From the NCBI RefSeq assembly GCF_026109735.1, contig NZ_CP069620.1, positions 1,674,001 to 1,738,000 on the forward strand: a stretch of 64,000 nt of DNA. The letters run 5' to 3'. This DNA is from Salinimicrobium tongyeongense (lineage in GTDB: Bacteria; Bacteroidota; Bacteroidia; Flavobacteriales; Flavobacteriaceae). Shown here piece after piece: positions 1 through 64,000 of the stretch. The first letter of the stretch is position 1. Each line of letters opens with the position of its first letter. The position numbers were made by a program, and so were the translations under genes. The notes below the pieces were generated by a model, which was not told the DNA's origin, searched no databases, and was given only the letters and a program-made list of their open reading frames with translations.

Positions 1-160
1 TATGACGCTTTTGCCCGGAGACATTATTTCAACAGGTACTCCATTTGGTGTAGGAATGGGTTTTAAACCTCAAAGATACCTAAGACCCGGAGATGTTGTA
101 GAATTGGGAATTGAAGGCTTGGGAACATCAAAGCAAACTGCCAGAGCCTACAAAGAATAA
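1..160 (+). CDS. Fumarylacetoacetate hydrolase family protein, C-terminal end (partial)
   Basis: Only the last 53 or so codons are in the window, read in the frame beginning at base 2. They contain the family C-terminal signature [16 protein letters not shown] followed by a basic/hydrophobic tail ([13 protein letters not shown]). In L-fucose operons this family includes 2,4-diketo-3-deoxy-L-fuconate hydrolase, which splits the C6 acid to pyruvate and L-lactate. That role is inferred here from the fuconolactonase three bases downstream and the lactate-oxidising LutABC genes further along. The true start lies outside the window. Confidence 0.8.
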
Positions 161-163
161 ATA

Positions 164-988
164 ATGAAAATTGACAGTCATCAACACTTTTGGTCCTATA
201 ATCCACATCGGGAGAGTTGGATTACCGATGATATGTCCGGTATAAGGAGGGATTTCTTTCCTAAAGACTTGGAGCCTTTACTTCGGCAGAACAAATTTGA
301 TGGTTGTATTGCTGTACAGGCAAATGACACTGAAGCAGAATCTCAGTTTTTACTGGATCTTGCAGCTCATAATGATTTCATTAAAGGCGTGGTGGGATGG
401 GTAGATCTTACGGCCGAAAGCTGTGAAGAACGATTGTCTTTTTTTTCTCAAAACTCCTTATTTAAAGGAATAAGATATACACTTCAAAAAGAAAAGCCCG
501 ATTTTATCCTAAACCCTCTTTTTAAAAGGGGAATTTCTCTTTTGTCTAAATTCAATCTTACTTTCGATCTACTTGTACTTGAACATCAACTGCCGGAAGT
601 TATCCAACTTGTAAAAGAATTTCCTGCCCAACCCTTTGTGCTGGATCATATGGCTAAACCTCAAGTTAGTAAGGGTCTCTCCTATGATTGGATAGAGAAT
701 ATAAAATTATTAAGTAGTTATAAGAATGTCTATTGTAAAGTATCAGGATTTTTAACTGAGACAGAGGACTTTAAGTGGCTAAAGAACAATTTTAATCCTT
801 TTTTTGATGTAGTAAGCGAAGCTTTTGGTGAGAACAGATTGATGTATGGGTCCGATTGGCCGGTATGTCTCGCTGCCGGAAGTTATGCAGATACGCTGGA
901 AATAGTGGAGGATTATTTCTATACTCAGGAAAATGGTTTATTTAAAAAGCTAATGGGTATAAATGCAGAAAAATTTTATCATTTATGA
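164..988 (+). CDS. L-fuconolactonase-like amidohydrolase (COG3618)
   Basis: This 274-residue amidohydrolase_2 protein has the N-terminal metal motif DSHQHFW (residues 4-10), the internal LDHMAKP motif and the C-terminal YGSDWPV motif (Asp231). COG3618 members hydrolyse sugar-acid lactones such as L-fucono-1,5-lactone to the open acid. No signal peptide is seen, so it is cytoplasmic. It starts 3 bases after the upstream FAH-family gene and its stop overlaps the next start by 4 bases (ATGA), so it is co-translated within the fucose operon. A rhamnonolactonase or 4-sulfomuconolactonase role is possible from family alone, but the context favours fuconolactone. Confidence 0.85.
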   Translation: MKIDSHQHFWSYNPHRESWITDDMSGIRRDFFPKDLEPLLRQNKFDGCIAVQANDTEAESQFLLDLAAHNDFIKGVVGWVDLTAESCEERLSFFSQNSLFKGIRYTLQKEKPDFILNPLFKRGISLLSKFNLTFDLLVLEHQLPEVIQLVKEFPAQPFVLDHMAKPQVSKGLSYDWIENIKLLSSYKNVYCKVSGFLTETEDFKWLKNNFNPFFDVVSEAFGENRLMYGSDWPVCLAAGSYADTLEIVEDYFYTQENGLFKKLMGINAEKFYHL

Positions 989-3393
989 GGAGAAAGATTA
1001 TTTTTTCTGTTTTGGTAGTTCTAAGCTTCTGGTTATCTATGAAAGAAGCGAACGCTCAAAACTTGACAGATTCAATTCCCAAGCATATACTGTGGTATGA
1101 TACCCCTGCAAGCGAGTGGTTGGAGGCATTACCTATAGGAAATGGTAGAATAGGAGCCATGGTCTTTGGAGATCCAAAAAATGAAAGGATTCAGTTAAAT
1201 GAAGACTCCATGTGGCCGGGAGGGCCTGACTGGGGAAATGCTAAAGGTAATCCAGAAGATTTGCAATATATTCGAGATCTTATTGAAGAGGGCCATATTG
1301 AAAAGGCAGATAAAGAGATTGTAGAGCGGTTTTCATATAAGGGTATAGTTCGATCTTACCAAACTTTAGGAGATCTGTACATCGATTTTCACGAACGTGG
1401 GACTGTAGAAAATTATAAGCGTCTTTTAAATCTAAATACGGCTGAGGTGGTGATCAGCTATACTTCAGAGGGTTCAGCATATTATCAAAAGGTATTTACC
1501 AGCGCACCAGATGATGTACTTATTGTTGAATTAGGAACGAATGCAGAAAGTGGGATGAATTTAACTTTGAGGTTAGATCGCCCGGAAGATGAGGGGCGTC
1601 CCACAGTGAGTATAAGCAACCCCAATTCTTCTGAAATTGCAATGAAAGGTGTGGTGACACAATACGGTGGGAGGGTACATTCTCAACCAGCACCCTTAGA
1701 TTATGGAGTCCAATTTGAAACTGTATTGAAAACAGATCATGAAGGGGGAACAGTGACACCAAAAGATGGAACCCTTATTTTACAAGGGGTGAAAAAAGCC
1801 ACAATTAAACTTGTTGCAAATACTTCATTTTACACCAAAGATTTTCAAAATAGAAACAGGGAAGTTTTAGATCGTTTATTGGGAGTAGGGTATGAAAAAC
1901 TTTACCAAAGACATGTACAGGAACATCAAAAATATTTTAACAGGGTTCAACTCCAACTGGGTAAAGAGAAAAGCAGCAACTTACCAACAGACCTTCGGCT
2001 GCAAAACTTAGCGAAGGGAGATGAAGATCTAGACCTGGTATCAGATCTGTTTCAATTTGGGAGGTACCTTTTGATCTCATCTTCTAGACCGGGGACCAAC
2101 CCGGCAAATCTCCAGGGATTGTGGAACGAGAACCTTGCGGCACCGTGGAATGCAGATTATCATCTTAATGTTAATTTACAAATGAACTACTGGCCCGCCG
2201 AAGTGACTAACCTAAGTGAGTTTCATCAGCCATTATTCGATTTTACTGATAGGCTTATTGAGAGAGGCCGAATTACCGCCAGGGAACAGTATGGTATAGA
2301 GAGAGGAGCTGTAGCGCATCAGGCGACAGATCTTTGGGCTTCGGCTTACATGCGAGCAGAACAACCTTACTGGGGCAGCTGGATTCATGGAGGAGGCTGG
2401 TTGGCTCAACATTATTGGGAACATTATAACTTTACCCGCGATAGGGAATTTTTGGAGGAGCGGGCATATCCTGCCATTAAGTCTTTTGCGGAATTTTATC
2501 TGGACTGGCTGGTATGGGATAAAAAATCTAAGAAGTGGGTTTCATTTCCAGAAACCTCACCCGAAAACTCTTATATAAATGAAGAAGGGAAAAAAGCGGC
2601 AGTTTCATTTGGAAGTGCTATGGGCCATCAAATTATAGGTGAGGTCTTTGACAATGTATTGACAGCCGCAGAGATATTAAATATTGAAGATGATTTTATC
2701 GCAGAGGTTCGGGAGAAAAATAAGTCACTTTTTCCCGGGATTGTGGTGGGGCCAGATAATCGACTCCTAGAGTGGAATGAAGCCTATGAAGAAACAGAAA
2801 AGGGACATAGACATCTTTCTCACCTGTATGCACTTCATCCGGGTAATGATATTACCCACGCAACCCCACATGCTTTTGCTGCAGCAAGAAATTCTATTGA
2901 TTTTAGATTAAAACATGGTGGTGCCGGTACAGGCTGGAGCCGGGCATGGATGATTAATTTTGATGCACGCTTACTAGATGGAGAATCAGCAAAAAGTAAT
3001 GTTGATAAATTCATGCAGATATCCCTGGCAAAGAATCTATTCGATTTGCATCCTCCTTTTCAAATTGACGGGAATTTTGGGTTTACAGCGGGAATTGCCG
3101 AAATGCTGCTTCAGTCACATGAAGGTTTTTTGAGGATACTTCCTGCGCTTCCCGAAGCCTGGAAAGATGGGAGTATTTCAGGATTAAAGGCAAGGGGCAA
3201 TACTGAGGTTGATATTATATGGAAAAACGGAAAGTTAAAGGAGTTAATTCTAAAGGCGAATGAAAACAGACTTCAGAAGATTGTATATGCGGGAAGAGAG
3301 GTAAAAGTTGACTTACCTGAAGGAAAAAAAGTGCGGCTTAACGCTAAACTTCAAATAAAAAATAGCACTTATCAAAAGAAAAGAAGGTTGTAA
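985..3393 (+). CDS. GH95 alpha-L-fucosidase (alpha-1,2 type)
   Basis: This 802-residue secreted enzyme has an N-terminal signal peptide ending near NAQN (residue 25). The GH95 (alpha/alpha)6 core is recognisable from HLNVNLQMNYWPAE, where Asn395 and Asn397 match the paired catalytic asparagines of Bifidobacterium AfcA. Other marks are FPETSPENSY with Glu527 as likely acid, and QIDGNFGFTAGIAEML with Asp695. The family cleaves Fuc-alpha-1,2-Gal caps by inversion; some members act on alpha-L-galactose. It overlaps the lactonase by 4 bases. It would supply free L-fucose from glycan termini to the permease and catabolic genes of the same operon. Confidence 0.93.
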   Translation: MRRKIIFSVLVVLSFWLSMKEANAQNLTDSIPKHILWYDTPASEWLEALPIGNGRIGAMVFGDPKNERIQLNEDSMWPGGPDWGNAKGNPEDLQYIRDLIEEGHIEKADKEIVERFSYKGIVRSYQTLGDLYIDFHERGTVENYKRLLNLNTAEVVISYTSEGSAYYQKVFTSAPDDVLIVELGTNAESGMNLTLRLDRPEDEGRPTVSISNPNSSEIAMKGVVTQYGGRVHSQPAPLDYGVQFETVLKTDHEGGTVTPKDGTLILQGVKKATIKLVANTSFYTKDFQNRNREVLDRLLGVGYEKLYQRHVQEHQKYFNRVQLQLGKEKSSNLPTDLRLQNLAKGDEDLDLVSDLFQFGRYLLISSSRPGTNPANLQGLWNENLAAPWNADYHLNVNLQMNYWPAEVTNLSEFHQPLFDFTDRLIERGRITAREQYGIERGAVAHQATDLWASAYMRAEQPYWGSWIHGGGWLAQHYWEHYNFTRDREFLEERAYPAIKSFAEFYLDWLVWDKKSKKWVSFPETSPENSYINEEGKKAAVSFGSAMGHQIIGEVFDNVLTAAEILNIEDDFIAEVREKNKSLFPGIVVGPDNRLLEWNEAYEETEKGHRHLSHLYALHPGNDITHATPHAFAAARNSIDFRLKHGGAGTGWSRAWMINFDARLLDGESAKSNVDKFMQISLAKNLFDLHPPFQIDGNFGFTAGIAEMLLQSHEGFLRILPALPEAWKDGSISGLKARGNTEVDIIWKNGKLKELILKANENRLQKIVYAGREVKVDLPEGKKVRLNAKLQIKNSTYQKKRRL

Positions 3394-3406
3394 AACTTAT
3401 TTAAAC

Positions 3407-5512
3407 ATGAATTTACTACATCGATTGAGTCTTATAGGCTATTTCTTTTTGTTTATTAATCTTTTACAGGCACAGGAGATACCTGAACCTGTGGGCCCTC
3501 TTCCTTCCCAACGTCAGTTAAACTGGCAGGAAATGGAATATTACGCTTTTATTCATTTCAATATGAACACCTTTACAAACCGTGAATGGGGAGAAGGAGG
3601 AGAATCACCTGAACAATTTAATCCCACAGAATTAGATGTGCGGCAGTGGGCAAAAGTGGTAAAGGAGGCTGGTATGAAGGGAATAATAATAACTGCAAAA
3701 CATCATGACGGGTTTTGTCTCTGGCCTTCAGAAACGACAGAACATTCTGTAAAAAACTCCCCATGGAAAAGTGGAGAGGGAGATCTTATAAAAGAACTTG
3801 CAGAAGTTTGTGAAGAATTTGATCTAAAATTTGGTGTCTATCTTTCTCCATGGGACAGGAATCATGCACAATATGGTAAAGAGGAATATGTTGACGTATT
3901 TCACAAACAATTGGAAGAACTAGTCACTAATTACGGAACCCTTTTTGAAATATGGTTTGATGGTGCAAACGGTGGTACGGGATATTACGGAGGTGCCAAT
4001 GAAAACCGGAAAATAGATCATAGAAGTTACTATCAATGGGATAAGGTATATTCCATAGTTAGAACGCATCAGCCAGATGCTGTGATTTTTGGAGATAATG
4101 GCCCAGATATTAGATGGATAGGGAATGAAGAAGGTATAGCGGGTAAAACAAATTGGTCCCTAATTCGTAAAGCCGAATTATATGCAGGATCGGGTAAACA
4201 TAAAGAATTGCAGTACGGGCATGTCGATGGTACCCATTGGGTACCAGGAGAGGCTGATGTTTCTATTAGGCCGGGTTGGTACTATCATCCGAAGGAGGAT
4301 CACTTGGTAAAATCTCTTCCACATTTGCTGGACATCTATTACGGATCTGTAGGGCGAAATGCCTCCCTTCTTTTAAATATTCCGGTAGACAGGAGAGGGC
4401 TAATTCATGAAAACGATGTAAAGCAGTTGATAAAACTCAGGGAAAAGCTGGATGAAGATTTTGAAAATAATCTGGCTCAGAATTTAGAAGTGAGTGCAAG
4501 TAAAGTAAGAAATAATAACCCAAAATTTTCTGCAAAAAACACCATAGACGGTAAGAAGGGAACCTACTGGTCTCCTGGTAAAAACGAAATTAAAAGTTCT
4601 CTTACGTTAGATTTTGGTAAAGATGTTGTTTTTAATAGATTCCTGGTACAGGAGTATATTCCTCTTGGACAGAGGGTAAAATCTTTCACTATAGAAGGCC
4701 TGGTTAATGGGGAATGGCATGAAATAGATCGCCAAACAACCATAGGCTATAAAAGAATTTTGAGGTTTGACCCAATTAAAGCATCTGCTCTAAGACTAAA
4801 TATCCTGGATTCCAAATCCAGTCCTTTAATATCGAATATTGAAGTGTATAATGCTCCCGCATTGTTGGTAGCTCCTGAAGTTACCAGATCAAAAAAAGGA
4901 GTGATTACCCTGCAGGTTCCCGATGAAAATGTGCATATCTATTATACTCTAGACGGAACAGAACCCAATCATAATTCTTACAGGTACACTGAAGTTATTG
5001 CCGGAGGCCAACCAATTACCTTGAACGCAATTGCTTATGACCCCGTAAGCGGAAAATACAGTGAATCAAAAAAGGTGAATTTTGATATCCCGAAAACTAA
5101 ATGGAAAGTTATAGATGTTACTTCCGGTGATATTGAAGAGGCTTCCAAAATTATTGATGAAGATAAAAATACATGGTGGACAGCAAAAAAAAATAAGGAG
5201 CTGCCGCAGGAAGTGGTTGTTGATTTAGGTAAGAATTATCTTCTTCAAGGTTTTATTTACCAGCCATCTCATAATAAATGGTCCTTTGGAACTATCTCCA
5301 ATTATGTATTTGAAGTTAGTGTAGACAATAAAAAATGGATTAGAACAGCTTCAGGTGAATTTGGCAACATTCGTAACAACCCTATTGAGCAAAAGGTAAG
5401 TTTTCAACCTATTAAAGCAAGATACATCAAGCTTAAAAGTATAAAAAATACAGATGACAGCGGTGCTATTTCTATTGGAGAACTAAGTGTAATAACAGTA
5501 AATCAGAAATAA
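3407..5512 (+). CDS. GH29 alpha-L-fucosidase with two F5/8 type C domains
   Basis: This 701-residue secreted protein has a signal peptide ending around LLQAQ. The GH29 barrel (about 25-340) has HFNMNTF, TAKHHDGFCLWPS and the nucleophile region EIWFDGANG (Asp185). After it come a discoidin-like domain (about 350-480), a chitobiase C-terminal-like segment (VHIYYTLDGTEPN, about 500-560) and a second discoidin-like domain (about 565-695). The architecture and FDGAN motif resemble the branched-sugar alpha-1,3/1,4-fucosidases (GH29 subfamily B). That specificity is inferred. It begins 13 bases after the GH95 gene, so the pair covers different fucose linkages. Confidence 0.93.
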   Translation: MNLLHRLSLIGYFFLFINLLQAQEIPEPVGPLPSQRQLNWQEMEYYAFIHFNMNTFTNREWGEGGESPEQFNPTELDVRQWAKVVKEAGMKGIIITAKHHDGFCLWPSETTEHSVKNSPWKSGEGDLIKELAEVCEEFDLKFGVYLSPWDRNHAQYGKEEYVDVFHKQLEELVTNYGTLFEIWFDGANGGTGYYGGANENRKIDHRSYYQWDKVYSIVRTHQPDAVIFGDNGPDIRWIGNEEGIAGKTNWSLIRKAELYAGSGKHKELQYGHVDGTHWVPGEADVSIRPGWYYHPKEDHLVKSLPHLLDIYYGSVGRNASLLLNIPVDRRGLIHENDVKQLIKLREKLDEDFENNLAQNLEVSASKVRNNNPKFSAKNTIDGKKGTYWSPGKNEIKSSLTLDFGKDVVFNRFLVQEYIPLGQRVKSFTIEGLVNGEWHEIDRQTTIGYKRILRFDPIKASALRLNILDSKSSPLISNIEVYNAPALLVAPEVTRSKKGVITLQVPDENVHIYYTLDGTEPNHNSYRYTEVIAGGQPITLNAIAYDPVSGKYSESKKVNFDIPKTKWKVIDVTSGDIEEASKIIDEDKNTWWTAKKNKELPQEVVVDLGKNYLLQGFIYQPSHNKWSFGTISNYVFEVSVDNKKWIRTASGEFGNIRNNPIEQKVSFQPIKARYIKLKSIKNTDDSGAISIGELSVITVNQK

Positions 5513-5513
5513 T

Positions 5514-6296
5514 ATGGACTTAGGCCTTACAAATAAAGTGATATTGATAACCGGTGGAACGCAGGGAATTGGAGGAGCTATCTCCAGAAGCTTAGCTTTC
5601 GAAGGAGGCATTCCGGTTTTTATTGGGAGAAATAAAGAAGTAGGAGAACTGCTGGAATCTGAGCTATTAAATAAAGGCCAAAAAGCCTTTTTTTTACAGG
5701 GAGATCTCAATCATAAGGGTACTTGTAAAGAGCTTGTGCTAACTGTAAAAGAGAGGTATGGGAAAATAGATGCATTGGTGAACAATGCCGGGGCAAATGA
5801 TGGTATAGGTCTTGAAAATGGTAATCCAGAGAGCTTTACAAAATCAGTATTCAACAATTTGAATCACTATTATGAAATGGCGCATTTTTGCCTACCTTAT
5901 TTAAAAGCTTCTAAGGGTAATATCATTAACATTAGTTCAAAAGTAGCTCTCACAGGCCAGGGTAACACCTCGGGTTATGCAGCTGCTAAAGGTGCCCAAT
6001 TAGCGCTTACAAGAGAATGGGCTGCAGAGCTTTTACCTTTTGACATTCGAGTAAATGCTATTTTACCTGCAGAAGTTCTCACCCCTTTGTATAAAAATTG
6101 GCTGAGTTCTTTCGATGATCCCGAGAGTAAGTTGAAAAGTATTACCTCAAAAATACCGTTAGGGAAACGTATGACCACTGCTGAAGAGGTTGCAGATCTT
6201 GCTGTTTTTCTTTTATCTAAAAGATCTTCTCATACCACAGGACAGTTTCTGTTCGTGGATGGCGGGTATGTACACCTGGACAGGTCTTTAACTTAA
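5514..6296 (+). CDS. SDR-family dehydrogenase, probable fucose-pathway step
   Basis: This 260-residue classical short-chain dehydrogenase has the nucleotide-binding motif TGGTQGIG (residues 13-20), NNAG, a catalytic Ser in NISSK, and YAAAK with Tyr155 and Lys159. It is cytoplasmic and starts one base after the GH29 stop. In non-phosphorylative L-fucose routes two SDR steps exist: L-fucose to fuconolactone, and 2-keto-3-deoxy-L-fuconate to its 2,4-diketo form. Sequence alone does not tell which one this is. The other dehydrogenase and the fuconate dehydratase are not in this window and may lie upstream. Confidence 0.85.
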   Translation: MDLGLTNKVILITGGTQGIGGAISRSLAFEGGIPVFIGRNKEVGELLESELLNKGQKAFFLQGDLNHKGTCKELVLTVKERYGKIDALVNNAGANDGIGLENGNPESFTKSVFNNLNHYYEMAHFCLPYLKASKGNIINISSKVALTGQGNTSGYAAAKGAQLALTREWAAELLPFDIRVNAILPAEVLTPLYKNWLSSFDDPESKLKSITSKIPLGKRMTTAEEVADLAVFLLSKRSSHTTGQFLFVDGGYVHLDRSLT

Positions 6297-6305
6297 TGTG
6301 CCGTG

Positions 6306-7622
6306 ATGAATAAAACTCAGGCACCAGTAATTTCAAGGAAAATTCTACTTCCTTTCATTCTAATCACTTTCTTATTTGCTCTGTGGGGCTTCGCTAATGA
6401 TATAACAAACCCTATGGTTTCAGCTTTTAAAAAGATACTAGAACTAAATAACTTTCAGGCTTCATTGGTGCAATTGGCATTTTATGGCGGATATTTTACC
6501 ATGGCACTACCTGCAGCTATTTTTGTTAACAGGTATTCTTATAAAAAAGGTATACTACTGGGGCTTGCACTTTATGCTTGTGGAGCATTACTTTTTTTTC
6601 CTGCTGCTGCCTTTCAGGAATACTATTTCTTTCTCACAGCACTTTACGTTCTCACGTTTGGGTTGGCTTTTCTTGAGACCACAGCCAATCCTTATATTTT
6701 ATCTATGGGTGCAGAAGAGACTGCTACGCAAAGGTTGAATCTCTCACAAGCATTTAATCCATTGGGAGCTTTAGGAGGATTAATCGTAGCTCAAAATTTT
6801 ATTCTGAATGCTTTGGAATCAGATGATTTGAATGAACAGGGAGAAGGGATCTACAGCACATTGCCTGAAGATGCACGTGAGTTAATACGAATCTCAGATC
6901 TGGAAGTCATTCGAAATCCGTATGTACTTCTGGGAATTGTGGTAATTATATTTTTTGTTCTCATCCTCTTGGTAAAAATGCCTAAAGATGAAAATAAAGA
7001 ATCCCGGGTACCTGTGGGCAAGTCTTTAAAAAGGCTTTTTAAACATCCAAAATTTTATGGAGGAGTGTTTGCTCAGGCATTTTACGTAGGGGCACAAATT
7101 ATGTGCTGGACATATATTTATCAGTACGCAGAATCAATAGGAATTCCAAATAACAAAGCAGTGAATTATGCCATTTTTGCGCTCGTTCTATTTCTTGTAG
7201 GCAGGTGGATTGGAACAGGCTTACTTAGATACTTTCACGCAGGTAAACTATTGTTCCTGTTTGCGCTTGGAGCTATTCTCTGTAGTGCTATGACCATCAT
7301 TATTTCAGGTCATATAGGATTATATGCACTTACAGGAATATCTTTTTTTATGTCTATAATGTTTCCCACTATTTACGGCATTGCTTTAGAAGGTCGTGGA
7401 GAAGATGCCAAGTTCGGTGCTGCTTTTTTAGTAATGGCCATAGTTGGTGGTGCCTTAATGCCAAGTTGTCAGGGACTTATTCTTGATATGGGAGGGGCAG
7501 GATATAACGATATTAATATTTTGGGTGTGCCAGAGATCAATTTCTCTTTCATTCTACCTACTGTTTGTTTTATTATCGTCGGGCTTTATGGAAGATATAT
7601 ATATCAACAACGTCTAAATTAA
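6306..7622 (+). CDS. fucP: L-fucose permease, MFS (FucP family)
   Basis: This 438-residue major-facilitator protein has about 12 hydrophobic segments. FucP hallmarks include FALWGFANDITNPMVSAFK near the N-terminus, ANPYILSMG and SQAFNPLGALGG. FucP imports L-fucose with protons across the inner membrane. An in-frame GTG lies just before ATG 6306; the ATG is chosen as the start. It follows the SDR gene by 9 bases. The glucose/galactose transporter GluP is a close relative, but the surrounding fucosidases and catabolic enzymes make fucose the likely substrate. Confidence 0.9.
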   Translation: MNKTQAPVISRKILLPFILITFLFALWGFANDITNPMVSAFKKILELNNFQASLVQLAFYGGYFTMALPAAIFVNRYSYKKGILLGLALYACGALLFFPAAAFQEYYFFLTALYVLTFGLAFLETTANPYILSMGAEETATQRLNLSQAFNPLGALGGLIVAQNFILNALESDDLNEQGEGIYSTLPEDARELIRISDLEVIRNPYVLLGIVVIIFFVLILLVKMPKDENKESRVPVGKSLKRLFKHPKFYGGVFAQAFYVGAQIMCWTYIYQYAESIGIPNNKAVNYAIFALVLFLVGRWIGTGLLRYFHAGKLLFLFALGAILCSAMTIIISGHIGLYALTGISFFMSIMFPTIYGIALEGRGEDAKFGAAFLVMAIVGGALMPSCQGLILDMGGAGYNDINILGVPEINFSFILPTVCFIIVGLYGRYIYQQRLN

Positions 7623-7626
7623 GTTT

Positions 7627-7962
7627 ATGAAAAGATATGTTCTTACCTGTGAACTTAAAGATGATCCTATTCTGAAAAAGGAGTATGTAGATCATCATAA
7701 AAAAGTGTGGCCTGAAATTGTTGACAGCATCAAGAAAAGTGGTATTCTCCATATGGAAATCTTCAATCTTGAGACTAGTTTGGTTATGATCATTGATACT
7801 ACTCCGGAATTTTCTTTTGAAGAAAAAGCAAAAATGGATGCGAAAAACGAGAAGGTCCAACGTTGGGAAGAATTGATGTGGAAGTATCAGAAAAAGATAC
7901 CATCAGCACAGCCTGGTCAAAAATGGGTTTTAATGAACAAAATTTTTTCTTTACCACAGTAG
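7627..7962 (+). CDS. RhaM-type sugar mutarotase (probable L-fucose mutarotase)
   Basis: This 111-residue cytoplasmic protein of the RhaM/DUF718 family shows YVDHHKKVWPEI (His24 in the usual general-acid position), HMEIFNLETSLVMIID and a C-terminal KWVLMNKIFSL. The family interconverts alpha and beta anomers of 6-deoxy-L-sugars, L-rhamnose in the type case. Its place 4 bases after fucP and before lactate oxidation genes suggests it speeds anomer exchange of imported L-fucose for the dehydrogenase. It is not related in sequence to the FucU fold. Confidence 0.85.
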   Translation: MKRYVLTCELKDDPILKKEYVDHHKKVWPEIVDSIKKSGILHMEIFNLETSLVMIIDTTPEFSFEEKAKMDAKNEKVQRWEELMWKYQKKIPSAQPGQKWVLMNKIFSLPQ

Positions 7963-7963
7963 T

Positions 7964-8698
7964 ATGAGAGTAGGGTTATTTGTGCCTTGCTATATTGACC
8001 AACTTTATCCAACAGTTGGAAGAGCAAGTCTGGAATTACTTCAAAAATCGGGTTGTGAAGTTATCTTTTTAGAGGACATTCTGTGTTGTGGACAACCAAT
8101 GGCCAATAGTGGTTACGAACACTACACGACAAATAAAAATTATGCAAGTCCATTTTTGGAAGCCCTGCCTAATGTAGATTATGTAGTTGCCCCATCTGCA
8201 AGTTGTATTTACCATCTCACACACCATCTATTAAAAGAAGAACTGGAACAAGACAAACTTCAAAAATTTAAAGAAATAACAGAGTTTTTGCATGATGTAA
8301 AAACGAATTTTGTCGTTCAGAGCTATTTTCCACATAGGGTGGCATTACATAAATCCTGTCATGGCCTTAGAGGTCTACAACTCGCAAAAGCTTCAGAATT
8401 AGGAGGAACAGCATTTTCAAAAATCGAAAATCTTTTAAATAAGGTTGAAGGTTTACACCTGGTAATACCTGCTCAGTCTGATGAATGTTGCGGTTTTGGT
8501 GGAAGTTTTTCAGTCTTTGAAAATGCAGTGTCTGTAAGAATGGGAGAAGATAAATTAAAGAACGTTCTACATGAAAAAGTAGAGTATTTAACTGCAACAG
8601 ATATGTCATGTTTTATGCACCTGGAAGGTGTTTTTAAAGAAAATGAATCTGTTGTAAAAATTGTGCACATTACAGAGATTTTAAATTCCAGTCTATGA
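7964..8698 (+). CDS. lutA: LutA/YkgE-type Fe-S oxidoreductase subunit
   Basis: This 244-residue protein has two CCG-type cysteine-rich domains: ILCCGQPMANSGY near residue 45, and SDECCGFGGSFSV near 170, with HKSCHGLRG between. This is the LutA subunit of the LutABC L-lactate oxidation complex, which turns L-lactate into pyruvate in the cytoplasm at the membrane. It begins one base after the mutarotase stop and its stop overlaps the lutB start by 4 bases. Its presence fits a fucose pathway that yields L-lactate. Confidence 0.92.
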   Translation: MRVGLFVPCYIDQLYPTVGRASLELLQKSGCEVIFLEDILCCGQPMANSGYEHYTTNKNYASPFLEALPNVDYVVAPSASCIYHLTHHLLKEELEQDKLQKFKEITEFLHDVKTNFVVQSYFPHRVALHKSCHGLRGLQLAKASELGGTAFSKIENLLNKVEGLHLVIPAQSDECCGFGGSFSVFENAVSVRMGEDKLKNVLHEKVEYLTATDMSCFMHLEGVFKENESVVKIVHITEILNSSL

Positions 8699-10059
8699 AA
8701 ACCTTACATGCCAACCTAAGCAAAGAGTTTTTATCTCATCGAAAAGATGCTGACTGGCATAATGATACGCTGTGGTTTCTTAGAAAGAAGCGGGATTATG
8801 CAAAAGATCAATTGCGCGAATGGGAACAGCTAAGACAAGCCGCTTCAGAAATAAAAAGACATACTCTTTCACGTTTACCCCATTACCTGGAAAAGTTTGA
8901 GCAGCAGGCATCACAAAATGGAATGAAAGTTAAGTGGGCGTGGGACGGCCAGGAAGTGAATGTATTGGTTACCAAAATTCTTAGAGAGAATAATGTTACC
9001 TCTGTTGTGAAAAGTAAATCTATGCTTACCGAAGAATGTGGTCTCAACCACCACCTGGAGAAGCAGGGTTTTGAGGTGGTAGATACAGATCTTGGTGAGC
9101 GTATAGTCCAGCTTCGTCAAGAACAACCCAGCCATATTGTAGTGCCTGCAGTACATTTAAGAAAAGAGGAGGTAGGAAAGACTTTCCATCAGTTCTTAAA
9201 TACTGAAGTAGGAAATTCAGACCCGTCTTATCTTGCAGAAGAAGCAAGAAATTCTCTACGCAGAGATTTTATTAAAGCTGAAGCAGCTGTTACAGGTGTA
9301 AACTTCGGAATTGCCACAAACGGAAGTGTTGTGGTTTGTACCAATGAAGGTAACGCCGATTTAGGAGTGCACAGTAAAAAGGTGATCATCCATTGTATGG
9401 GTATTGAGAAAATTTTGCCGGGCCTCAAGGAACTTTCTGTTTTTACAAGATTGCTGGCAAGATCGGCAGTGGGGCAGCCTATTACAATATATACTTCTCA
9501 TTATAAAAATCCCCGGCAATACACTAAGGAGTATATAATTATAGTAAATAACTTAAGAACTGAAATCTATAAGGATGAAGGTTTCAGAGAAGCCTTGAAG
9601 TGCATAAGATGTGGAGCCTGTATGAATACATGCCCTGTTTATCGCCGTTCGGGAGGTCATTCATATCACCATACCGTCCCCGGGCCGATAGGCTCTGTAT
9701 TGGCACCATTTTACAATAAAGAGAAGAACAAAGATCTGCCGTTTGCTTCAACTCTTTGTGGCTCCTGTAACCATGTTTGTCCCGTAAAAATTGATTTGGC
9801 AGGTTTGCTTTATAAATGGAGGCAAAAGCTCACCAAAGAAACTTCACAGGCAGTAGAGAAGACGCTTGGTTTTAAAGCTAGTACTGAGCTGCTGAAGAAT
9901 AAAACAGTTTATAAAATGGCAGGCAAATGTGCACGTCTTAAAATTTCATCATTTGTACTAAAATCGTCTTACAATCCCTGGAATAAAGGAAGAAAATTTA
10001 CCGATCTGCCAAAAGAGACTTTTAGAGAATGGTATAAAAGATCAAACCATGAAGAGTAG
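8695..10059 (+). CDS. lutB: LutB/YkgF-type iron-sulfur lactate oxidation subunit
   Basis: This 454-residue protein has an N-terminal LUD domain (about 60-290, with VTGVNFGIATNGSVVVCTNEG) and a ferredoxin-like 4Fe-4S module. The clusters are visible as CIRCGACMNTCP (Cys303, 306, 309, 313) and CGSCNHVCP (Cys355, 358, 362). LutB carries the electron-transfer clusters of the LutABC complex. It overlaps lutA by 4 bases and lutC by 11 bases, which implies coupled translation. Confidence 0.93.
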   Translation: MKTLHANLSKEFLSHRKDADWHNDTLWFLRKKRDYAKDQLREWEQLRQAASEIKRHTLSRLPHYLEKFEQQASQNGMKVKWAWDGQEVNVLVTKILRENNVTSVVKSKSMLTEECGLNHHLEKQGFEVVDTDLGERIVQLRQEQPSHIVVPAVHLRKEEVGKTFHQFLNTEVGNSDPSYLAEEARNSLRRDFIKAEAAVTGVNFGIATNGSVVVCTNEGNADLGVHSKKVIIHCMGIEKILPGLKELSVFTRLLARSAVGQPITIYTSHYKNPRQYTKEYIIIVNNLRTEIYKDEGFREALKCIRCGACMNTCPVYRRSGGHSYHHTVPGPIGSVLAPFYNKEKNKDLPFASTLCGSCNHVCPVKIDLAGLLYKWRQKLTKETSQAVEKTLGFKASTELLKNKTVYKMAGKCARLKISSFVLKSSYNPWNKGRKFTDLPKETFREWYKRSNHEE

Positions 10060-10627
10060 AGAAAGAATCCTTAACAGCCTGAAATCAGCGAATTCTATTG
10101 ATATAGATTTACCTCAGATCCTATTTTCTTCCGGGGAAGATAACATACTTCAGACTTTTGTTGAAATGGCAACATTAGCGGGTATGGAGGTGTTTGATGC
10201 CACAAAAATTGATCTTATGGAACTGCTCACATCTTGTGCCGAGAGTAAAAAAGTGCAGTCTTCAATTGAGTCTCATGCTATTCGCTTCCCAATTCTATTG
10301 GATGAAGAAAAGCCTTTTGAAACTGAAAATGTTCCAGATATTTTCGTCTGTCAGGCTCATTTTGGAGTTGCCGAAAATGCTGCGTTGTGGTTGGACGATG
10401 AGGTGCTCCCCTCAAGATTACTCGCCTTTCTTCCTGAAGAATTGGTGATTCTGTTATCTAAAGAGCAACTGGTTTCAAATATGCACCAGGCTTACGATAA
10501 GGTTGAACAGATAGATTACACCTATGGACTTTTCCTCGCTGGTCCTTCAAAAACAGCCGATATTGAACAGACACTGGTGACAGGAGCTCAAGGCGCTAAG
10601 CGGGTTAAATTATTTCTTCAAGAGTAA
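10049..10627 (+). CDS. lutC: LutC/YkgG-type lactate utilisation protein
   Basis: This 192-residue LUD-domain protein is the third LutABC subunit. It is recognised by FVCQAHFGVAENAALWLDD and the C-terminal FLAGPSKTADIEQTLVTGAQGAKR, the typical LUD ending. It starts inside the end of lutB. It is the last gene of the fucose operon; a 149-base gap separates it from the next gene. No convincing terminator hairpin was seen after it, so some read-through into the GH92 gene is possible. Confidence 0.92.
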   Translation: MKSRERILNSLKSANSIDIDLPQILFSSGEDNILQTFVEMATLAGMEVFDATKIDLMELLTSCAESKKVQSSIESHAIRFPILLDEEKPFETENVPDIFVCQAHFGVAENAALWLDDEVLPSRLLAFLPEELVILLSKEQLVSNMHQAYDKVEQIDYTYGLFLAGPSKTADIEQTLVTGAQGAKRVKLFLQE

Positions 10628-10736
10628 TGGATGATTTTCAATTCCTACTTATAAAAACAGAAATTAAGATATGTTAAGCTGATTAAATTTTATTCATCCT
10701 CTTTATATATTTTTAGAAGAAGGATAAAATGTTCTT

Positions 10737-10744
10737 TAAATTTG
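10737..10744 (+). promoter_or_regulatory. Candidate Bacteroidota -7 box (TAAATTTG)
   Basis: TAAATTTG matches the Bacteroidota -7 consensus TAnnTTTG and lies 32 bases before ATG 10777. The -33 side is weak (only a T-rich stretch near 10710-10715). If real, the transcript would begin near 10750, after the upstream in-frame ATG at 10729, which supports 10777 as the GH92 start. Confidence 0.4.
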
Positions 10745-10776
10745 CAATTTTTGAGAAGAGAATTCTTACACATACC

Positions 10777-13029
10777 ATGAATAAAAATATTCTTTATTTA
10801 GTTAGTTTTAGTTTTATCTTTTTATGTTCCTGTAATCGTCACCTTAAGGAGAATTTATTGACTGAAGAGGAAGCATCAGTATTTGTAGATCCATTTATAG
10901 GAACAGGAGGGCATGGTCACACATATCCCGGAGCCACTGTACCTTTTGGAATGATTCAGCTAAGTCCAGATAATGGGAAACAGGGTTGGGACTGGTCTTC
11001 GGGATATCATATTTCAGATACGGTTATAGTTGGCTTTAGTCATTTGCACCTTAGTGGCACCGGAATTGGAGATCTGGCCGATTTGCTTTTTATGCCTGCC
11101 AACAGGAAGATCGATTTAACCATCCCGGTTGAAACAAGGGATGATATTCCGTACAAATCTGTTTTTAGCCATTCAAAAGAAGAGGCATCTCCTGGTTACT
11201 ACAGGGTTTTTCTTGAAGATCCTGAGGTTGAGGTGGAGTTGACAGCTTCTGTGAGAACAGGTTATCAAAAATATAAATACAGCCATGCAGGAGATCAATC
11301 GATAATAGTTGATCTTGGATTTGCCATTAACTGGGACAGTCCGTTGGAAACCAAAATAACGATTGAAGACGATTACACTATGAGCGGATATAGACACAGT
11401 ACCGGGTGGGCAAAGAATCAAAAAGTATTTTTTGTTGCAAAATTTTCCAGTCCAATTGTTTCAAAATCATTAGTTAGTGATGGCCAGGAAGTAAATGAGA
11501 ATAGCGCGGAAGGGGCTAAAACTGCTACCCAGTTATTTTTTAATTTAGATAAAGCTAATGAACTGCAGGTAAAATTGGCGCTGTCTTCGGTGAGCATAGA
11601 GAATGCGAGACAGAATCTGAATAATGAAAAAATCGATTTTGACCTTGCCAAAAATGAGGCTGCTGCATTGTGGGAAGATGCTTTAAAAGGTATTAAAGTG
11701 GAGACGGAAGAGGATTCTCTTAAGACAATTTTCTATACTGCCTTGTATCACACTAAAATGGCACCAGTTATATTCAGTGATAAGAATGGTGAATTTCGTG
11801 CCTCCAATGATAGTATTTTAAAGGCCGAAAACTTTACTACTTATACAACTCTTTCATTATGGGACACTTTTAGGGCGCAGCAACCACTCTTAACTTTAAC
11901 CAACCCCGAGAAGGTTTCGGATATTATAAAATCGATGCTTGCTTATTATAAAGTTGAAGGAGCGCTTCCGGTTTGGACTCTCTATGGCAACGAAACAAAT
12001 ACAATGACAGGCTATCACTCTATCCCGGTTATTGCAGAGGCTTATTTTAAGGGAATAAGAGATTTTGACGTTGAGCAAGCCTATACAGCAATGAAAAAAA
12101 CCATGATGCAAGATCAGAGAGGCCTGAAGTTTTATAAAGAACGCGGATATATACCATTTCATGAACTTGATGAATCTGTGACCTATACCCTAGAGTATGC
12201 ATACAATGACTGGTGTATTGCACAAATGGCAAAAGCTTTGGATAAACTCGACGATTACAGATATTTCTCTAATCGCGCTAAAGCCTATGAAAAAATGTTT
12301 GATCCTGAAACAGGTTTTATGAGAGGAAAAGCTGAAGACGGTGAAACCTGGAGTACTCCTTTTGATCCAAAATTTTCCAGTCACATGGAGAATACAGATT
12401 ATACTGAAGGTAATGCATGGCAGCATAGTTGGTTTGTTTTACATGAACCCCAGGAGCTAATTGAACTTCACGGCGGAGCAGAGAATTTCAGCAGTAAACT
12501 GGAGCAACTTTTTACTGAAGATTCAGAAATAAAGGGAGAAAATGCTTCAGCAGATATTTCGGGACTTATTGGTCAATACGCTCATGGGAATGAGCCAAGC
12601 CATCATATTGCATATTTATTCAACAAAGCAGGTAAACCCTGGCTAACACAATTTTGGGTAAGGGAAATATTATCAACCCAATATTCTACCCAACCTGATG
12701 GTTTGAGCGGGAATGAAGATGCCGGGCAAATGTCTGCCTGGTACGTCTTTAGTTCTATGGGATTATATCCCTTTAACCCTGCTGCTGCAGAATACGAAAT
12801 TGGAAGCCCTGTTTTTGAGCAATCGGTAATTCAGTTGAAAGATGGAAATACATTCACTATAAAAGCCGAGAATGTGTCTAATGAGAACCGTTATATCCAG
12901 TCGGCCACATTAAATGGGAAACATTTTGACAGAACAACAATATCTCATTCAGAAATAACTAATGGAGGAGAATTAATTTTCAAAATGGGTAAAGAACCTA
13001 ATAAGAATTGGGGTTTGAAGACTAATTAA
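10777..13029 (+). CDS. GH92 exo-alpha-mannosidase, lipoprotein (first copy)
   Basis: This is a 750-residue Ca2+-dependent inverting alpha-mannosidase. An in-frame ATG exists at 10729. ATG 10777 is chosen because it gives a clean lipoprotein signal (hydrophobic run then FLCSC, Cys19) and a -7 box lies between the two. GH92 marks are VDPFIGTGGHGHTYPGA, TEGNAWQHSW (Glu544, likely general acid), QYAHGNEPSHH and GNEDAGQMSAW (Asn646-Glu647-Asp648). The His-Glu pair tied to alpha-1,2 specificity in BT3990 is not at the corresponding place, so alpha-1,3, 1,4 or 1,6 mannose is more likely. Residues after Cys19 are not acidic, suggesting a periplasmic location. It is very similar to the GH92 at 15142. 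Confidence 0.94.
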   Translation: MNKNILYLVSFSFIFLCSCNRHLKENLLTEEEASVFVDPFIGTGGHGHTYPGATVPFGMIQLSPDNGKQGWDWSSGYHISDTVIVGFSHLHLSGTGIGDLADLLFMPANRKIDLTIPVETRDDIPYKSVFSHSKEEASPGYYRVFLEDPEVEVELTASVRTGYQKYKYSHAGDQSIIVDLGFAINWDSPLETKITIEDDYTMSGYRHSTGWAKNQKVFFVAKFSSPIVSKSLVSDGQEVNENSAEGAKTATQLFFNLDKANELQVKLALSSVSIENARQNLNNEKIDFDLAKNEAAALWEDALKGIKVETEEDSLKTIFYTALYHTKMAPVIFSDKNGEFRASNDSILKAENFTTYTTLSLWDTFRAQQPLLTLTNPEKVSDIIKSMLAYYKVEGALPVWTLYGNETNTMTGYHSIPVIAEAYFKGIRDFDVEQAYTAMKKTMMQDQRGLKFYKERGYIPFHELDESVTYTLEYAYNDWCIAQMAKALDKLDDYRYFSNRAKAYEKMFDPETGFMRGKAEDGETWSTPFDPKFSSHMENTDYTEGNAWQHSWFVLHEPQELIELHGGAENFSSKLEQLFTEDSEIKGENASADISGLIGQYAHGNEPSHHIAYLFNKAGKPWLTQFWVREILSTQYSTQPDGLSGNEDAGQMSAWYVFSSMGLYPFNPAAAEYEIGSPVFEQSVIQLKDGNTFTIKAENVSNENRYIQSATLNGKHFDRTTISHSEITNGGELIFKMGKEPNKNWGLKTN

Positions 13030-13048
13030 AAAATATTTTTTAATTAGT
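13021..13048. terminator. Perfect 28-base palindrome, probable bidirectional terminator
   Basis: The segment is a perfect self-complementary inverted repeat: ACTAATTAAAAAAT followed at once by its reverse complement. It contains the GH92 stop codon (13027-13029). The arms are A/T-rich with a T-run on the 3' side of either strand, so it could end transcription of the + strand GH92 and of the convergent two-component operon. Confidence 0.6.
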
Positions 13049-13224
13049 TCCACTGGAAACTTACACTTATACCTGGATAACAAGTACTGGTAATATTTTC
13101 TTTAATCAGCCAGTATCAGGCTTCTTAAAAGGGAGTCAAATATGCCATTATTAAGTTCTTTTTCAGCACAAGAATGCAAATCTTATATTTTCATTTATTT
13201 TTTTCGGTTTTATACATTTCCTTT

Positions 13225-13929
13225 TTAGGAAGTTTTAAGAAGCGTTTCTTTTACATCGTTCAAATAGCTTCGACCAATAGTATATTTATTCCCATCAATC
13301 TGCAAGCAATTTCCTTCAATAGCCTCAACCTTATCAATGGAAATAGTGAATGATCTGTGAATTCTAATAAATTTATCAGCAGGTAGACTTTCAGTGAAAT
13401 TACTTAATGTTTGATGAACAATGTATTTGCCACTGGTGCTAATAATTCTAATATAATCTTTTAGGCTCTCTACTATCTTAATATCATCCAGGTAGATCTT
13501 CTTCATTAACTTTTTATCCATTTTAATAAAGATGTGATCTTTTTCACTGGTGGTTTCTACGGTCCTGATGGTTTGATTCCTTTTTAAAGCTTTATTCATG
13601 GCTTTTACAAAGCGGGGAAAGGATATAGGTTTAACCAAATAATCGAGCACCTCAAGTTCGTAGCTTTGTACTGCAAATTCGGCATGAGCTGTAGTGATAA
13701 TCACCATGGGTTTCCTGCTTAGGCTCTTTAGAAGACTATAGCCGTCTAAAACAGGCATATTAATATCCAGAAACAGAAGGTCTACTTCAGAACTTTCAAG
13801 ATATTTCAAGCTTTCCACTGCATTGTTAAAAGTAGCTGAAATACTTACATCTTTGAATTGGGAGAGATGGTTTTTAATGACATTTATGGCTAATGGCTCA
13901 TCGTCAATTATTATACATTTTAAGTTCAT
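13225..13929 (-). CDS. LytTR-family response regulator
   Basis: This 234-residue regulator has an N-terminal receiver with the acidic pocket Asp9/Asp10, phospho-acceptor Asp55 (LLFLDINMP), Thr79/80 and Lys100 in DYLVKPIS. The C-terminal LytTR DNA-binding domain (about 130-232) shows KIYLDDIKIVESLKDYIRI and FIRIHRSFTISIDKV. Its start overlaps the end of the upstream kinase gene by 4 bases. It may control the flanking mannosidase genes; that link is positional only. Confidence 0.92.
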   Translation of the reverse strand: MNLKCIIIDDEPLAINVIKNHLSQFKDVSISATFNNAVESLKYLESSEVDLLFLDINMPVLDGYSLLKSLSRKPMVIITTAHAEFAVQSYELEVLDYLVKPISFPRFVKAMNKALKRNQTIRTVETTSEKDHIFIKMDKKLMKKIYLDDIKIVESLKDYIRIISTSGKYIVHQTLSNFTESLPADKFIRIHRSFTISIDKVEAIEGNCLQIDGNKYTIGRSYLNDVKETLLKTS

Positions 13930-15008
13930 CGGAGTTTCAATTTAAGTTCTACGATATACCTGTTCTTTTCTTCATAATTCTGAAGTTCATATTCATCCTT
14001 ACGGTATGCGAGTTCTAATCTCTTTCTCACATTTGCAATTCCAATCCCCCCAGGTTGTTTGATTTGAGATTTAGGAGACTGAGGTGGTAGCGTGTTCACG
14101 ATTTTAAAATGTAGAAAATCTTGCTGAATAGTGAAAGTAATAATTATATTGGTTTTGCCTATTGTCTTATTAGCCCCGTGTTTTATAGCATTTTCAATAA
14201 ATGGAATTAGGAGCATAGAGGAAACTTTTTTTCCTGCAATATCTCCTGTAATAGACATTTTGATTTGTAGTAGATCTCCATACCGTATTTTTTCAAGGTC
14301 CAGATAATTCTGAATACATATGATCTCTTTTTGCAGATCCTGTTTATTTTCAGTGGTTTCGTACAGGAGATAACGCATTAGTTCTGACAGCTTCAAGATA
14401 GTTTCTGAGGCCTTAACAGATTTTTCTAGCGAAAGAGAATAAATATTATTTAATGTATTGAAGAAAAAGTGAGGTGAAATTTGGGACCGAAGAAATTTTA
14501 ATTCGGTTTCCAGTTGAGTTTTTTGAAGCTTGGCTACCCTTTTACTTTCCTGCATCCAGTCTATAGTTATTTTTAGAGCTGTAACAAAAGAAATTACATA
14601 AAACTCGCCTAACATCATCGTTATGACATAATTGAATGTAAATGTGGTAGTTTCTACAGGTCCTTCCGGCCATACGTTAGTACTCACTAAAAGAGAAGTA
14701 AGGTCAAATTTCACCCGCACCATTAAAAAAATGGAAGCAATGAGTGAAACTGCAAAAGTGAAAAACCTACGTTTTTCTATAAATTTCGGAATAAAGATAT
14801 ATATAGTGATATAGCTCAGTAACATATGGATGGGAAAACCAATGATATTACCCTTCAACGATAAAAGATAATCATCATAATAGCTACCCCATCTCAATAC
14901 ATTGAAAAGGAAGTAAAACATCCAAAACAATATATGATGTTCTGGTCCTATTTTATAATAGCCGGAGGTACTGCTAAAGACCTTGTCAAAATGCTTTTGT
15001 AGTATCAT
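13926..15008 (-). CDS. LytS/YehU-type sensor histidine kinase
   Basis: This 360-residue protein has about four N-terminal membrane segments (between residues 25 and 150) and little periplasmic sequence. A short coil leads to a His_kinase domain (QISPHFFFNTLNNIYSL, His180 as phospho-site) and an HATPase domain with PFIENAIKHG and GGIGIANVRKRL. With no large sensor domain, the signal is probably sensed in or near the membrane. It is divergent from the GH92 gene at 15142 (133-base gap) and forms an operon with the LytTR regulator. Confidence 0.92.
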   Translation of the reverse strand: MILQKHFDKVFSSTSGYYKIGPEHHILFWMFYFLFNVLRWGSYYDDYLLSLKGNIIGFPIHMLLSYITIYIFIPKFIEKRRFFTFAVSLIASIFLMVRVKFDLTSLLVSTNVWPEGPVETTTFTFNYVITMMLGEFYVISFVTALKITIDWMQESKRVAKLQKTQLETELKFLRSQISPHFFFNTLNNIYSLSLEKSVKASETILKLSELMRYLLYETTENKQDLQKEIICIQNYLDLEKIRYGDLLQIKMSITGDIAGKKVSSMLLIPFIENAIKHGANKTIGKTNIIITFTIQQDFLHFKIVNTLPPQSPKSQIKQPGGIGIANVRKRLELAYRKDEYELQNYEEKNRYIVELKLKLR

Positions 15009-15141
15009 AAATGCAGATTTCAGGCTGTTAAGCTTTCCAAAAATGCTGTTGGTCTAATTTCCCTTTTTTGGGTCTGGAATATATAAATAAATCTTGATAT
15101 TTGTTAAGGAAATGTTGTAGTTCCCCCAAATTTTATCTCAA

Positions 15142-17400
15142 ATGAAGAAGCTTTCCCTCCCTCTATATTTCTTGCTTTTATGTGCATTCTGGTCTTGTAA
15201 AAATAGAGATCATACCCGTAAAGAAGAACAGGCAAAATCAGTCATTTCTTATGTAGACCCTTTTATTGGAACCGGAGGGCATGGCCATACGTATCCTGGA
15301 GCCACTACTCCTTTTGGAATGATACAGCTAAGTCCGAATAATGGGATTAGTGACTGGGACTGGTGCTCGGGATATCATTATTCAGATGATACAATAGTAG
15401 GCTTTACCCATTTAAATTTAAGCGGAACAGGTATTGGAGACCTGGGAGATCTACTCTTTATGCCGGTCAACAAAGAAATCGATTTAGCTATAACGGTAAA
15501 ATCGAGAAGTGACATTCCCTACTTGTCCAAATTTGACCATTCAAATGAAGAGACTTCTCCCGGGTTCTACAATGTGTTTCTTGATGATCATAATGTAGAT
15601 GTTTCTTTAACAGCTTCTAAAAGAACTGGCTACCAAAAATACATTTTTAGAGAGGGAGATGAACAAACGGTAGTAGTAGATTTGGGTTTTGCAGTTAACT
15701 GGGACCGGCCTACAGAATCTTCTATTGAATTTGAAAACCCCACTACTATTAGCGGGTATAGATACAGTACCGGTTGGGCCAATAATCAAAAAGTTTTTTT
15801 TGTAGCAGAATTTTCTAAACCTATTGTTGACGCTAATTTCCTGGCAGATGGGAAAGTTGTTGATAACCATAATGCTAACGGTGTCAAAACCGCTGCGCAA
15901 TTTTTCTTTGATTCTGAAACAGGAACCAACCTTCAGGTGAAATTGGCATTATCATCGGTAAGTATTGAAAATGCAAAAGAGAATTTGGATGTGAACGATT
16001 TCAATTTTGATAAAAGGAAAGAGGAAGCAACCACACAATGGGCTAAAGCTTTGGAAACCATTAAAATTCAAACTCCGGTTGATTCTTTAAAAACAATATT
16101 TTACAGCGCACTTTACCATACAAAACTGGCTCCGGTAACTTTTAGTGATAAGAATGGTGAGTTCAGGAAAGAAAATGATGAAATCATTAAAGCAGGAGAT
16201 TATACTGCCTATTCCACTTTTTCTTTGTGGGATACTTTTAGGGCACAACATCCACTACTCACCCTAACCGACCCTGAAAAGGTGCCGGATATGATCAGGT
16301 CCCTTCTCGAATACTATAAAACTGAAAATATTCTTCCTGTGTGGACGCTGTATGGCAATGAAACCAATACGATGACAGGATATCATTCAGTTCCGGTAAT
16401 AGCTGAAGCCTATTTTAAGGGAATAAGAGATTTTGATGTAGAGTTCGCTTATGAAGCAATGAAGAATACGATGATGCAAGATGAACGGGGATTACATTTA
16501 TACAAAGAATATGGCTTTATACCATATAACCTTCTGGACGAGTCAGTCACTATTACTCTTGAATATGCGTACGATGACTGGGCAGTCGCTCAAATGGCAA
16601 AGGCGCTCGGTAAAGAGGAAGATTTTAAGTACTTTTCAAATAGAGCAAAATCATATCAAGAATTATTTGATCCTGAAACAGGTTTTATGAGAGGTAAAAC
16701 CAAAGATGGTGGCTGGAATGAACCTTTTGATCCAAAATTCTCAAACCACAGGGAAAACACCGATTATACTGAAGGAAACGCATGGCAGCATAGCTGGTTC
16801 GTATTGCATGAACCGGAGGCTTTTATAGATCTTCATGGCAGAGAAAATTTTCTGAACAGGTTAGAGCAGCTTTTCACCGAAAGTTCTGAAATCACCGGAG
16901 ATAATGTTTCAGCTGATATTTCGGGTCTTATCGGGCAATATGCCCATGGTAATGAACCAAGTCATCATATTGCTTATTTATTTAATAAAGCTAACCAGCC
17001 CTGGCGAACCCAGTTTTGGGTGAGGGAAATCCTCATGTCTCAGTATAGTGCACAGCCAGATGGTTTAAGTGGGAACGAAGATGCGGGGCAAATGTCAGCC
17101 TGGTTTGTTCTAAGCTCAATGGGAATTTATCCCCTAAATCCTGTTTCAGCGGAATATGAAATAGGTAGTCCATTGTTTGAAGAATCGGTTATCGAACTTC
17201 AGAATGGCAAAAATTTTAAAATTATAGCAGAGGATGTATCCGATGAAAACATTTACATCCAATCTGCCCAATTAAACGGTACAGAGTTGAACCGTACTTT
17301 CATAACACATGAAGAAATTTTACAAGGTGGGGAATTATACTTTAAGATGGGACCGGAGCCTAACCGCAGTTGGGGAATTAGTAATACAACGGCAAACTAA
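15142..17400 (+). CDS. GH92 exo-alpha-mannosidase, lipoprotein (second copy)
   Basis: This 752-residue protein has a lipoprotein signal (LLCAFWSC, Cys19) followed by basic residues. Its motifs nearly duplicate those of the GH92 at 10777: DPFIGTGGHGHTYPGA, TEGNAWQHSW (Glu544), YAHGNEPSHH and GNEDAGQMSAW (Asn645-Glu646-Asp647). The two proteins appear to be recent paralogues on either side of the two-component genes. The alpha-1,2 His-Glu pair is missing here too. It opens the 13-gene run to 41456, and its stop shares one base with the symporter start (TAATG). Confidence 0.94.
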   Translation: MKKLSLPLYFLLLCAFWSCKNRDHTRKEEQAKSVISYVDPFIGTGGHGHTYPGATTPFGMIQLSPNNGISDWDWCSGYHYSDDTIVGFTHLNLSGTGIGDLGDLLFMPVNKEIDLAITVKSRSDIPYLSKFDHSNEETSPGFYNVFLDDHNVDVSLTASKRTGYQKYIFREGDEQTVVVDLGFAVNWDRPTESSIEFENPTTISGYRYSTGWANNQKVFFVAEFSKPIVDANFLADGKVVDNHNANGVKTAAQFFFDSETGTNLQVKLALSSVSIENAKENLDVNDFNFDKRKEEATTQWAKALETIKIQTPVDSLKTIFYSALYHTKLAPVTFSDKNGEFRKENDEIIKAGDYTAYSTFSLWDTFRAQHPLLTLTDPEKVPDMIRSLLEYYKTENILPVWTLYGNETNTMTGYHSVPVIAEAYFKGIRDFDVEFAYEAMKNTMMQDERGLHLYKEYGFIPYNLLDESVTITLEYAYDDWAVAQMAKALGKEEDFKYFSNRAKSYQELFDPETGFMRGKTKDGGWNEPFDPKFSNHRENTDYTEGNAWQHSWFVLHEPEAFIDLHGRENFLNRLEQLFTESSEITGDNVSADISGLIGQYAHGNEPSHHIAYLFNKANQPWRTQFWVREILMSQYSAQPDGLSGNEDAGQMSAWFVLSSMGIYPLNPVSAEYEIGSPLFEESVIELQNGKNFKIIAEDVSDENIYIQSAQLNGTELNRTFITHEEILQGGELYFKMGPEPNRSWGISNTTAN

Positions 17401-19277
17401 TGGCGACTCTTGATGTAAGTATAATTTTACTCTATATAGCAGTAACGCTGGGAGTAGGAATTTACGTTTCCAAAAAAGCTTCTAAAGGGCTGGATTCTTA
17501 TTTTCTTGGAGGAAAATCAATAAAATGGTATTACCTCGGGCTAAGTAATGGGTCTGGAATGTTTGATGTTTCAGGAACGGCCTGGATGGTAGGGATACTC
17601 TTCTTATATGGTGTCAAAAGTTTTATGTTCATGTGGATGTGGCCGGTATGGAACCAAGTGTTTATAATGATGTTCCTCGCCGTTTGGATAAGGCGTTCAA
17701 AAGTTATGACAGGATCAGAATGGATTCTCACCCGGTTTGGAGATGATAAAGCAGGACGGGCTTCACATTTTATTGTCGCAGTCTTTGCCGTTGTGGCTGC
17801 CATAGGTTTTATTGCCTATTTTTTTGAAGGAGTAGGAAAGTTCATGACTGTAATTCTACCCTGGGATATGGCTATTAATTTGAGTGGATATGAAATATTA
17901 GCTTCGGAACAATGCTATGCATTAATCATAATTTTGCTTACAACAATATATACCATAAAGGGTGGTATGTTCTCTGTTGTGGCTACCGAGGTACTGCAAT
18001 ATTTGATTATGGTAGTGGCAGGAATTTTAGTTACCGTATATACTTTCATCTCTTTAACAGATACCCAGATTACAGCAATTATTCCTGAAGAATGGAAAAA
18101 TATATTTTTTGGCTGGCAGCTGGAAACCTTTTGGAATGGGAAGGAAGAGAGCTTTAACCATCTTATAGATACCCAGGGTTACAAAATGTTTGGGGCTTTT
18201 ATTGGGATGACTCTTTTTAAAGGTTTCTTTGCCAGTGTTGCAGGACCTACCCCAAGTTACGATATGCAGCGTATTCTTTCTACAAGAACTGTAAAGGACG
18301 CTGCTTACATGAGTGGGTTTACAAATCTGGTGCTTTTTGTGCCGCGATATCTGCTTATTAGTGGTATAGTTGTACTGGCATTGGTTTTTATTGCTCCTCA
18401 ATTGGCGGGTTCGGACGGCATTAATGGTAATGATTTGGAAATTCTACTTCCGCAGGTAATCAATAATCATATTCCTGTTGGAATAAGAGGATTGCTCCTG
18501 GCAGGCCTTTTGGCCGCATTTATGTCTACATTTTCAGCCTTTGTTAACGCCGGGCCTGCTTATATTGTAAATGACATTTATAAGAAATATTACAAGCCTA
18601 ATGCTACAGATAATCATTATGTCAAGGTATCCCACTTATCCTCTTTCTTAGTAGTAGTATTGGGGGTGATAATGGGTTTTTTTGCAGAGTCCATAAATTC
18701 TATAACGCTCTGGATAACAAGTGCATTATATGGGGGTTATGTGGCTTCCAATTTTCTGAAATGGATATGGTGGCGATTTAATGGCTGGGGATATTTTTGG
18801 GGGATGCTCTCCGGGCTAATTATAGCAACTTTACAGTTCTTGCTCGATTTTAATAAAGATAACTTTACACCTGGTTCTGTTTTATTTGAGTCAGCTCATA
18901 TCCCGGCAATTTATCTCTTCCCGATAATATTCCTGGTTTCTTTGGCAGGCTGTATATTTGGAACAATTTTGAGCAAACCTACCGATTCTAAAACGTTAAA
19001 TGAATTTTATACCAATGTAAGGCCGTGGGGGTGGTGGAAACCTGTAAGGAGTACGATTCGAGCAGAGGGAGTAAATATTGAAAAAAATAAAGATTTTAAC
19101 CTTGATATGCTTAATTGTATCATTGGTATAATCTGGCAATCTTCAATGATTCTAATGCCCATTTTTTTTGTGGTGAGAGATTATCCAAAGGCGTTAACAT
19201 CTTTAGCTGTTTTTCTAGTAACCACTATTATTCTCAAGTTTACCTGGTTGGACAAAATTAAAAAATACAAAGAATGA
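17400..19277 (+). CDS. Sodium:solute symporter (SSS family)
   Basis: This 625-residue inner-membrane protein has about 13-14 hydrophobic segments. SSS-family features include an N-terminal [38 protein letters not shown], and the middle segment [25 protein letters not shown]. These transporters use the sodium gradient to bring in sugars, acids or vitamins. Its gene overlaps both the GH92 before it (1 base) and the cytoplasmic GH130 after it (4 bases). The best inference is import of mannose or the Man-beta-1,4-GlcNAc core disaccharide. Substrate cannot be read from sequence. Confidence 0.9.
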
Positions 19278-20254
19278 ACATGAACTCAAATACTATTATC
19301 CCCTGGCAAGAAAAGCCGGCAGGTGCACAAAACGTTATGTGGCGGTACAATGAGAACCCAATAATTGGCAGGTATGCCATACCCAGTTCAAATAGTATCT
19401 TTAATAGTGCAGTGGTTCCCTTTAAAGACGGCTATGCTGGAGTTTTTCGTTGTGATAATAAATCGGTTCAAATGAACATATTTGCCGGATTTAGTAAAGA
19501 TGGACTTACCTGGGATATTGAACATGAACCTATTCATTTCAATCCGGGGAATACCGACATGATTGATTCCGATTACAAATATGACCCAAGGGTTACATTT
19601 ATTGAAGACAGATACTGGATTACCTGGTGTAATGGTTATCATGGTCCTACTATAGGGATAGGCTACACTTTTGATTTTAAGGAATTTTTTCAGTGTGAAA
19701 ATGCTTTCCTTCCGTTTAATCGTAATGGGGTTCTTTTTCCGAAGAAAATAAACGGAAAGTACGCAATGTTGAGTCGCCCCAGCGATAATAGTCATACCCC
19801 TTTTGGAGATATTTATATTAGCTACAGCCCAGACATGAAGTACTGGGGGGAGCATAGGTGTGTTATGAAAGTGTCACCATTTGAGCAAAGTGCATGGCAG
19901 TGTACCAAAATAGGAGCCGGTCCAGTTCCCATTCTTACAGAAGAAGGATGGCTTCTATTTTATCACGGGGTAATAAACACATGTAACGGCTTCAGGTATT
20001 CTGTAGGTGCGGCAATTTTAGATGAAGAGCAACCCGACAAAGTGAAGTTTAGAACCCAGCCATATCTTCTTGCACCTTCAGAAATCTATGAGCTAACAGG
20101 CGATGTGCCAAACGTCTTGTTTCCATGCGCAGCTTTACATTCTACAGAAGAAGACAAACTTGCACTTTATTACGGAGCAGCCGATACAGTTACTGCTCTT
20201 GCCTTCGGAAAAATATCTGAAATTATTGACTTTATAAAAACCAATAGCTTATAA
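19274..20254 (+). CDS. GH130 beta-mannoside phosphorylase (Man-beta-1,4-GlcNAc type)
   Basis: This 326-residue five-bladed propeller enzyme has no signal peptide, so it is cytoplasmic. [16 protein letters not shown] carries the proton donor Asp104, the same number as in the characterised Man-GlcNAc phosphorylase UhgbMP. Phosphate-binding residues are expected in [18 protein letters not shown] and LLFYHGV. GH130 enzymes of this type split Man-beta-1,4-GlcNAc, the N-glycan core disaccharide, into mannose-1-phosphate and GlcNAc. Other GH130 members use Man-Glc or mannobiose; the N-glycan enzymes around it favour Man-GlcNAc. It overlaps the symporter by 4 bases. Confidence 0.9.
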
Positions 20255-20255
20255 A

Positions 20256-21317
20256 ATGAAAAGTCGATATTTGCTTTTACTAATTTTTTTGCTTTTGTCG
20301 TATATAAATTTTTCACAAACAGGTGGAGTTCCAAAGTCTTACATTGCATATGAAACAATAGATGCTATTCATATTGATGGTAAGGCTGATGAAAAATCAT
20401 GGAATGAAGCTGTTTTTAGTGATGAATTTGTAGATATAGAGGGATATAAGAAACCCAAATTCCAGACCCGAATGAAAATGTTGTACGACGATACCTACCT
20501 CTACTTCTATGCAAAAATGGAAGAACCCCATATTTGGGGAACTTTAAAACAAAGGGATACGGTTATTTTCTACAATAATGATTTTGAGATATTTATAGAT
20601 CCCGATGGTGATACCCATAATTATCTAGAATTTGAAGTAAATGCGTTGAATACTGTGTGGGATCTTTTTATTTCAAAGCCCTATCGTGAACCTGGTCACA
20701 TCGTGGACAGCTGGGATATACAAGGTCTAAAATCGGCTGTTTTTATTAAAGGAAGTCTAAACAATCCTACAGATGAAGATGCCTTTTGGAGTGTAGAGGT
20801 GGCTATTCCATGGGATGTTCTTACTGAAGCAAATACTCATACAGGAATTCCCAAAAATGAGTTTTGGAGAATAAATTTTTCCAGGGTCAACTGGGATCAT
20901 GAGATTCAGGACAATACCTACTCAAGGAAAAAAGACAAGGAGGGAAATTACTTACCCGAATATAACTGGGTATGGTCTCCTCAACATGTCATCAATATGC
21001 ATGAACCGGAGAAATGGGGATATGTATATTTCTCGGAGAAAGCCGTAGGTGAGGTTGATGAGTTTGTTATTCCTGAAGAGGAACATATTAAATGGTGGTT
21101 ATACAATCTTTACCGTAAACAAAAAAATTACTTCCAGAAAAATGGTAAGTGGGCACCCAATCTCAAAGCTCTTTCTACTTCGCTACCATCTTTAAATGGT
21201 TTCCACTTTAATCCCACTTATGAACAACATTTAAGTGGCTGGAATATATCTGTAAAAAGTCCTTATTCAGATGATATCCTTTTAATCAAAGAGGATGGTA
21301 AATTTGTAAAACTTTAA
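20256..21317 (+). CDS. Secreted CBM9-like carbohydrate-binding protein
   Basis: This 353-residue protein has a signal peptide ending near INFSQ. It has the CBM9-like/DOMON pattern: IDGKADEKSWNEA near residue 38, then FIDPDGDTHNYLEFEVNALNTV and FWSVEVAIPWDVL. No catalytic residues were recognised. The C-terminal 80 residues (WWLYNLYRKQKNYFQKNGKW) are a conserved tail of this group of unknown role. It starts one base after GH130. It may help hold glycans near the exo-enzymes, which is inference. Confidence 0.82.
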   Translation: MKSRYLLLLIFLLLSYINFSQTGGVPKSYIAYETIDAIHIDGKADEKSWNEAVFSDEFVDIEGYKKPKFQTRMKMLYDDTYLYFYAKMEEPHIWGTLKQRDTVIFYNNDFEIFIDPDGDTHNYLEFEVNALNTVWDLFISKPYREPGHIVDSWDIQGLKSAVFIKGSLNNPTDEDAFWSVEVAIPWDVLTEANTHTGIPKNEFWRINFSRVNWDHEIQDNTYSRKKDKEGNYLPEYNWVWSPQHVINMHEPEKWGYVYFSEKAVGEVDEFVIPEEEHIKWWLYNLYRKQKNYFQKNGKWAPNLKALSTSLPSLNGFHFNPTYEQHLSGWNISVKSPYSDDILLIKEDGKFVKL

Positions 21318-21329
21318 AAATCAAAAATA

Positions 21330-22445
21330 ATGAAAAAGCTCAGTGTACTTTTCCTTTTGTTAACGACTTCACTTGTATCGTGTGTGAATAAATCTGAAGC
21401 TCAACAAGATATTAAGGCATCTGTTGATGCCATAGATCTTAAACAGGAGGATTTTAAATACTGGACCTGGATTACCGCAAATTCTGATAAAACTGATGCA
21501 GAATACACCCAGGAATTTAAAAAATATAAGGAAAATGGTATAGATGCGGTACTCATCAACACAGAGACAGATCCTGAGGTTTTAAGACATTTGGTTCCTC
21601 TGGCCAAGAATGAAGGTCTCGAGGTACATGCCTGGATGTTTACTATGAACCGACCAGGAGATGCCGTTGCCCAACAACATCCTGAATGGTATGTGGTGAG
21701 CAGGGATGGAAAATCAAATTATGATACGCGCCCCTACGTAGATTATTATCAGTGGTTATGTCCTACCAGAAAAGATTCCAGAGAGCATGTTCTAAGTCTG
21801 GTAGAGGGTCTTGCAAAAGTGGAAGGAATAGAAAGTATCCACCTCGATTATATTCGTTTCCCGGATATCTTTCTACCTATTGGACTGCTTCCAAAATATG
21901 ATTTGGAACAAAATGAGGAATTGGCCGAATTCGATTTCTGTTACTGCGACGTTTGTGTGGCCGAATTTGAAAAAGAACATCACAAAAATCCAAGAGAGTT
22001 CGAAAATCCCGCTATTGATATGGAATGGAAACAATTCCGTCTTAATAAAATTAAAGCCGTTGTAGACGACGCTTATAAAATTGCCAAAGAAAATAACCTT
22101 AAGCTTACTGCAGCTGTTTTTCCTTACCCCGAAATGGCAGATCATATGGTACGTCAACGCTGGGATAAATGGAATGTAGATATGGTACTTCCAATGATCT
22201 ATCAAAATTTCTACAATGAAGAACTTGACTGGATAGGCTTTGCTACAAGGCAGGGTGTTAAAGACCTGGAGGGACGAAACACACAGCTACATACAGGAAT
22301 TTATGTGCCTCCATTGAGTGGAGAAGAAGTTTCAGAAGCAATTGAGTTGGCTAAAGCAAACGGAGCAAGGGGAGTTTCCTTTTTTGATGGAGGAGCTTTG
22401 ACAGATGACCACTTGAAAGCTATAAAAGAATCAAGAGATAATTAA
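21330..22445 (+). CDS. Putative glycoside hydrolase-like lipoprotein of unassigned family
   Basis: This 371-residue lipoprotein (TTSLVSC, Cys18) has the look of a TIM barrel related to the GHL10/DUF187 group: YKENGIDAVLINTETD, GLEVHAWMF, then IESIHLDYIRFPD (strand-end Asp and Arg), LTAAVFPYPEMA and WNVDMVLPMIYQNFY, ending GARGVSFFDGGAL. A CYCDVC cysteine pair in the middle is unusual. I do not recognise an assigned GH family. It sits between the CBM9-like gene and a GH92, so it probably acts on the same glycan. Asp and Glu residues at the strand ends are candidate catalysts. Confidence 0.7.
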   Translation: MKKLSVLFLLLTTSLVSCVNKSEAQQDIKASVDAIDLKQEDFKYWTWITANSDKTDAEYTQEFKKYKENGIDAVLINTETDPEVLRHLVPLAKNEGLEVHAWMFTMNRPGDAVAQQHPEWYVVSRDGKSNYDTRPYVDYYQWLCPTRKDSREHVLSLVEGLAKVEGIESIHLDYIRFPDIFLPIGLLPKYDLEQNEELAEFDFCYCDVCVAEFEKEHHKNPREFENPAIDMEWKQFRLNKIKAVVDDAYKIAKENNLKLTAAVFPYPEMADHMVRQRWDKWNVDMVLPMIYQNFYNEELDWIGFATRQGVKDLEGRNTQLHTGIYVPPLSGEEVSEAIELAKANGARGVSFFDGGALTDDHLKAIKESRDN

Positions 22446-22446
22446 A

Positions 22447-27893
<5,447 letters not shown>

Positions 27894-27900
27894 TAGTATC

Positions 27901-30234
27901 ATGAACTCGACAAGACCCCTCATCTTTTTAGTCTTTTTATTAACCTTGTTTGCATGCAATACATCCAATCAGGAAAGATTATTTACTGAAAAAGAAATTA
28001 AAATAGTTCCAACTCCGGCTCAAATGAAGTTAGGAGAGGGATTTTTTAGTTTTGACAAGAACACCACTTTGGTAGTGAGCAGCGAGGAGGAGGAGAATTA
28101 CATAAGTCCGCTCAGGAATAAACTTGCACAAGCGGCAGGGCTTGATTTAGATATGGAAAAAGTGGCACCTTCAACAAACTTTGTGCAATTTATTCTTGAT
28201 GAAAAATTTAAAGGAGAAGCTTACCAGCTTGAAGTACTCGAAGATAAAATCTCTATCAAAGCCAGCACTACAGCTGGGTTTACCCATGCTGTTGCCAGTT
28301 TGCAGCAATTGCTTCCTGTTGAACTTGAAAGTAGTAAGTTATTAGAAAGTGTAGCTTGGCAGGTTCCCGTAATCACAATTGATGATGAGCCGCGATTTGT
28401 ATGGCGGGGTTTAATGCTTGATGTCTCCAGGCATTTTTTTGAAAAGGAATACATCTTTGATGTTATTGATAGGATGGCATATCTTAAGCTTAATACTTTC
28501 CATTTCCATCTGGTAGATGATCAGGGCTGGAGAATTGAAATTAAAGAATACCCAAAACTTACTGAAGTTGGTGCCTGGAGGGTTGATCATGAGGATAAGC
28601 ACTGGGATGCGAGGCCTACGCCCGAATTAGGGGAAGAAGCTACTTTGGGTGGTTTCTACACCCAGGAAGAAATCAAAGAACTTGTTGCTTATGCAGGGAC
28701 TAAGGGAATTAATGTGGTTCCCGAAATTGAAATGCCCGCCCATGTTATGAGTGCTATTGCTGCGTACCCCCAACTTTCTTGTCATGGCAACGAGATTATG
28801 GTACCTCCGGGAGGGGTATGGCCAATTACCGACATCTATTGCCCCGGTAAAGAATCTACTTTTGAATTTCTTGAAAATGTTCTTTTAGAAGTAATGGAAT
28901 TGTTCCCTTCAAAATATATACATGTGGGTGGTGATGAAGCAACCAAAACCAACTGGACGACCTGTGAAAACTGTCAGCGAAGAATGGCAGAAGAAGGTCT
29001 TAAGGATGAAAGGGAGCTACAGAGTTACTTTATCAAAAGAATGGAGCGTTTTATAAGCTCTCACGGCCGAACCCTTATTGGTTGGGACGAAATTCTTGAA
29101 GGAGGGCTGGCTCCAGGTGCTACTGTTATGAGCTGGCGTGGTACACAGGGAGGCTGGGAAGCTTCAGAACAGGGCCACGATGTGGTGATGACGCCGGGAA
29201 GTCATGTTTATTTTAACTTCTACCAGGGAGTTCCTGATACTGAACCTGTAGCATTTAGCGGTTACACACCCTTAAGCAAGGTATATAGTTTTGACCCGGT
29301 TGTAGATTCTATGACTGTTGATCAAAAAAAGCACGTGTTGGGAGGACAGGCCAATTTGTGGGCAGAATTTATTACGACAAATGAGCAATCGGAATATATG
29401 ATTTTTCCAAGGTTAGTCGCTTTATCTGAAGTGCTTTGGAGCCCCAAAGAAAAACTTGATTGGGTCGGTTTTTCAGATCGTTTAAAAGAAAACATCCTTC
29501 CCCGTTACGATTATCAGGGAATAAACTATGCCAGAAGTTCTTTTTCTGTCACGGCAGATACTGAAGTTGACCTGACCAGCAATGTGGTAAAAGTCAAACT
29601 TCAGAATGAATTTCCAGATTCAGAAATAAGATATACCCTAAATGGAGATGATCCCGGAGCAGACTCAAAAATATATCAGGAACCTTTTGAGCTTTCTGAG
29701 ACAACAACAATAAAGGCGGGAGTTTTTGAGAATGGAAAGCAAAAAGGTCAAACCTTCGAAAAAACTTTTCATTTTCATAAGGCAGTGGGCAAAAATGTAA
29801 GTTATAATCCTGTTTATCACGATAGTTACCAAGGTGCAAAAAAAATAGGCATGGTAAACGTAATTCGTGGCAGTTTAAACTTTCATGATAAACAGTGGCA
29901 GGCGTGGCTGGTAGATGATATGGAGGTGGTGATTGATATGCAGAGAGAAGTACCGGTGAACAAGATTACTGTAGGTTCTATGGAGAACCAAGGATCTGGA
30001 ATTTATTTTCCTGTAAAGGTGGAAGCACTAATTTCAAAAAATGGTAAGGACTATACCAGCGTAGGTAAAATAGAAAGAGAATTTAGCCATAGTGGCATAC
30101 CTCAATTGAAAGATTTTGTACTGGACTTTGATGAACAGGAGACAAGGTACATTAAAGTGAAGGCCGCAAACCTTGGCAAGACTCCCCGGGGAGGAAACGC
30201 ATGGTTGTTTGTTGATGAAATCATAGTAGAGTAA
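27901..30234 (+). CDS. GH20 beta-N-acetylhexosaminidase lipoprotein
   Basis: This 777-residue lipoprotein (LTLFAC, Cys19) has a GH20b-like N-terminal domain, then a GH20 barrel opening RFVWRGLMLDVSRHF. HVGGDEATKTNW gives the substrate-assisted pair Asp345-Glu346. WDEILEGG and VLGGQANLWAEF follow. After the barrel come a chitobiase C-terminal-like segment (IRYTLNGDDPGADSKIYQEP) and a discoidin-like domain to the end. The enzyme would remove terminal GlcNAc or GalNAc from antennae after GH2 has taken galactose. It starts 7 bases after the GH2 stop. Confidence 0.94.
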   Translation: MNSTRPLIFLVFLLTLFACNTSNQERLFTEKEIKIVPTPAQMKLGEGFFSFDKNTTLVVSSEEEENYISPLRNKLAQAAGLDLDMEKVAPSTNFVQFILDEKFKGEAYQLEVLEDKISIKASTTAGFTHAVASLQQLLPVELESSKLLESVAWQVPVITIDDEPRFVWRGLMLDVSRHFFEKEYIFDVIDRMAYLKLNTFHFHLVDDQGWRIEIKEYPKLTEVGAWRVDHEDKHWDARPTPELGEEATLGGFYTQEEIKELVAYAGTKGINVVPEIEMPAHVMSAIAAYPQLSCHGNEIMVPPGGVWPITDIYCPGKESTFEFLENVLLEVMELFPSKYIHVGGDEATKTNWTTCENCQRRMAEEGLKDERELQSYFIKRMERFISSHGRTLIGWDEILEGGLAPGATVMSWRGTQGGWEASEQGHDVVMTPGSHVYFNFYQGVPDTEPVAFSGYTPLSKVYSFDPVVDSMTVDQKKHVLGGQANLWAEFITTNEQSEYMIFPRLVALSEVLWSPKEKLDWVGFSDRLKENILPRYDYQGINYARSSFSVTADTEVDLTSNVVKVKLQNEFPDSEIRYTLNGDDPGADSKIYQEPFELSETTTIKAGVFENGKQKGQTFEKTFHFHKAVGKNVSYNPVYHDSYQGAKKIGMVNVIRGSLNFHDKQWQAWLVDDMEVVIDMQREVPVNKITVGSMENQGSGIYFPVKVEALISKNGKDYTSVGKIEREFSHSGIPQLKDFVLDFDEQETRYIKVKAANLGKTPRGGNAWLFVDEIIVE

Positions 30235-30291
30235 AATAAAGCATCAATAAAAGTTTTTTTATTAACCAATTTTAGAATTAGAAAATACGAA

Positions 30292-31482
30292 ATGAAAAAC
30301 ATGAAAAGTCTTATTCGGGTTGTGATAATTCTTCTAAGCTTCTCTGTATATGGACAGAAGACTAAAATAGTAGAAGTCTTTAAAAACCAGCCTGTAAATT
30401 TCACAGGTATTGCCGGAGATACCATTCATAATATCCGCTTACAGGATGGGCGAATAATTTATAAAAAAATTAAAGCGCCTGATTTTGAAAAAGGAACTGA
30501 TGTATTTGTTCATATGAGGCTTCGTTCTGCCGGAGATACCTGGGATAAGTCGGGTTCACTTTTTGTAATCACAAACCCTAAAAAGATTAATATTATCGAT
30601 ATTGCTGAAGGTAAAGCGAAATTTCCGGAGGCTGGGGGAGTATCAGGTTATCAGGGGATCAAAAAAGGAGGAGAATATATTCCATCCCTTGAGTTACTTA
30701 GGTTTATGACTCCTTTTGGGGTAGGGCATTACAGTGATGAACAAAAAAATCCCAGGATTAAATACAATAGGCCGGTTTATGTGCCTAAATGGGAAGAGGA
30801 AGTAAAATGGACAGAAGATATTTCCCACCTATCTACAGCGGTAACCGGTGAGTTTATTGTTGGAGTGTGGATAGACACCTGGACTTCGGAAGGATATCTC
30901 GTTGATGTTGAACTGGAGTATTCAGGAAGGGCCGCAAAGAAGAAAAAAGTACTGCCCTTGGTAAATACTGTTTATTATGCTTCACAAACCCATCCAGACC
31001 TCTTTTCCGAAGAAGATCTTACAGTAGATTTTGAACTTCCCAAAAATGTCAAAAATGCAAAGCTTCATTATATCACCACAGGCCATGGTGGCCACAGTGG
31101 AGGGGATGAGTTTATAAAACTGAATAATACTGTAAGGATTAATAACAAAATTTTAATTGATACCATTCCCTGGAGGGACGATTGTGCTTCTTTCAGGCGC
31201 TTTAATCCAACATCGGGGGTTTGGGTAAGAAAAGACACAGCTTTTGCTTACAATGAAAATAGAGAGAAAGAGTACATAGAAATAAAAGAACGATTGGCAT
31301 CTTCAGATCTTTCCAGGTCTAACTGGTGCCCAGGATCAAAGGTATCTCCCATGGTAAAAAATATAGGAAACCTTCAAAAAGGGCAAAATCAACTAACAAT
31401 TTCTATTGATGGTACTCCAATTGACGGGGATAAATTGAATCACTGGCTGGTTTCGGCCTATATCACCTACGAAGAAAATTAA
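30292..31482 (+). CDS. PNGase F-like peptide-N4-(N-acetylglucosaminyl)asparagine amidase
   Basis: This 396-residue protein has a signal peptide ending SVYGQ and the two-domain PNGase F plan. By hand alignment with Elizabethkingia PNGase F, DTWDKS gives Asp85 (enzyme Asp60), RFMTPFGVGH matches RFITPYWVGT, and GGDEFIKLNNTVRINN gives Glu273 (Glu206) at the same distance from INN. SRSNWCPGSKV matches RAGWCPGMAV. The position of Glu118 is Asp195 here (WIDTW for YTETW). PNGase F releases whole N-glycans and leaves aspartate. The segment before RFMTPFG is longer than in PNGase F. ATG 30301 is an alternative start. Confidence 0.88.
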   Translation: MKNMKSLIRVVIILLSFSVYGQKTKIVEVFKNQPVNFTGIAGDTIHNIRLQDGRIIYKKIKAPDFEKGTDVFVHMRLRSAGDTWDKSGSLFVITNPKKINIIDIAEGKAKFPEAGGVSGYQGIKKGGEYIPSLELLRFMTPFGVGHYSDEQKNPRIKYNRPVYVPKWEEEVKWTEDISHLSTAVTGEFIVGVWIDTWTSEGYLVDVELEYSGRAAKKKKVLPLVNTVYYASQTHPDLFSEEDLTVDFELPKNVKNAKLHYITTGHGGHSGGDEFIKLNNTVRINNKILIDTIPWRDDCASFRRFNPTSGVWVRKDTAFAYNENREKEYIEIKERLASSDLSRSNWCPGSKVSPMVKNIGNLQKGQNQLTISIDGTPIDGDKLNHWLVSAYITYEEN

Positions 31483-31511
31483 ATTTATTTTCAACCAGAA
31501 AAATTGAAATA

Positions 31512-33788
31512 ATGAAAAAACTGGGATTATTACTTGCTCTTTTTTCTTTCAACCTTTCCCTGGGGCAGGAGCCTGTGCAGTATGTAAATACGCTTATGGG
31601 AACAGATTCAGCCTTTGAACTTTCCAATGGGAATACATATCCTGCAATTGCTCTTCCGTGGGGAATGAATTTCTGGACGCCCCAAACAGCTAAAATGGGA
31701 GATGGATGGACCTATAATTATGATGATTATAAGATTCGTGGCATAAAGCAAACACATCAACCCAGCCCATGGTTGAATGATTATGCAGCCTTTTCTCTTA
31801 TGGCAGTGACAGGTGACCTCCAATATAAGGAAGATGAAAGAGCTTCATGGTTTTCCCATAAAGCCGAAATTGCCAAACCTCATTACTACAGTGTTTATTT
31901 AGCTGATTATGATGTTACGGTTGAAGTTGCACCTACAGTTAGAGGAGCACATTTTCAGTTCACTTTTCCAAAGGCCGATAGTTCTTACATACTGCTTGAT
32001 GCTTTTTTAAAAGGATCAATGGTGAAAATTATTCCTGAAGAACGAAAAATAATTGGATATGCCAGAAACAATCACGGTGGCGTACCTGATAATTTCCATA
32101 ACTATTTTGTGGCAGAATTTGATAAGGATTTTCAAATCACCCACACATGGGGAGATGAATGGACGCTTGATTTAGGTGCTACTGAAAAAGAGGGGCAGCA
32201 TGTGGGGGCAATTGTTGGGTTTAAAACTGAGAAGGGAGAAAAAGTTAATGTTAAAGTAGCTTCCTCTTTTATAAGTTTCGAGCAGGCCCAACGTAACCTT
32301 GATAATGAATTAGCAGGGAAAAGCTTTAAAGATATTAAAGAAGAAGCCGAAGCTATATGGAATAAAGAATTGGGCCGAATAGAGATTGAGGATGATAATA
32401 TTGATCATAAAAGAACATTTTATTCAAGTTTATATCGGGTTCTTCTATTTCCCAGAAAATTCTATGAAATAGACGAGAATAACGAGGTGGTTCATTACAG
32501 CCCGTATAATGGGAAAATTTTGCCGGGTTACATGTTTACAGATAATGGTTTCTGGGATACTTTTAGAGCGGTGTTCCCCTTCTTTAATTTGATGTACCCC
32601 GAGATGAATAAGAAGTTTATGGCAGGGTTGGCTAATACTTATAAAGAATCGGGATGGTTACCGGAATGGGCGAGCCCTGGACACCGAAATGTAATGATAG
32701 GCTCTAATTCAGCTCCTATTATAGCCGATGCTTTTCTCAAAGGAAATGTTTATGATGAAGATGTAGATGTATTGTATGAAGCCATTCTTAAAAATGCAAA
32801 TATTGAAGAAGGACGTCCGGAATCTTCAGTGGGAAGAGAGGGACTGAATTTTTATAATAAACTGGGTTATGTCCCTTATGATGTGGGAATTAATGAGAAT
32901 GCCGCAAGAACTTTAGAATACGCCTATGCCGATTGGACAATTGCAAAATTTGCAAAAAAACGAGGAGATAAAAAAACCTCCCGTAGATTTTATGAGCAGG
33001 CAAAAAATTATAAAAACCTATTTGATCCTGAAACTAACCTAATGCGAGGGAAAAACAAGGACGGTAAATTTCAGAAGCCATTCAATCCGTTAAAATGGGG
33101 AGATGCCTTTACAGAAGGTAATAGTCTTCACTATACCTGGTCTGTTTTTCATGATGTCCAGGGGCTCGTTAATTTGATGGGTGGAGAAAAAGAATTTACA
33201 ACAATGCTAGATACGGTATTTAGTATGCCCCCAGATTTTGACGATTCCTATTATGGATTTACAATTCATGAAATAAGAGAGATGCAAATCGTGAATATGG
33301 GGAATTATGCTCACGGGAATCAACCTATTCAGCATATGATATACCTTTATAATTTTGCGGGGGAATCCTGGAAAGCTCAGGAAAAGATAAGGGAAGTCCT
33401 TACAAGGTTATATTCTCCAACTCCCGATGGATATAGTGGCGATGAGGATAACGGACAAACATCGGCTTGGTATGTTTTCAGCTCTCTTGGATTTTACCCT
33501 GTTACCCCCGGAACAGATCAATATGTTTTTGGTAGCCCGTTATTCCAAAAGGCAAAGCTTCACCTGGAGAACGGGAATGTCTTTACCATTTCTGCAGAAG
33601 ATAATTCAGGTTCTAATTTTTACATCGACTCTCTAAAGCTTAATGGGGAAGAATACCACAAGACTTATCTAAGTTTAAAAGATATCCTCCCAGGTGGAGA
33701 AATTAAATTTAAAATGAGTGATTCACCAAACAAAAGCTTTGGGCAGCATGAGAATGCTTTACCTTATTCCATGAGTCCGAAAAAATAA
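31512..33788 (+). CDS. GH92 exo-alpha-1,2-mannosidase (fourth copy)
   Basis: This 758-residue secreted enzyme has a signal peptide ending LSLGQ. Spacing of key residues equals that of Bacteroides BT3990: Glu535 in TEGNS (general acid), His586-Glu587 in TIHEIREMQ, then Asp644-Glu645-Asp646 in SGDEDNGQ. The offsets of 51, 52, 109 and 111 residues match E533, H584, E585, D642 and D644. The His-Glu pair marks alpha-1,2-mannosidases, so this copy probably trims the alpha-1,2 caps of high-mannose glycans. HQPSPWLNDY near residue 85 also fits that group. It directly follows the PNGase F gene. Confidence 0.95.
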   Translation: MKKLGLLLALFSFNLSLGQEPVQYVNTLMGTDSAFELSNGNTYPAIALPWGMNFWTPQTAKMGDGWTYNYDDYKIRGIKQTHQPSPWLNDYAAFSLMAVTGDLQYKEDERASWFSHKAEIAKPHYYSVYLADYDVTVEVAPTVRGAHFQFTFPKADSSYILLDAFLKGSMVKIIPEERKIIGYARNNHGGVPDNFHNYFVAEFDKDFQITHTWGDEWTLDLGATEKEGQHVGAIVGFKTEKGEKVNVKVASSFISFEQAQRNLDNELAGKSFKDIKEEAEAIWNKELGRIEIEDDNIDHKRTFYSSLYRVLLFPRKFYEIDENNEVVHYSPYNGKILPGYMFTDNGFWDTFRAVFPFFNLMYPEMNKKFMAGLANTYKESGWLPEWASPGHRNVMIGSNSAPIIADAFLKGNVYDEDVDVLYEAILKNANIEEGRPESSVGREGLNFYNKLGYVPYDVGINENAARTLEYAYADWTIAKFAKKRGDKKTSRRFYEQAKNYKNLFDPETNLMRGKNKDGKFQKPFNPLKWGDAFTEGNSLHYTWSVFHDVQGLVNLMGGEKEFTTMLDTVFSMPPDFDDSYYGFTIHEIREMQIVNMGNYAHGNQPIQHMIYLYNFAGESWKAQEKIREVLTRLYSPTPDGYSGDEDNGQTSAWYVFSSLGFYPVTPGTDQYVFGSPLFQKAKLHLENGNVFTISAEDNSGSNFYIDSLKLNGEEYHKTYLSLKDILPGGEIKFKMSDSPNKSFGQHENALPYSMSPKK

Positions 33789-33795
33789 CCCTACT

Positions 33796-36003
33796 ATGAA
33801 AATCCGATTTTTTTTTGTTCTTAGTTTATTTTCATTACAAATTCTCCTTTCTCAGGAGCCGGTGGAATTTGTTAACCCTTTTATAGGAACTTCCAATTAT
33901 GGAGCTACCAATCCGGGAGCCATTGCGCCACGGGGAATGGCAAGTGTTTCCCCATTTAATGTGGCTGGCGGCACTAACAAACTCGAGAAGGATAGCCAGT
34001 GGTTATCGAACCCTTATGTTCATGAAAATGTTTTTTTGACCGGGTTTAGTCATGTGAACCTTAGTGGGGTTGGTTGTCCCGATCTTGGGGTTATACTGGC
34101 CATGCCTACCACAGGTGATGTTGAGACAAACCATGAAACCTATGGTACAACTTACAAGAACGAAACCGCTAAAGCGGGATATTATGCTGTAGAACTGGAT
34201 AAATATCAAATAAAAGCAGAAGTAACAGCATCTACAAGGGTAGGAGTTAGCAAATATTCTTTTCCAAAAGGAAAGGCTAATATCTTAATCAATCTAGGTT
34301 TGGGGCTAACAAATGAACAGGGCGGAATGTTAAAAATAAACTCCCCAAGTGAGGTAGAAGGGGTGAGAACAGTAGGTTCTTTTTGTTATAACAATCCTGA
34401 AGCTTCTTATCCGGTATATTTTGTCGCACAACTATCTAAACCTTCAAAGGAATTCGGTGCGTGGAAGAACCCTTATAACTATGAGGGGGTGGAAGCACAA
34501 TGGATGACTTATAATGATAAGGTAAGAATTAAAAAAGGTTTTACACGCGAAGTTGTAGGGGACAGTATTGGAGCATATTTTTCATATGATTTCCAGCAGC
34601 CAACAGAAGTTGAATTAAAAGTGTCGGTATCATATGTGAGTATTGAAAATGCCAGAGAGAACCTTCAGAAGGAAGTTGGGAATCGAAGCTTTAATGAAAT
34701 ATATGAAGAAACAAGAGATGCGTGGAATGAAAAACTTTCGGTGGCTGAAGTGGAAGGGGGAAGTGCTGAAGACAAAACGGTATTCTATACAGCTTTATAT
34801 CACACCCAAATTCATCCAAATATAATCAGTGATGTCAATGGAGAGTATCCTGAAATAGCAACTGGGAAAATAGGACAAACCGAAGGTAGCCGATATACCG
34901 TGTTTTCATTATGGGATACTTACAGGAATTACCATCAATTAATGACCCTGCTTTATCCCGGGGAACAGACGGAAATGATCAATAGCATGTTAGCGATGTA
35001 TGATGAGAATGGATGGTTGCCAAAATGGGAATTAAATTCTACAGAGACCTTTACAATGGTTGGAGATCCTGCTTCTGTAGTTATTGCTGATTCTTACCTG
35101 CGCGGTCTTAGAAATTTTGATGTAGAAAAGGCTTACCAAGCTATGCTCAAAGGGGCTACAGTTACAGAAAACAATCCTCTTCGTCCTGGAAATGCTGAGT
35201 ATGTAGAAAAAGGATATTTAAGTGTTGAGAGTGGAATAGCAGGACCTGTTTCAACGACCCAGGAATATAATATATCTGATTTTGCTATTGCACAACTAGC
35301 CAAAGCCCTTGGAAAAAAAGAGGACTATAAAAAATTTTATAAACGCTCACTGTCTTACAGAAAATTGTATGACAGTAAAACCGGACTGTTAAGACCAAAA
35401 AGAGCTAATGGAGATTGGTATGAACCTTTTGACCCCAATGCCGGTGCAAATTTCACTAAAAATGTAGGATATATTGAAGGGAATGCCTGGCAATATGTTT
35501 ATATGGTGCCGCATGATATCTGGGGAATGATCAAGCTAAAAGGAGGTGGAGAAAATTTCATTCAACAACTGGATTATATATTTGATGCAGGTCATTACGA
35601 TATGGCAAATGAACCTGATTTTGCTTACCCTTTTCTTTACAACTTTATAATGGGAGAAAATGATAAAGCACAGAAAAGGATTAATGATTTACTTGGTAGG
35701 TACTATTCTAATGCGCCTGCAGGACTACCTGGAAACGATGATACAGGTACAATGAGTGCCTGGGTAATTTATGCCATGATGGGCTTTTATCCAGTGACCC
35801 CGGCAGATCCGGCCTATACACTCTTTGCACCTAAGTTTAAAAAAGTAACTCTTCACCTGAAAGATAATCATGAAGTTGTGATAAAATCTTTTATTAAGGC
35901 TGGAGAACCTCTAAAATATGTTTTAATAGACGGAGAAAAAAATAAAAAAATGTTTATTTCTCACTCAAAATTAATAGAGGCATCATTAATTGAAATGCAT
36001 TGA
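33796..36003 (+). CDS. GH92 family protein, divergent (fifth copy)
   Basis: This 735-residue secreted protein has a signal peptide ending LLSQ. GH92 marks are NPFIGTSNYGATNPGA, IEGNAWQYVYMVPHD (Glu561), MANEPDFAYPFLY in place of the HGNEPSHH seen in other copies, and GNDDTGTMSAW (Asn647-Asp648-Asp649). The acid-to-base distance is only 88 residues, against 104 to 111 in three other copies. The His-Glu pair is absent. Specificity is therefore likely to differ from the rest; alpha-1,3 or 1,6 linkages or a mannose-phosphate linkage are possible. It ends 167 bases before susC. Confidence 0.92.
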   Translation: MKIRFFFVLSLFSLQILLSQEPVEFVNPFIGTSNYGATNPGAIAPRGMASVSPFNVAGGTNKLEKDSQWLSNPYVHENVFLTGFSHVNLSGVGCPDLGVILAMPTTGDVETNHETYGTTYKNETAKAGYYAVELDKYQIKAEVTASTRVGVSKYSFPKGKANILINLGLGLTNEQGGMLKINSPSEVEGVRTVGSFCYNNPEASYPVYFVAQLSKPSKEFGAWKNPYNYEGVEAQWMTYNDKVRIKKGFTREVVGDSIGAYFSYDFQQPTEVELKVSVSYVSIENARENLQKEVGNRSFNEIYEETRDAWNEKLSVAEVEGGSAEDKTVFYTALYHTQIHPNIISDVNGEYPEIATGKIGQTEGSRYTVFSLWDTYRNYHQLMTLLYPGEQTEMINSMLAMYDENGWLPKWELNSTETFTMVGDPASVVIADSYLRGLRNFDVEKAYQAMLKGATVTENNPLRPGNAEYVEKGYLSVESGIAGPVSTTQEYNISDFAIAQLAKALGKKEDYKKFYKRSLSYRKLYDSKTGLLRPKRANGDWYEPFDPNAGANFTKNVGYIEGNAWQYVYMVPHDIWGMIKLKGGGENFIQQLDYIFDAGHYDMANEPDFAYPFLYNFIMGENDKAQKRINDLLGRYYSNAPAGLPGNDDTGTMSAWVIYAMMGFYPVTPADPAYTLFAPKFKKVTLHLKDNHEVVIKSFIKAGEPLKYVLIDGEKNKKMFISHSKLIEASLIEMH

Positions 36004-36170
36004 AAACCGTTTAAAATGTGTAAATCTATATCGTTTTCGAACCCAGGAAGTTGTTGAGCTATCCACCGCTGCTATTCGTCGAAATTCGATTTTTCCCTTA
36101 ACACTCCTGTAACATTTGCAGTATATTTACTTCATCTTGTAGACATTATTTAATCAAATTACAACAAACC
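36004..36170 (+). promoter_or_regulatory. Leader region before susC
   Basis: This is the longest gap inside the 13-gene run and probably carries a separate promoter or leader for susCD. It holds a short palindrome TCGAA-A-TTCGA (36079-36089) and an imperfect -7-like TATATTTA (about 36122-36129). No full TTG / TAnnTTTG pair was found. An mRNA-level control site is equally possible. Confidence 0.35.
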
Positions 36171-39100
36171 ATGAAAATCAAATTATTTATCTTGTTTGGT
36201 TTTGCGCTCGGGCTTTTTAGTCAGAATATGGTAGCGCAGGATCAGACAATATCTGGAACTATTACAGACGCTCAGAATGGAATGCCACTTCCGGGTGTAA
36301 CAGTTGTGGAAAAAGGTACCATGAATGGTGCAGTAACAGATATGGATGGGAATTACATGATTGACGTTCCTTCTGATGCTGTTCTTGTTTTCTCTATGGT
36401 AGGATTTACCACTAGAGAAATTACTGTTGGGCAACAAAGTACTATAGATGTTCAATTAACAGCAGATGTTCAAGCCCTGGATGAGGTAGTGGTAACTGCT
36501 CTGGGAATCAAGAGGGAGACTAAGAAACTCGGCTATGCAATGAGTGAAGTGGAAGGAGATGAAATTAGTAAAACCAACACTGTGAGTCCTGTAAGAGGGC
36601 TACAGGGGAAGGTTGCTGGTGTAAGCATCGGATCTTCAGATGGAGGATTATTTGGAAATTCCAAAATCCAAATTCGGGGGATTTCTTCTTTAAATTCAAA
36701 CAATAACCAGCCAATCTTCGTAATAGACGGAGTTATTCTTGAAAATTCAGTTGCTGATGAAGCGGCAGATTGGTCTGCAAGTGCGAATGACTACGGAAAT
36801 ATTCTTAAAAACCTAAACCCTGACAACTATGAAAGTGTATCGGTGCTAAAGGGTGCAGCTGCGACAGCTTTGTATGGTTCTCGCGGTATTAACGGGGTGG
36901 TAATAATTCAAACAAAAGATGGTTCTGGTGTTCGAGGATTAGGTGTCACCGTAAGCCAAACAGTCGGTATTGAAGATGTATACAGGCAACCGGCGTTACA
37001 GAATGAATTTGGTCCAGGAACACTTCCCGGATATGTGGGTTATGGAAGACAGGATTCAAATGGGGATTACTACAGGTTTAGCCCTGAATTCTATTATAAT
37101 ACTGATGGAAATCCCACTTTAATTAATCATGCAGGTGGTGGGCTTAGTTACGGGCCAAGGTTTGATAGTAGTGTGATGATCGAAGATTATGACGGCAATC
37201 TGATTCCTTACGTGGCTAATGAGGATAACATGAAAGATGCGTACGACACTGGGTGGAACAGTAATACCCACTTTGCTATAAAAGGTGGGAATGAAAAAGC
37301 GACGTTCTACTTATCAGATTCTTACAGTTATAGAACAGGCGTTCTACCTAACAATAGTTTTGATCGAAACACTTTAGCTTTTAGAGCTAGTTATGAAGTA
37401 GCCCCGTGGTTAAAAGCTAATGGTTCTGTTACATTTACCCAATCTGCGTCTAAAAATGCAAGAAATGATTTTTCTGAAATTTTTGCAACGGGTGGTTTTG
37501 AAAGAATTTATAATACTAGTAAATATTCTCAGAGAAGATATTGGCAGGCTGAACATGGCGGAATTCCTAATTCTGATTATGGTGACGAGTATGCTTATGC
37601 ACCCAATGCAGGTTTGTGGTTCTCTTTTAATACTGCAAATGCTGTGCAAGAAGAGACTGTTGTTCGTCCTGTAGTAAGTTTGTCGGCTTCTCTTACTGAC
37701 TGGCTTACTCTTGCTGTAGAAGGAAATATGAATTACTATACCACCCGGTTCGAAAATAAAAATTTAGGAAGTGGTTTGGCAAATGAAGGTGGGGGATACG
37801 AGTTGAACCATACAAGAAACGTGAGCAGAACAGGTAAGATTACCTTAAATGCAAATACCCAGATCAATGAAGATTTCTCTGCCCAGGTTTTACTCGGAGG
37901 AGAGATTTGGGATCAGGAAAAATCACAAAGTAATGTGAGAACAGATGGTGGACTTGTTTTCCCTGGTAATTTCTTTATTGATAACTCTAAAAGAGATCCA
38001 ATAGGATTTGCAAGTGTATTTGGAACTAAACAAATTAATTCGTTGTACTTCCTTACTAGTTTTGGATATCAGGATCAGGTTTTTCTTGATATAACAGGTA
38101 GAAATGACTGGTCTTCGGCTCTCGTTTATACAGATGGTACAGGAAATAACTCGTATTTCTATCCTTCCGTTTCTACATCGTGGATATTTGATCAGACCTT
38201 TGAAATGCCTGAATGGGTTACTTTCGGAAAATTGAGAGCTTCTTGGGCACAAGTAGGTAGTGATACAGATCCATACCTGATTAACCCTGGATACCAAATA
38301 GGTAGCTTTGAAATGGAAAATGGGAATTTTGTTCCCTGGAATAATATTTCTACTACCTTAGTGGATAGGAGCATTGAGCCAGAAAGAAAAAATTCATTTG
38401 AAATAGGTGCAGATCTTAGGTTCCTTGAAAATCGTATAGGTTTAGACGTTGCCTATTATGATGAGACTATCAAAAATCAAATTGGTTCTGTTCCAATTCC
38501 AAGGGAATCAGGCTATAATAATCTGTTTACCAACGTAGGAACACTTAAGAATTATGGATTGGAACTTAGTTTGACTGTGGATCCAATTAGAACAGAAAAC
38601 TTTAGGTGGAGATCTACTTTTAACTATTGGGATAACACTACAAAAGTTACCGAGTTACATGAAGATTACGGAGAATATAAAGTATTAGGAGGTTATACTA
38701 ACTATGGGAACTATCGAATAGGTTCTGTTGCATTTGAAGGTGGTGAATACGGAGTATTAATGTCTGATAGTTCTAAAAAGTTATGGCAGTCTACTGATGC
38801 AAATGGGAATCCTATAGACGATCCCAGAAATGGAATGCCTATCTTAAAATATAGTGATGCTAACCGTGGAGCGGTTTATACACGTAGTGGTGTTGTTGAA
38901 GAGATTGGTAAAATTCAGCCTGACTTTGAAGGTTCATGGAGCAATGAATTTTCTTATAAAGGGCTTACATTATCCGTGCTGTTAGATGCTCGTTTTGGTG
39001 GTCATATTGCTTCTTACTCTAGTAAATATGGTACAGCTTATGGATATTTAGAAGAATCGCTTGATGGACGAGCTCCTGAATATGGCGGTGTAACATGGAC

Positions 39101-39584
39101 ATCTGAATATGCTGATACTCAAGGACAGGTATTTGAAGATGGTATTATTCCTGAAGGAGTTTTTGGTCCTGACCAGTCGGTCACTGCACCTGATGGAACA
39201 ATTGTTAATGTAGGCGGGATGACATTTCAGGAAGCTTATGATCAGGGCTATGTTGAACCTACTCACGCGGGCTACTATCATTACTTTAATAATGCCTGGA
39301 GTTCTGGGGTAGTTAATGATGACTGGTTTACAGAATTAGAGTATATCGCTTTAAGAAACATTAGTATTGGTTATAATTTTCCATCTAATATCAGTGATAA
39401 AATCAAAGCACAAAATCTGTATATTGGAATTAATGGACATAATCTTGGCTACTTACACAATTCATTGCCAAATGATATTCATCCTGAAGGATTTAGAGGA
39501 ACAACGAGTTCTGCTTCATTTTTGGAGAGATCTTTTACTCCGTACACAGCCTCTTACTCCATGACAGTTTCTATTGACTTTTAA
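36171..39584 (+). CDS. SusC/RagA-type TonB-dependent glycan transporter
   Basis: This 1,137-residue outer-membrane protein has a signal peptide ending MVAQ, a carboxypeptidase-regulatory-like domain (about 25-100, ISGTITDAQNGMPLPGVTV), a TonB box-like ALDEVVVTALG, a plug domain (PVRGLQGKVAGVSIG, QPIFVIDGV, VLKGAAATALYGSRGINGV) and a beta-barrel ending in the aromatic-rich YSMTVSIDF. There is no STN domain, so it is not of the anti-sigma signalling kind. With the SusD protein 12 bases downstream it would import released oligosaccharides or glycopeptides across the outer membrane. Confidence 0.95.
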   Translation: MKIKLFILFGFALGLFSQNMVAQDQTISGTITDAQNGMPLPGVTVVEKGTMNGAVTDMDGNYMIDVPSDAVLVFSMVGFTTREITVGQQSTIDVQLTADVQALDEVVVTALGIKRETKKLGYAMSEVEGDEISKTNTVSPVRGLQGKVAGVSIGSSDGGLFGNSKIQIRGISSLNSNNNQPIFVIDGVILENSVADEAADWSASANDYGNILKNLNPDNYESVSVLKGAAATALYGSRGINGVVIIQTKDGSGVRGLGVTVSQTVGIEDVYRQPALQNEFGPGTLPGYVGYGRQDSNGDYYRFSPEFYYNTDGNPTLINHAGGGLSYGPRFDSSVMIEDYDGNLIPYVANEDNMKDAYDTGWNSNTHFAIKGGNEKATFYLSDSYSYRTGVLPNNSFDRNTLAFRASYEVAPWLKANGSVTFTQSASKNARNDFSEIFATGGFERIYNTSKYSQRRYWQAEHGGIPNSDYGDEYAYAPNAGLWFSFNTANAVQEETVVRPVVSLSASLTDWLTLAVEGNMNYYTTRFENKNLGSGLANEGGGYELNHTRNVSRTGKITLNANTQINEDFSAQVLLGGEIWDQEKSQSNVRTDGGLVFPGNFFIDNSKRDPIGFASVFGTKQINSLYFLTSFGYQDQVFLDITGRNDWSSALVYTDGTGNNSYFYPSVSTSWIFDQTFEMPEWVTFGKLRASWAQVGSDTDPYLINPGYQIGSFEMENGNFVPWNNISTTLVDRSIEPERKNSFEIGADLRFLENRIGLDVAYYDETIKNQIGSVPIPRESGYNNLFTNVGTLKNYGLELSLTVDPIRTENFRWRSTFNYWDNTTKVTELHEDYGEYKVLGGYTNYGNYRIGSVAFEGGEYGVLMSDSSKKLWQSTDANGNPIDDPRNGMPILKYSDANRGAVYTRSGVVEEIGKIQPDFEGSWSNEFSYKGLTLSVLLDARFGGHIASYSSKYGTAYGYLEESLDGRAPEYGGVTWTSEYADTQGQVFEDGIIPEGVFGPDQSVTAPDGTIVNVGGMTFQEAYDQGYVEPTHAGYYHYFNNAWSSGVVNDDWFTELEYIALRNISIGYNFPSNISDKIKAQNLYIGINGHNLGYLHNSLPNDIHPEGFRGTTSSASFLERSFTPYTASYSMTVSIDF

Positions 39585-39596
39585 AAATCATGATTT

Positions 39597-41456
39597 ATGA
39601 AAAATACAATTAAATTAGCTTTATTTTCTGCACTCATCTTTACGGTAGGATGTGAGAAAGAAGATTTTGCAGACTTGAATAGTGATCCATCCCAGGTTGC
39701 TGAGCCAGAGTTGACGCTTTCAATGACTCAGGCTATTGAGCAGATGTATGAAAACGATTATACTACATGGTTCTACAATGCCTTTGATTACACTTATCCG
39801 TGGTCACAAGTGGTGACAGGAGGAGTGAATTCCGGGAATACAGAGCAGGTAGTGGAGATGGGCCCCAAAGGTGACCATAATATTTACTCTTCCCTAATTC
39901 CTACAGTGAGAGAAATTCGAGCAAGAATTGATGCTATGGCTCCTGATGAGCAAGAAGAAAGACGAGCCATGAGAGCCATGACTTATCCTATCCAGATTCT
40001 TCCTGCTATGACACTTACAGACCATTACGGTGCAATAATTTATAGTGAGGCTGGAATGGCTCCATACACTACTCCTCCTTTGTTAACTCCTGTCTATGAT
40101 TTGCAATCCGAATTGTTTAATATTTGGCTTGATGAGCTCGATACTGCTATTGTTGACCTTATGGCAGAGGATCAATTCGATGTGGGAGATCAGGATCTTA
40201 TTTATGGAGGTGATTATAAAAAATGGGCTCAGTTTGCCAATCTTCTTAAATTAAAGATCGCTGCAAGACTTGTAAATAAAGATAGGGCTAAAGCGATAGA
40301 AATAGTAGAGGAAGTTGTCAATTCTCCCGCAGGATATATGGATCAACTTTCAGATGATTTTCTTTACCACAAAGGTGTTGATTACTTTGGTACCGGGGAA
40401 GGCGTAGGTGTAGGAATGGGAGCAGAGAATTTTATTGATTTTCTGCTTGAGAATAAGGATCCGAGGTTAAGAGTACTTTTTGAAAAGAACTCCTTTAATG
40501 GTGAAGTCGTACAGGCATTTTTAGATGCCGGTAAGCCATTACCGCCTTATGTCGCAGAATATGTTGAAACTGATTCAAATGGTGATTTTGCTGGATGGTC
40601 TGGACCGGGTGAACCATGGGTTCGATACCACGGGGTTCCTCTTGCGCCTGATGCAACTATAGATGGCGACAATGATTTTTATTTTAATCAAAGCGTTAAT
40701 AATAGAATTGGCGTTGATGGTGTAGAAAAAGTGTATGCTTCAACTTCAAATTTCAATGAGAGATTAGTACGTACCGCTATTAACTTCACCTACCCTACTA
40801 AGCCTGGAGGACGTATTCTGGAGGTTGTTGACAATTTCCCTTCATTGAAAGTTATTTTAGGATCATCGGCAGAGACTATGTTTTACCTGGCAGAATTTAA
40901 ATTACTTGGAGCAAATATTTCCGGTTCAGCTCAGGAATATTTTGATAAAGGTGTGGAATTATCTGTAAGAAGACTGGATCTAATGGCACAAAACAACCGT
41001 TATCCTTATTATGATGAAGATCCCGTTTATTTGGATTCCGAGCTTGCATCTGAGGGAAGTACAGCTCTGAGAGATGGTGAAATTCAGGCCTTACTGGATC
41101 AACCTGCCTACGATTTAAGCTCTGATGGACTTGAAAAAATCTATATTCAACAGTACATCAATTTTGCAGCTACTCCTGGTGATCTCTGGACTACTGTGAG
41201 AAGGTCAGGTATTCCGGTAAGGAATAGTAACATCTTCCCATGGGATCCTCTTGTTGCAGGTGGAACGGAATTGGTTATCCCCCGTAGATTTAGTGTAGAA
41301 ATACCTACTGAAGACAACAAGAACTTTGAGAATACAGAGGCTGCATACATTAGTCAGGGCTTCACTCCAGGATCGGTTAATCCACTTATTCTTAATGAGG
41401 AAAGAATTTGGTTTGATGAACCAAACCCTGATTATGGTGCAGGTCCTAAACAATAA
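39597..41456 (+). CDS. SusD/RagB-type surface glycan-binding lipoprotein
   Basis: This 619-residue lipoprotein (FTVGC, Cys19) has the SusD-like helical fold of the SusD-like_2 group. Its cysteine is followed by EKEDF, an acidic stretch resembling the Bacteroidota surface-export signal. It is the only lipoprotein of the glycan region with such a stretch, so it probably sits on the cell surface as the lid of the SusC barrel. It is the last gene of the run and is followed by a strong terminator. Confidence 0.93.
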   Translation: MKNTIKLALFSALIFTVGCEKEDFADLNSDPSQVAEPELTLSMTQAIEQMYENDYTTWFYNAFDYTYPWSQVVTGGVNSGNTEQVVEMGPKGDHNIYSSLIPTVREIRARIDAMAPDEQEERRAMRAMTYPIQILPAMTLTDHYGAIIYSEAGMAPYTTPPLLTPVYDLQSELFNIWLDELDTAIVDLMAEDQFDVGDQDLIYGGDYKKWAQFANLLKLKIAARLVNKDRAKAIEIVEEVVNSPAGYMDQLSDDFLYHKGVDYFGTGEGVGVGMGAENFIDFLLENKDPRLRVLFEKNSFNGEVVQAFLDAGKPLPPYVAEYVETDSNGDFAGWSGPGEPWVRYHGVPLAPDATIDGDNDFYFNQSVNNRIGVDGVEKVYASTSNFNERLVRTAINFTYPTKPGGRILEVVDNFPSLKVILGSSAETMFYLAEFKLLGANISGSAQEYFDKGVELSVRRLDLMAQNNRYPYYDEDPVYLDSELASEGSTALRDGEIQALLDQPAYDLSSDGLEKIYIQQYINFAATPGDLWTTVRRSGIPVRNSNIFPWDPLVAGGTELVIPRRFSVEIPTEDNKNFENTEAAYISQGFTPGSVNPLILNEERIWFDEPNPDYGAGPKQ

Positions 41457-41547
41457 AACTCAAACAGGATCAATCTAGTTGCAAATATCTACTAGTGTTT
41501 GAATTAGCAATATTACCAAGAGAATATTTGAAAACCAGATTATCATT

Positions 41548-41582
41548 AAAAGGGAATTTCTATTTAGAGGTTCCCTTTTTTT
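41548..41582 (+). terminator. Rho-independent terminator after susD
   Basis: A perfect 9-bp stem, AAAAGGGAA (41548-41556) with TTCCCTTTT (41571-41579), has a 14-base loop and ends in a T-run. It lies 92 bases after the SusD stop and 18 bases before the next start, so it closes the large mannosidase/susCD run. Confidence 0.85.
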
Positions 41583-41600
41583 AATTCAAAAATAAACGAA

Positions 41601-44195
41601 ATGAAAATAACCAAATTACTTATATTCTTCAGCTTACTTCTTTCGGTGAGTCATTTATCTGCCCAGAAAAGACAGGGTAATATTGTAGAATATTTTGGAA
41701 AAGAAAAAGTTGAAGATATCAATGAAGGAGAGGTAATCCATCTCTTTAAGGAAGGTTTAATCCTTTCGAGGAAGAGACTTCCTGGTGAAGCAAAATCAGT
41801 TCTAAGTGATCCATTTTTTGCAAATTTACTTCAGGATAAAACCATGGTTATCTCTGAAGGAGAAGAAGCTTTTGCTGATGTTGACACTAAGGCGGCTAAA
41901 TGGGAAAGAATTAAGGTAAGTGAAAACAGTGAATTCGATAATGATGGCTTTAGAAATGGCTATCTCTACCTGGAGTATGATTCAGATTCAGAAAAGACAG
42001 TGATATTCGAAGCTTCTGGGCATACAGCAGCCTTAATTAATGGTCTGCCTCACGAAGGAGATCATTATGATTTCGGTTGGAGTCTTATTCCCGTAAAACT
42101 TCAGAAAGGGAAAAATGAATTTATTTTAACCGGAGGCAGGTTTTCTCATATGCGTGCAAGACTATTAAAGCCCAACCAACCGGTACAGTTTACCACAAGA
42201 GACATGACTCTGCCAGATGTTCAGAGAGAAGACAAAGAAGCTTTAATAGGTGCAATCAGGATTATGAACAGCAATGATTCGTGGCTCAAGGACGCTAAGA
42301 TAGTAACAATTGCAGGGTCTAATGAAAATGAAACTAATGTACCCTCTGTTTCTCCCTTAAATGTGAGAAAGGTGCCTTTTAGCATTCCTGTTCCCGAAAT
42401 TCTTCCTGCAGGTGATACGTTTAGGGTAGTTATCCAGTTAAAGGATAGGAGAGGGAAAATAATAGATTCTAAAAATCTTGAATTGGCAATAAAATCAAAA
42501 CATGCCCATCATAAAAAGACCTTCATTAGTGATATTGATGGAAGTGTGCAGTACTATAGTGTTGCTCCATCACTTACAAAAGATAAAGAACAACAGGCTT
42601 TATTTCTTTCTGTTCATGGTGCTTCAGTAGAAGCTGTTAATCAAGCCAACGCCTATAAACAAAAAGACTGGGGCCATTTGGTGGCTCCTACCAATCGGAG
42701 GCCCTTTGGTTTCGCATGGGAAGATTGGGGGCGCTTGGATGCACTGGAAGTACTGGAGCATGCCGAGGAGCTATTTAAGACAGATCCGCAGCATACTTAC
42801 CTAACTGGCCATTCAATGGGGGGACACGGCACATGGTATTTGGGTGTTACATATCCAGATAGGTTTGCGGCCATCGCACCTGCTGCGGGATACCCAGATT
42901 TACTCGAGTACAGGCACAGTTTTATTAAAAGGGCTGCAGAAAGACCTGAAGAATACTTTGAAAGGTTCGGTATGAGTAAATCTGAATTCCTTAAAGGTAT
43001 ATCTGCTGGCTATGAAAAGGAATCTGACCGGTTAATGGATTCCATGGTTAGAAGAGCTGGAAATCCAAGTAGAACCCTGAAGCTGGAAAACAATTATCTT
43101 CACTTCGGAATTTATGTGCTTCACGGAGAAGCAGATTCGGTAGTACCTACTTTTATTGCTCGCGAAATGCGCGAACGTTTAGGGAAATTTCACAATGATT
43201 TTGCTTATTATGAATATCCAGATGGAACCCACTGGTATGGAGATCACAGTGTAGATTGGCCTCTTATTTTCGATTTCTTTAAGGCACGAAAAATAGAATC
43301 TCCGGAAGAAATAGATGAAATTGAATTTTCTACCGGTTCTCCCGGCGTTTCTGCAACTTCTCATTTTATCACTATTTATCAACAGGAAAAACCTTTTGAG
43401 ATTAGCTCTTTTAGGTTTGATAAAGAAGACGGTAAGGTGTCTTTAGAGACAGAGAACGTAGAAGTTTTAAAACTGAATTTTAAGGAGATGGGTGTCTCTT
43501 CACTTGACACTTTGAGTATTGACAATGAAATTCTCCCCATCAAAACATCAACAAAAAATGCCTTTTTTAGAAAGAATGCAGGTGTTTGGGAGATTGCTTC
43601 AACACCTTCAGTTGCAGAAAAAGGACCACACCGGTACGGCGGATTCAAGGATGCTTTCAGAAATAACATGGTTTTCGTTTTTGCAACAAAAGGCTCAAAG
43701 GAGGAGAATGAATGGTACTACAATAGAGCAAAATTTGATGCAGAAAAGTTCTATTACAGGGCAAACGGCAATGTTGAGTTAGTAAGGGATGTAGATTTTA
43801 GGGCTGATAAATACAGTGACAGGAACGTGATTCTTTATGGAAATAAAAGCAATAATGCTGCCTGGAACAGGCTCTTAAAAGACTCTCCCATTCAGGTCAC
43901 AAAAAATAAGCTTCAGGTTGGAGATAAAACCTTTTCTGGGGAACAATGGGGTGCTTATTTTATTTTCCCAAGAAGAGATAGTGATATAGCTAGTGTAGGT
44001 GTGATAACTGCAACAGGTGAGAGAGGAATGAAAGGGGCATATGCAAATGACTACCTTGAAAATGGCACCTTTTTTCCTGATGTTATGATTTTTGATGATA
44101 CAATGATGAAAAATGGTATTTCGGGACTTAAGTATAGTGGGTTTTTTGATAATTCATGGAATGTTGAAGGCGGAGACTTCTATTGGAGAGAATAA
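41601..44195 (+). CDS. Secreted alpha/beta-hydrolase (S9-like), function unknown
   Basis: This 864-residue protein has a signal peptide ending HLSAQ. The first 300 residues are beta-rich, with a fold I do not recognise. The middle is an alpha/beta-hydrolase with TGHSMGGHGTW (nucleophile Ser405), HGEADSVVP (Asp512) and YPDGTHWYGDH (His544). The last 300 residues form another uncharacterised region with a Rossmann-like patch (RNVILYGNKSNNAAW). Prolyl-oligopeptidase-like peptidases and carbohydrate esterases share this core. In a glycoprotein locus either a peptidase or an O-acetyl esterase would make sense. Substrate not assignable. Confidence 0.8.
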   Translation: MKITKLLIFFSLLLSVSHLSAQKRQGNIVEYFGKEKVEDINEGEVIHLFKEGLILSRKRLPGEAKSVLSDPFFANLLQDKTMVISEGEEAFADVDTKAAKWERIKVSENSEFDNDGFRNGYLYLEYDSDSEKTVIFEASGHTAALINGLPHEGDHYDFGWSLIPVKLQKGKNEFILTGGRFSHMRARLLKPNQPVQFTTRDMTLPDVQREDKEALIGAIRIMNSNDSWLKDAKIVTIAGSNENETNVPSVSPLNVRKVPFSIPVPEILPAGDTFRVVIQLKDRRGKIIDSKNLELAIKSKHAHHKKTFISDIDGSVQYYSVAPSLTKDKEQQALFLSVHGASVEAVNQANAYKQKDWGHLVAPTNRRPFGFAWEDWGRLDALEVLEHAEELFKTDPQHTYLTGHSMGGHGTWYLGVTYPDRFAAIAPAAGYPDLLEYRHSFIKRAAERPEEYFERFGMSKSEFLKGISAGYEKESDRLMDSMVRRAGNPSRTLKLENNYLHFGIYVLHGEADSVVPTFIAREMRERLGKFHNDFAYYEYPDGTHWYGDHSVDWPLIFDFFKARKIESPEEIDEIEFSTGSPGVSATSHFITIYQQEKPFEISSFRFDKEDGKVSLETENVEVLKLNFKEMGVSSLDTLSIDNEILPIKTSTKNAFFRKNAGVWEIASTPSVAEKGPHRYGGFKDAFRNNMVFVFATKGSKEENEWYYNRAKFDAEKFYYRANGNVELVRDVDFRADKYSDRNVILYGNKSNNAAWNRLLKDSPIQVTKNKLQVGDKTFSGEQWGAYFIFPRRDSDIASVGVITATGERGMKGAYANDYLENGTFFPDVMIFDDTMMKNGISGLKYSGFFDNSWNVEGGDFYWRE

Positions 44196-44207
44196 ATGAT
44201 CACTTTA

Positions 44208-44244
44208 AAAGGAATTGTAGAAGAATGCCTTCTGCAATTCCTTT
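44208..44244 (+). terminator. Hairpin after the alpha/beta-hydrolase gene
   Basis: This is a 16-bp stem with one G-T wobble: 44208-44223 pairs with 44229-44244 around the 5-base loop AATGC. It begins 13 bases after the stop codon. The T-run after it is weak (CTATTA), so it may be a terminator or a 3'-end stabiliser. Confidence 0.65.
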
Positions 44245-44379
44245 CTATTAGATATGCTTTAAAACCTACAAATCACCCTTCTTTTTTTAGAAAAAACCTT
44301 CTTTGAATTTACTATTTTAGAGATCTCAGGTTTTAAGAGAGAGGTATAAATATTTACCATTTATAAAATTGAACTCCCA

Positions 44380-46779
44380 ATGAGATTTTCTTTTTCCTAC
44401 ATTACCATCACAGTTTTTTTCTTGTGTATTTTTTTTCCCGTGGCTGCTATAAATGCACAGCAGGTAAAAACAATGTCAATATATAAAGATCCTTCAAGGA
44501 GTGTTGATGAAAGAGTAAACGATCTTTTAAAGAGAATGACCCTGGACGAAAAAGTAGGGCAGTTATCCACACTTTTGGGATGGCCCATGTATCAAAAAGT
44601 TAATGACCATACGGTAGAAGTAAGCCAGGAATTTAAAGACGCAGTAAAAGATCGAAAAATTGGTTCACTATGGGGAACACTTCGAGCTGACCCCTGGACA
44701 AAAAAAAACCTGGAGAATGGGTTAAACCCTCTGCTTGCAGCCAGGCTTACAAATGAATTGCAAAGGTATGTCATTGAGAACAGTCGCCTTGGAATTCCCG
44801 TTTTTTTGGCAGAAGAATGTATGCACGGTCACATGGCTATTGGCACAACCGTCTTTCCTTCGGCCATTGGGCAGGGAAGCACCTGGAATCCAGACTTGCT
44901 TTATGAAATGGCTTCTGCTATCGCACTTGAAACTCGGGCACAGGGAGCACATATTGGGTACGGACCTATTCTCGATTTGGCCCGTGAACCAAGATGGTCT
45001 CGGGTTGAAGAAACCTTTGGGGAAGATCCTTATTTAAATGCACAACTTGGCATTGCGGTGGTAAAAGGTTTTCAGGGGGAAGATATTTCTAGTGGTAAGA
45101 AGGTCATTTCTACTTTAAAGCATTTTGCGGCATATGGTGTTTCTCAAGGGGGGCACAATGGTGCTGCGGTGATCATTGGAGACAGAGATCTTCAGAATTA
45201 TTTATATCCCTTTGAACAGGCAGTAAAGGCAGGAGCACTTTCTGTAATGACTGCCTATAGCTCCATTGACGGCATACCAAGTACGGCTCACGATAAACTT
45301 CTGGACCAGACCTTAAAGGAAAAGTGGGGATTTGATGGGTTTGTAGTTTCAGACCTGGGAAGCATTGAAGGCTTGGTAGGTAGTCACAACGTGGCTAAAT
45401 CTCCTCAAGATGCTGCAGCAATGGCAATTAATGCAGGTGTAGACGTAGATTTAGGAGGTAATGGGTTTGAAGCAGCTTTAATTGAGGCGGTAAAGAATAA
45501 TCAGGTTTCAGTTTCAGTAGTAGATTCTGCAGTAAGTCGGGTTCTCGCTTTGAAATTCAGGATGGGTCTCTTTGAAAATCCTTTTGTTGACACTTTAAAT
45601 GTTGGAAAAAAAGTAAGAAACGAAAAGCACAAAGCCTTGGCAAGGAAGGTAGCACAGCAATCTCTTATTTTACTGAAGAATGAAGGCAAAATTCTCCCTC
45701 TCAACAAAAATGTAAAAAAGGTGGCCGTAATAGGTCCTAATGCGCATAATATATATAACCAGTTAGGAGATTATACCGCGCCTCAACCAGAGGATAATAT
45801 TGTGACAGTATTTAAGGGTATCAAAAATAAACTCCCCGGGGCGCAGGTAACTTATGTAAAAGGAACGGCTATTCGAGACACCACACAAACTGATATTGAA
45901 GCCGCGGTAAAAGTCGCAAAAAATGCAGAAGTCGCAATAGTGGTATTGGGTGGCTCCAGTGCACGTGATTTTAAGACTAAATACATTGAAACCGGTGCTG
46001 CAGTAGTAGAGGATGATCAGGGTATTATTAGTGATATGGAAAGTGGGGAAGGCTATGATAGAGCTACCTTACAGGTAATGGGAAAACAGTTAGAACTTCT
46101 CAAGGCTGTAAAATCTACGGGTACACCCACAGTTTTAATTACCATAAAAGGCAGGCCTTTGCTTTTAAACTGGCCCGCCGAAAATATCCCGGCTATCCTG
46201 GAAGCATGGTACCCCGGCCAGGAGGGTGGTAATGCCATAGCCGATGTACTTTTTGGAGATTACAATCCTTCTGGTAAATTACCAGTATCAGTTCCAAAAT
46301 CTGTAGGTCAATTGCCAGTCTATTATAATCACCTTGTTCCACAGCATCAGGATTATGTTGAAATAGACGCTCAGCCACTTTATCCATTTGGTCATGGCCT
46401 TAGCTATGCTGACTTTGAATATTCAGCGTTGAGTGTGAATGTTCAGGAAAAAGAGCTCCAAACCATTGTTGACGTGCAGTTACAGGTGAAGAATACTGGA
46501 GCAGTGACCGGAGAAGAGGTAGTTCAATTATACGTCAATGATGTGGTGACTAGCGTGGTCACTCCTTCCCGCCAGTTAAAGGATTTTCAAAAAATCTCTA
46601 TTGCTCCGGGAGAAAGCAAAACTGTTAAGCTACAGTTATCTGTAAATGACCTGGCTCTTCTTAATGTTCAAAATCAGCGAACAGTGGAAGCAGGAACTTT
46701 TGAAATTATGATTGGTTCCTCTTCTCAAGATATTCGTTTAAAAGAGGAATTCGAGATTACCAAGTCAATAAAGTTATAG
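44380..46779 (+). CDS. GH3 beta-glycosidase (BglX-like)
   Basis: This 799-residue secreted enzyme has a signal peptide ending AINAQ, a GH3 N-terminal barrel with SRLGIPVFLAEECMHG, KHFAAYG and VVSDLGSIEGL (nucleophile Asp325), a GH3 C-terminal sandwich (KKVAVIGPNAHN) and a fibronectin III-like tail (TGEEVVQLYVNDVV). Members are beta-glucosidases, xylosidases and related exo-enzymes. It lacks the KHFPGHG and Asp-His dyad of GH3 hexosaminidases. Its substrate in an N-glycan setting is unclear; removal of a beta-glucose or beta-galactose is possible. It starts a new run after a hairpin. Confidence 0.92.
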   Translation: MRFSFSYITITVFFLCIFFPVAAINAQQVKTMSIYKDPSRSVDERVNDLLKRMTLDEKVGQLSTLLGWPMYQKVNDHTVEVSQEFKDAVKDRKIGSLWGTLRADPWTKKNLENGLNPLLAARLTNELQRYVIENSRLGIPVFLAEECMHGHMAIGTTVFPSAIGQGSTWNPDLLYEMASAIALETRAQGAHIGYGPILDLAREPRWSRVEETFGEDPYLNAQLGIAVVKGFQGEDISSGKKVISTLKHFAAYGVSQGGHNGAAVIIGDRDLQNYLYPFEQAVKAGALSVMTAYSSIDGIPSTAHDKLLDQTLKEKWGFDGFVVSDLGSIEGLVGSHNVAKSPQDAAAMAINAGVDVDLGGNGFEAALIEAVKNNQVSVSVVDSAVSRVLALKFRMGLFENPFVDTLNVGKKVRNEKHKALARKVAQQSLILLKNEGKILPLNKNVKKVAVIGPNAHNIYNQLGDYTAPQPEDNIVTVFKGIKNKLPGAQVTYVKGTAIRDTTQTDIEAAVKVAKNAEVAIVVLGGSSARDFKTKYIETGAAVVEDDQGIISDMESGEGYDRATLQVMGKQLELLKAVKSTGTPTVLITIKGRPLLLNWPAENIPAILEAWYPGQEGGNAIADVLFGDYNPSGKLPVSVPKSVGQLPVYYNHLVPQHQDYVEIDAQPLYPFGHGLSYADFEYSALSVNVQEKELQTIVDVQLQVKNTGAVTGEEVVQLYVNDVVTSVVTPSRQLKDFQKISIAPGESKTVKLQLSVNDLALLNVQNQRTVEAGTFEIMIGSSSQDIRLKEEFEITKSIKL

Positions 46780-46798
46780 AATTATAATTGTTTAGGAT

Positions 46799-48229
46799 AT
46801 GAAAAATAGAACTATAAAGACAATAATACTAGGATTGGTGTGTACCTCATTATCCTATTCTGGCTACGCACAGAAAGATAATGTGCACCAGCGGTCTTCA
46901 GAGTACCAGGCCCCTGTAGATCCTTTAGTAAAAGCTAAACTGGAAAATTGGCGTGATCAAAAGTTCGGAATTTTGATTCACTGGGGAATATACTCTGTAC
47001 CAGGTATCATTGAGTCATGGTCAATTTGTTCTGAAGACTGGATAGAAAGGGATAGTACAATTGCTTATAACGACTACAAGAAGTGGTACTGGAATCTAGA
47101 AAAGGTTTTTAATCCTGTGAATTTTAACCCTGATCAATGGGCCGAAGCGGCTGAGTCTGCAGGAATGAAGTATCTGGTGTTTACTACCAAACATCATGAC
47201 GGTTTCAATATGTTTGATACTCGACAAACAGATTATAAAATAACTGCCGGGCCTTTTAAAAATCATCCCAAAGCGAACGTTACAAAGCACATTTTTGAAG
47301 CTTTCCGGAAAAAAGATTTTATGATTGGTGCTTATTTCTCCAAGCCCGATTGGCATTCCCAATATTATTGGTGGGATAAATATGCCACTCCCAACCGAAA
47401 TAATAATTACGATATCAACAGGTATCCCTGGAGATGGAACAAGTTTAAAGATTTTACTTTTGATCAGCTCTATGAGCTAATGACCGATTATGGATCTATT
47501 GATGTTTTGTGGCTTGATGGAGGATGGGTTAGGCCAAAGGAAACGGTTAACGATGAAGTGAGGGCTTGGGGGGCACCTATTCCGGAATGGAGTCAGGATA
47601 TAGATATGGATAAGATTGCTGCAATGGCCAGAAAGGCCCAGCCGGGAATTATCTTTGCAGATCGTACAGTTCATGGACCTTATGAAAACTATCAAACCCC
47701 AGAGCGGAAAATTCCAGATGTAAAACTTAATTATCCGTGGGAGAGTTGCCTGCCACTTGGCGATAATTGGGGTTATGTTCCTAATGATAATTTTAAAACA
47801 TCTCATGAGGTGATCCATAATCTAATAGAAGTAGTAGCAAAGGGTGGTAATATGTTATTGGGAGTTGGACCAAAATCTGATGGAACTTTACCCCTTGACG
47901 CAGTTGCTATTATGGAGGAGATTGGGGAGTGGCTTGAAAAGAACGGAGAAGCTATTTATAGCACCCGTTCTATGGATTTTTACAACGACGGTACTACCTA
48001 TTTCACCCAGAAAGATGATAAAAAATATGCCATTGTTCTGTTGGAAAAAGGAACAAAAATCCCTAGATCTATTTCCTGGAAAGGGAACTTACCTAAAAAA
48101 GGCAGCAATTTGAAACTTTTAGAAACTGGAGAAGAAGTAAAATGGGAAGTTAGAAATAAAGAAGTTTTTGTCAATTTACCTGCAAAATATAATGGAACAA
48201 CTGCAGCATTGACGTTTTCATTTAATTAA
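46799..48229 (+). CDS. GH29 alpha-L-fucosidase (second, single-domain)
   Basis: This 476-residue secreted enzyme has a signal peptide ending SGYAQ. It shows FGILIHWGIYSVP, FTTKHHDGFNMFDT and DVLWLDGGWV with nucleophile Asp240. There is only a barrel plus a C-terminal beta-sandwich, with no carbohydrate-binding extras, as in broad-specificity GH29 subfamily A enzymes that can take alpha-1,6 core fucose. That linkage is inferred. Together with the GH95 and the multidomain GH29 it gives three fucosidases. It starts 19 bases after the GH3 stop. Confidence 0.93.
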   Translation: MKNRTIKTIILGLVCTSLSYSGYAQKDNVHQRSSEYQAPVDPLVKAKLENWRDQKFGILIHWGIYSVPGIIESWSICSEDWIERDSTIAYNDYKKWYWNLEKVFNPVNFNPDQWAEAAESAGMKYLVFTTKHHDGFNMFDTRQTDYKITAGPFKNHPKANVTKHIFEAFRKKDFMIGAYFSKPDWHSQYYWWDKYATPNRNNNYDINRYPWRWNKFKDFTFDQLYELMTDYGSIDVLWLDGGWVRPKETVNDEVRAWGAPIPEWSQDIDMDKIAAMARKAQPGIIFADRTVHGPYENYQTPERKIPDVKLNYPWESCLPLGDNWGYVPNDNFKTSHEVIHNLIEVVAKGGNMLLGVGPKSDGTLPLDAVAIMEEIGEWLEKNGEAIYSTRSMDFYNDGTTYFTQKDDKKYAIVLLEKGTKIPRSISWKGNLPKKGSNLKLLETGEEVKWEVRNKEVFVNLPAKYNGTTAALTFSFN

Positions 48230-48468
48230 TAATTTTTCTAATATCTTCAGATTTAAAAAAAGCAATATTATCATCCTGGGGAAGATTACAGCATTGGAAT
48301 GTAAGGAACTCCTTAGTGAATTAATTAAATTTTCTTCTGAAACAGAAATTATGTTGCTCCTGGAAAATCTCAGAATTTAATATTCAGGATATATATTAAC
48401 TAATTAGAGCGAAAGCCAATTACAATTGATTAACTATAGGAAATCTTGAAGAAAAACCAATAATTATA
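48230..48468. other. Intergenic region without recognised signal
   Basis: This is a 239-base A/T-rich gap between the GH29 and the BNR-protein gene. I found no gene, clear -7/-33 pair or strong hairpin in it. A promoter for the next gene is expected here, but none can be pointed to. Confidence 0.4.
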
Positions 48469-49533
48469 ATGATTAAATTTATTGTTATTAATGAAACTTT
48501 ATTTTTCACTTTTAAGCTTTTTTTTCTGCTAATATCTACGGGTATGTGGGCTCAGAATAAAAATAATTCACTTACTATTTTAGAAGAGGAATTTATTTTT
48601 GAGAGGGCTGACTTCCCTCAATGTCATGCTTCAACTATAGAAGTATTGGAAAATGGTGAAATTATTGCTGCCTGGTTTGGGGGAGAATATGAACGGCATC
48701 CTGAAGTGAGTATCTACACCAGTGTTAAATCAAGCTCGGGATGGTCATTACCCCGTAAAGTAGCAGATGGAATAGTGAATGATTCCCTCAACTATCCCAC
48801 CTGGAATCCGGTTCTTTTCAAATCAGATTCAAAAAAATTGTTTCTGTTTTACAAAATTGGGCCTTCCCCTTCACAGTGGTGGGGCATGTACAAAGTTTCA
48901 CAAGATGACGGTAAAACATGGACACTTCCGTTGAGGCTCCCCGATAATATTCTGGGGCCTATTAGAAATAAACCCCTTCAGATCGGTAGTAGGATTATAA
49001 GCCCTTCCAGTGTGGAGAGCTCAGATGGGGAAACCTGGCAATCACATGTAGAAATATCTGAAGACGACGGGGAAACCTGGCGAAAAGTACCTATAGATTC
49101 AATTTCTGATTTCAAAACAATACAACCTGCTATTATTCAATATAATGGCGTATTAAAAGCCTTTTTCCGAAGTGATCAGGATGTTCTAATGGAGAGTTTG
49201 AGCAAAGATCTTGGAGAGAGCTGGACAAAACTGGAAAAAACATCTATTGCTAATCCTAATTCAGGAGTTGATGCTGTCACCTTAGCTAACGGTCATCATT
49301 TATTGGTATACAATCCTTTGAAGAGTGGTAAAGACTGGCACAATGGACGTAATAAGCTATACGTAGCAATATCATCGAATGGAGAGAATTGGAGGCCTAT
49401 TCTAAAACTTGAAGACGAAGTTAAAGGAGAATATAGTTATCCTGCCATTATACAGGATAATAATGGGGATATACACATTACATACACCTATGAGCGTGAA
49501 AGAATAAAATACTTAAAACTAAGATTAAATTAG
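48469..49533 (+). CDS. BNR-repeat neuraminidase-like protein (COG4692 type)
   Basis: This 354-residue secreted beta-propeller has a signal peptide ending GMWAQ. Three Asp-box repeats are visible: SQDDGKTW (about 143), SEDDGETW (about 195) and SKDLGESW (about 245). The opening QCHASTIEVLENGEIIAAWFGG is typical of the predicted-neuraminidase group COG4692. The FRIP-type arginine motif of true GH33 sialidases is not seen, so sialic acid cleavage is doubtful. No sialic acid catabolic genes are in the window. Another exo-glycosidase activity is a fair alternative. Confidence 0.8.
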   Translation: MIKFIVINETLFFTFKLFFLLISTGMWAQNKNNSLTILEEEFIFERADFPQCHASTIEVLENGEIIAAWFGGEYERHPEVSIYTSVKSSSGWSLPRKVADGIVNDSLNYPTWNPVLFKSDSKKLFLFYKIGPSPSQWWGMYKVSQDDGKTWTLPLRLPDNILGPIRNKPLQIGSRIISPSSVESSDGETWQSHVEISEDDGETWRKVPIDSISDFKTIQPAIIQYNGVLKAFFRSDQDVLMESLSKDLGESWTKLEKTSIANPNSGVDAVTLANGHHLLVYNPLKSGKDWHNGRNKLYVAISSNGENWRPILKLEDEVKGEYSYPAIIQDNNGDIHITYTYERERIKYLKLRLN

Positions 49534-49583
49534 TAAGATTGTTACTATAATATGATCAGTAAATATTTACCTAAGTGAACATT

Positions 49584-50555
49584 ATGAAAAGGAGAAATTT
49601 CCTAACAAAAGTTAGTGCAGCCGGTGTTGGTCTGCCATTAATCAACGCAAATGTATTTATGGACCTGCCTCTTTTTGAAAATAAAACAGCATCAGGACCC
49701 ATTAGTGTTACCACCTGGAATTTTGCCGAGGCTAATCGCACTGCAGGAGAGTTGTTGAGCAAAGGCGCATCTGCCCTTGATGCTGTAGAACAGGGAGTAC
49801 GTGTTGAGGAGTCAAATATTAAAAATCAAACTGTTGGAAAGGGAGGAGCGCCAGACAGGGATGGAAACGTGACACTTGATGCCTGTATCATGGCGCCTAA
49901 TGGAAATTTTGGAAGTGTTTGTTTTCTTGAGAATATTGAACATCCTGTCTCTGTAGCACGAAAAGTTATGGAAGAGACTCCGCACAATATGCTGGTTGGT
50001 GAAGGAGCATATCAATTTGCAATAAAACAAGGCTTTGAACCAGTAAATCTTTTAACACCTGAATCAGAAGCTAATTGGGAAAAATGGCTTGAACAAAAGG
50101 AGTATAGACCAATAATAAATATCGAGAATCACGATACTATTGGGATGCTTTGTCTTGATGAAAAGGGAGATATAGCAGGAGCCTGTACTACTTCTGGCCT
50201 GGCTTACAAAATGAGAGGTAGGGTGGGAGATTCGCCCATTATTGGTTCAGGTCTTTTTATTGATAATGAAGTAGGAGGAGCAGTGGCCACAGGTCTTGGA
50301 GAAGAGATCCTTAAGAATGTAAGTACTTTTCTCATAGTTGAACTTATGCGTTCAGGGAAAAGTCCTCAGGAAGCTTGTGAGATTGCTATGGATAGAATAA
50401 TCAAAAAGAATCCTGATTATAAGAATTTCCAGGTAGCATTTATTGCCCTTAATAAAAAAGGGGAAGTTGGCTCTTTCTGTATCCATCCCGGATTTACTTA
50501 TCTTAAATATGAAAATTTAGAAAACAGAGAAATGAAAAGTAAAACTTACTTATAA
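49584..50555 (+). CDS. N4-(beta-N-acetylglucosaminyl)-L-asparaginase (glycosylasparaginase)
   Basis: This 323-residue Ntn-hydrolase has a twin-arginine signal at the N-terminus (KRRNFLTKVSAAG). A GTG at 49575 is in frame, but ATG 49584 places the Tat motif properly. The precursor self-cleaves before the catalytic Thr185 in NHDTIGML. CTTSGLAYKM and RGRVGDSPIIGSG form the substrate pocket. The enzyme hydrolyses the GlcNAc-Asn bond once peptide and outer sugars are gone, giving aspartate and a GlcNAc amine. In a locus that also has PNGase F it covers short glyco-asparagines that PNGase F handles poorly. Confidence 0.93.
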   Translation: MKRRNFLTKVSAAGVGLPLINANVFMDLPLFENKTASGPISVTTWNFAEANRTAGELLSKGASALDAVEQGVRVEESNIKNQTVGKGGAPDRDGNVTLDACIMAPNGNFGSVCFLENIEHPVSVARKVMEETPHNMLVGEGAYQFAIKQGFEPVNLLTPESEANWEKWLEQKEYRPIINIENHDTIGMLCLDEKGDIAGACTTSGLAYKMRGRVGDSPIIGSGLFIDNEVGGAVATGLGEEILKNVSTFLIVELMRSGKSPQEACEIAMDRIIKKNPDYKNFQVAFIALNKKGEVGSFCIHPGFTYLKYENLENREMKSKTYL

Positions 50556-50577
50556 AGAAGCTCAATTTAATTTGAGT

Positions 50578-50624
50578 AAAAAGAGAGTCCATGATAATTT
50601 TTTTTTATTACGGACTCTCTTTTT
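50578..50624. terminator. Bidirectional terminator between convergent genes
   Basis: A perfect 13-bp stem, AAAAAGAGAGTCC (50578-50590) with GGACTCTCTTTTT (50612-50624), has a T-run on each strand. It lies between the glycosylasparaginase (+) and the NagB fusion (-). A smaller hairpin CTCAA/TTGAG precedes it at 50561-50576. Confidence 0.88.
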
Positions 50625-50632
50625 GCTTCATT

Positions 50633-52552
50633 TTAAAACTGCCACTTAACAAAGGCTTCCATTGCTTCGTAATTTGCCAAACCTAGTTTATGATAGGCCC
50701 TGGCGGTCTCACGGTTTCTGTCTTCGGCTCTTTGCCAGAACTCCCTTTCGTCATCTCCGGGGAATACAGGACGGTCTTTCTGCGACTGATGCTGAAAGAT
50801 AGCATTCCGTTTTCTTTCCACTTCCTGCGGGGATAAAGGAACTGCCATTTGTACTTCATGAGTTTCAAATTCGTGCCAGGCCCCACGGTATAACCATAGC
50901 CAGGTATCTTTGACCCAGTCTTCAGTTTCTTTTAGTCGCTTTAAGGCTTCTACCACAATATTGAAACATACCAGGTGGGTGCCGTGTGGATCGGCAAAAT
51001 CTCCTGCTGCAAAAACCTGGTGTGGTTTTACTTTCTTCAGCAAGTCCATGGTAATTCTCACATCTTCATCTGTGGGAGGGTTCTTCACGGTTTTTCCGGT
51101 TTCATAGAAAGGCAGGGCCATAAAGTGGATATTTCCATCGGCCAGGCCGGCATAACGTGCACCGGCAATAGCTTCAGTTTTACGGATGAAGCCTTTTACA
51201 TTCCTTATTTCAGGAAGGTCGAGCTGGTTTGGCTGCTTCGTTTTCAGGAAATTCCGCATTTCATCATAGATCTTTTCCAGTTTGCTGCTGTCTTCACCTA
51301 TACTTTTATTGAAGTCGATCGCAAATTCCACATAGCGTAAAACATCGGTATCCCACACTGCGGTATTTCCGGAGGTTTGATAAGCCACATGCACATCATG
51401 CTCCTGATCTACCAGCCTAATGAAAGTTCCTCCCATGGAGATCACATCATCATCTGGGTGGGGTGAAAAGATAAGTGCACGTTTTTGAGCGGGTTCAGCT
51501 CGTTCGGGGCGTTGTGAATCATCGGCATTGGGTTTTCCACCGGGCCAGCCGGTGATAGTGTGTTGCAGCTGATTGAATACGTTGATGTTGATATTGTACG
51601 CCGGCCCCTTCTCTGTAGCCAGCTGTGCCATGCCGTGGGTATTATAATCTTCATCGGTAAGCTTCAGGATTGGTTTATTAACTTCTGCTGAAAGCCATAT
51701 CACCGCTTTCCTGATAAGATCATCATCCCAGCTGCAGTCTTTTACAAGCCACGGAGTGTTGAAGCGGGTTAGTTCGGCAGCGGCATCATGATCGAGCACA
51801 AATTCGGTATTGTCTGAAAGCTGAAGATAGGTAGCAGGAACTTCGCCTGAAATTTCCCCTTCCACAGCTTTTTTAATGATAGATGCTTTTTTCCTGTTCC
51901 AGGCCATCAGGATAATTTCCTTGGCTTTGAAAATGGTTCCAATTCCCATCGTAATGGCTTTGGTAGGAACGTTTTCTTTTCCCCCAAAATCCCGAGAGGC
52001 ATCACGCCTGGTAAGGTCGTCTAGCGTTACAAGCCTGGTACCCGAATTAGGTGCCGACCCTGGTTCATTAAAACCAATATGCCCGGTTCTACCAATTCCC
52101 AGGATTTGTAGATCCAAACCGCCCAGAGCTTCTATCTGGTTCTCATAATCGATACAGAAATCGGCGATCTCCTCTTTTTCGAGGGTGCCGTCGGGAATAT
52201 GTATGTTTTCCTTTTTGATATCAATATGATCAAAAAGGTTCTCGTTCATAAACGTCACGTAGCTTTGACGTGATTCGGGGTTCATGGGGTAATATTCGTC
52301 CAGGTTAAAGGTGATGACATTCTGGAAGCTTAACCCGTCTTCTTTGTGACGGCGCACCAGCTCTTCGTAAACCTGTACAGGAGTGGCCCCTGTGGCCAGC
52401 CCTAGAACAGCCATTTCTTCCCTGTCCTGCTTTCTTTTTATGAGGTTGGCAATGCGGTCGGCCACTTTAAGGGAGGCAATCTGTGCATTTTCATAGACAC
52501 TTACGGGTACTTTTTCAAAACGTGTTTCTTCAAGAAGATTTAATCTTGCCAT
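50633..52552 (-). CDS. nagB: Glucosamine-6-phosphate deaminase fused to a PIG-L/LmbE domain
   Basis: This 639-residue cytoplasmic protein has a NagB domain at about 15-270, with GLATGATPVQVYEEL, FNLDEYY (Asp85) and GIGRTGHIGFNEPGS. The second part (about 355-600) is a PIG-L/LmbE deacetylase-like domain with the metal motif HPDDD (His365, Asp367, Asp368). In E. coli NagB the third motif is NDGHIAFNEP; here the Asp141 position is Thr156, while His158 and Glu163 remain. The long form is typical of Bacteroidota. It would bring glucosamine-6-P into glycolysis as fructose-6-P; the C-domain might deacetylate an amino sugar. It follows the ROK gene by 39 bases. Confidence 0.9.
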   Translation of the reverse strand: MARLNLLEETRFEKVPVSVYENAQIASLKVADRIANLIKRKQDREEMAVLGLATGATPVQVYEELVRRHKEDGLSFQNVITFNLDEYYPMNPESRQSYVTFMNENLFDHIDIKKENIHIPDGTLEKEEIADFCIDYENQIEALGGLDLQILGIGRTGHIGFNEPGSAPNSGTRLVTLDDLTRRDASRDFGGKENVPTKAITMGIGTIFKAKEIILMAWNRKKASIIKKAVEGEISGEVPATYLQLSDNTEFVLDHDAAAELTRFNTPWLVKDCSWDDDLIRKAVIWLSAEVNKPILKLTDEDYNTHGMAQLATEKGPAYNININVFNQLQHTITGWPGGKPNADDSQRPERAEPAQKRALIFSPHPDDDVISMGGTFIRLVDQEHDVHVAYQTSGNTAVWDTDVLRYVEFAIDFNKSIGEDSSKLEKIYDEMRNFLKTKQPNQLDLPEIRNVKGFIRKTEAIAGARYAGLADGNIHFMALPFYETGKTVKNPPTDEDVRITMDLLKKVKPHQVFAAGDFADPHGTHLVCFNIVVEALKRLKETEDWVKDTWLWLYRGAWHEFETHEVQMAVPLSPQEVERKRNAIFQHQSQKDRPVFPGDDEREFWQRAEDRNRETARAYHKLGLANYEAMEAFVKWQF

Positions 52553-52591
52553 AATATTTGTAGAGGTAAAATTGTAGTATGTTGGTTCAGT

Positions 52592-53854
52592 TTAACTATT
52601 GTTTATCAGGCTAATTTGTTTCCCGAAAATATTTTCCATCACTGTAGCCACAGATCCCAGGAGCACCGAATCATCACCCAGGTTGGAAAGAGAGATTTTG
52701 GTCTTTTCCCTCAACTGCGCCATACAATAAGTGTTTATGGATTGTTGTATAGGAATGGTGATGAACTGGCTGGCCTTCGCAAACTTTCCTTCCAGAATGA
52801 TAAGTTCTGGGTTGAAGAGCTGGATGAGGATGGCCAGGCCTTTTCCCAGGTTAATGCCCACTTTTGAAAGTATATTTATAGAAAATTGATCGCCCATATT
52901 GGCTGCTTCAATGATCTTTTCGGGTTGTAGGTTTTTCAGGTCTTCTTCGGAAAGGAGGTTCAAACTTGTGCTTTCCCCGGCTTTTATTCCTTCCTGGGCC
53001 ATTCTTGTTAAAGCCAGCCCTGAAGCCACTGTCTCCAGGCAGCCTCTTTTACCGCAATGGCACAACTGCCCGTCATCAACGAGGGGAATATGACCAAACT
53101 CCCCTGCAAAGCCCGATGAACCCTCATAAACCTTTCCGTCAATGATAACACCCAGTCCAATTCCCCAGTCCATAGAGATCACCAGTACATTATCCCTGTT
53201 GGTGGCCATCCCAAAATTAGATTCTGCCACACAGGCACTCTTGGCATCGTTCAGAATAAAAATAGGCTTGTTGAACTTTCGTTCCAGGATGTCTTCAAGA
53301 GATTCAGACTCCTCTTCCTTGATAAAATAGGTAAAATTCCGTCCTTCTTTTGAAGACACCAACCCGGGCATACTTATCCCTATCCCAAGGAGCTTATCCA
53401 GGTCTATGCCCGAAGTTTCTATAAGTTTATTTGCTTCTTCAAAAATGTGATCAACCAGTCCGTCCCCGGTTTCGAGCTCAAAAAGATCTTTAAAGTCGGC
53501 TACTTTTTTGTTGTGGTTGTCAAAAATGGCAATTTTGAGCCTGGATCTTTCCAGCTGGATTCCCATGACGTAGAACATATCTTTATCAAGTCTGTAAAGG
53601 TCTGGCTTTCTTCCACCTGCAGATTCTCCCTGGCCTTCTTTCTTGACCCAGTTTTGATCCATTAACTGGTTAAGCAGCCTAATCGAAGTGGGTGAACTAA
53701 TATTAAATTCCTCGCAAATTTGCGTATTGGTTTGCGGACCTTGAAAATATAGGCTTTGTATAATTTTTAATTTCTGGAGATGTTTTTTGCGCTCTACACT
53801 GCTCCGGGCTTTGGGAGGCTGTGAGCTTAATAAAAATTTTTGGATATCCTTCAA
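52592..53854 (-). CDS. ROK-family transcriptional regulator (NagC-like)
   Basis: This 420-residue protein has an N-terminal winged-helix (about 25-90, TNTQICEEFNISSPTSIRLL) and a ROK sugar-sensing domain with MDWGIGLGVIIDG and the zinc motif CHCGKRGCLE (265-274). ROK repressors of this plan bind amino sugars or their phosphates and control uptake and catabolic genes. As the first gene of a - strand pair with nagB it probably senses GlcNAc or GlcN-6-P released by this locus. Confidence 0.92.
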   Translation of the reverse strand: MKDIQKFLLSSQPPKARSSVERKKHLQKLKIIQSLYFQGPQTNTQICEEFNISSPTSIRLLNQLMDQNWVKKEGQGESAGGRKPDLYRLDKDMFYVMGIQLERSRLKIAIFDNHNKKVADFKDLFELETGDGLVDHIFEEANKLIETSGIDLDKLLGIGISMPGLVSSKEGRNFTYFIKEEESESLEDILERKFNKPIFILNDAKSACVAESNFGMATNRDNVLVISMDWGIGLGVIIDGKVYEGSSGFAGEFGHIPLVDDGQLCHCGKRGCLETVASGLALTRMAQEGIKAGESTSLNLLSEEDLKNLQPEKIIEAANMGDQFSINILSKVGINLGKGLAILIQLFNPELIILEGKFAKASQFITIPIQQSINTYCMAQLREKTKISLSNLGDDSVLLGSVATVMENIFGKQISLINNS

Positions 53855-54091
53855 AATTTTATGTCGAGGTGAGTTTAAATTAAAATCTAAAATATGAAAA
53901 AAAAGCTATGCTTAACAAGCAACTTATTAAAAATTTTTACAAAAGATTTTACCTGTATTGGTTTATTTTATTTATGTTGGTGGTGGAAATCTCTTAGGGG
54001 AAATTGTTCTAAGGTTTGAGAAATTATTCTTCAAATTTGAAATAAAGCTATCTTGCTCCCAGTTATGATTAGGAAAAAATTACTTTAAAAA
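53855..54091. promoter_or_regulatory. Divergent control region with a 12-base palindrome
   Basis: This 237-base A/T-rich gap separates the ROK gene (-) and the GHL10 gene (+). It contains a perfect palindrome TTCAAATTTGAA at 54030-54041, a possible operator. The flanking genes start in opposite directions, so promoters for both are expected here. No complete TAnnTTTG box was found. Confidence 0.35.
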
Positions 54092-55753
54092 ATGACGTAT
54101 AGCTCAGCAAAAATAAAATTGCTTATCATTGGCCTTGGCTTTTCTTTTGGATTGAATGGGTGTTCAGGTTCAAAGCCAGCGGTACATTCAGGAAAGGCCA
54201 TTTCGGAAAAGGAGGTGAGAAAACCTGAAGGAGTCGGTGAAAAAATGCCTGCTGTAACTCCACAAGAAGTCTTTGAAGAACTTCCTGTTACTCCTGAAGC
54301 AGACAAAGAGAAACCGGTAAAGGCAAATTTTATAAACTCTCCTTTTGTGATGCGGGAATTCCGTGCTGCCTGGATTGCAACTGTAGCCAATATCAACTGG
54401 CCCAGCAAAGCGGGTCTTTCTACAGCTCAGCAGCAAAAAGAAGCTATAAATTTGCTCGATTTTTTAGTTGAACATAATTATAATGCTGTAATATTTCAGG
54501 CCCGGCCACAGGCAGATGCATTATATGAAAGCGAATTGGAGCCCTGGTCGTTTTTTCTTACCGGAGTACAGGGGCAGGCGCCAGATCCATATTATGATCC
54601 ATTGCAGTTCTGGCTTGATGCAGCGCATGAACGCGGGCTTGAATTTCATGTATGGTTAAACCCTTATCGCGCACATCATTCTACAGGCGGTGAAGTTACT
54701 CCGGCTTCAGCTGTGACAAAGTATCCCAATTTTATGGTGAAGCTAAAAAATGGGATGTGGTGGATGGATCCTGCTAAAAAAGCCACTCAAGACCATACTT
54801 CAAAGGTCGTAATGGATATCGTAAAGCGCTATGATATCGACGGAATCCATTTTGATGACTATTTCTATCCTTATGCTTCTTACAATAAAGGAGAAGATTT
54901 TCCCGATGCCGCTACTTATCTTGCTTATCAGCAGGAGGGTGGGGAGTTGTCAAAACCCGATTGGCGCCGTGATAATGTAAATAAGTTTGTTAAGCGGATA
55001 TATTCTGAAATTAAGGAAGAGAAACCCATGGTGAAGTTTGGAATAAGCCCTTTTGGGATTTACCGCCCGGGTTATCCTCGTTCAATCACAGGAATGGATC
55101 AATACTCTGAACTTTATGCCGATGCCCGGCTTTGGCTAAATGAGGGCTGGGTAGATTATTACGCTCCCCAATTGTATTGGAAAATAAGTCAGGCAGGGCA
55201 GAGTTTTCCGGTTCTACTGGGTTGGTGGGAAAAAGAAAATCATTATAACCGGCATTTATGGCCCGGAATCAATATAGATTTTGGAGGTGATGACCTTAAT
55301 CTCATTGAAACCCTAAGTCAAATTATGATTACCCGCGGAATGCTGCCTAATAGCAAAGGAAATATTCAATGGAGTATAGGTCCGTTGCTCAAGTATCCGC
55401 ATCTTTCTGCAGGTATTCTGGAAAAAGCATATCATAAAAAAGCACTGGTGCCTGCTTCTCCCTGGCTGGATGAGAGAGTTCCGGCAAAACCTTCAGTAGA
55501 AATAATAAACAATGGGAAAAATGTTACGGTTGAATGGGAGCATGCTTCAGAAAATGATGTTTTTAAGTGGGTAGTGCACTATATGTTCAATGGTCAATGG
55601 GATTACAAGATCCTCAATAAAAATCAACGATCCCTTCTCTTACCACTATCGGTTAACGGGCATCAGCTTTCAAAAATTGGAGTAACCGCCGTAAATAGAA
55701 ATGGTAACCAAAGTGAGTTTTTTGAGAAGAAAGTGATAGCTCCTTTGCCTTAA
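54092..55753 (+). CDS. GHL10/DUF187-type glycosyl hydrolase-like lipoprotein
   Basis: This 553-residue lipoprotein (FGLNGC, Cys24) has a low-complexity linker, then a family-10-like TIM barrel (about 85-420) with REFRAAWIATVANINWPS, NYNAVIFQARPQADALY, FHVWLNPYRAH, DIDGIHFDDYFYP (strand-end Asp pair) and KFGISPFGIYRPG. The last 85 residues resemble a fibronectin III module. Related proteins are linked to cell-wall or glycan hydrolysis (for example glycosaminidase activity on denuded peptidoglycan in YngK/DigH relatives). DigH-like action is the best guess here, given the cell-wall genes that follow. Confidence 0.85.
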   Translation: MTYSSAKIKLLIIGLGFSFGLNGCSGSKPAVHSGKAISEKEVRKPEGVGEKMPAVTPQEVFEELPVTPEADKEKPVKANFINSPFVMREFRAAWIATVANINWPSKAGLSTAQQQKEAINLLDFLVEHNYNAVIFQARPQADALYESELEPWSFFLTGVQGQAPDPYYDPLQFWLDAAHERGLEFHVWLNPYRAHHSTGGEVTPASAVTKYPNFMVKLKNGMWWMDPAKKATQDHTSKVVMDIVKRYDIDGIHFDDYFYPYASYNKGEDFPDAATYLAYQQEGGELSKPDWRRDNVNKFVKRIYSEIKEEKPMVKFGISPFGIYRPGYPRSITGMDQYSELYADARLWLNEGWVDYYAPQLYWKISQAGQSFPVLLGWWEKENHYNRHLWPGINIDFGGDDLNLIETLSQIMITRGMLPNSKGNIQWSIGPLLKYPHLSAGILEKAYHKKALVPASPWLDERVPAKPSVEIINNGKNVTVEWEHASENDVFKWVVHYMFNGQWDYKILNKNQRSLLLPLSVNGHQLSKIGVTAVNRNGNQSEFFEKKVIAPLP

Positions 55754-55810
55754 TTTTTTTCAAATTCAGTAATTTACCATTCAAATAATTTAAAAAAATA
55801 AAGGCTGAAA

Positions 55811-57019
55811 ATGACATTTTTGAACCGTTGTGTTTATGCACTTATCTTAGCAGTAGCATTTATTGGGTGTAACGATGCAAAACAAGATCCCATTACCAAT
55901 AATGAAAACCCCACAGATGCTTTCATTAAAGATGTGCAGGGGGAATACGCACCCGATAGGCGGGTGGCGAGGTTTGATGTGACAGGTGAGGAATATGAAG
56001 GGAAATTTGTGCTCAGGGGGGAAACAACAAATCATGAAGCTCTTGCAAGGCTGAAGCAAAAGTTGGATTCGGCTCAAATTAAATACGTTGATAGCATTCA
56101 GGTTTATCCTTCTAAAGGTTTAGAAGGGGAAACAAATGCCCTGGTGAGAATTTCAGTTGCCAATTTACGCTCTAATCCACAACATTCTGCAGAACTTGCC
56201 ACTCAGGCTACTCTTGGTACTCCACTAAAGGTCCTGAAAAAAGAAGGGGAATGGTACCTGGTACAAACACCCGATAAATATTTATCGTGGGTAGACCATG
56301 GTGGTATTAGTTTGCTTTCAGACAAAGAATTCAGGAGGTGGAAAGCTGCTGAGAAAGTTATTTTTACCGAAGCTTACGGCCAGGTGAATAAAGAAGCTTC
56401 TGAAAATTCTGAAGTAGTCTCAGATGCGGTAGCGGGAAATATTTTTGTATTGAGAGGTGTCAAAAATGGCTTTTTTGAAGTAGAATATCCTGATGATCGC
56501 ACAGGATTTATAAATACTTCTGAAGCTCAAAAATATTCTGACTGGATCGATAATCTGGAAATTTCCGAAGAAAATCTTGTAAAAACTTCAAAAGAATTTA
56601 TGGGATTACCATATTTATGGGGTGGAACCTCTGCAAAAGGAGTCGATTGCAGCGGCTATACAAAAACAGTTTTTTTCATGAACGGATTGATAATTCCCCG
56701 TGATGCTTCACAACAGGTACATGCAGGCATGTTGGTAGATTCCACTAAAAATTTTGAAAAGCTTCAGAAGGGAGACCTCCTGTTCTTTGGAACTCCAGAG
56801 AAAGATGGGAATAAGGAGAAAGTGGTGCATGTCGGAATGTGGATTGGTGATAACCAGTTCATACATTCCTCGGGCAGGGTCCAGGTGAGCAGTATGGACT
56901 CGGAAGCTCCAAATTTTGATGAATTCAACTATAACAGGTATCTACGCACAAAACGATATTTAAATCATGAAGATCATTCTATTATCTACTTAACTGTTAG
57001 TGATTTGTTTGGACGATAA
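55811..57019 (+). CDS. NlpC/P60 cysteine peptidase lipoprotein with SH3 domains
   Basis: This 402-residue lipoprotein (AFIGC, Cys20) has two SH3-like bacterial domains (about 105-240), then an NlpC/P60 domain with LWGGTSAKGVDCSGYTK (Cys280), VHVGMWIGDNQFIHSSG (His340, His352). Such enzymes cut the gamma-D-Glu to diamino acid bond of cell-wall peptides. It starts 57 bases after the GHL10 gene, and both likely act on peptidoglycan in the periplasm. Confidence 0.9.
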   Translation: MTFLNRCVYALILAVAFIGCNDAKQDPITNNENPTDAFIKDVQGEYAPDRRVARFDVTGEEYEGKFVLRGETTNHEALARLKQKLDSAQIKYVDSIQVYPSKGLEGETNALVRISVANLRSNPQHSAELATQATLGTPLKVLKKEGEWYLVQTPDKYLSWVDHGGISLLSDKEFRRWKAAEKVIFTEAYGQVNKEASENSEVVSDAVAGNIFVLRGVKNGFFEVEYPDDRTGFINTSEAQKYSDWIDNLEISEENLVKTSKEFMGLPYLWGGTSAKGVDCSGYTKTVFFMNGLIIPRDASQQVHAGMLVDSTKNFEKLQKGDLLFFGTPEKDGNKEKVVHVGMWIGDNQFIHSSGRVQVSSMDSEAPNFDEFNYNRYLRTKRYLNHEDHSIIYLTVSDLFGR

Positions 57020-57211
57020 AATGTAATCATTTCCTATGGGTGTCATTTAAGAAGTATTGATCTTATAATAACCTTTATAATCTTCACAAATACTTAATAA
57101 AAAAATTTAAATAAGTTCTTCTTTTTATTGATTTTTATATCTTTATAAAGACGCATTCATGTAACTTATTCTAATAAGAATTAATGGATGACTGTCTAAA
57201 ATTCCTGTACT

Positions 57212-58381
57212 ATGATTAAAGCTCTAAATCATAATTCCTATAATAATCAGGTAAATATTACTCAGGTTAAGCAGCGTTATCCAGCCCTGGATGTCTTAAG
57301 AGGAATGACAGTTGCATTAATGATTCTTGTCAATACTCCCGGCAGTTGGAATAGTATTTACGCACCTTTTAGACATGCTGACTGGCACGGTTTCACCATT
57401 ACAGATTTAGTTTTTCCAACTTTTTTATTTGTAGTGGGTAACGCAATGAGTTTTAGTTTGAAAAAATTTCAAGATCAAGGGGAGGTAGTATATCTTAAAA
57501 AAGTTTTTAAAAGAACAATTTTAATTTTTTTAATAGGTCTATTTCTTAATGCATTTCCATTTTTTCATTGGTCCGGAGGAGAGTTTATTTTAAATGATCT
57601 TTCATCCGTTCGAATTATGGGTGTTTTACAACGTATAGCAATTTGCTATTTTATAGCCTCCCTCATAGTAAAGTTTTGGTCGGTCAAGGGGTCTTTGGTG
57701 ATAAGTGCGATGATATTATTGGGATATTGGGGGGTGTTATGGTATTTTGGAGATTCGGCCAACCCTTTCGGACTCGAAGGGAATCTAGTACGCAAAATCG
57801 ACTTGTTTTTTATTCCTGATGAAAATCTTTACCAAAGCTTTGGACTTCCTTTTGATCCGGAAGGATTATTAAGCACATTACCTGCCGTTGTTAATGTATT
57901 GGCCGGATATGTAGCCGGTGTGTTTATTCAAAAATCTGGAAGCTCCCTTCCTACAATTGCTAAACTTGTGCTGACAGGAATTGCTTTAGTATTAATTTCA
58001 AAAGCATGGGATTTTCTCTTACCTATTAATAAATCTCTCTGGACCAGTTCATATGTATTATTGACCATTGGTTGGGATTTAGTAGTAATTGGTGCATTGA
58101 TCTGGATTATAGAACATATGAACTTAAGAAGATGGGCTTACTTTTTTGAAGCCTTCGGTCGCAATCCATTGTTTATTTATGCACTTTCAGGAATGATCAT
58201 AGCAGTAATGAATCTTATTCATATTGAGGGTCTAAGCTTAAAATCATTAATTTATAAAGAGGTTTATGTTAGTTGGCTTAATGATTATAATGCATCCCTT
58301 CTTTTCGCGGTTACTTATGTATTTGGTCTGTGGGTGATTGGCTATTGGATGGACAAAAAGAAAATCTACATCAAAGTTTAA
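57212..58381 (+). CDS. NagX-like membrane acyltransferase (HGSNAT/DUF5009 family)
   Basis: This 389-residue inner-membrane protein has about 10 hydrophobic segments. RYPALDVLRGMTVALMIL is the family opening, with HADWHGFTITDLVFPTFLF and VRIMGVLQRIAICYF. Relatives include heparan-alpha-glucosaminide N-acetyltransferase and NagX of amino-sugar operons, which move an acetyl group across the membrane to a glucosamine. Its neighbours suggest a role in amino-sugar salvage. The gene is visibly poorer in G+C than the genes downstream. Confidence 0.85.
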   Translation: MIKALNHNSYNNQVNITQVKQRYPALDVLRGMTVALMILVNTPGSWNSIYAPFRHADWHGFTITDLVFPTFLFVVGNAMSFSLKKFQDQGEVVYLKKVFKRTILIFLIGLFLNAFPFFHWSGGEFILNDLSSVRIMGVLQRIAICYFIASLIVKFWSVKGSLVISAMILLGYWGVLWYFGDSANPFGLEGNLVRKIDLFFIPDENLYQSFGLPFDPEGLLSTLPAVVNVLAGYVAGVFIQKSGSSLPTIAKLVLTGIALVLISKAWDFLLPINKSLWTSSYVLLTIGWDLVVIGALIWIIEHMNLRRWAYFFEAFGRNPLFIYALSGMIIAVMNLIHIEGLSLKSLIYKEVYVSWLNDYNASLLFAVTYVFGLWVIGYWMDKKKIYIKV

Positions 58382-58410
58382 TTCTATATTTGGAATTTAT
58401 ATACTCTAAA

Positions 58411-61356
58411 ATGAGATTTACTGCTTTAGGTTTTTTTCTTGTTATCATGTTCTTTTCAGGCCTAAGTTCTGGAGCTCAGAATTCTACTAAAGGAACCCCA
58501 CCTTTTCTGAAATACACCAACAGCAAATGGGTAGACTCCGTGATGACCAGCCTGTCACCAGATGAACGAATTGCTCAGCTTATTATGGTAGCGGCATATT
58601 CCAATCGCGGCGAAGACCATAAGCAGGAAATTCTCAAGCTGATCAATGAACAGAAAGTTGGAGGACTCATCTTTTTCCAGGGAGATCCCGAGACTCAGGT
58701 GAAGCTGATGAACGAATACCAGGAAGCCTCAAAAGTGCCACTTTTGGGGGCTATTGATGGAGAATGGGGCCTCGGCATGCGCCTGGATAGTACTATTAGT
58801 TACCCCTTTCAAATGGCTTTGGGTGCAATACAAAACGAAGATTTGATTTATGAGCTGGGTACCGAAGTGGGCAGGCAAATTAAAAGATCTGGGCTGCACC
58901 TCAATTTTGCACCTGTAGTAGATGTCAACAACAACCCTAACAACCCTGTAATCAATTACAGGTCTTTTGGGGAAGACAAATACAATGTGGCGCGAAAGGC
59001 TACTGCCTATATGCAGGGAATGCAGGATGCAAAACTGCTGCCCACAGCCAAGCATTTTCCGGGGCATGGAGATACCGATACCGATTCGCATTATTCGCTT
59101 CCGCAAATTAACCATCCGGTGGTAAGGCTTGATTCTTTAGAGCTGTATCCGTTTAAAGAAGTTATAAAAGCAGGGATAGGCGGGGTAATGGTAGCGCACT
59201 TAAACATCCCGGCCCTCGATTCTACAGGGGTGCCTTCTACTTTATCAAAACCAATTACTACAGGTCTTTTAAAAGAAAAGCTGGGCTTTGAAGGCCTTAT
59301 TGTTACCGATGCGATGAACATGAAAGGGGTTACCGAAGGCAACGAACCGGGAATAGTAGATAAAGATGCCATCCTTGCAGGTAATGACCTGCTGGAGTTT
59401 ACGGTTGAAGTTTCTAAAGCTATTTCAGAAATTCGAAAAGCCGTTGACCGGGGGCTTATTTCTCAAAAGGAAATCGATTCCCGTGTTAGGAAGATCCTGG
59501 CAGTGAAACAGTGGGTGGGGCTAAGCAGCTATGAGCCTGTAGAAGTAAAAAATATCCTAGAAGAGATCAACACGCCAAAGGCCGTTTACCTTAAGCGCCA
59601 GCTGGTAGAGGCTTCGTTAACAGTGCTTAAAAATAACAGCAATGTACTTCCGGTGCAGGAGCTGGAATCATTGAAAATAGCTTCTGTTTCTTTTGGTTCT
59701 GCCGAAAAAACAAAATTTCAGGAAACCCTCGACCTTTATACAGGGATCACACATTTTTTCCTTCCGGCAGATGCTTCAGAAATGATGGTAGGAACCCTGA
59801 AAGACCAGCTAGAGAACTATGATCTGGTGATCTCCGGAATCCATGACTTCAGCAAATTCCCAAGGAATATCCTGAGACTTAATGAAGATGTGTTGCAGCT
59901 CGTAAAAGAACTGGCTTCTAAAGACAACTCGATTTTTGCCTTTTTTAAGAACCCATACGTACTCAATAAAATTGACGGAATTGAAAATGCTGCAGGGCTG
60001 GTGGTTGCTTATCAGGATAGCGAAGAGACCCAGGAGGTGGCGGCACAGCTTATCTTTGGCGGAATTGGAGCTAACGGAAAGCTGCCGGTGAGTGTGGGAG
60101 AGAAATTTAAAGCCGGAGACGGCCTGGAGGTGGAAGGAGGTATCAGGTTTAGTTATACTCTTCCCGAAGCCGCAGGAATGGATTCAGAAATCTTACACAC
60201 CAGAATTGATTCGCTTATGAACCTGGCCATAAAGATGAAAGCAACTCCCGGAGCGCAGATTCTGGTAGCAAAAGATCAAAAAGTGGTGTTTCATAAAGCT
60301 TACGGGGCACATTCTTATTTTGACACGATTACTGTGAAAAAAGATGATGTGTACGATCTCGCTTCAGTGACAAAAATTTCAACTTCAATGGCTGCGCTCA
60401 TGAAATTATATGAGCAGGGAAAATTCCAGTTGGACGGGACTCTGGCCGATCACCTCCCTTCCTTCCGAAGATCTAATAAAGCAGATATTCAGTTTTATGA
60501 TATTTTGACCCACCAGGCTCGTTTTCAACCCTGGATCCCTTTCTGGAAAGATACTTTTAGAAAGAACGGCAGTTACAAGAGAAATACCTTTAAAAAAACA
60601 CCTTCTGAAAAATACCCTATAAAAATAAAGGAGGGGATGTACCTGCATAAAGACTATCCTGATAAGATCGCAAAAGCAATTCGCAAATCTCCTTTACGGG
60701 ATAAAAAGGAATACGTGTATTCAGATTTCTTTTTCATTCTTGCGCCACGAGTGGTAGAAAGCCGAACCGAGTTGTCTTTTACCGATTTTCTTCAGCAGAA
60801 CTTTTACAATCCTTTAGGTGCCACTACGGTAGGTTTTAATCCGCAGCTACCACTTTACAAAGTTGTGCCAACAGAATATGACTTTTCATTCAGGCAACAA
60901 CCAATTCATGGTACGGTTCACGATGAGGGTGCCATCATGCTGGGCGGGGTTTCTGGCCATGCAGGCTTGTTTGCCAATTCCAACGATTTGGCGAAGCTGT
61001 TGCAGATGTACCTCAACGGCGGAAATTATGGCGGCAAACAATACCTGGAGCCGCAAACGCTTCAAAAATTCACCGAAACTACCTTTCCAGGTTCCGATAA
61101 CCACCGTGCTTTAGGATTTGACAAGCCATATTACAACGAGCAGGGCGAGAGCAGGAATACGGCACAGGATGCATCGGCATCAAGTTTTGGCCATACCGGC
61201 TTTACCGGCATTATGGTGTGGATGGATCCCGAGGCAGATCTCCTCTATATTTTCCTTTCTAACCGCGTGCACCCTACCAGGGATAACCACCGTTTGTACA
61301 GTCTTAACACCCGTACCGAGATTCATCAGGTGCTTTATGACGCAATTAAAAATTAG
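58411..61356 (+). CDS. GH3 NagZ-like hexosaminidase fused to a beta-lactamase-fold domain
   Basis: This is a 981-residue secreted protein. An in-frame ATG at 58330 lies inside the previous gene; ATG 58411 gives a proper signal peptide ending SSGAQ. The GH3 part (about 40-390) has AKHFPGHGDTDTDSH with the Asp225-His227 dyad of N-acetylglucosaminidases and nucleophile Asp300 in VTDAMNMKG. After the GH3 C-domain comes a class C beta-lactamase/esterase-fold domain (about 600-975), with Ser652-x-x-Lys655 (SVTK) and YSD. In Bacillus, NagZ works with AmiE, a separate enzyme of the same fold that removes peptide from MurNAc. This fusion probably does both steps. Confidence 0.9.
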   Translation: MRFTALGFFLVIMFFSGLSSGAQNSTKGTPPFLKYTNSKWVDSVMTSLSPDERIAQLIMVAAYSNRGEDHKQEILKLINEQKVGGLIFFQGDPETQVKLMNEYQEASKVPLLGAIDGEWGLGMRLDSTISYPFQMALGAIQNEDLIYELGTEVGRQIKRSGLHLNFAPVVDVNNNPNNPVINYRSFGEDKYNVARKATAYMQGMQDAKLLPTAKHFPGHGDTDTDSHYSLPQINHPVVRLDSLELYPFKEVIKAGIGGVMVAHLNIPALDSTGVPSTLSKPITTGLLKEKLGFEGLIVTDAMNMKGVTEGNEPGIVDKDAILAGNDLLEFTVEVSKAISEIRKAVDRGLISQKEIDSRVRKILAVKQWVGLSSYEPVEVKNILEEINTPKAVYLKRQLVEASLTVLKNNSNVLPVQELESLKIASVSFGSAEKTKFQETLDLYTGITHFFLPADASEMMVGTLKDQLENYDLVISGIHDFSKFPRNILRLNEDVLQLVKELASKDNSIFAFFKNPYVLNKIDGIENAAGLVVAYQDSEETQEVAAQLIFGGIGANGKLPVSVGEKFKAGDGLEVEGGIRFSYTLPEAAGMDSEILHTRIDSLMNLAIKMKATPGAQILVAKDQKVVFHKAYGAHSYFDTITVKKDDVYDLASVTKISTSMAALMKLYEQGKFQLDGTLADHLPSFRRSNKADIQFYDILTHQARFQPWIPFWKDTFRKNGSYKRNTFKKTPSEKYPIKIKEGMYLHKDYPDKIAKAIRKSPLRDKKEYVYSDFFFILAPRVVESRTELSFTDFLQQNFYNPLGATTVGFNPQLPLYKVVPTEYDFSFRQQPIHGTVHDEGAIMLGGVSGHAGLFANSNDLAKLLQMYLNGGNYGGKQYLEPQTLQKFTETTFPGSDNHRALGFDKPYYNEQGESRNTAQDASASSFGHTGFTGIMVWMDPEADLLYIFLSNRVHPTRDNHRLYSLNTRTEIHQVLYDAIKN

Positions 61357-61393
61357 CATTTTTGGAACCTGAATTTTGTAAACATGTAAAAAT

Positions 61394-61771
61394 TTGCGGC
61401 AAGTACTTAAATACCTAACCGATCTCTTCTCCTGGGTGCGTATAAAAGCCTTTTTCTTTATCCTGCTTTTTTTGCTCGCGGGAGAATTGATACGTTATCT
61501 GTTTAAATTGCCTGTTGCAGGTAATATCATTGGCATGGTATTGCTTTTTGTGGCGCTAAAGTACAAGTGGATAGCCCTGAGCACAATCAAACCGGCATCA
61601 GATAAGCTTCTGGAGTTTTTAGTGCTGTTTTTTATTCCCTATGGGGTAGGTTTGATGATCTATTTTGATCTTATAAAAGCTTACTGGCTGCCCCTCTCAA
61701 TTGCCGTAATTGCCAGCACCCTGTTAACCTTGTACATAACCGCTGTAATCCTTCAAAAATCGGGAAAATGA
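61394..61771 (+). CDS. LrgA/CidA family membrane protein
   Basis: This 125-residue protein has four hydrophobic helices, with AGELIRYLFKLPVAGNIIGMVLLF as the family signature, where proline and glycine positions are typical. The first in-frame start is TTG 61394; no ATG occurs before residue 48 (IIGM), so the TTG is used. The stop overlaps the LrgB start by 4 bases. The pair forms a holin-like or pyruvate/metabolite channel system linked with murein hydrolase control. Confidence 0.85.
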   Translation: MRQVLKYLTDLFSWVRIKAFFFILLFLLAGELIRYLFKLPVAGNIIGMVLLFVALKYKWIALSTIKPASDKLLEFLVLFFIPYGVGLMIYFDLIKAYWLPLSIAVIASTLLTLYITAVILQKSGK

Positions 61772-62457
61772 ACTTCTTTTTTCTGTGGGCTATTTTTGGC
61801 ATCGGGATAACCCTTGTTTTTTATGCTTTAGCCGGAAGAATAAAGAGGTTTAAAATACCATTTCTGAATCCTGTTCTTCTTGCTATTGTGGGAATAATAA
61901 TATTCCTGAAGGTTTTCGATATTCCTTTTGAGGCTTATAATAAGGGAGGGAAAATTCTCACTTATTTCTTGGGTCCGGCAGTGGTTGCTCTGGGTGCTTT
62001 TTTTTATGAGAAGTATGAAGAGCTGCGCAAAGATCTCAGGCTGCTATCCATTGCAGTGATTATTGGGGGTATTTGCGGGGTGGTAAGCATAGTTGTTTTT
62101 ATGCTTCTGCTGGGCATGCCGCTGTTTTTGATACAGTCTCTGGCAGCAAAATCTGTTACCACTCCTATTGCTGTTGAGATCACCAAAAACGTGGGCGGAA
62201 TTCCCGATATTACCGCAGGCATAGTAATAGCTGTAGGGGTTTTTGGAAATGTTTTCGGGCTTTACTTCCTCAATAAAATGGGGATTACCAGTCAAAGGGC
62301 GATAGGTGCGGCCCTTGGCACTGCCGCTCACGGTATAGGCACTGCCCGTGCGATCGAAGAAGGGGTGATTCCAGGCGTCTACAGTGGTATTGCGATGTGC
62401 CTAAATGGAATAGTAACAGCTGTAAGCACACCTGTGATTCTGCACCTTATCCTCTAA
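61768..62457 (+). CDS. LrgB/CidB family membrane protein
   Basis: This 229-residue membrane protein has about 6-7 hydrophobic segments and the LrgB signature AKSVTTPIAVEITKNVGG followed by GIPDITAGIVIAVGVFGNVFG, and GTAAHGIGTARAIEEG near the end. It is the partner of the LrgA/CidA protein encoded just before it. Reported roles are control of autolysis and pyruvate transport in overflow metabolism. It lies after the GH3 cell-wall fusion, in keeping with a cell-wall theme. Confidence 0.93.
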   Translation: MNFFFLWAIFGIGITLVFYALAGRIKRFKIPFLNPVLLAIVGIIIFLKVFDIPFEAYNKGGKILTYFLGPAVVALGAFFYEKYEELRKDLRLLSIAVIIGGICGVVSIVVFMLLLGMPLFLIQSLAAKSVTTPIAVEITKNVGGIPDITAGIVIAVGVFGNVFGLYFLNKMGITSQRAIGAALGTAAHGIGTARAIEEGVIPGVYSGIAMCLNGIVTAVSTPVILHLIL

Positions 62458-62526
62458 TTGAAAGTGAATGTTCTTGGGCTTTGATAAAAGAAGCCGACTC
62501 CTGTGCAGCCTTAGAACTCTTGCAGA

Positions 62527-62572
62527 AAAAGATTTTTTCTGGCAACAGCAACAGCGGCAGCAAAAATCTTTT
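62527..62572 (+). terminator. Inverted repeat after lrgB, terminator-like
   Basis: AAAAGATTTTT (62527-62537) and AAAAATCTTTT (62562-62572) are perfect complements, with a 24-base loop. The right arm ends in a T-run. It starts 69 bases after the LrgB stop. Its right arm overlaps the -33 box of the next promoter. Confidence 0.6.
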
Positions 62573-62599
62573 GTGCTTAGCGCATAAATGCTATATTTG
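62570..62599 (+). promoter_or_regulatory. Bacteroidota-type promoter (TTTG / TATATTTG)
   Basis: TTTG at 62570-62573 and TATATTTG at 62592-62599, 18 bases apart, fit the Bacteroidota sigma-ABfr consensus (TTTG, about 19 bases, TAnnTTTG). It lies 42 bases before the TonB-receptor start. Confidence 0.75.
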
Positions 62600-62641
62600 T
62601 TTGATCTTGTTAACTTTATCAAGTACTAACCACCATACTGC

Positions 62642-64000
62642 ATGACCAAATTATACAGCCTCCCACTGTGCCTGTTCTTAATATTTTGTTCTTTTTCGGG
62701 TTTTAGCCAGCATACTATCGAGGGCCGCGTTCTGGATGTTTCGGGGGAGCCCGTGGCATTTGCCAATGTAATCCTGCTCAATGCGCAAGATTCTACCAGT
62801 GTTTACAAGGGAGCCGTATCTGCAGAAGATGGCTTCTTTACTCTTAAATCTATTGAAGCCGATAATTACCTGTTAAAAATAAGCTTCGTAGGCTTTGAGA
62901 ACCTGTTGCAGCGCATCGAAGTTACCGGGAATAAGGATTTGGGAGACATTGTTCTTAACGAAGACACCGCTACTCTTAGCGAAGTTTCCATAAATTATAA
63001 AAACCCTTCAGTAAAAAGGGAGGTTGACCGCCTGGTTTTTAGCGTGGAGAATACCACCCTTTCCACCGGGACTTCATGGGATATCCTGAAAAGGACTCCG
63101 GGGGTGATCCTGTCAGGCAATTCCCTTATGGTGAGAAATCAGGGGGTGCAGGTTTATATTAATGACCGCAAGGTGCAACTTACCGCTGCCGAGCTGCAGA
63201 CGCTGCTGGAAAATTACTCAGCTGAAAATATTAAATCTGTTGAGGTGATCACCACCCCGCCGGCCCGCTATGATGCCGAAGGAGGGGCAATCCTCAATAT
63301 TGTCACCACCAAAAGTATTGCCCCCGGCTATAAAGGGAACATAAACGGCGCCTGGACGCAGGCGGTTTACCCAAAATTTCAGGCCGGGACCAGCCATTAT
63401 TACAAGACCGATAAACTCAACCTCTTCGGAAATTACACCTATTCTGCCCGTAAGGAATATAAGGAAGACGACAGCTACATCAACTTTAGAAACAGTTCCG
63501 AAGAAATATTTACCCGATGGGAAACAGATTTTGAGCGCACCACCCGCTCAAATGCGCATACTGCCAACATCCTGCTCGATTACAATTTTGATGAAAAGAA
63601 TATCCTGAATTTTTCTTCGAGCCTTAGCTATTCACCCAATGAGACATTTGATAATAATGTGTCCACATCAGTTTTTGAAGCTAATGAGGAAGTTGAAAAC
63701 CTCATTACCCATAGTGAGCTTGAAGAGGATATCTCAAATGCGGCCTTCGATCTTGAATTTAGGCATTTGCTCGACAAGCCGGGGGCTCAAATCTCTGCAA
63801 AAACCCATTATACCCGCTATGACCAGAACAGGGACCAGGGAATAAACACTAGGATTGTAGAGCTTGGTGCTGGTGCCACCGATTATGCTTTTAACACCAA
63901 AGCCCAACAGGAAATTGACATTTTTACCGCTCAGCTCGACTATGCTACCCCAATTGGGAGCACCAGTTTTGAAAGCGGGATTAAAGCTTCGGTAATTTCT
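62642..64000 (+). CDS. TonB-dependent receptor / outer-membrane beta-barrel protein (partial, 5' part)
   Basis: The reading frame from ATG 62642 stays open to the window edge (453 codons). It shows a signal peptide ending SGFSQ, a carboxypeptidase-regulatory-like domain (about 25-105, IEGRVLDVSGEPVAFANVIL and FVGFENLLQRIEV), and a plug-like domain (VFSVENTTLSTGTSWDILKR, TPGVILSGNSLMVR, VQVYINDRKVQL, EVITTPPARYDAEGGAILNI). This matches the single-gene outer-membrane receptors of the OMP_b-brl_3 type, not paired with a SusD. Substrate is not known; it has its own promoter and is separate from the glycan region. Confidence 0.9.
   Translation, partial: MTKLYSLPLCLFLIFCSFSGFSQHTIEGRVLDVSGEPVAFANVILLNAQDSTSVYKGAVSAEDGFFTLKSIEADNYLLKISFVGFENLLQRIEVTGNKDLGDIVLNEDTATLSEVSINYKNPSVKREVDRLVFSVENTTLSTGTSWDILKRTPGVILSGNSLMVRNQGVQVYINDRKVQLTAAELQTLLENYSAENIKSVEVITTPPARYDAEGGAILNIVTTKSIAPGYKGNINGAWTQAVYPKFQAGTSHYYKTDKLNLFGNYTYSARKEYKEDDSYINFRNSSEEIFTRWETDFERTTRSNAHTANILLDYNFDEKNILNFSSSLSYSPNETFDNNVSTSVFEANEEVENLITHSELEEDISNAAFDLEFRHLLDKPGAQISAKTHYTRYDQNRDQGINTRIVELGAGATDYAFNTKAQQEIDIFTAQLDYATPIGSTSFESGIKASVIS

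Follow-up and report, generated by a model that had tools for sequence, protein, structure and literature searches.

Salinimicrobium, a marine sediment bacterium, carries on a single stretch of DNA genes that appear to serve for removing sugar chains from proteins, dismantling those chains and burning the fucose. Is this an N-glycan utilisation locus, and does the whole region act as one programme? We analyzed 64,000 nucleotides of Salinimicrobium tongyeongense (the window; coordinates are window positions on the + strand unless marked otherwise). A Pfam scan took in 39 ORFs of the window, antisense ORFs being left out, and all of the families named in the original prediction scored over their cut-offs at the given places: a PNGase F-type amidase, five GH92 proteins, GH130, GH2, GH20, GH95, two GH29 proteins, a BNR protein, a glycosylasparaginase and a SusCD pair. 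That gene list was not complete, omitting a GH3, an SSF symporter, CBM9-like and GHL10-like proteins, a LytTR/histidine-kinase pair and an 864-residue alpha/beta-hydrolase. The SusC and SusD homologues (36171..41456, Pfam) lie together with CAZyme genes, which marks the region as a predicted PUL, a type of locus co-regulated by its glycan. We conclude, at a probability of roughly three in four, that this marine Salinimicrobium has here an N-glycan utilisation locus to which a complete L-fucose operon is joined, a reading that rests on gene content, family placement and synteny. As an N-glycan utilisation locus it is of a kind already known, and most of its parts are of known kinds.

Proposed release and trimming of N-glycans

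The PNGase F-type amidase (30292..31482) is a 396-residue protein with both N-glycanase domains (PF09112, N-terminal, E 1.9e-56; PF09113, C-terminal, E 1.5e-50), which begin at residue 27, so that the N-terminal bowl-like domain is absent. Its Asp195 aligns with a glycine of PNGF-II, presumably G380, and occupies the Glu118 position. An Asp at that position and the lack of the bowl-like domain are the traits of group-1 PNGases in the available text of Crouch 2022 (PMC9522356), and by its domains and this residue the window enzyme is predicted to belong to group 1 of the PNGase F family, whose members release N-glycans other than those with a core alpha-1,3-fucose. The asparaginase_2 protein (49575..50555), with a twin arginine in its N terminus, matched glycosylasparaginase (3ljq) at 369 bits compared to 117 bits for the best named asparaginase/isoaspartyl peptidase, and the beta chains of the solved enzymes align from Thr188, which places the nucleophile threonine at the chain junction. 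Together with a GH130 nearest to mannosyl-chitobiose phosphorylase (below), the group-1 residue of the PNGase and the closeness of the asparaginase to glycosylasparaginase argue for N-glycans as the probable substrate, as had been proposed.

The 3.51-Mb genome has six GH92 matches, and five of them lie in the window. GH92a (10729..13029) and GH92b (15142..17400), both identified by Pfam, are 68% identical; the nearest solved relative of GH92c (22447..24675) is 6f8z (646 bits), that of GH92d (31512..33788) is the alpha-1,2-mannosidase 2wvx (1071 bits), and the divergent GH92e (33796..36003) best matches 7zgm (386 bits). Among the other enzymes are a LacZ-type GH2 (24675..27893, Pfam), a GH20 beta-hexosaminidase (27901..30234, Pfam), a GH29 (46799..48229, E 1.4e-98) and the 864-residue alpha/beta-hydrolase (41601..44195), which has weak S9/esterase matches over cut-off. 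The locus does not end at position 50555 as first proposed, since a NagB/NagC-like set begins at 50633: a NagB-like deaminase with a PIG-L domain (NF002557, 1068 bits, cut-off 384) and a ROK/NagC-like regulator (224 bits to the NagC model, under its cut-off of 650) occupy 50633..53854 on the - strand and are likely the GlcNAc sink. A GlcNAc gene set is also present on the upstream side, 6-11 kb outside the window.

From these assignments we infer the substrates, step order, compartments, transporter cargo and regulation. The PNGase would release the glycans and the glycosylasparaginase would handle GlcNAc-Asn, while the fucosidases, GH2, GH20, GH3 and five GH92 enzymes would trim the glycans outside the cytosol; the mannosyl-chitobiose core would enter through the SSF symporter and undergo phosphorolysis by GH130, and GlcNAc would pass to the NagB-like enzyme. 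For core alpha-1,6-mannose and sialic acid the locus offers no tested enzyme, which counts against the N-glycan explanation.

The BNR protein (48469..49533), a BNR_2 propeller by Pfam, had been counted as part of the N-glycan set, and this was not supported. GH33 sialidases are marked by a RIP motif and an arginine triad. The protein sequence has no RIP-like motif and three Asp boxes, with a best match of 34 bits, and a canonical GH33 sialidase is not supported by these features; among 13 other genomes mapped, it was found in one, the sister species S. profundisediminis. A search with a Bacteroidetes-type promoter consensus was uninformative (3 matches, 2.84 expected).

A conserved core across genera

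The center of the locus is organized around a LytTR response regulator and histidine kinase (13225..15008, - strand, Pfam), which are divergent to GH92b and followed beyond it by an SSF sodium:solute symporter (17400..19277, Pfam), GH130 (19274..20254), a CBM9-like secreted protein (20256..21317; CBM9_1, 35.6 bits, cut-off 23.4) and a GHL10-like protein with a lipobox (21330..22445; GHL10, 37.1 bits, cut-off 27.9). The original prediction had suggested comparing synteny with other flavobacterial genomes, and much of the order does recur: SSF-GH130-CBM9-GHL10 was found in 10 of the 13 other genomes mapped and in all six further loci. In 6 of the 13 mapped genomes (one with the kinase alone) and in 5 of the 6 further loci, the LytTR/kinase pair adjoins the core, counts for which several stretches stop short of that place. 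With so much of the gene order shared between genera, chance does not account for the clustering, and the conserved core is LytTR/kinase, GH92, SSF, GH130, CBM9-like and GHL10-like. The core was absent from the stretches read around the three Salegentibacter PNGase genes, which counts against the main reading.

GH130 carries no signal-like N terminus and, among solved GH130 enzymes, is closest to UHGB_MP (4udg) at 513.6 bits, with the next kind at 444. A review describes UhgbMP as a mannopyranosyl-chitobiose phosphorylase, and by its nearest solved relative the window enzyme is predicted to be of this type. The symporter gene adjoins GH130 in all mapped and further loci that carry it, and its cargo may be mannosyl-chitobiose.

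The CBM9-like and GHL10-like genes lie side by side in 28 of 30 loci, the window counted, and are retained whether PNGase or GH18 is present or absent. The GHL10-like gene occurs in 44 of 199 genomes, and its family has seven invariant acidic residues over 38 sequences; the protein also matches DUF4015 (37.4 bits, cut-off 27), equal to its GHL10 match. GHL10 glycosidases have a TIM barrel; an AlphaFold model of the GHL10-like protein, a candidate glycosidase for the N-glycan core, gave a barrel at low confidence (pLDDT 63.7, built on three sequences) and was too uncertain for placing catalytic residues. Several loci have GH18 genes right next to the GHL10-like gene, and for this reason we do not favor the protein as a mere stand-in for a GH18 endoglycosidase. 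Recurring in cluster cores, the CBM9-like and GHL10-like genes may supply a missing step. Tentatively, and with less than even confidence, we propose that they form a new enzyme unit for the shared N-glycan core, acting either on the Man-alpha-1,6 branch or at the chitobiose bond and installed together with SSF and GH130 across Flavobacteriaceae in a module under two-component control, and that the sulfatase-free GH92 PULs of marine blooms published as alpha-mannose-rich would then be largely N-glycoprotein loci.

Which glycan is the target

GH92-rich loci can serve mannans too, an observation that counts against the N-glycan explanation. The locus could be aimed at alpha-mannan of fungi or algae, with PNGase and glycosylasparaginase as accessories; five GH92 genes would fit such a target, and similar sulfatase-free GH92 PULs were published as alpha-mannose-rich in the portions of Krueger 2019 (PMC6794258) consulted. 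However, no GH76, GH125, GH38 or sulfatase domain was found among the 39 ORFs scanned, and a mannan target would hardly account for PNGase, glycosylasparaginase and a GH130 of the mannosyl-chitobiose type, which leaves this target very improbable. As far as those portions of Krueger 2019 (PMC6794258) go, the marine Bacteroidetes PULs share GH92, GH130 and GH20 with the Salinimicrobium locus, and sometimes CBM9, GH3 and GH2, but include GH18, which the Salinimicrobium locus lacks; PNGase, glycosylasparaginase and GHL10-like genes are not mentioned there. A Runella zeae PNGase operon (PMC12381499, in part) likewise combines PNGase with fucosidases, an alpha-mannosidase and an asparaginase, but has GH18, and the set described is far smaller.

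The GH3 (44380..46779), placed by homology as a candidate beta-1,2-xylosidase, bears on the kind of N-glycan. It shares 53% identity with a Phocaeicola massiliensis GH3, which we take to be B035DRAFT_00995, while the second- and third-best matches of that genome reach 41% and 39%, and the neighbors of the P. massiliensis gene (GH3-GH2-sulfatase-AraC) match the characterized N-glycan beta-1,2-xylosidase locus. The window GH3 thus probably acts on beta-1,2-xylose; N-glycan xylosidases of the B035DRAFT_00995 type do not cleave beta-1,4-xylobiose. Complex and high-mannose N-glycans had been proposed as the targets; beyond these, GH3 points to beta-1,2-xylose as well.

The main target might then be a xylosylated, plant-like N-glycan of land plants or green algae, as in the plant N-glycan system of gut Bacteroides. 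This would agree with the GH3 identities and with the best solved match of GH92e, 7zgm, which is presumably the P. massiliensis plant N-glycan GH92. We nevertheless consider it unlikely: the GH2 of the window is only 23% identical to the GH2 of that locus over 302 residues, GH3 was found in the sister species only among the 13 other genomes mapped, and the PNGase carries the group-1 residue and lacks a bowl-like domain, while the group-1 enzyme BF0811 did not release plant N-glycans in the part of Crouch 2022 (PMC9522356) at hand. Plant glycoproteins as sole target are not favored because of this PNGase signature. As presented in that part, the Bacteroides/P. massiliensis system shares PNGase, GH92, GH3, GH29, GH2 and GH20 acting in sequence, and its GH3 is homologous, but it has a group-2 PNGase and scattered loci, in contrast to the group-1-type PNGase and single block of Salinimicrobium, which adds GH130, SSF, CBM9-like, GHL10-like, glycosylasparaginase and an adjoining fucose operon.

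The L-fucose operon and its relation to the N-glycan block

The fucose operon had been placed inside the 50 kb. Most of its genes and LutABC are there, but its start is about 5 kb outside the window on the upstream side, where the first genes encode a GD_AH-type dehydratase, an SDR, a third GH29 and an FAH hydrolase that scores under its NCBIfam cut-off. Within the window follow an L-fucono-1,5-lactonase candidate of the amidohydrolase 2 family (164..988; Pfam Amidohydro_2; NF052480, 233.5 bits, under the cut-off of 400), a GH95 alpha-L-fucosidase candidate (985..3393; Pfam GH95 catalytic, E 1e-163), a GH29 with F5/8 type C domains (3407..5512, Pfam), L-fucose dehydrogenase (5514..6296; NF052481, 411 bits, cut-off 300), the L-fucose permease FucP (6303..7622; TIGR00885, 516 bits, cut-off 280.4), a rhaM-family sugar mutarotase (7627..7962; Pfam rhaM, E 8.9e-29) and LutA, LutB and LutC for L-lactate oxidation (7964..10627), assigned by Pfam CCG, LUD and Fer4 and by gene order, with LutB below its cut-off (TIGR00273, 402 bits against 444.8).

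Route 3 of the non-phosphorylating L-fucose pathway uses a mutarotase, dehydrogenase, lactonase, dehydratase, KDF dehydrogenase and hydrolase to yield pyruvate and L-lactate, according to the sections of PMC11199699 consulted. The FucM, A, B, C, F and G families all occur in one run here, although family and position are the sole basis for the SDR and dehydratase assignments and the lactonase and FAH hydrolase score below their NCBIfam cut-offs. By gene families and synteny, the predicted set leading from L-fucose to pyruvate and lactate with LutABC is complete. Enzyme steps and products are those of route 3 as given in the same sections (PMC11199699), but the Salinimicrobium operon ends in LutABC and contains fucosidase genes. 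Of 21 Flavobacteriaceae genomes with both LutB and fucose dehydrogenase, 8 place the two no more than 8 kb apart, and LutABC stands amid fucose genes in all seven such loci fetched, the window not counted. Freed fucose would enter by FucP and be converted to pyruvate and L-lactate by the mutarotase, dehydrogenase, lactonase, dehydratase, SDR dehydrogenase and FAH hydrolase in turn; LutABC would then oxidize the lactate to pyruvate.

Whether both parts form one programme, as had been suggested, found partial support. Of 25 other PNGase genomes, 6, from two further lineages, have fucose dehydrogenase no farther than 40 kb from PNGase, and in four of these six the dehydratase gene directly follows PNGase. 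This linkage shows repeated neighbors and does not by itself show one regulon. In the remaining 19, a figure affected by draft contigs, the two were not found within 40 kb on one contig. In the sister species S. profundisediminis, the genes from GH92a to the glycosylasparaginase keep the same order at 82-99% identity, with the fucose genes on a different contig; the 40 kb read around its block held no dehydratase, SDR, FAH, FucP, mutarotase or LutABC gene. The fucose part carries a divergent AraC gene and the N-glycan part the LytTR/kinase pair, and we regard the operon, which has that AraC gene to itself, as a partner separable from the N-glycan block. It is quite possible, if short of probable, that these are two independent adjacent loci without shared regulation, the second a general L-fucose operon for fucoidan, mucin-like or other fucosides. 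The separate regulators, the GH95 and GH29 genes that the operon holds of its own, the S. profundisediminis block and the 19 genomes would all fit this, while the six linked genomes and the dehydratase gene next to PNGase in four of them speak against it.

If the reading of an N-glycan locus joined to a fucose operon is true, fucose breakdown would be wired to lactate oxidation within one operon, and lactate from the non-phosphorylating route could be oxidized in the same cell. The GHL10-like and CBM9-like proteins would be candidates for a step at the N-glycan core for which few enzymes have been reported. A widespread marine module read as mannan degradation would instead be one of glycoprotein degradation, which would change how bloom metagenomes are read for carbon and nitrogen turnover.

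Enzymes of the probable N-glycan locus

Pfam and NCBIfam scans of the window (1674001-1738000 of a complete 3.51-Mb genome) confirmed the enzyme families named in the original prediction, and five of the genome's six GH92 matches fall inside it. The earlier list lacked a GH3 (44380-46779), an SSF symporter, CBM9-like (20256..21317) and GHL10-like (21330..22445) proteins, a LytTR/kinase pair and an 864-aa alpha/beta-hydrolase (41601-44195); no GH76, GH125, GH38 or sulfatase domain was found in the 39 window ORFs scanned. Relatives of the hydrolase adjoin the fucose genes of two Salegentibacter (57-58%), and a 66% relative lies in the Gramella locus.

The PNGase (30292-31482) is 95% identical to that of Salinimicrobium profundisediminis, its nearest named relative; that genome, with the PNGase at the same place, was also recovered by the genus search, which places the host in Salinimicrobium. 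Among solved structures the window enzyme scored best with 4qhb (392 bits) and 3ks7 (382), which we take to be Bacteroides group-1 PNGases; PNGF-II (213) and 7zgn (192) came after these, and the five solved sequences matched do not include PNGase F itself. At the Glu118 position, group-1 enzymes are described as having Asp and group-2 enzymes Gly (Crouch 2022, PMC9522356). The corresponding residue, Asp195, is Asp in the window PNGase and in all 34 aligned homologues, drawn from 34 of the 35 PNGase-bearing loci that we found. The asparaginase-type protein (49575..50555) matched glycosylasparaginase at 369 bits, an uncharacterised chain at 124 and the best named asparaginase at 117. GH92d (31512) matched 2wvx, presumably BT3990, at 1071 bits, and for GH92e (33796) the best solved match reached only 386 bits. 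GH92c (22447) matched 6f8z at 646 bits, which is BT3130, compared as an alpha-1,3-mannosidase in Crouch 2022 (PMC9522356). The GH130 is closest to UHGB_MP (514 bits), a mannopyranosyl-chitobiose phosphorylase according to a review, and so could act on PNGase leftovers.

The GH3 shares 53% identity with one GH3 of P. massiliensis; the next two matches in that genome reach 41% (with an internal TAG) and 39%. Because the neighbours of the matched gene, GH2, sulfatase and AraC, agree with those described for the B035DRAFT_00995 locus (Crouch 2022, PMC9522356), we infer that it is B035DRAFT_00995, which is described there as removing beta-1,2-xylose from plant N-glycan after loss of one mannose. 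The BNR_2 protein (48469-49533) has three Asp boxes. Its candidacy as a sialic acid releaser is unsupported, since it contains no RIP-like motif and its matches to sialidases are weak and partial.

Beyond the glycosylasparaginase, 50633-61356 encodes NagB/PIG-L, ROK, GHL10 and NlpC/P60 proteins, a NagX-like acyltransferase-domain protein and a GH3-beta-lactamase fusion, and looks from its gene content like a GlcNAc and peptidoglycan recycling neighbour. The last stretch, 61394-64000, holds an LrgA/LrgB pair and a gene resembling outer-membrane receptors that extends past the window edge.

The CBM9-like and GHL10-like pair

Of 199 Flavobacteriaceae genomes, 44 carry the GHL10-like protein (E at most 1e-20). 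Among the 17 that have a strong PNGase (E at most 1e-45) it was found in 12 and not in the other five, where 3.8 would be expected by chance (hypergeometric P about 1e-5, disregarding kinship). At 30 GHL10-like loci, the window included and about 1.5 kb of flank read on each, the adjoining genes were CBM9 (28), GH130 (17), GH92c (13) and glycosylasparaginase (7). In longer stretches of the two loci without an adjacent CBM9, it was found past a GH18 gene. Six further loci, chosen from genomes without a strong PNGase, all carried GH92 - SSF - GH130 - CBM9 - GHL10, with LytTR/kinase in five and the sixth stretch stopping short of that position. Two of the six have a GH18 between CBM9 and GHL10 (Pfam), and GH18 homologues are present in other such loci (tblastn); the window has none. 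The intervening GH18 genes, at L194:12909-14072 and L199:10470-11636, carry a DGVDLDWE motif. Retention of the GHL10-like gene whether or not GH18 is present suggests a tie to the shared N-glycan core, not to one release route.

An alignment of 38 GHL10-like sequences shows seven invariant acidic residues. DigH, which we take to be a member of the GHL10 family, is described as a peptidoglycan glycosyl hydrolase, and Cwp19, a GHL10 protein of tested activity, as a lytic transglycosylase with a peptidoglycan substrate; these activities would fit the chitobiose bond as the target. The reported activity of a third GHL10 protein, DogH, would fit the alpha-1,6-mannose bond: starch activity is described, and mannan is listed among its substrates with the mannose product undetected. 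According to Crouch 2022 (PMC9522356), no enzyme for core alpha-1,6-mannose had been described at that time; a 2023 review cites B. longum GH38 enzymes for it. Among the best 10 of 132 papers matched in our literature search, none names GHL10 or DUF187, although a published link to N-glycans may still exist.

Linkage of N-glycan, fucose and lactate genes

Longer stretches were mapped in 13 genomes, representing 12 of the 35 PNGase loci and one Salinimicrobium MAG. The order SSF-GH130-CBM9-GHL10 occurred in 10 of the 13 and was not found in three Salegentibacter within the stretches read; of the 13, the sister species S. profundisediminis alone yielded the BNR and GH3 genes. There the N-glycan block is colinear from GH92a (10729) to the glycosylasparaginase at 82-99% identity, and the fucose genes lie on a different contig. 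The 40 kb read there yielded no dehydratase, SDR, FAH, FucP, mutarotase or LutABC gene, and genus searches found neither LutB nor a close FucP relative in that genome. Its contig C11 (L080-L081) carries a reduced fucose set with a partial lactonase gene between GH29 and GH95. In the window's genome, the first genes of the fucose operon (dehydratase, SDR, GH29 and FAH hydrolase) lie outside the window, and a divergent AraC gene precedes them. A GlcNAc cluster (ROK, MFS, creatininase-like, GH20 and SIS genes; L007:7622-12992) lies 6-11 kb upstream of the window, ahead of the operon; in S. profundisediminis this cluster starts about 4 kb past the glycosylasparaginase.

In 6 of the 25 genomes searched for both genes, PNGase and fucose dehydrogenase lie at most 40 kb apart on one contig; three of the 25 had no fucose dehydrogenase over the cut-off. 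Two of the six are Salegentibacter and four belong to the Wocania/Gaetbulibacter/Flaviramulus group, so the linkage perhaps arose in two separate events.

Route 3 of L-fucose breakdown is described as yielding pyruvate and L-lactate (PMC11199699). Among 397 Flavobacteriaceae genomes, LutB (E at most 1e-60) was found in 31 and a fucose dehydrogenase over the cut-off in 119. The two lie at most 8 kb apart in 8 of the 21 genomes with both, the window included; random placement of the 27 pairs would give about 0.1, disregarding kinship. LutABC neighbourhoods were read at the other seven linked loci (L176-L182) and in four contrast genomes, which together with the window makes 12 of the 31 LutB genomes. 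All seven place LutABC among non-phosphorylating fucose genes, adjoining FAH and SDR genes in six. In one contrast genome (G002) LutABC adjoins dehydratase, SDR and FAH genes, with the fucose dehydrogenase elsewhere; the other three showed no link of this kind. Across 12 Salinimicrobium genomes, two of them less than 80% complete, only the window's has a full-length LutB match and two have a close FucP relative. A literature search, mostly without full texts, found no description of LutABC paired with fucose genes; in Endozoicomonas a lutABC operon is described apart from rhamnose genes.

Relation to known loci

Sulfatase-free GH92 PULs with GH130, GH20, GH18 and sometimes CBM9, GH3 or GH2 have been called alpha-mannose-rich (Krueger 2019, PMC6794258). 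These share GH92, GH130 and GH20 with the window, whereas GH18 occurs only in theirs. For GH92-rich PULs, Kappelmann 2019 proposed N-glycosylated glycoproteins as a possible target, and N-glycan genes were counted in a 2024 bloom study. The results here favour glycoproteins as the probable target of this locus type. The kind of locus is otherwise known, and its less expected features are the two uncharacterised conserved genes and the fucose operon with its predicted coupling to lactate.
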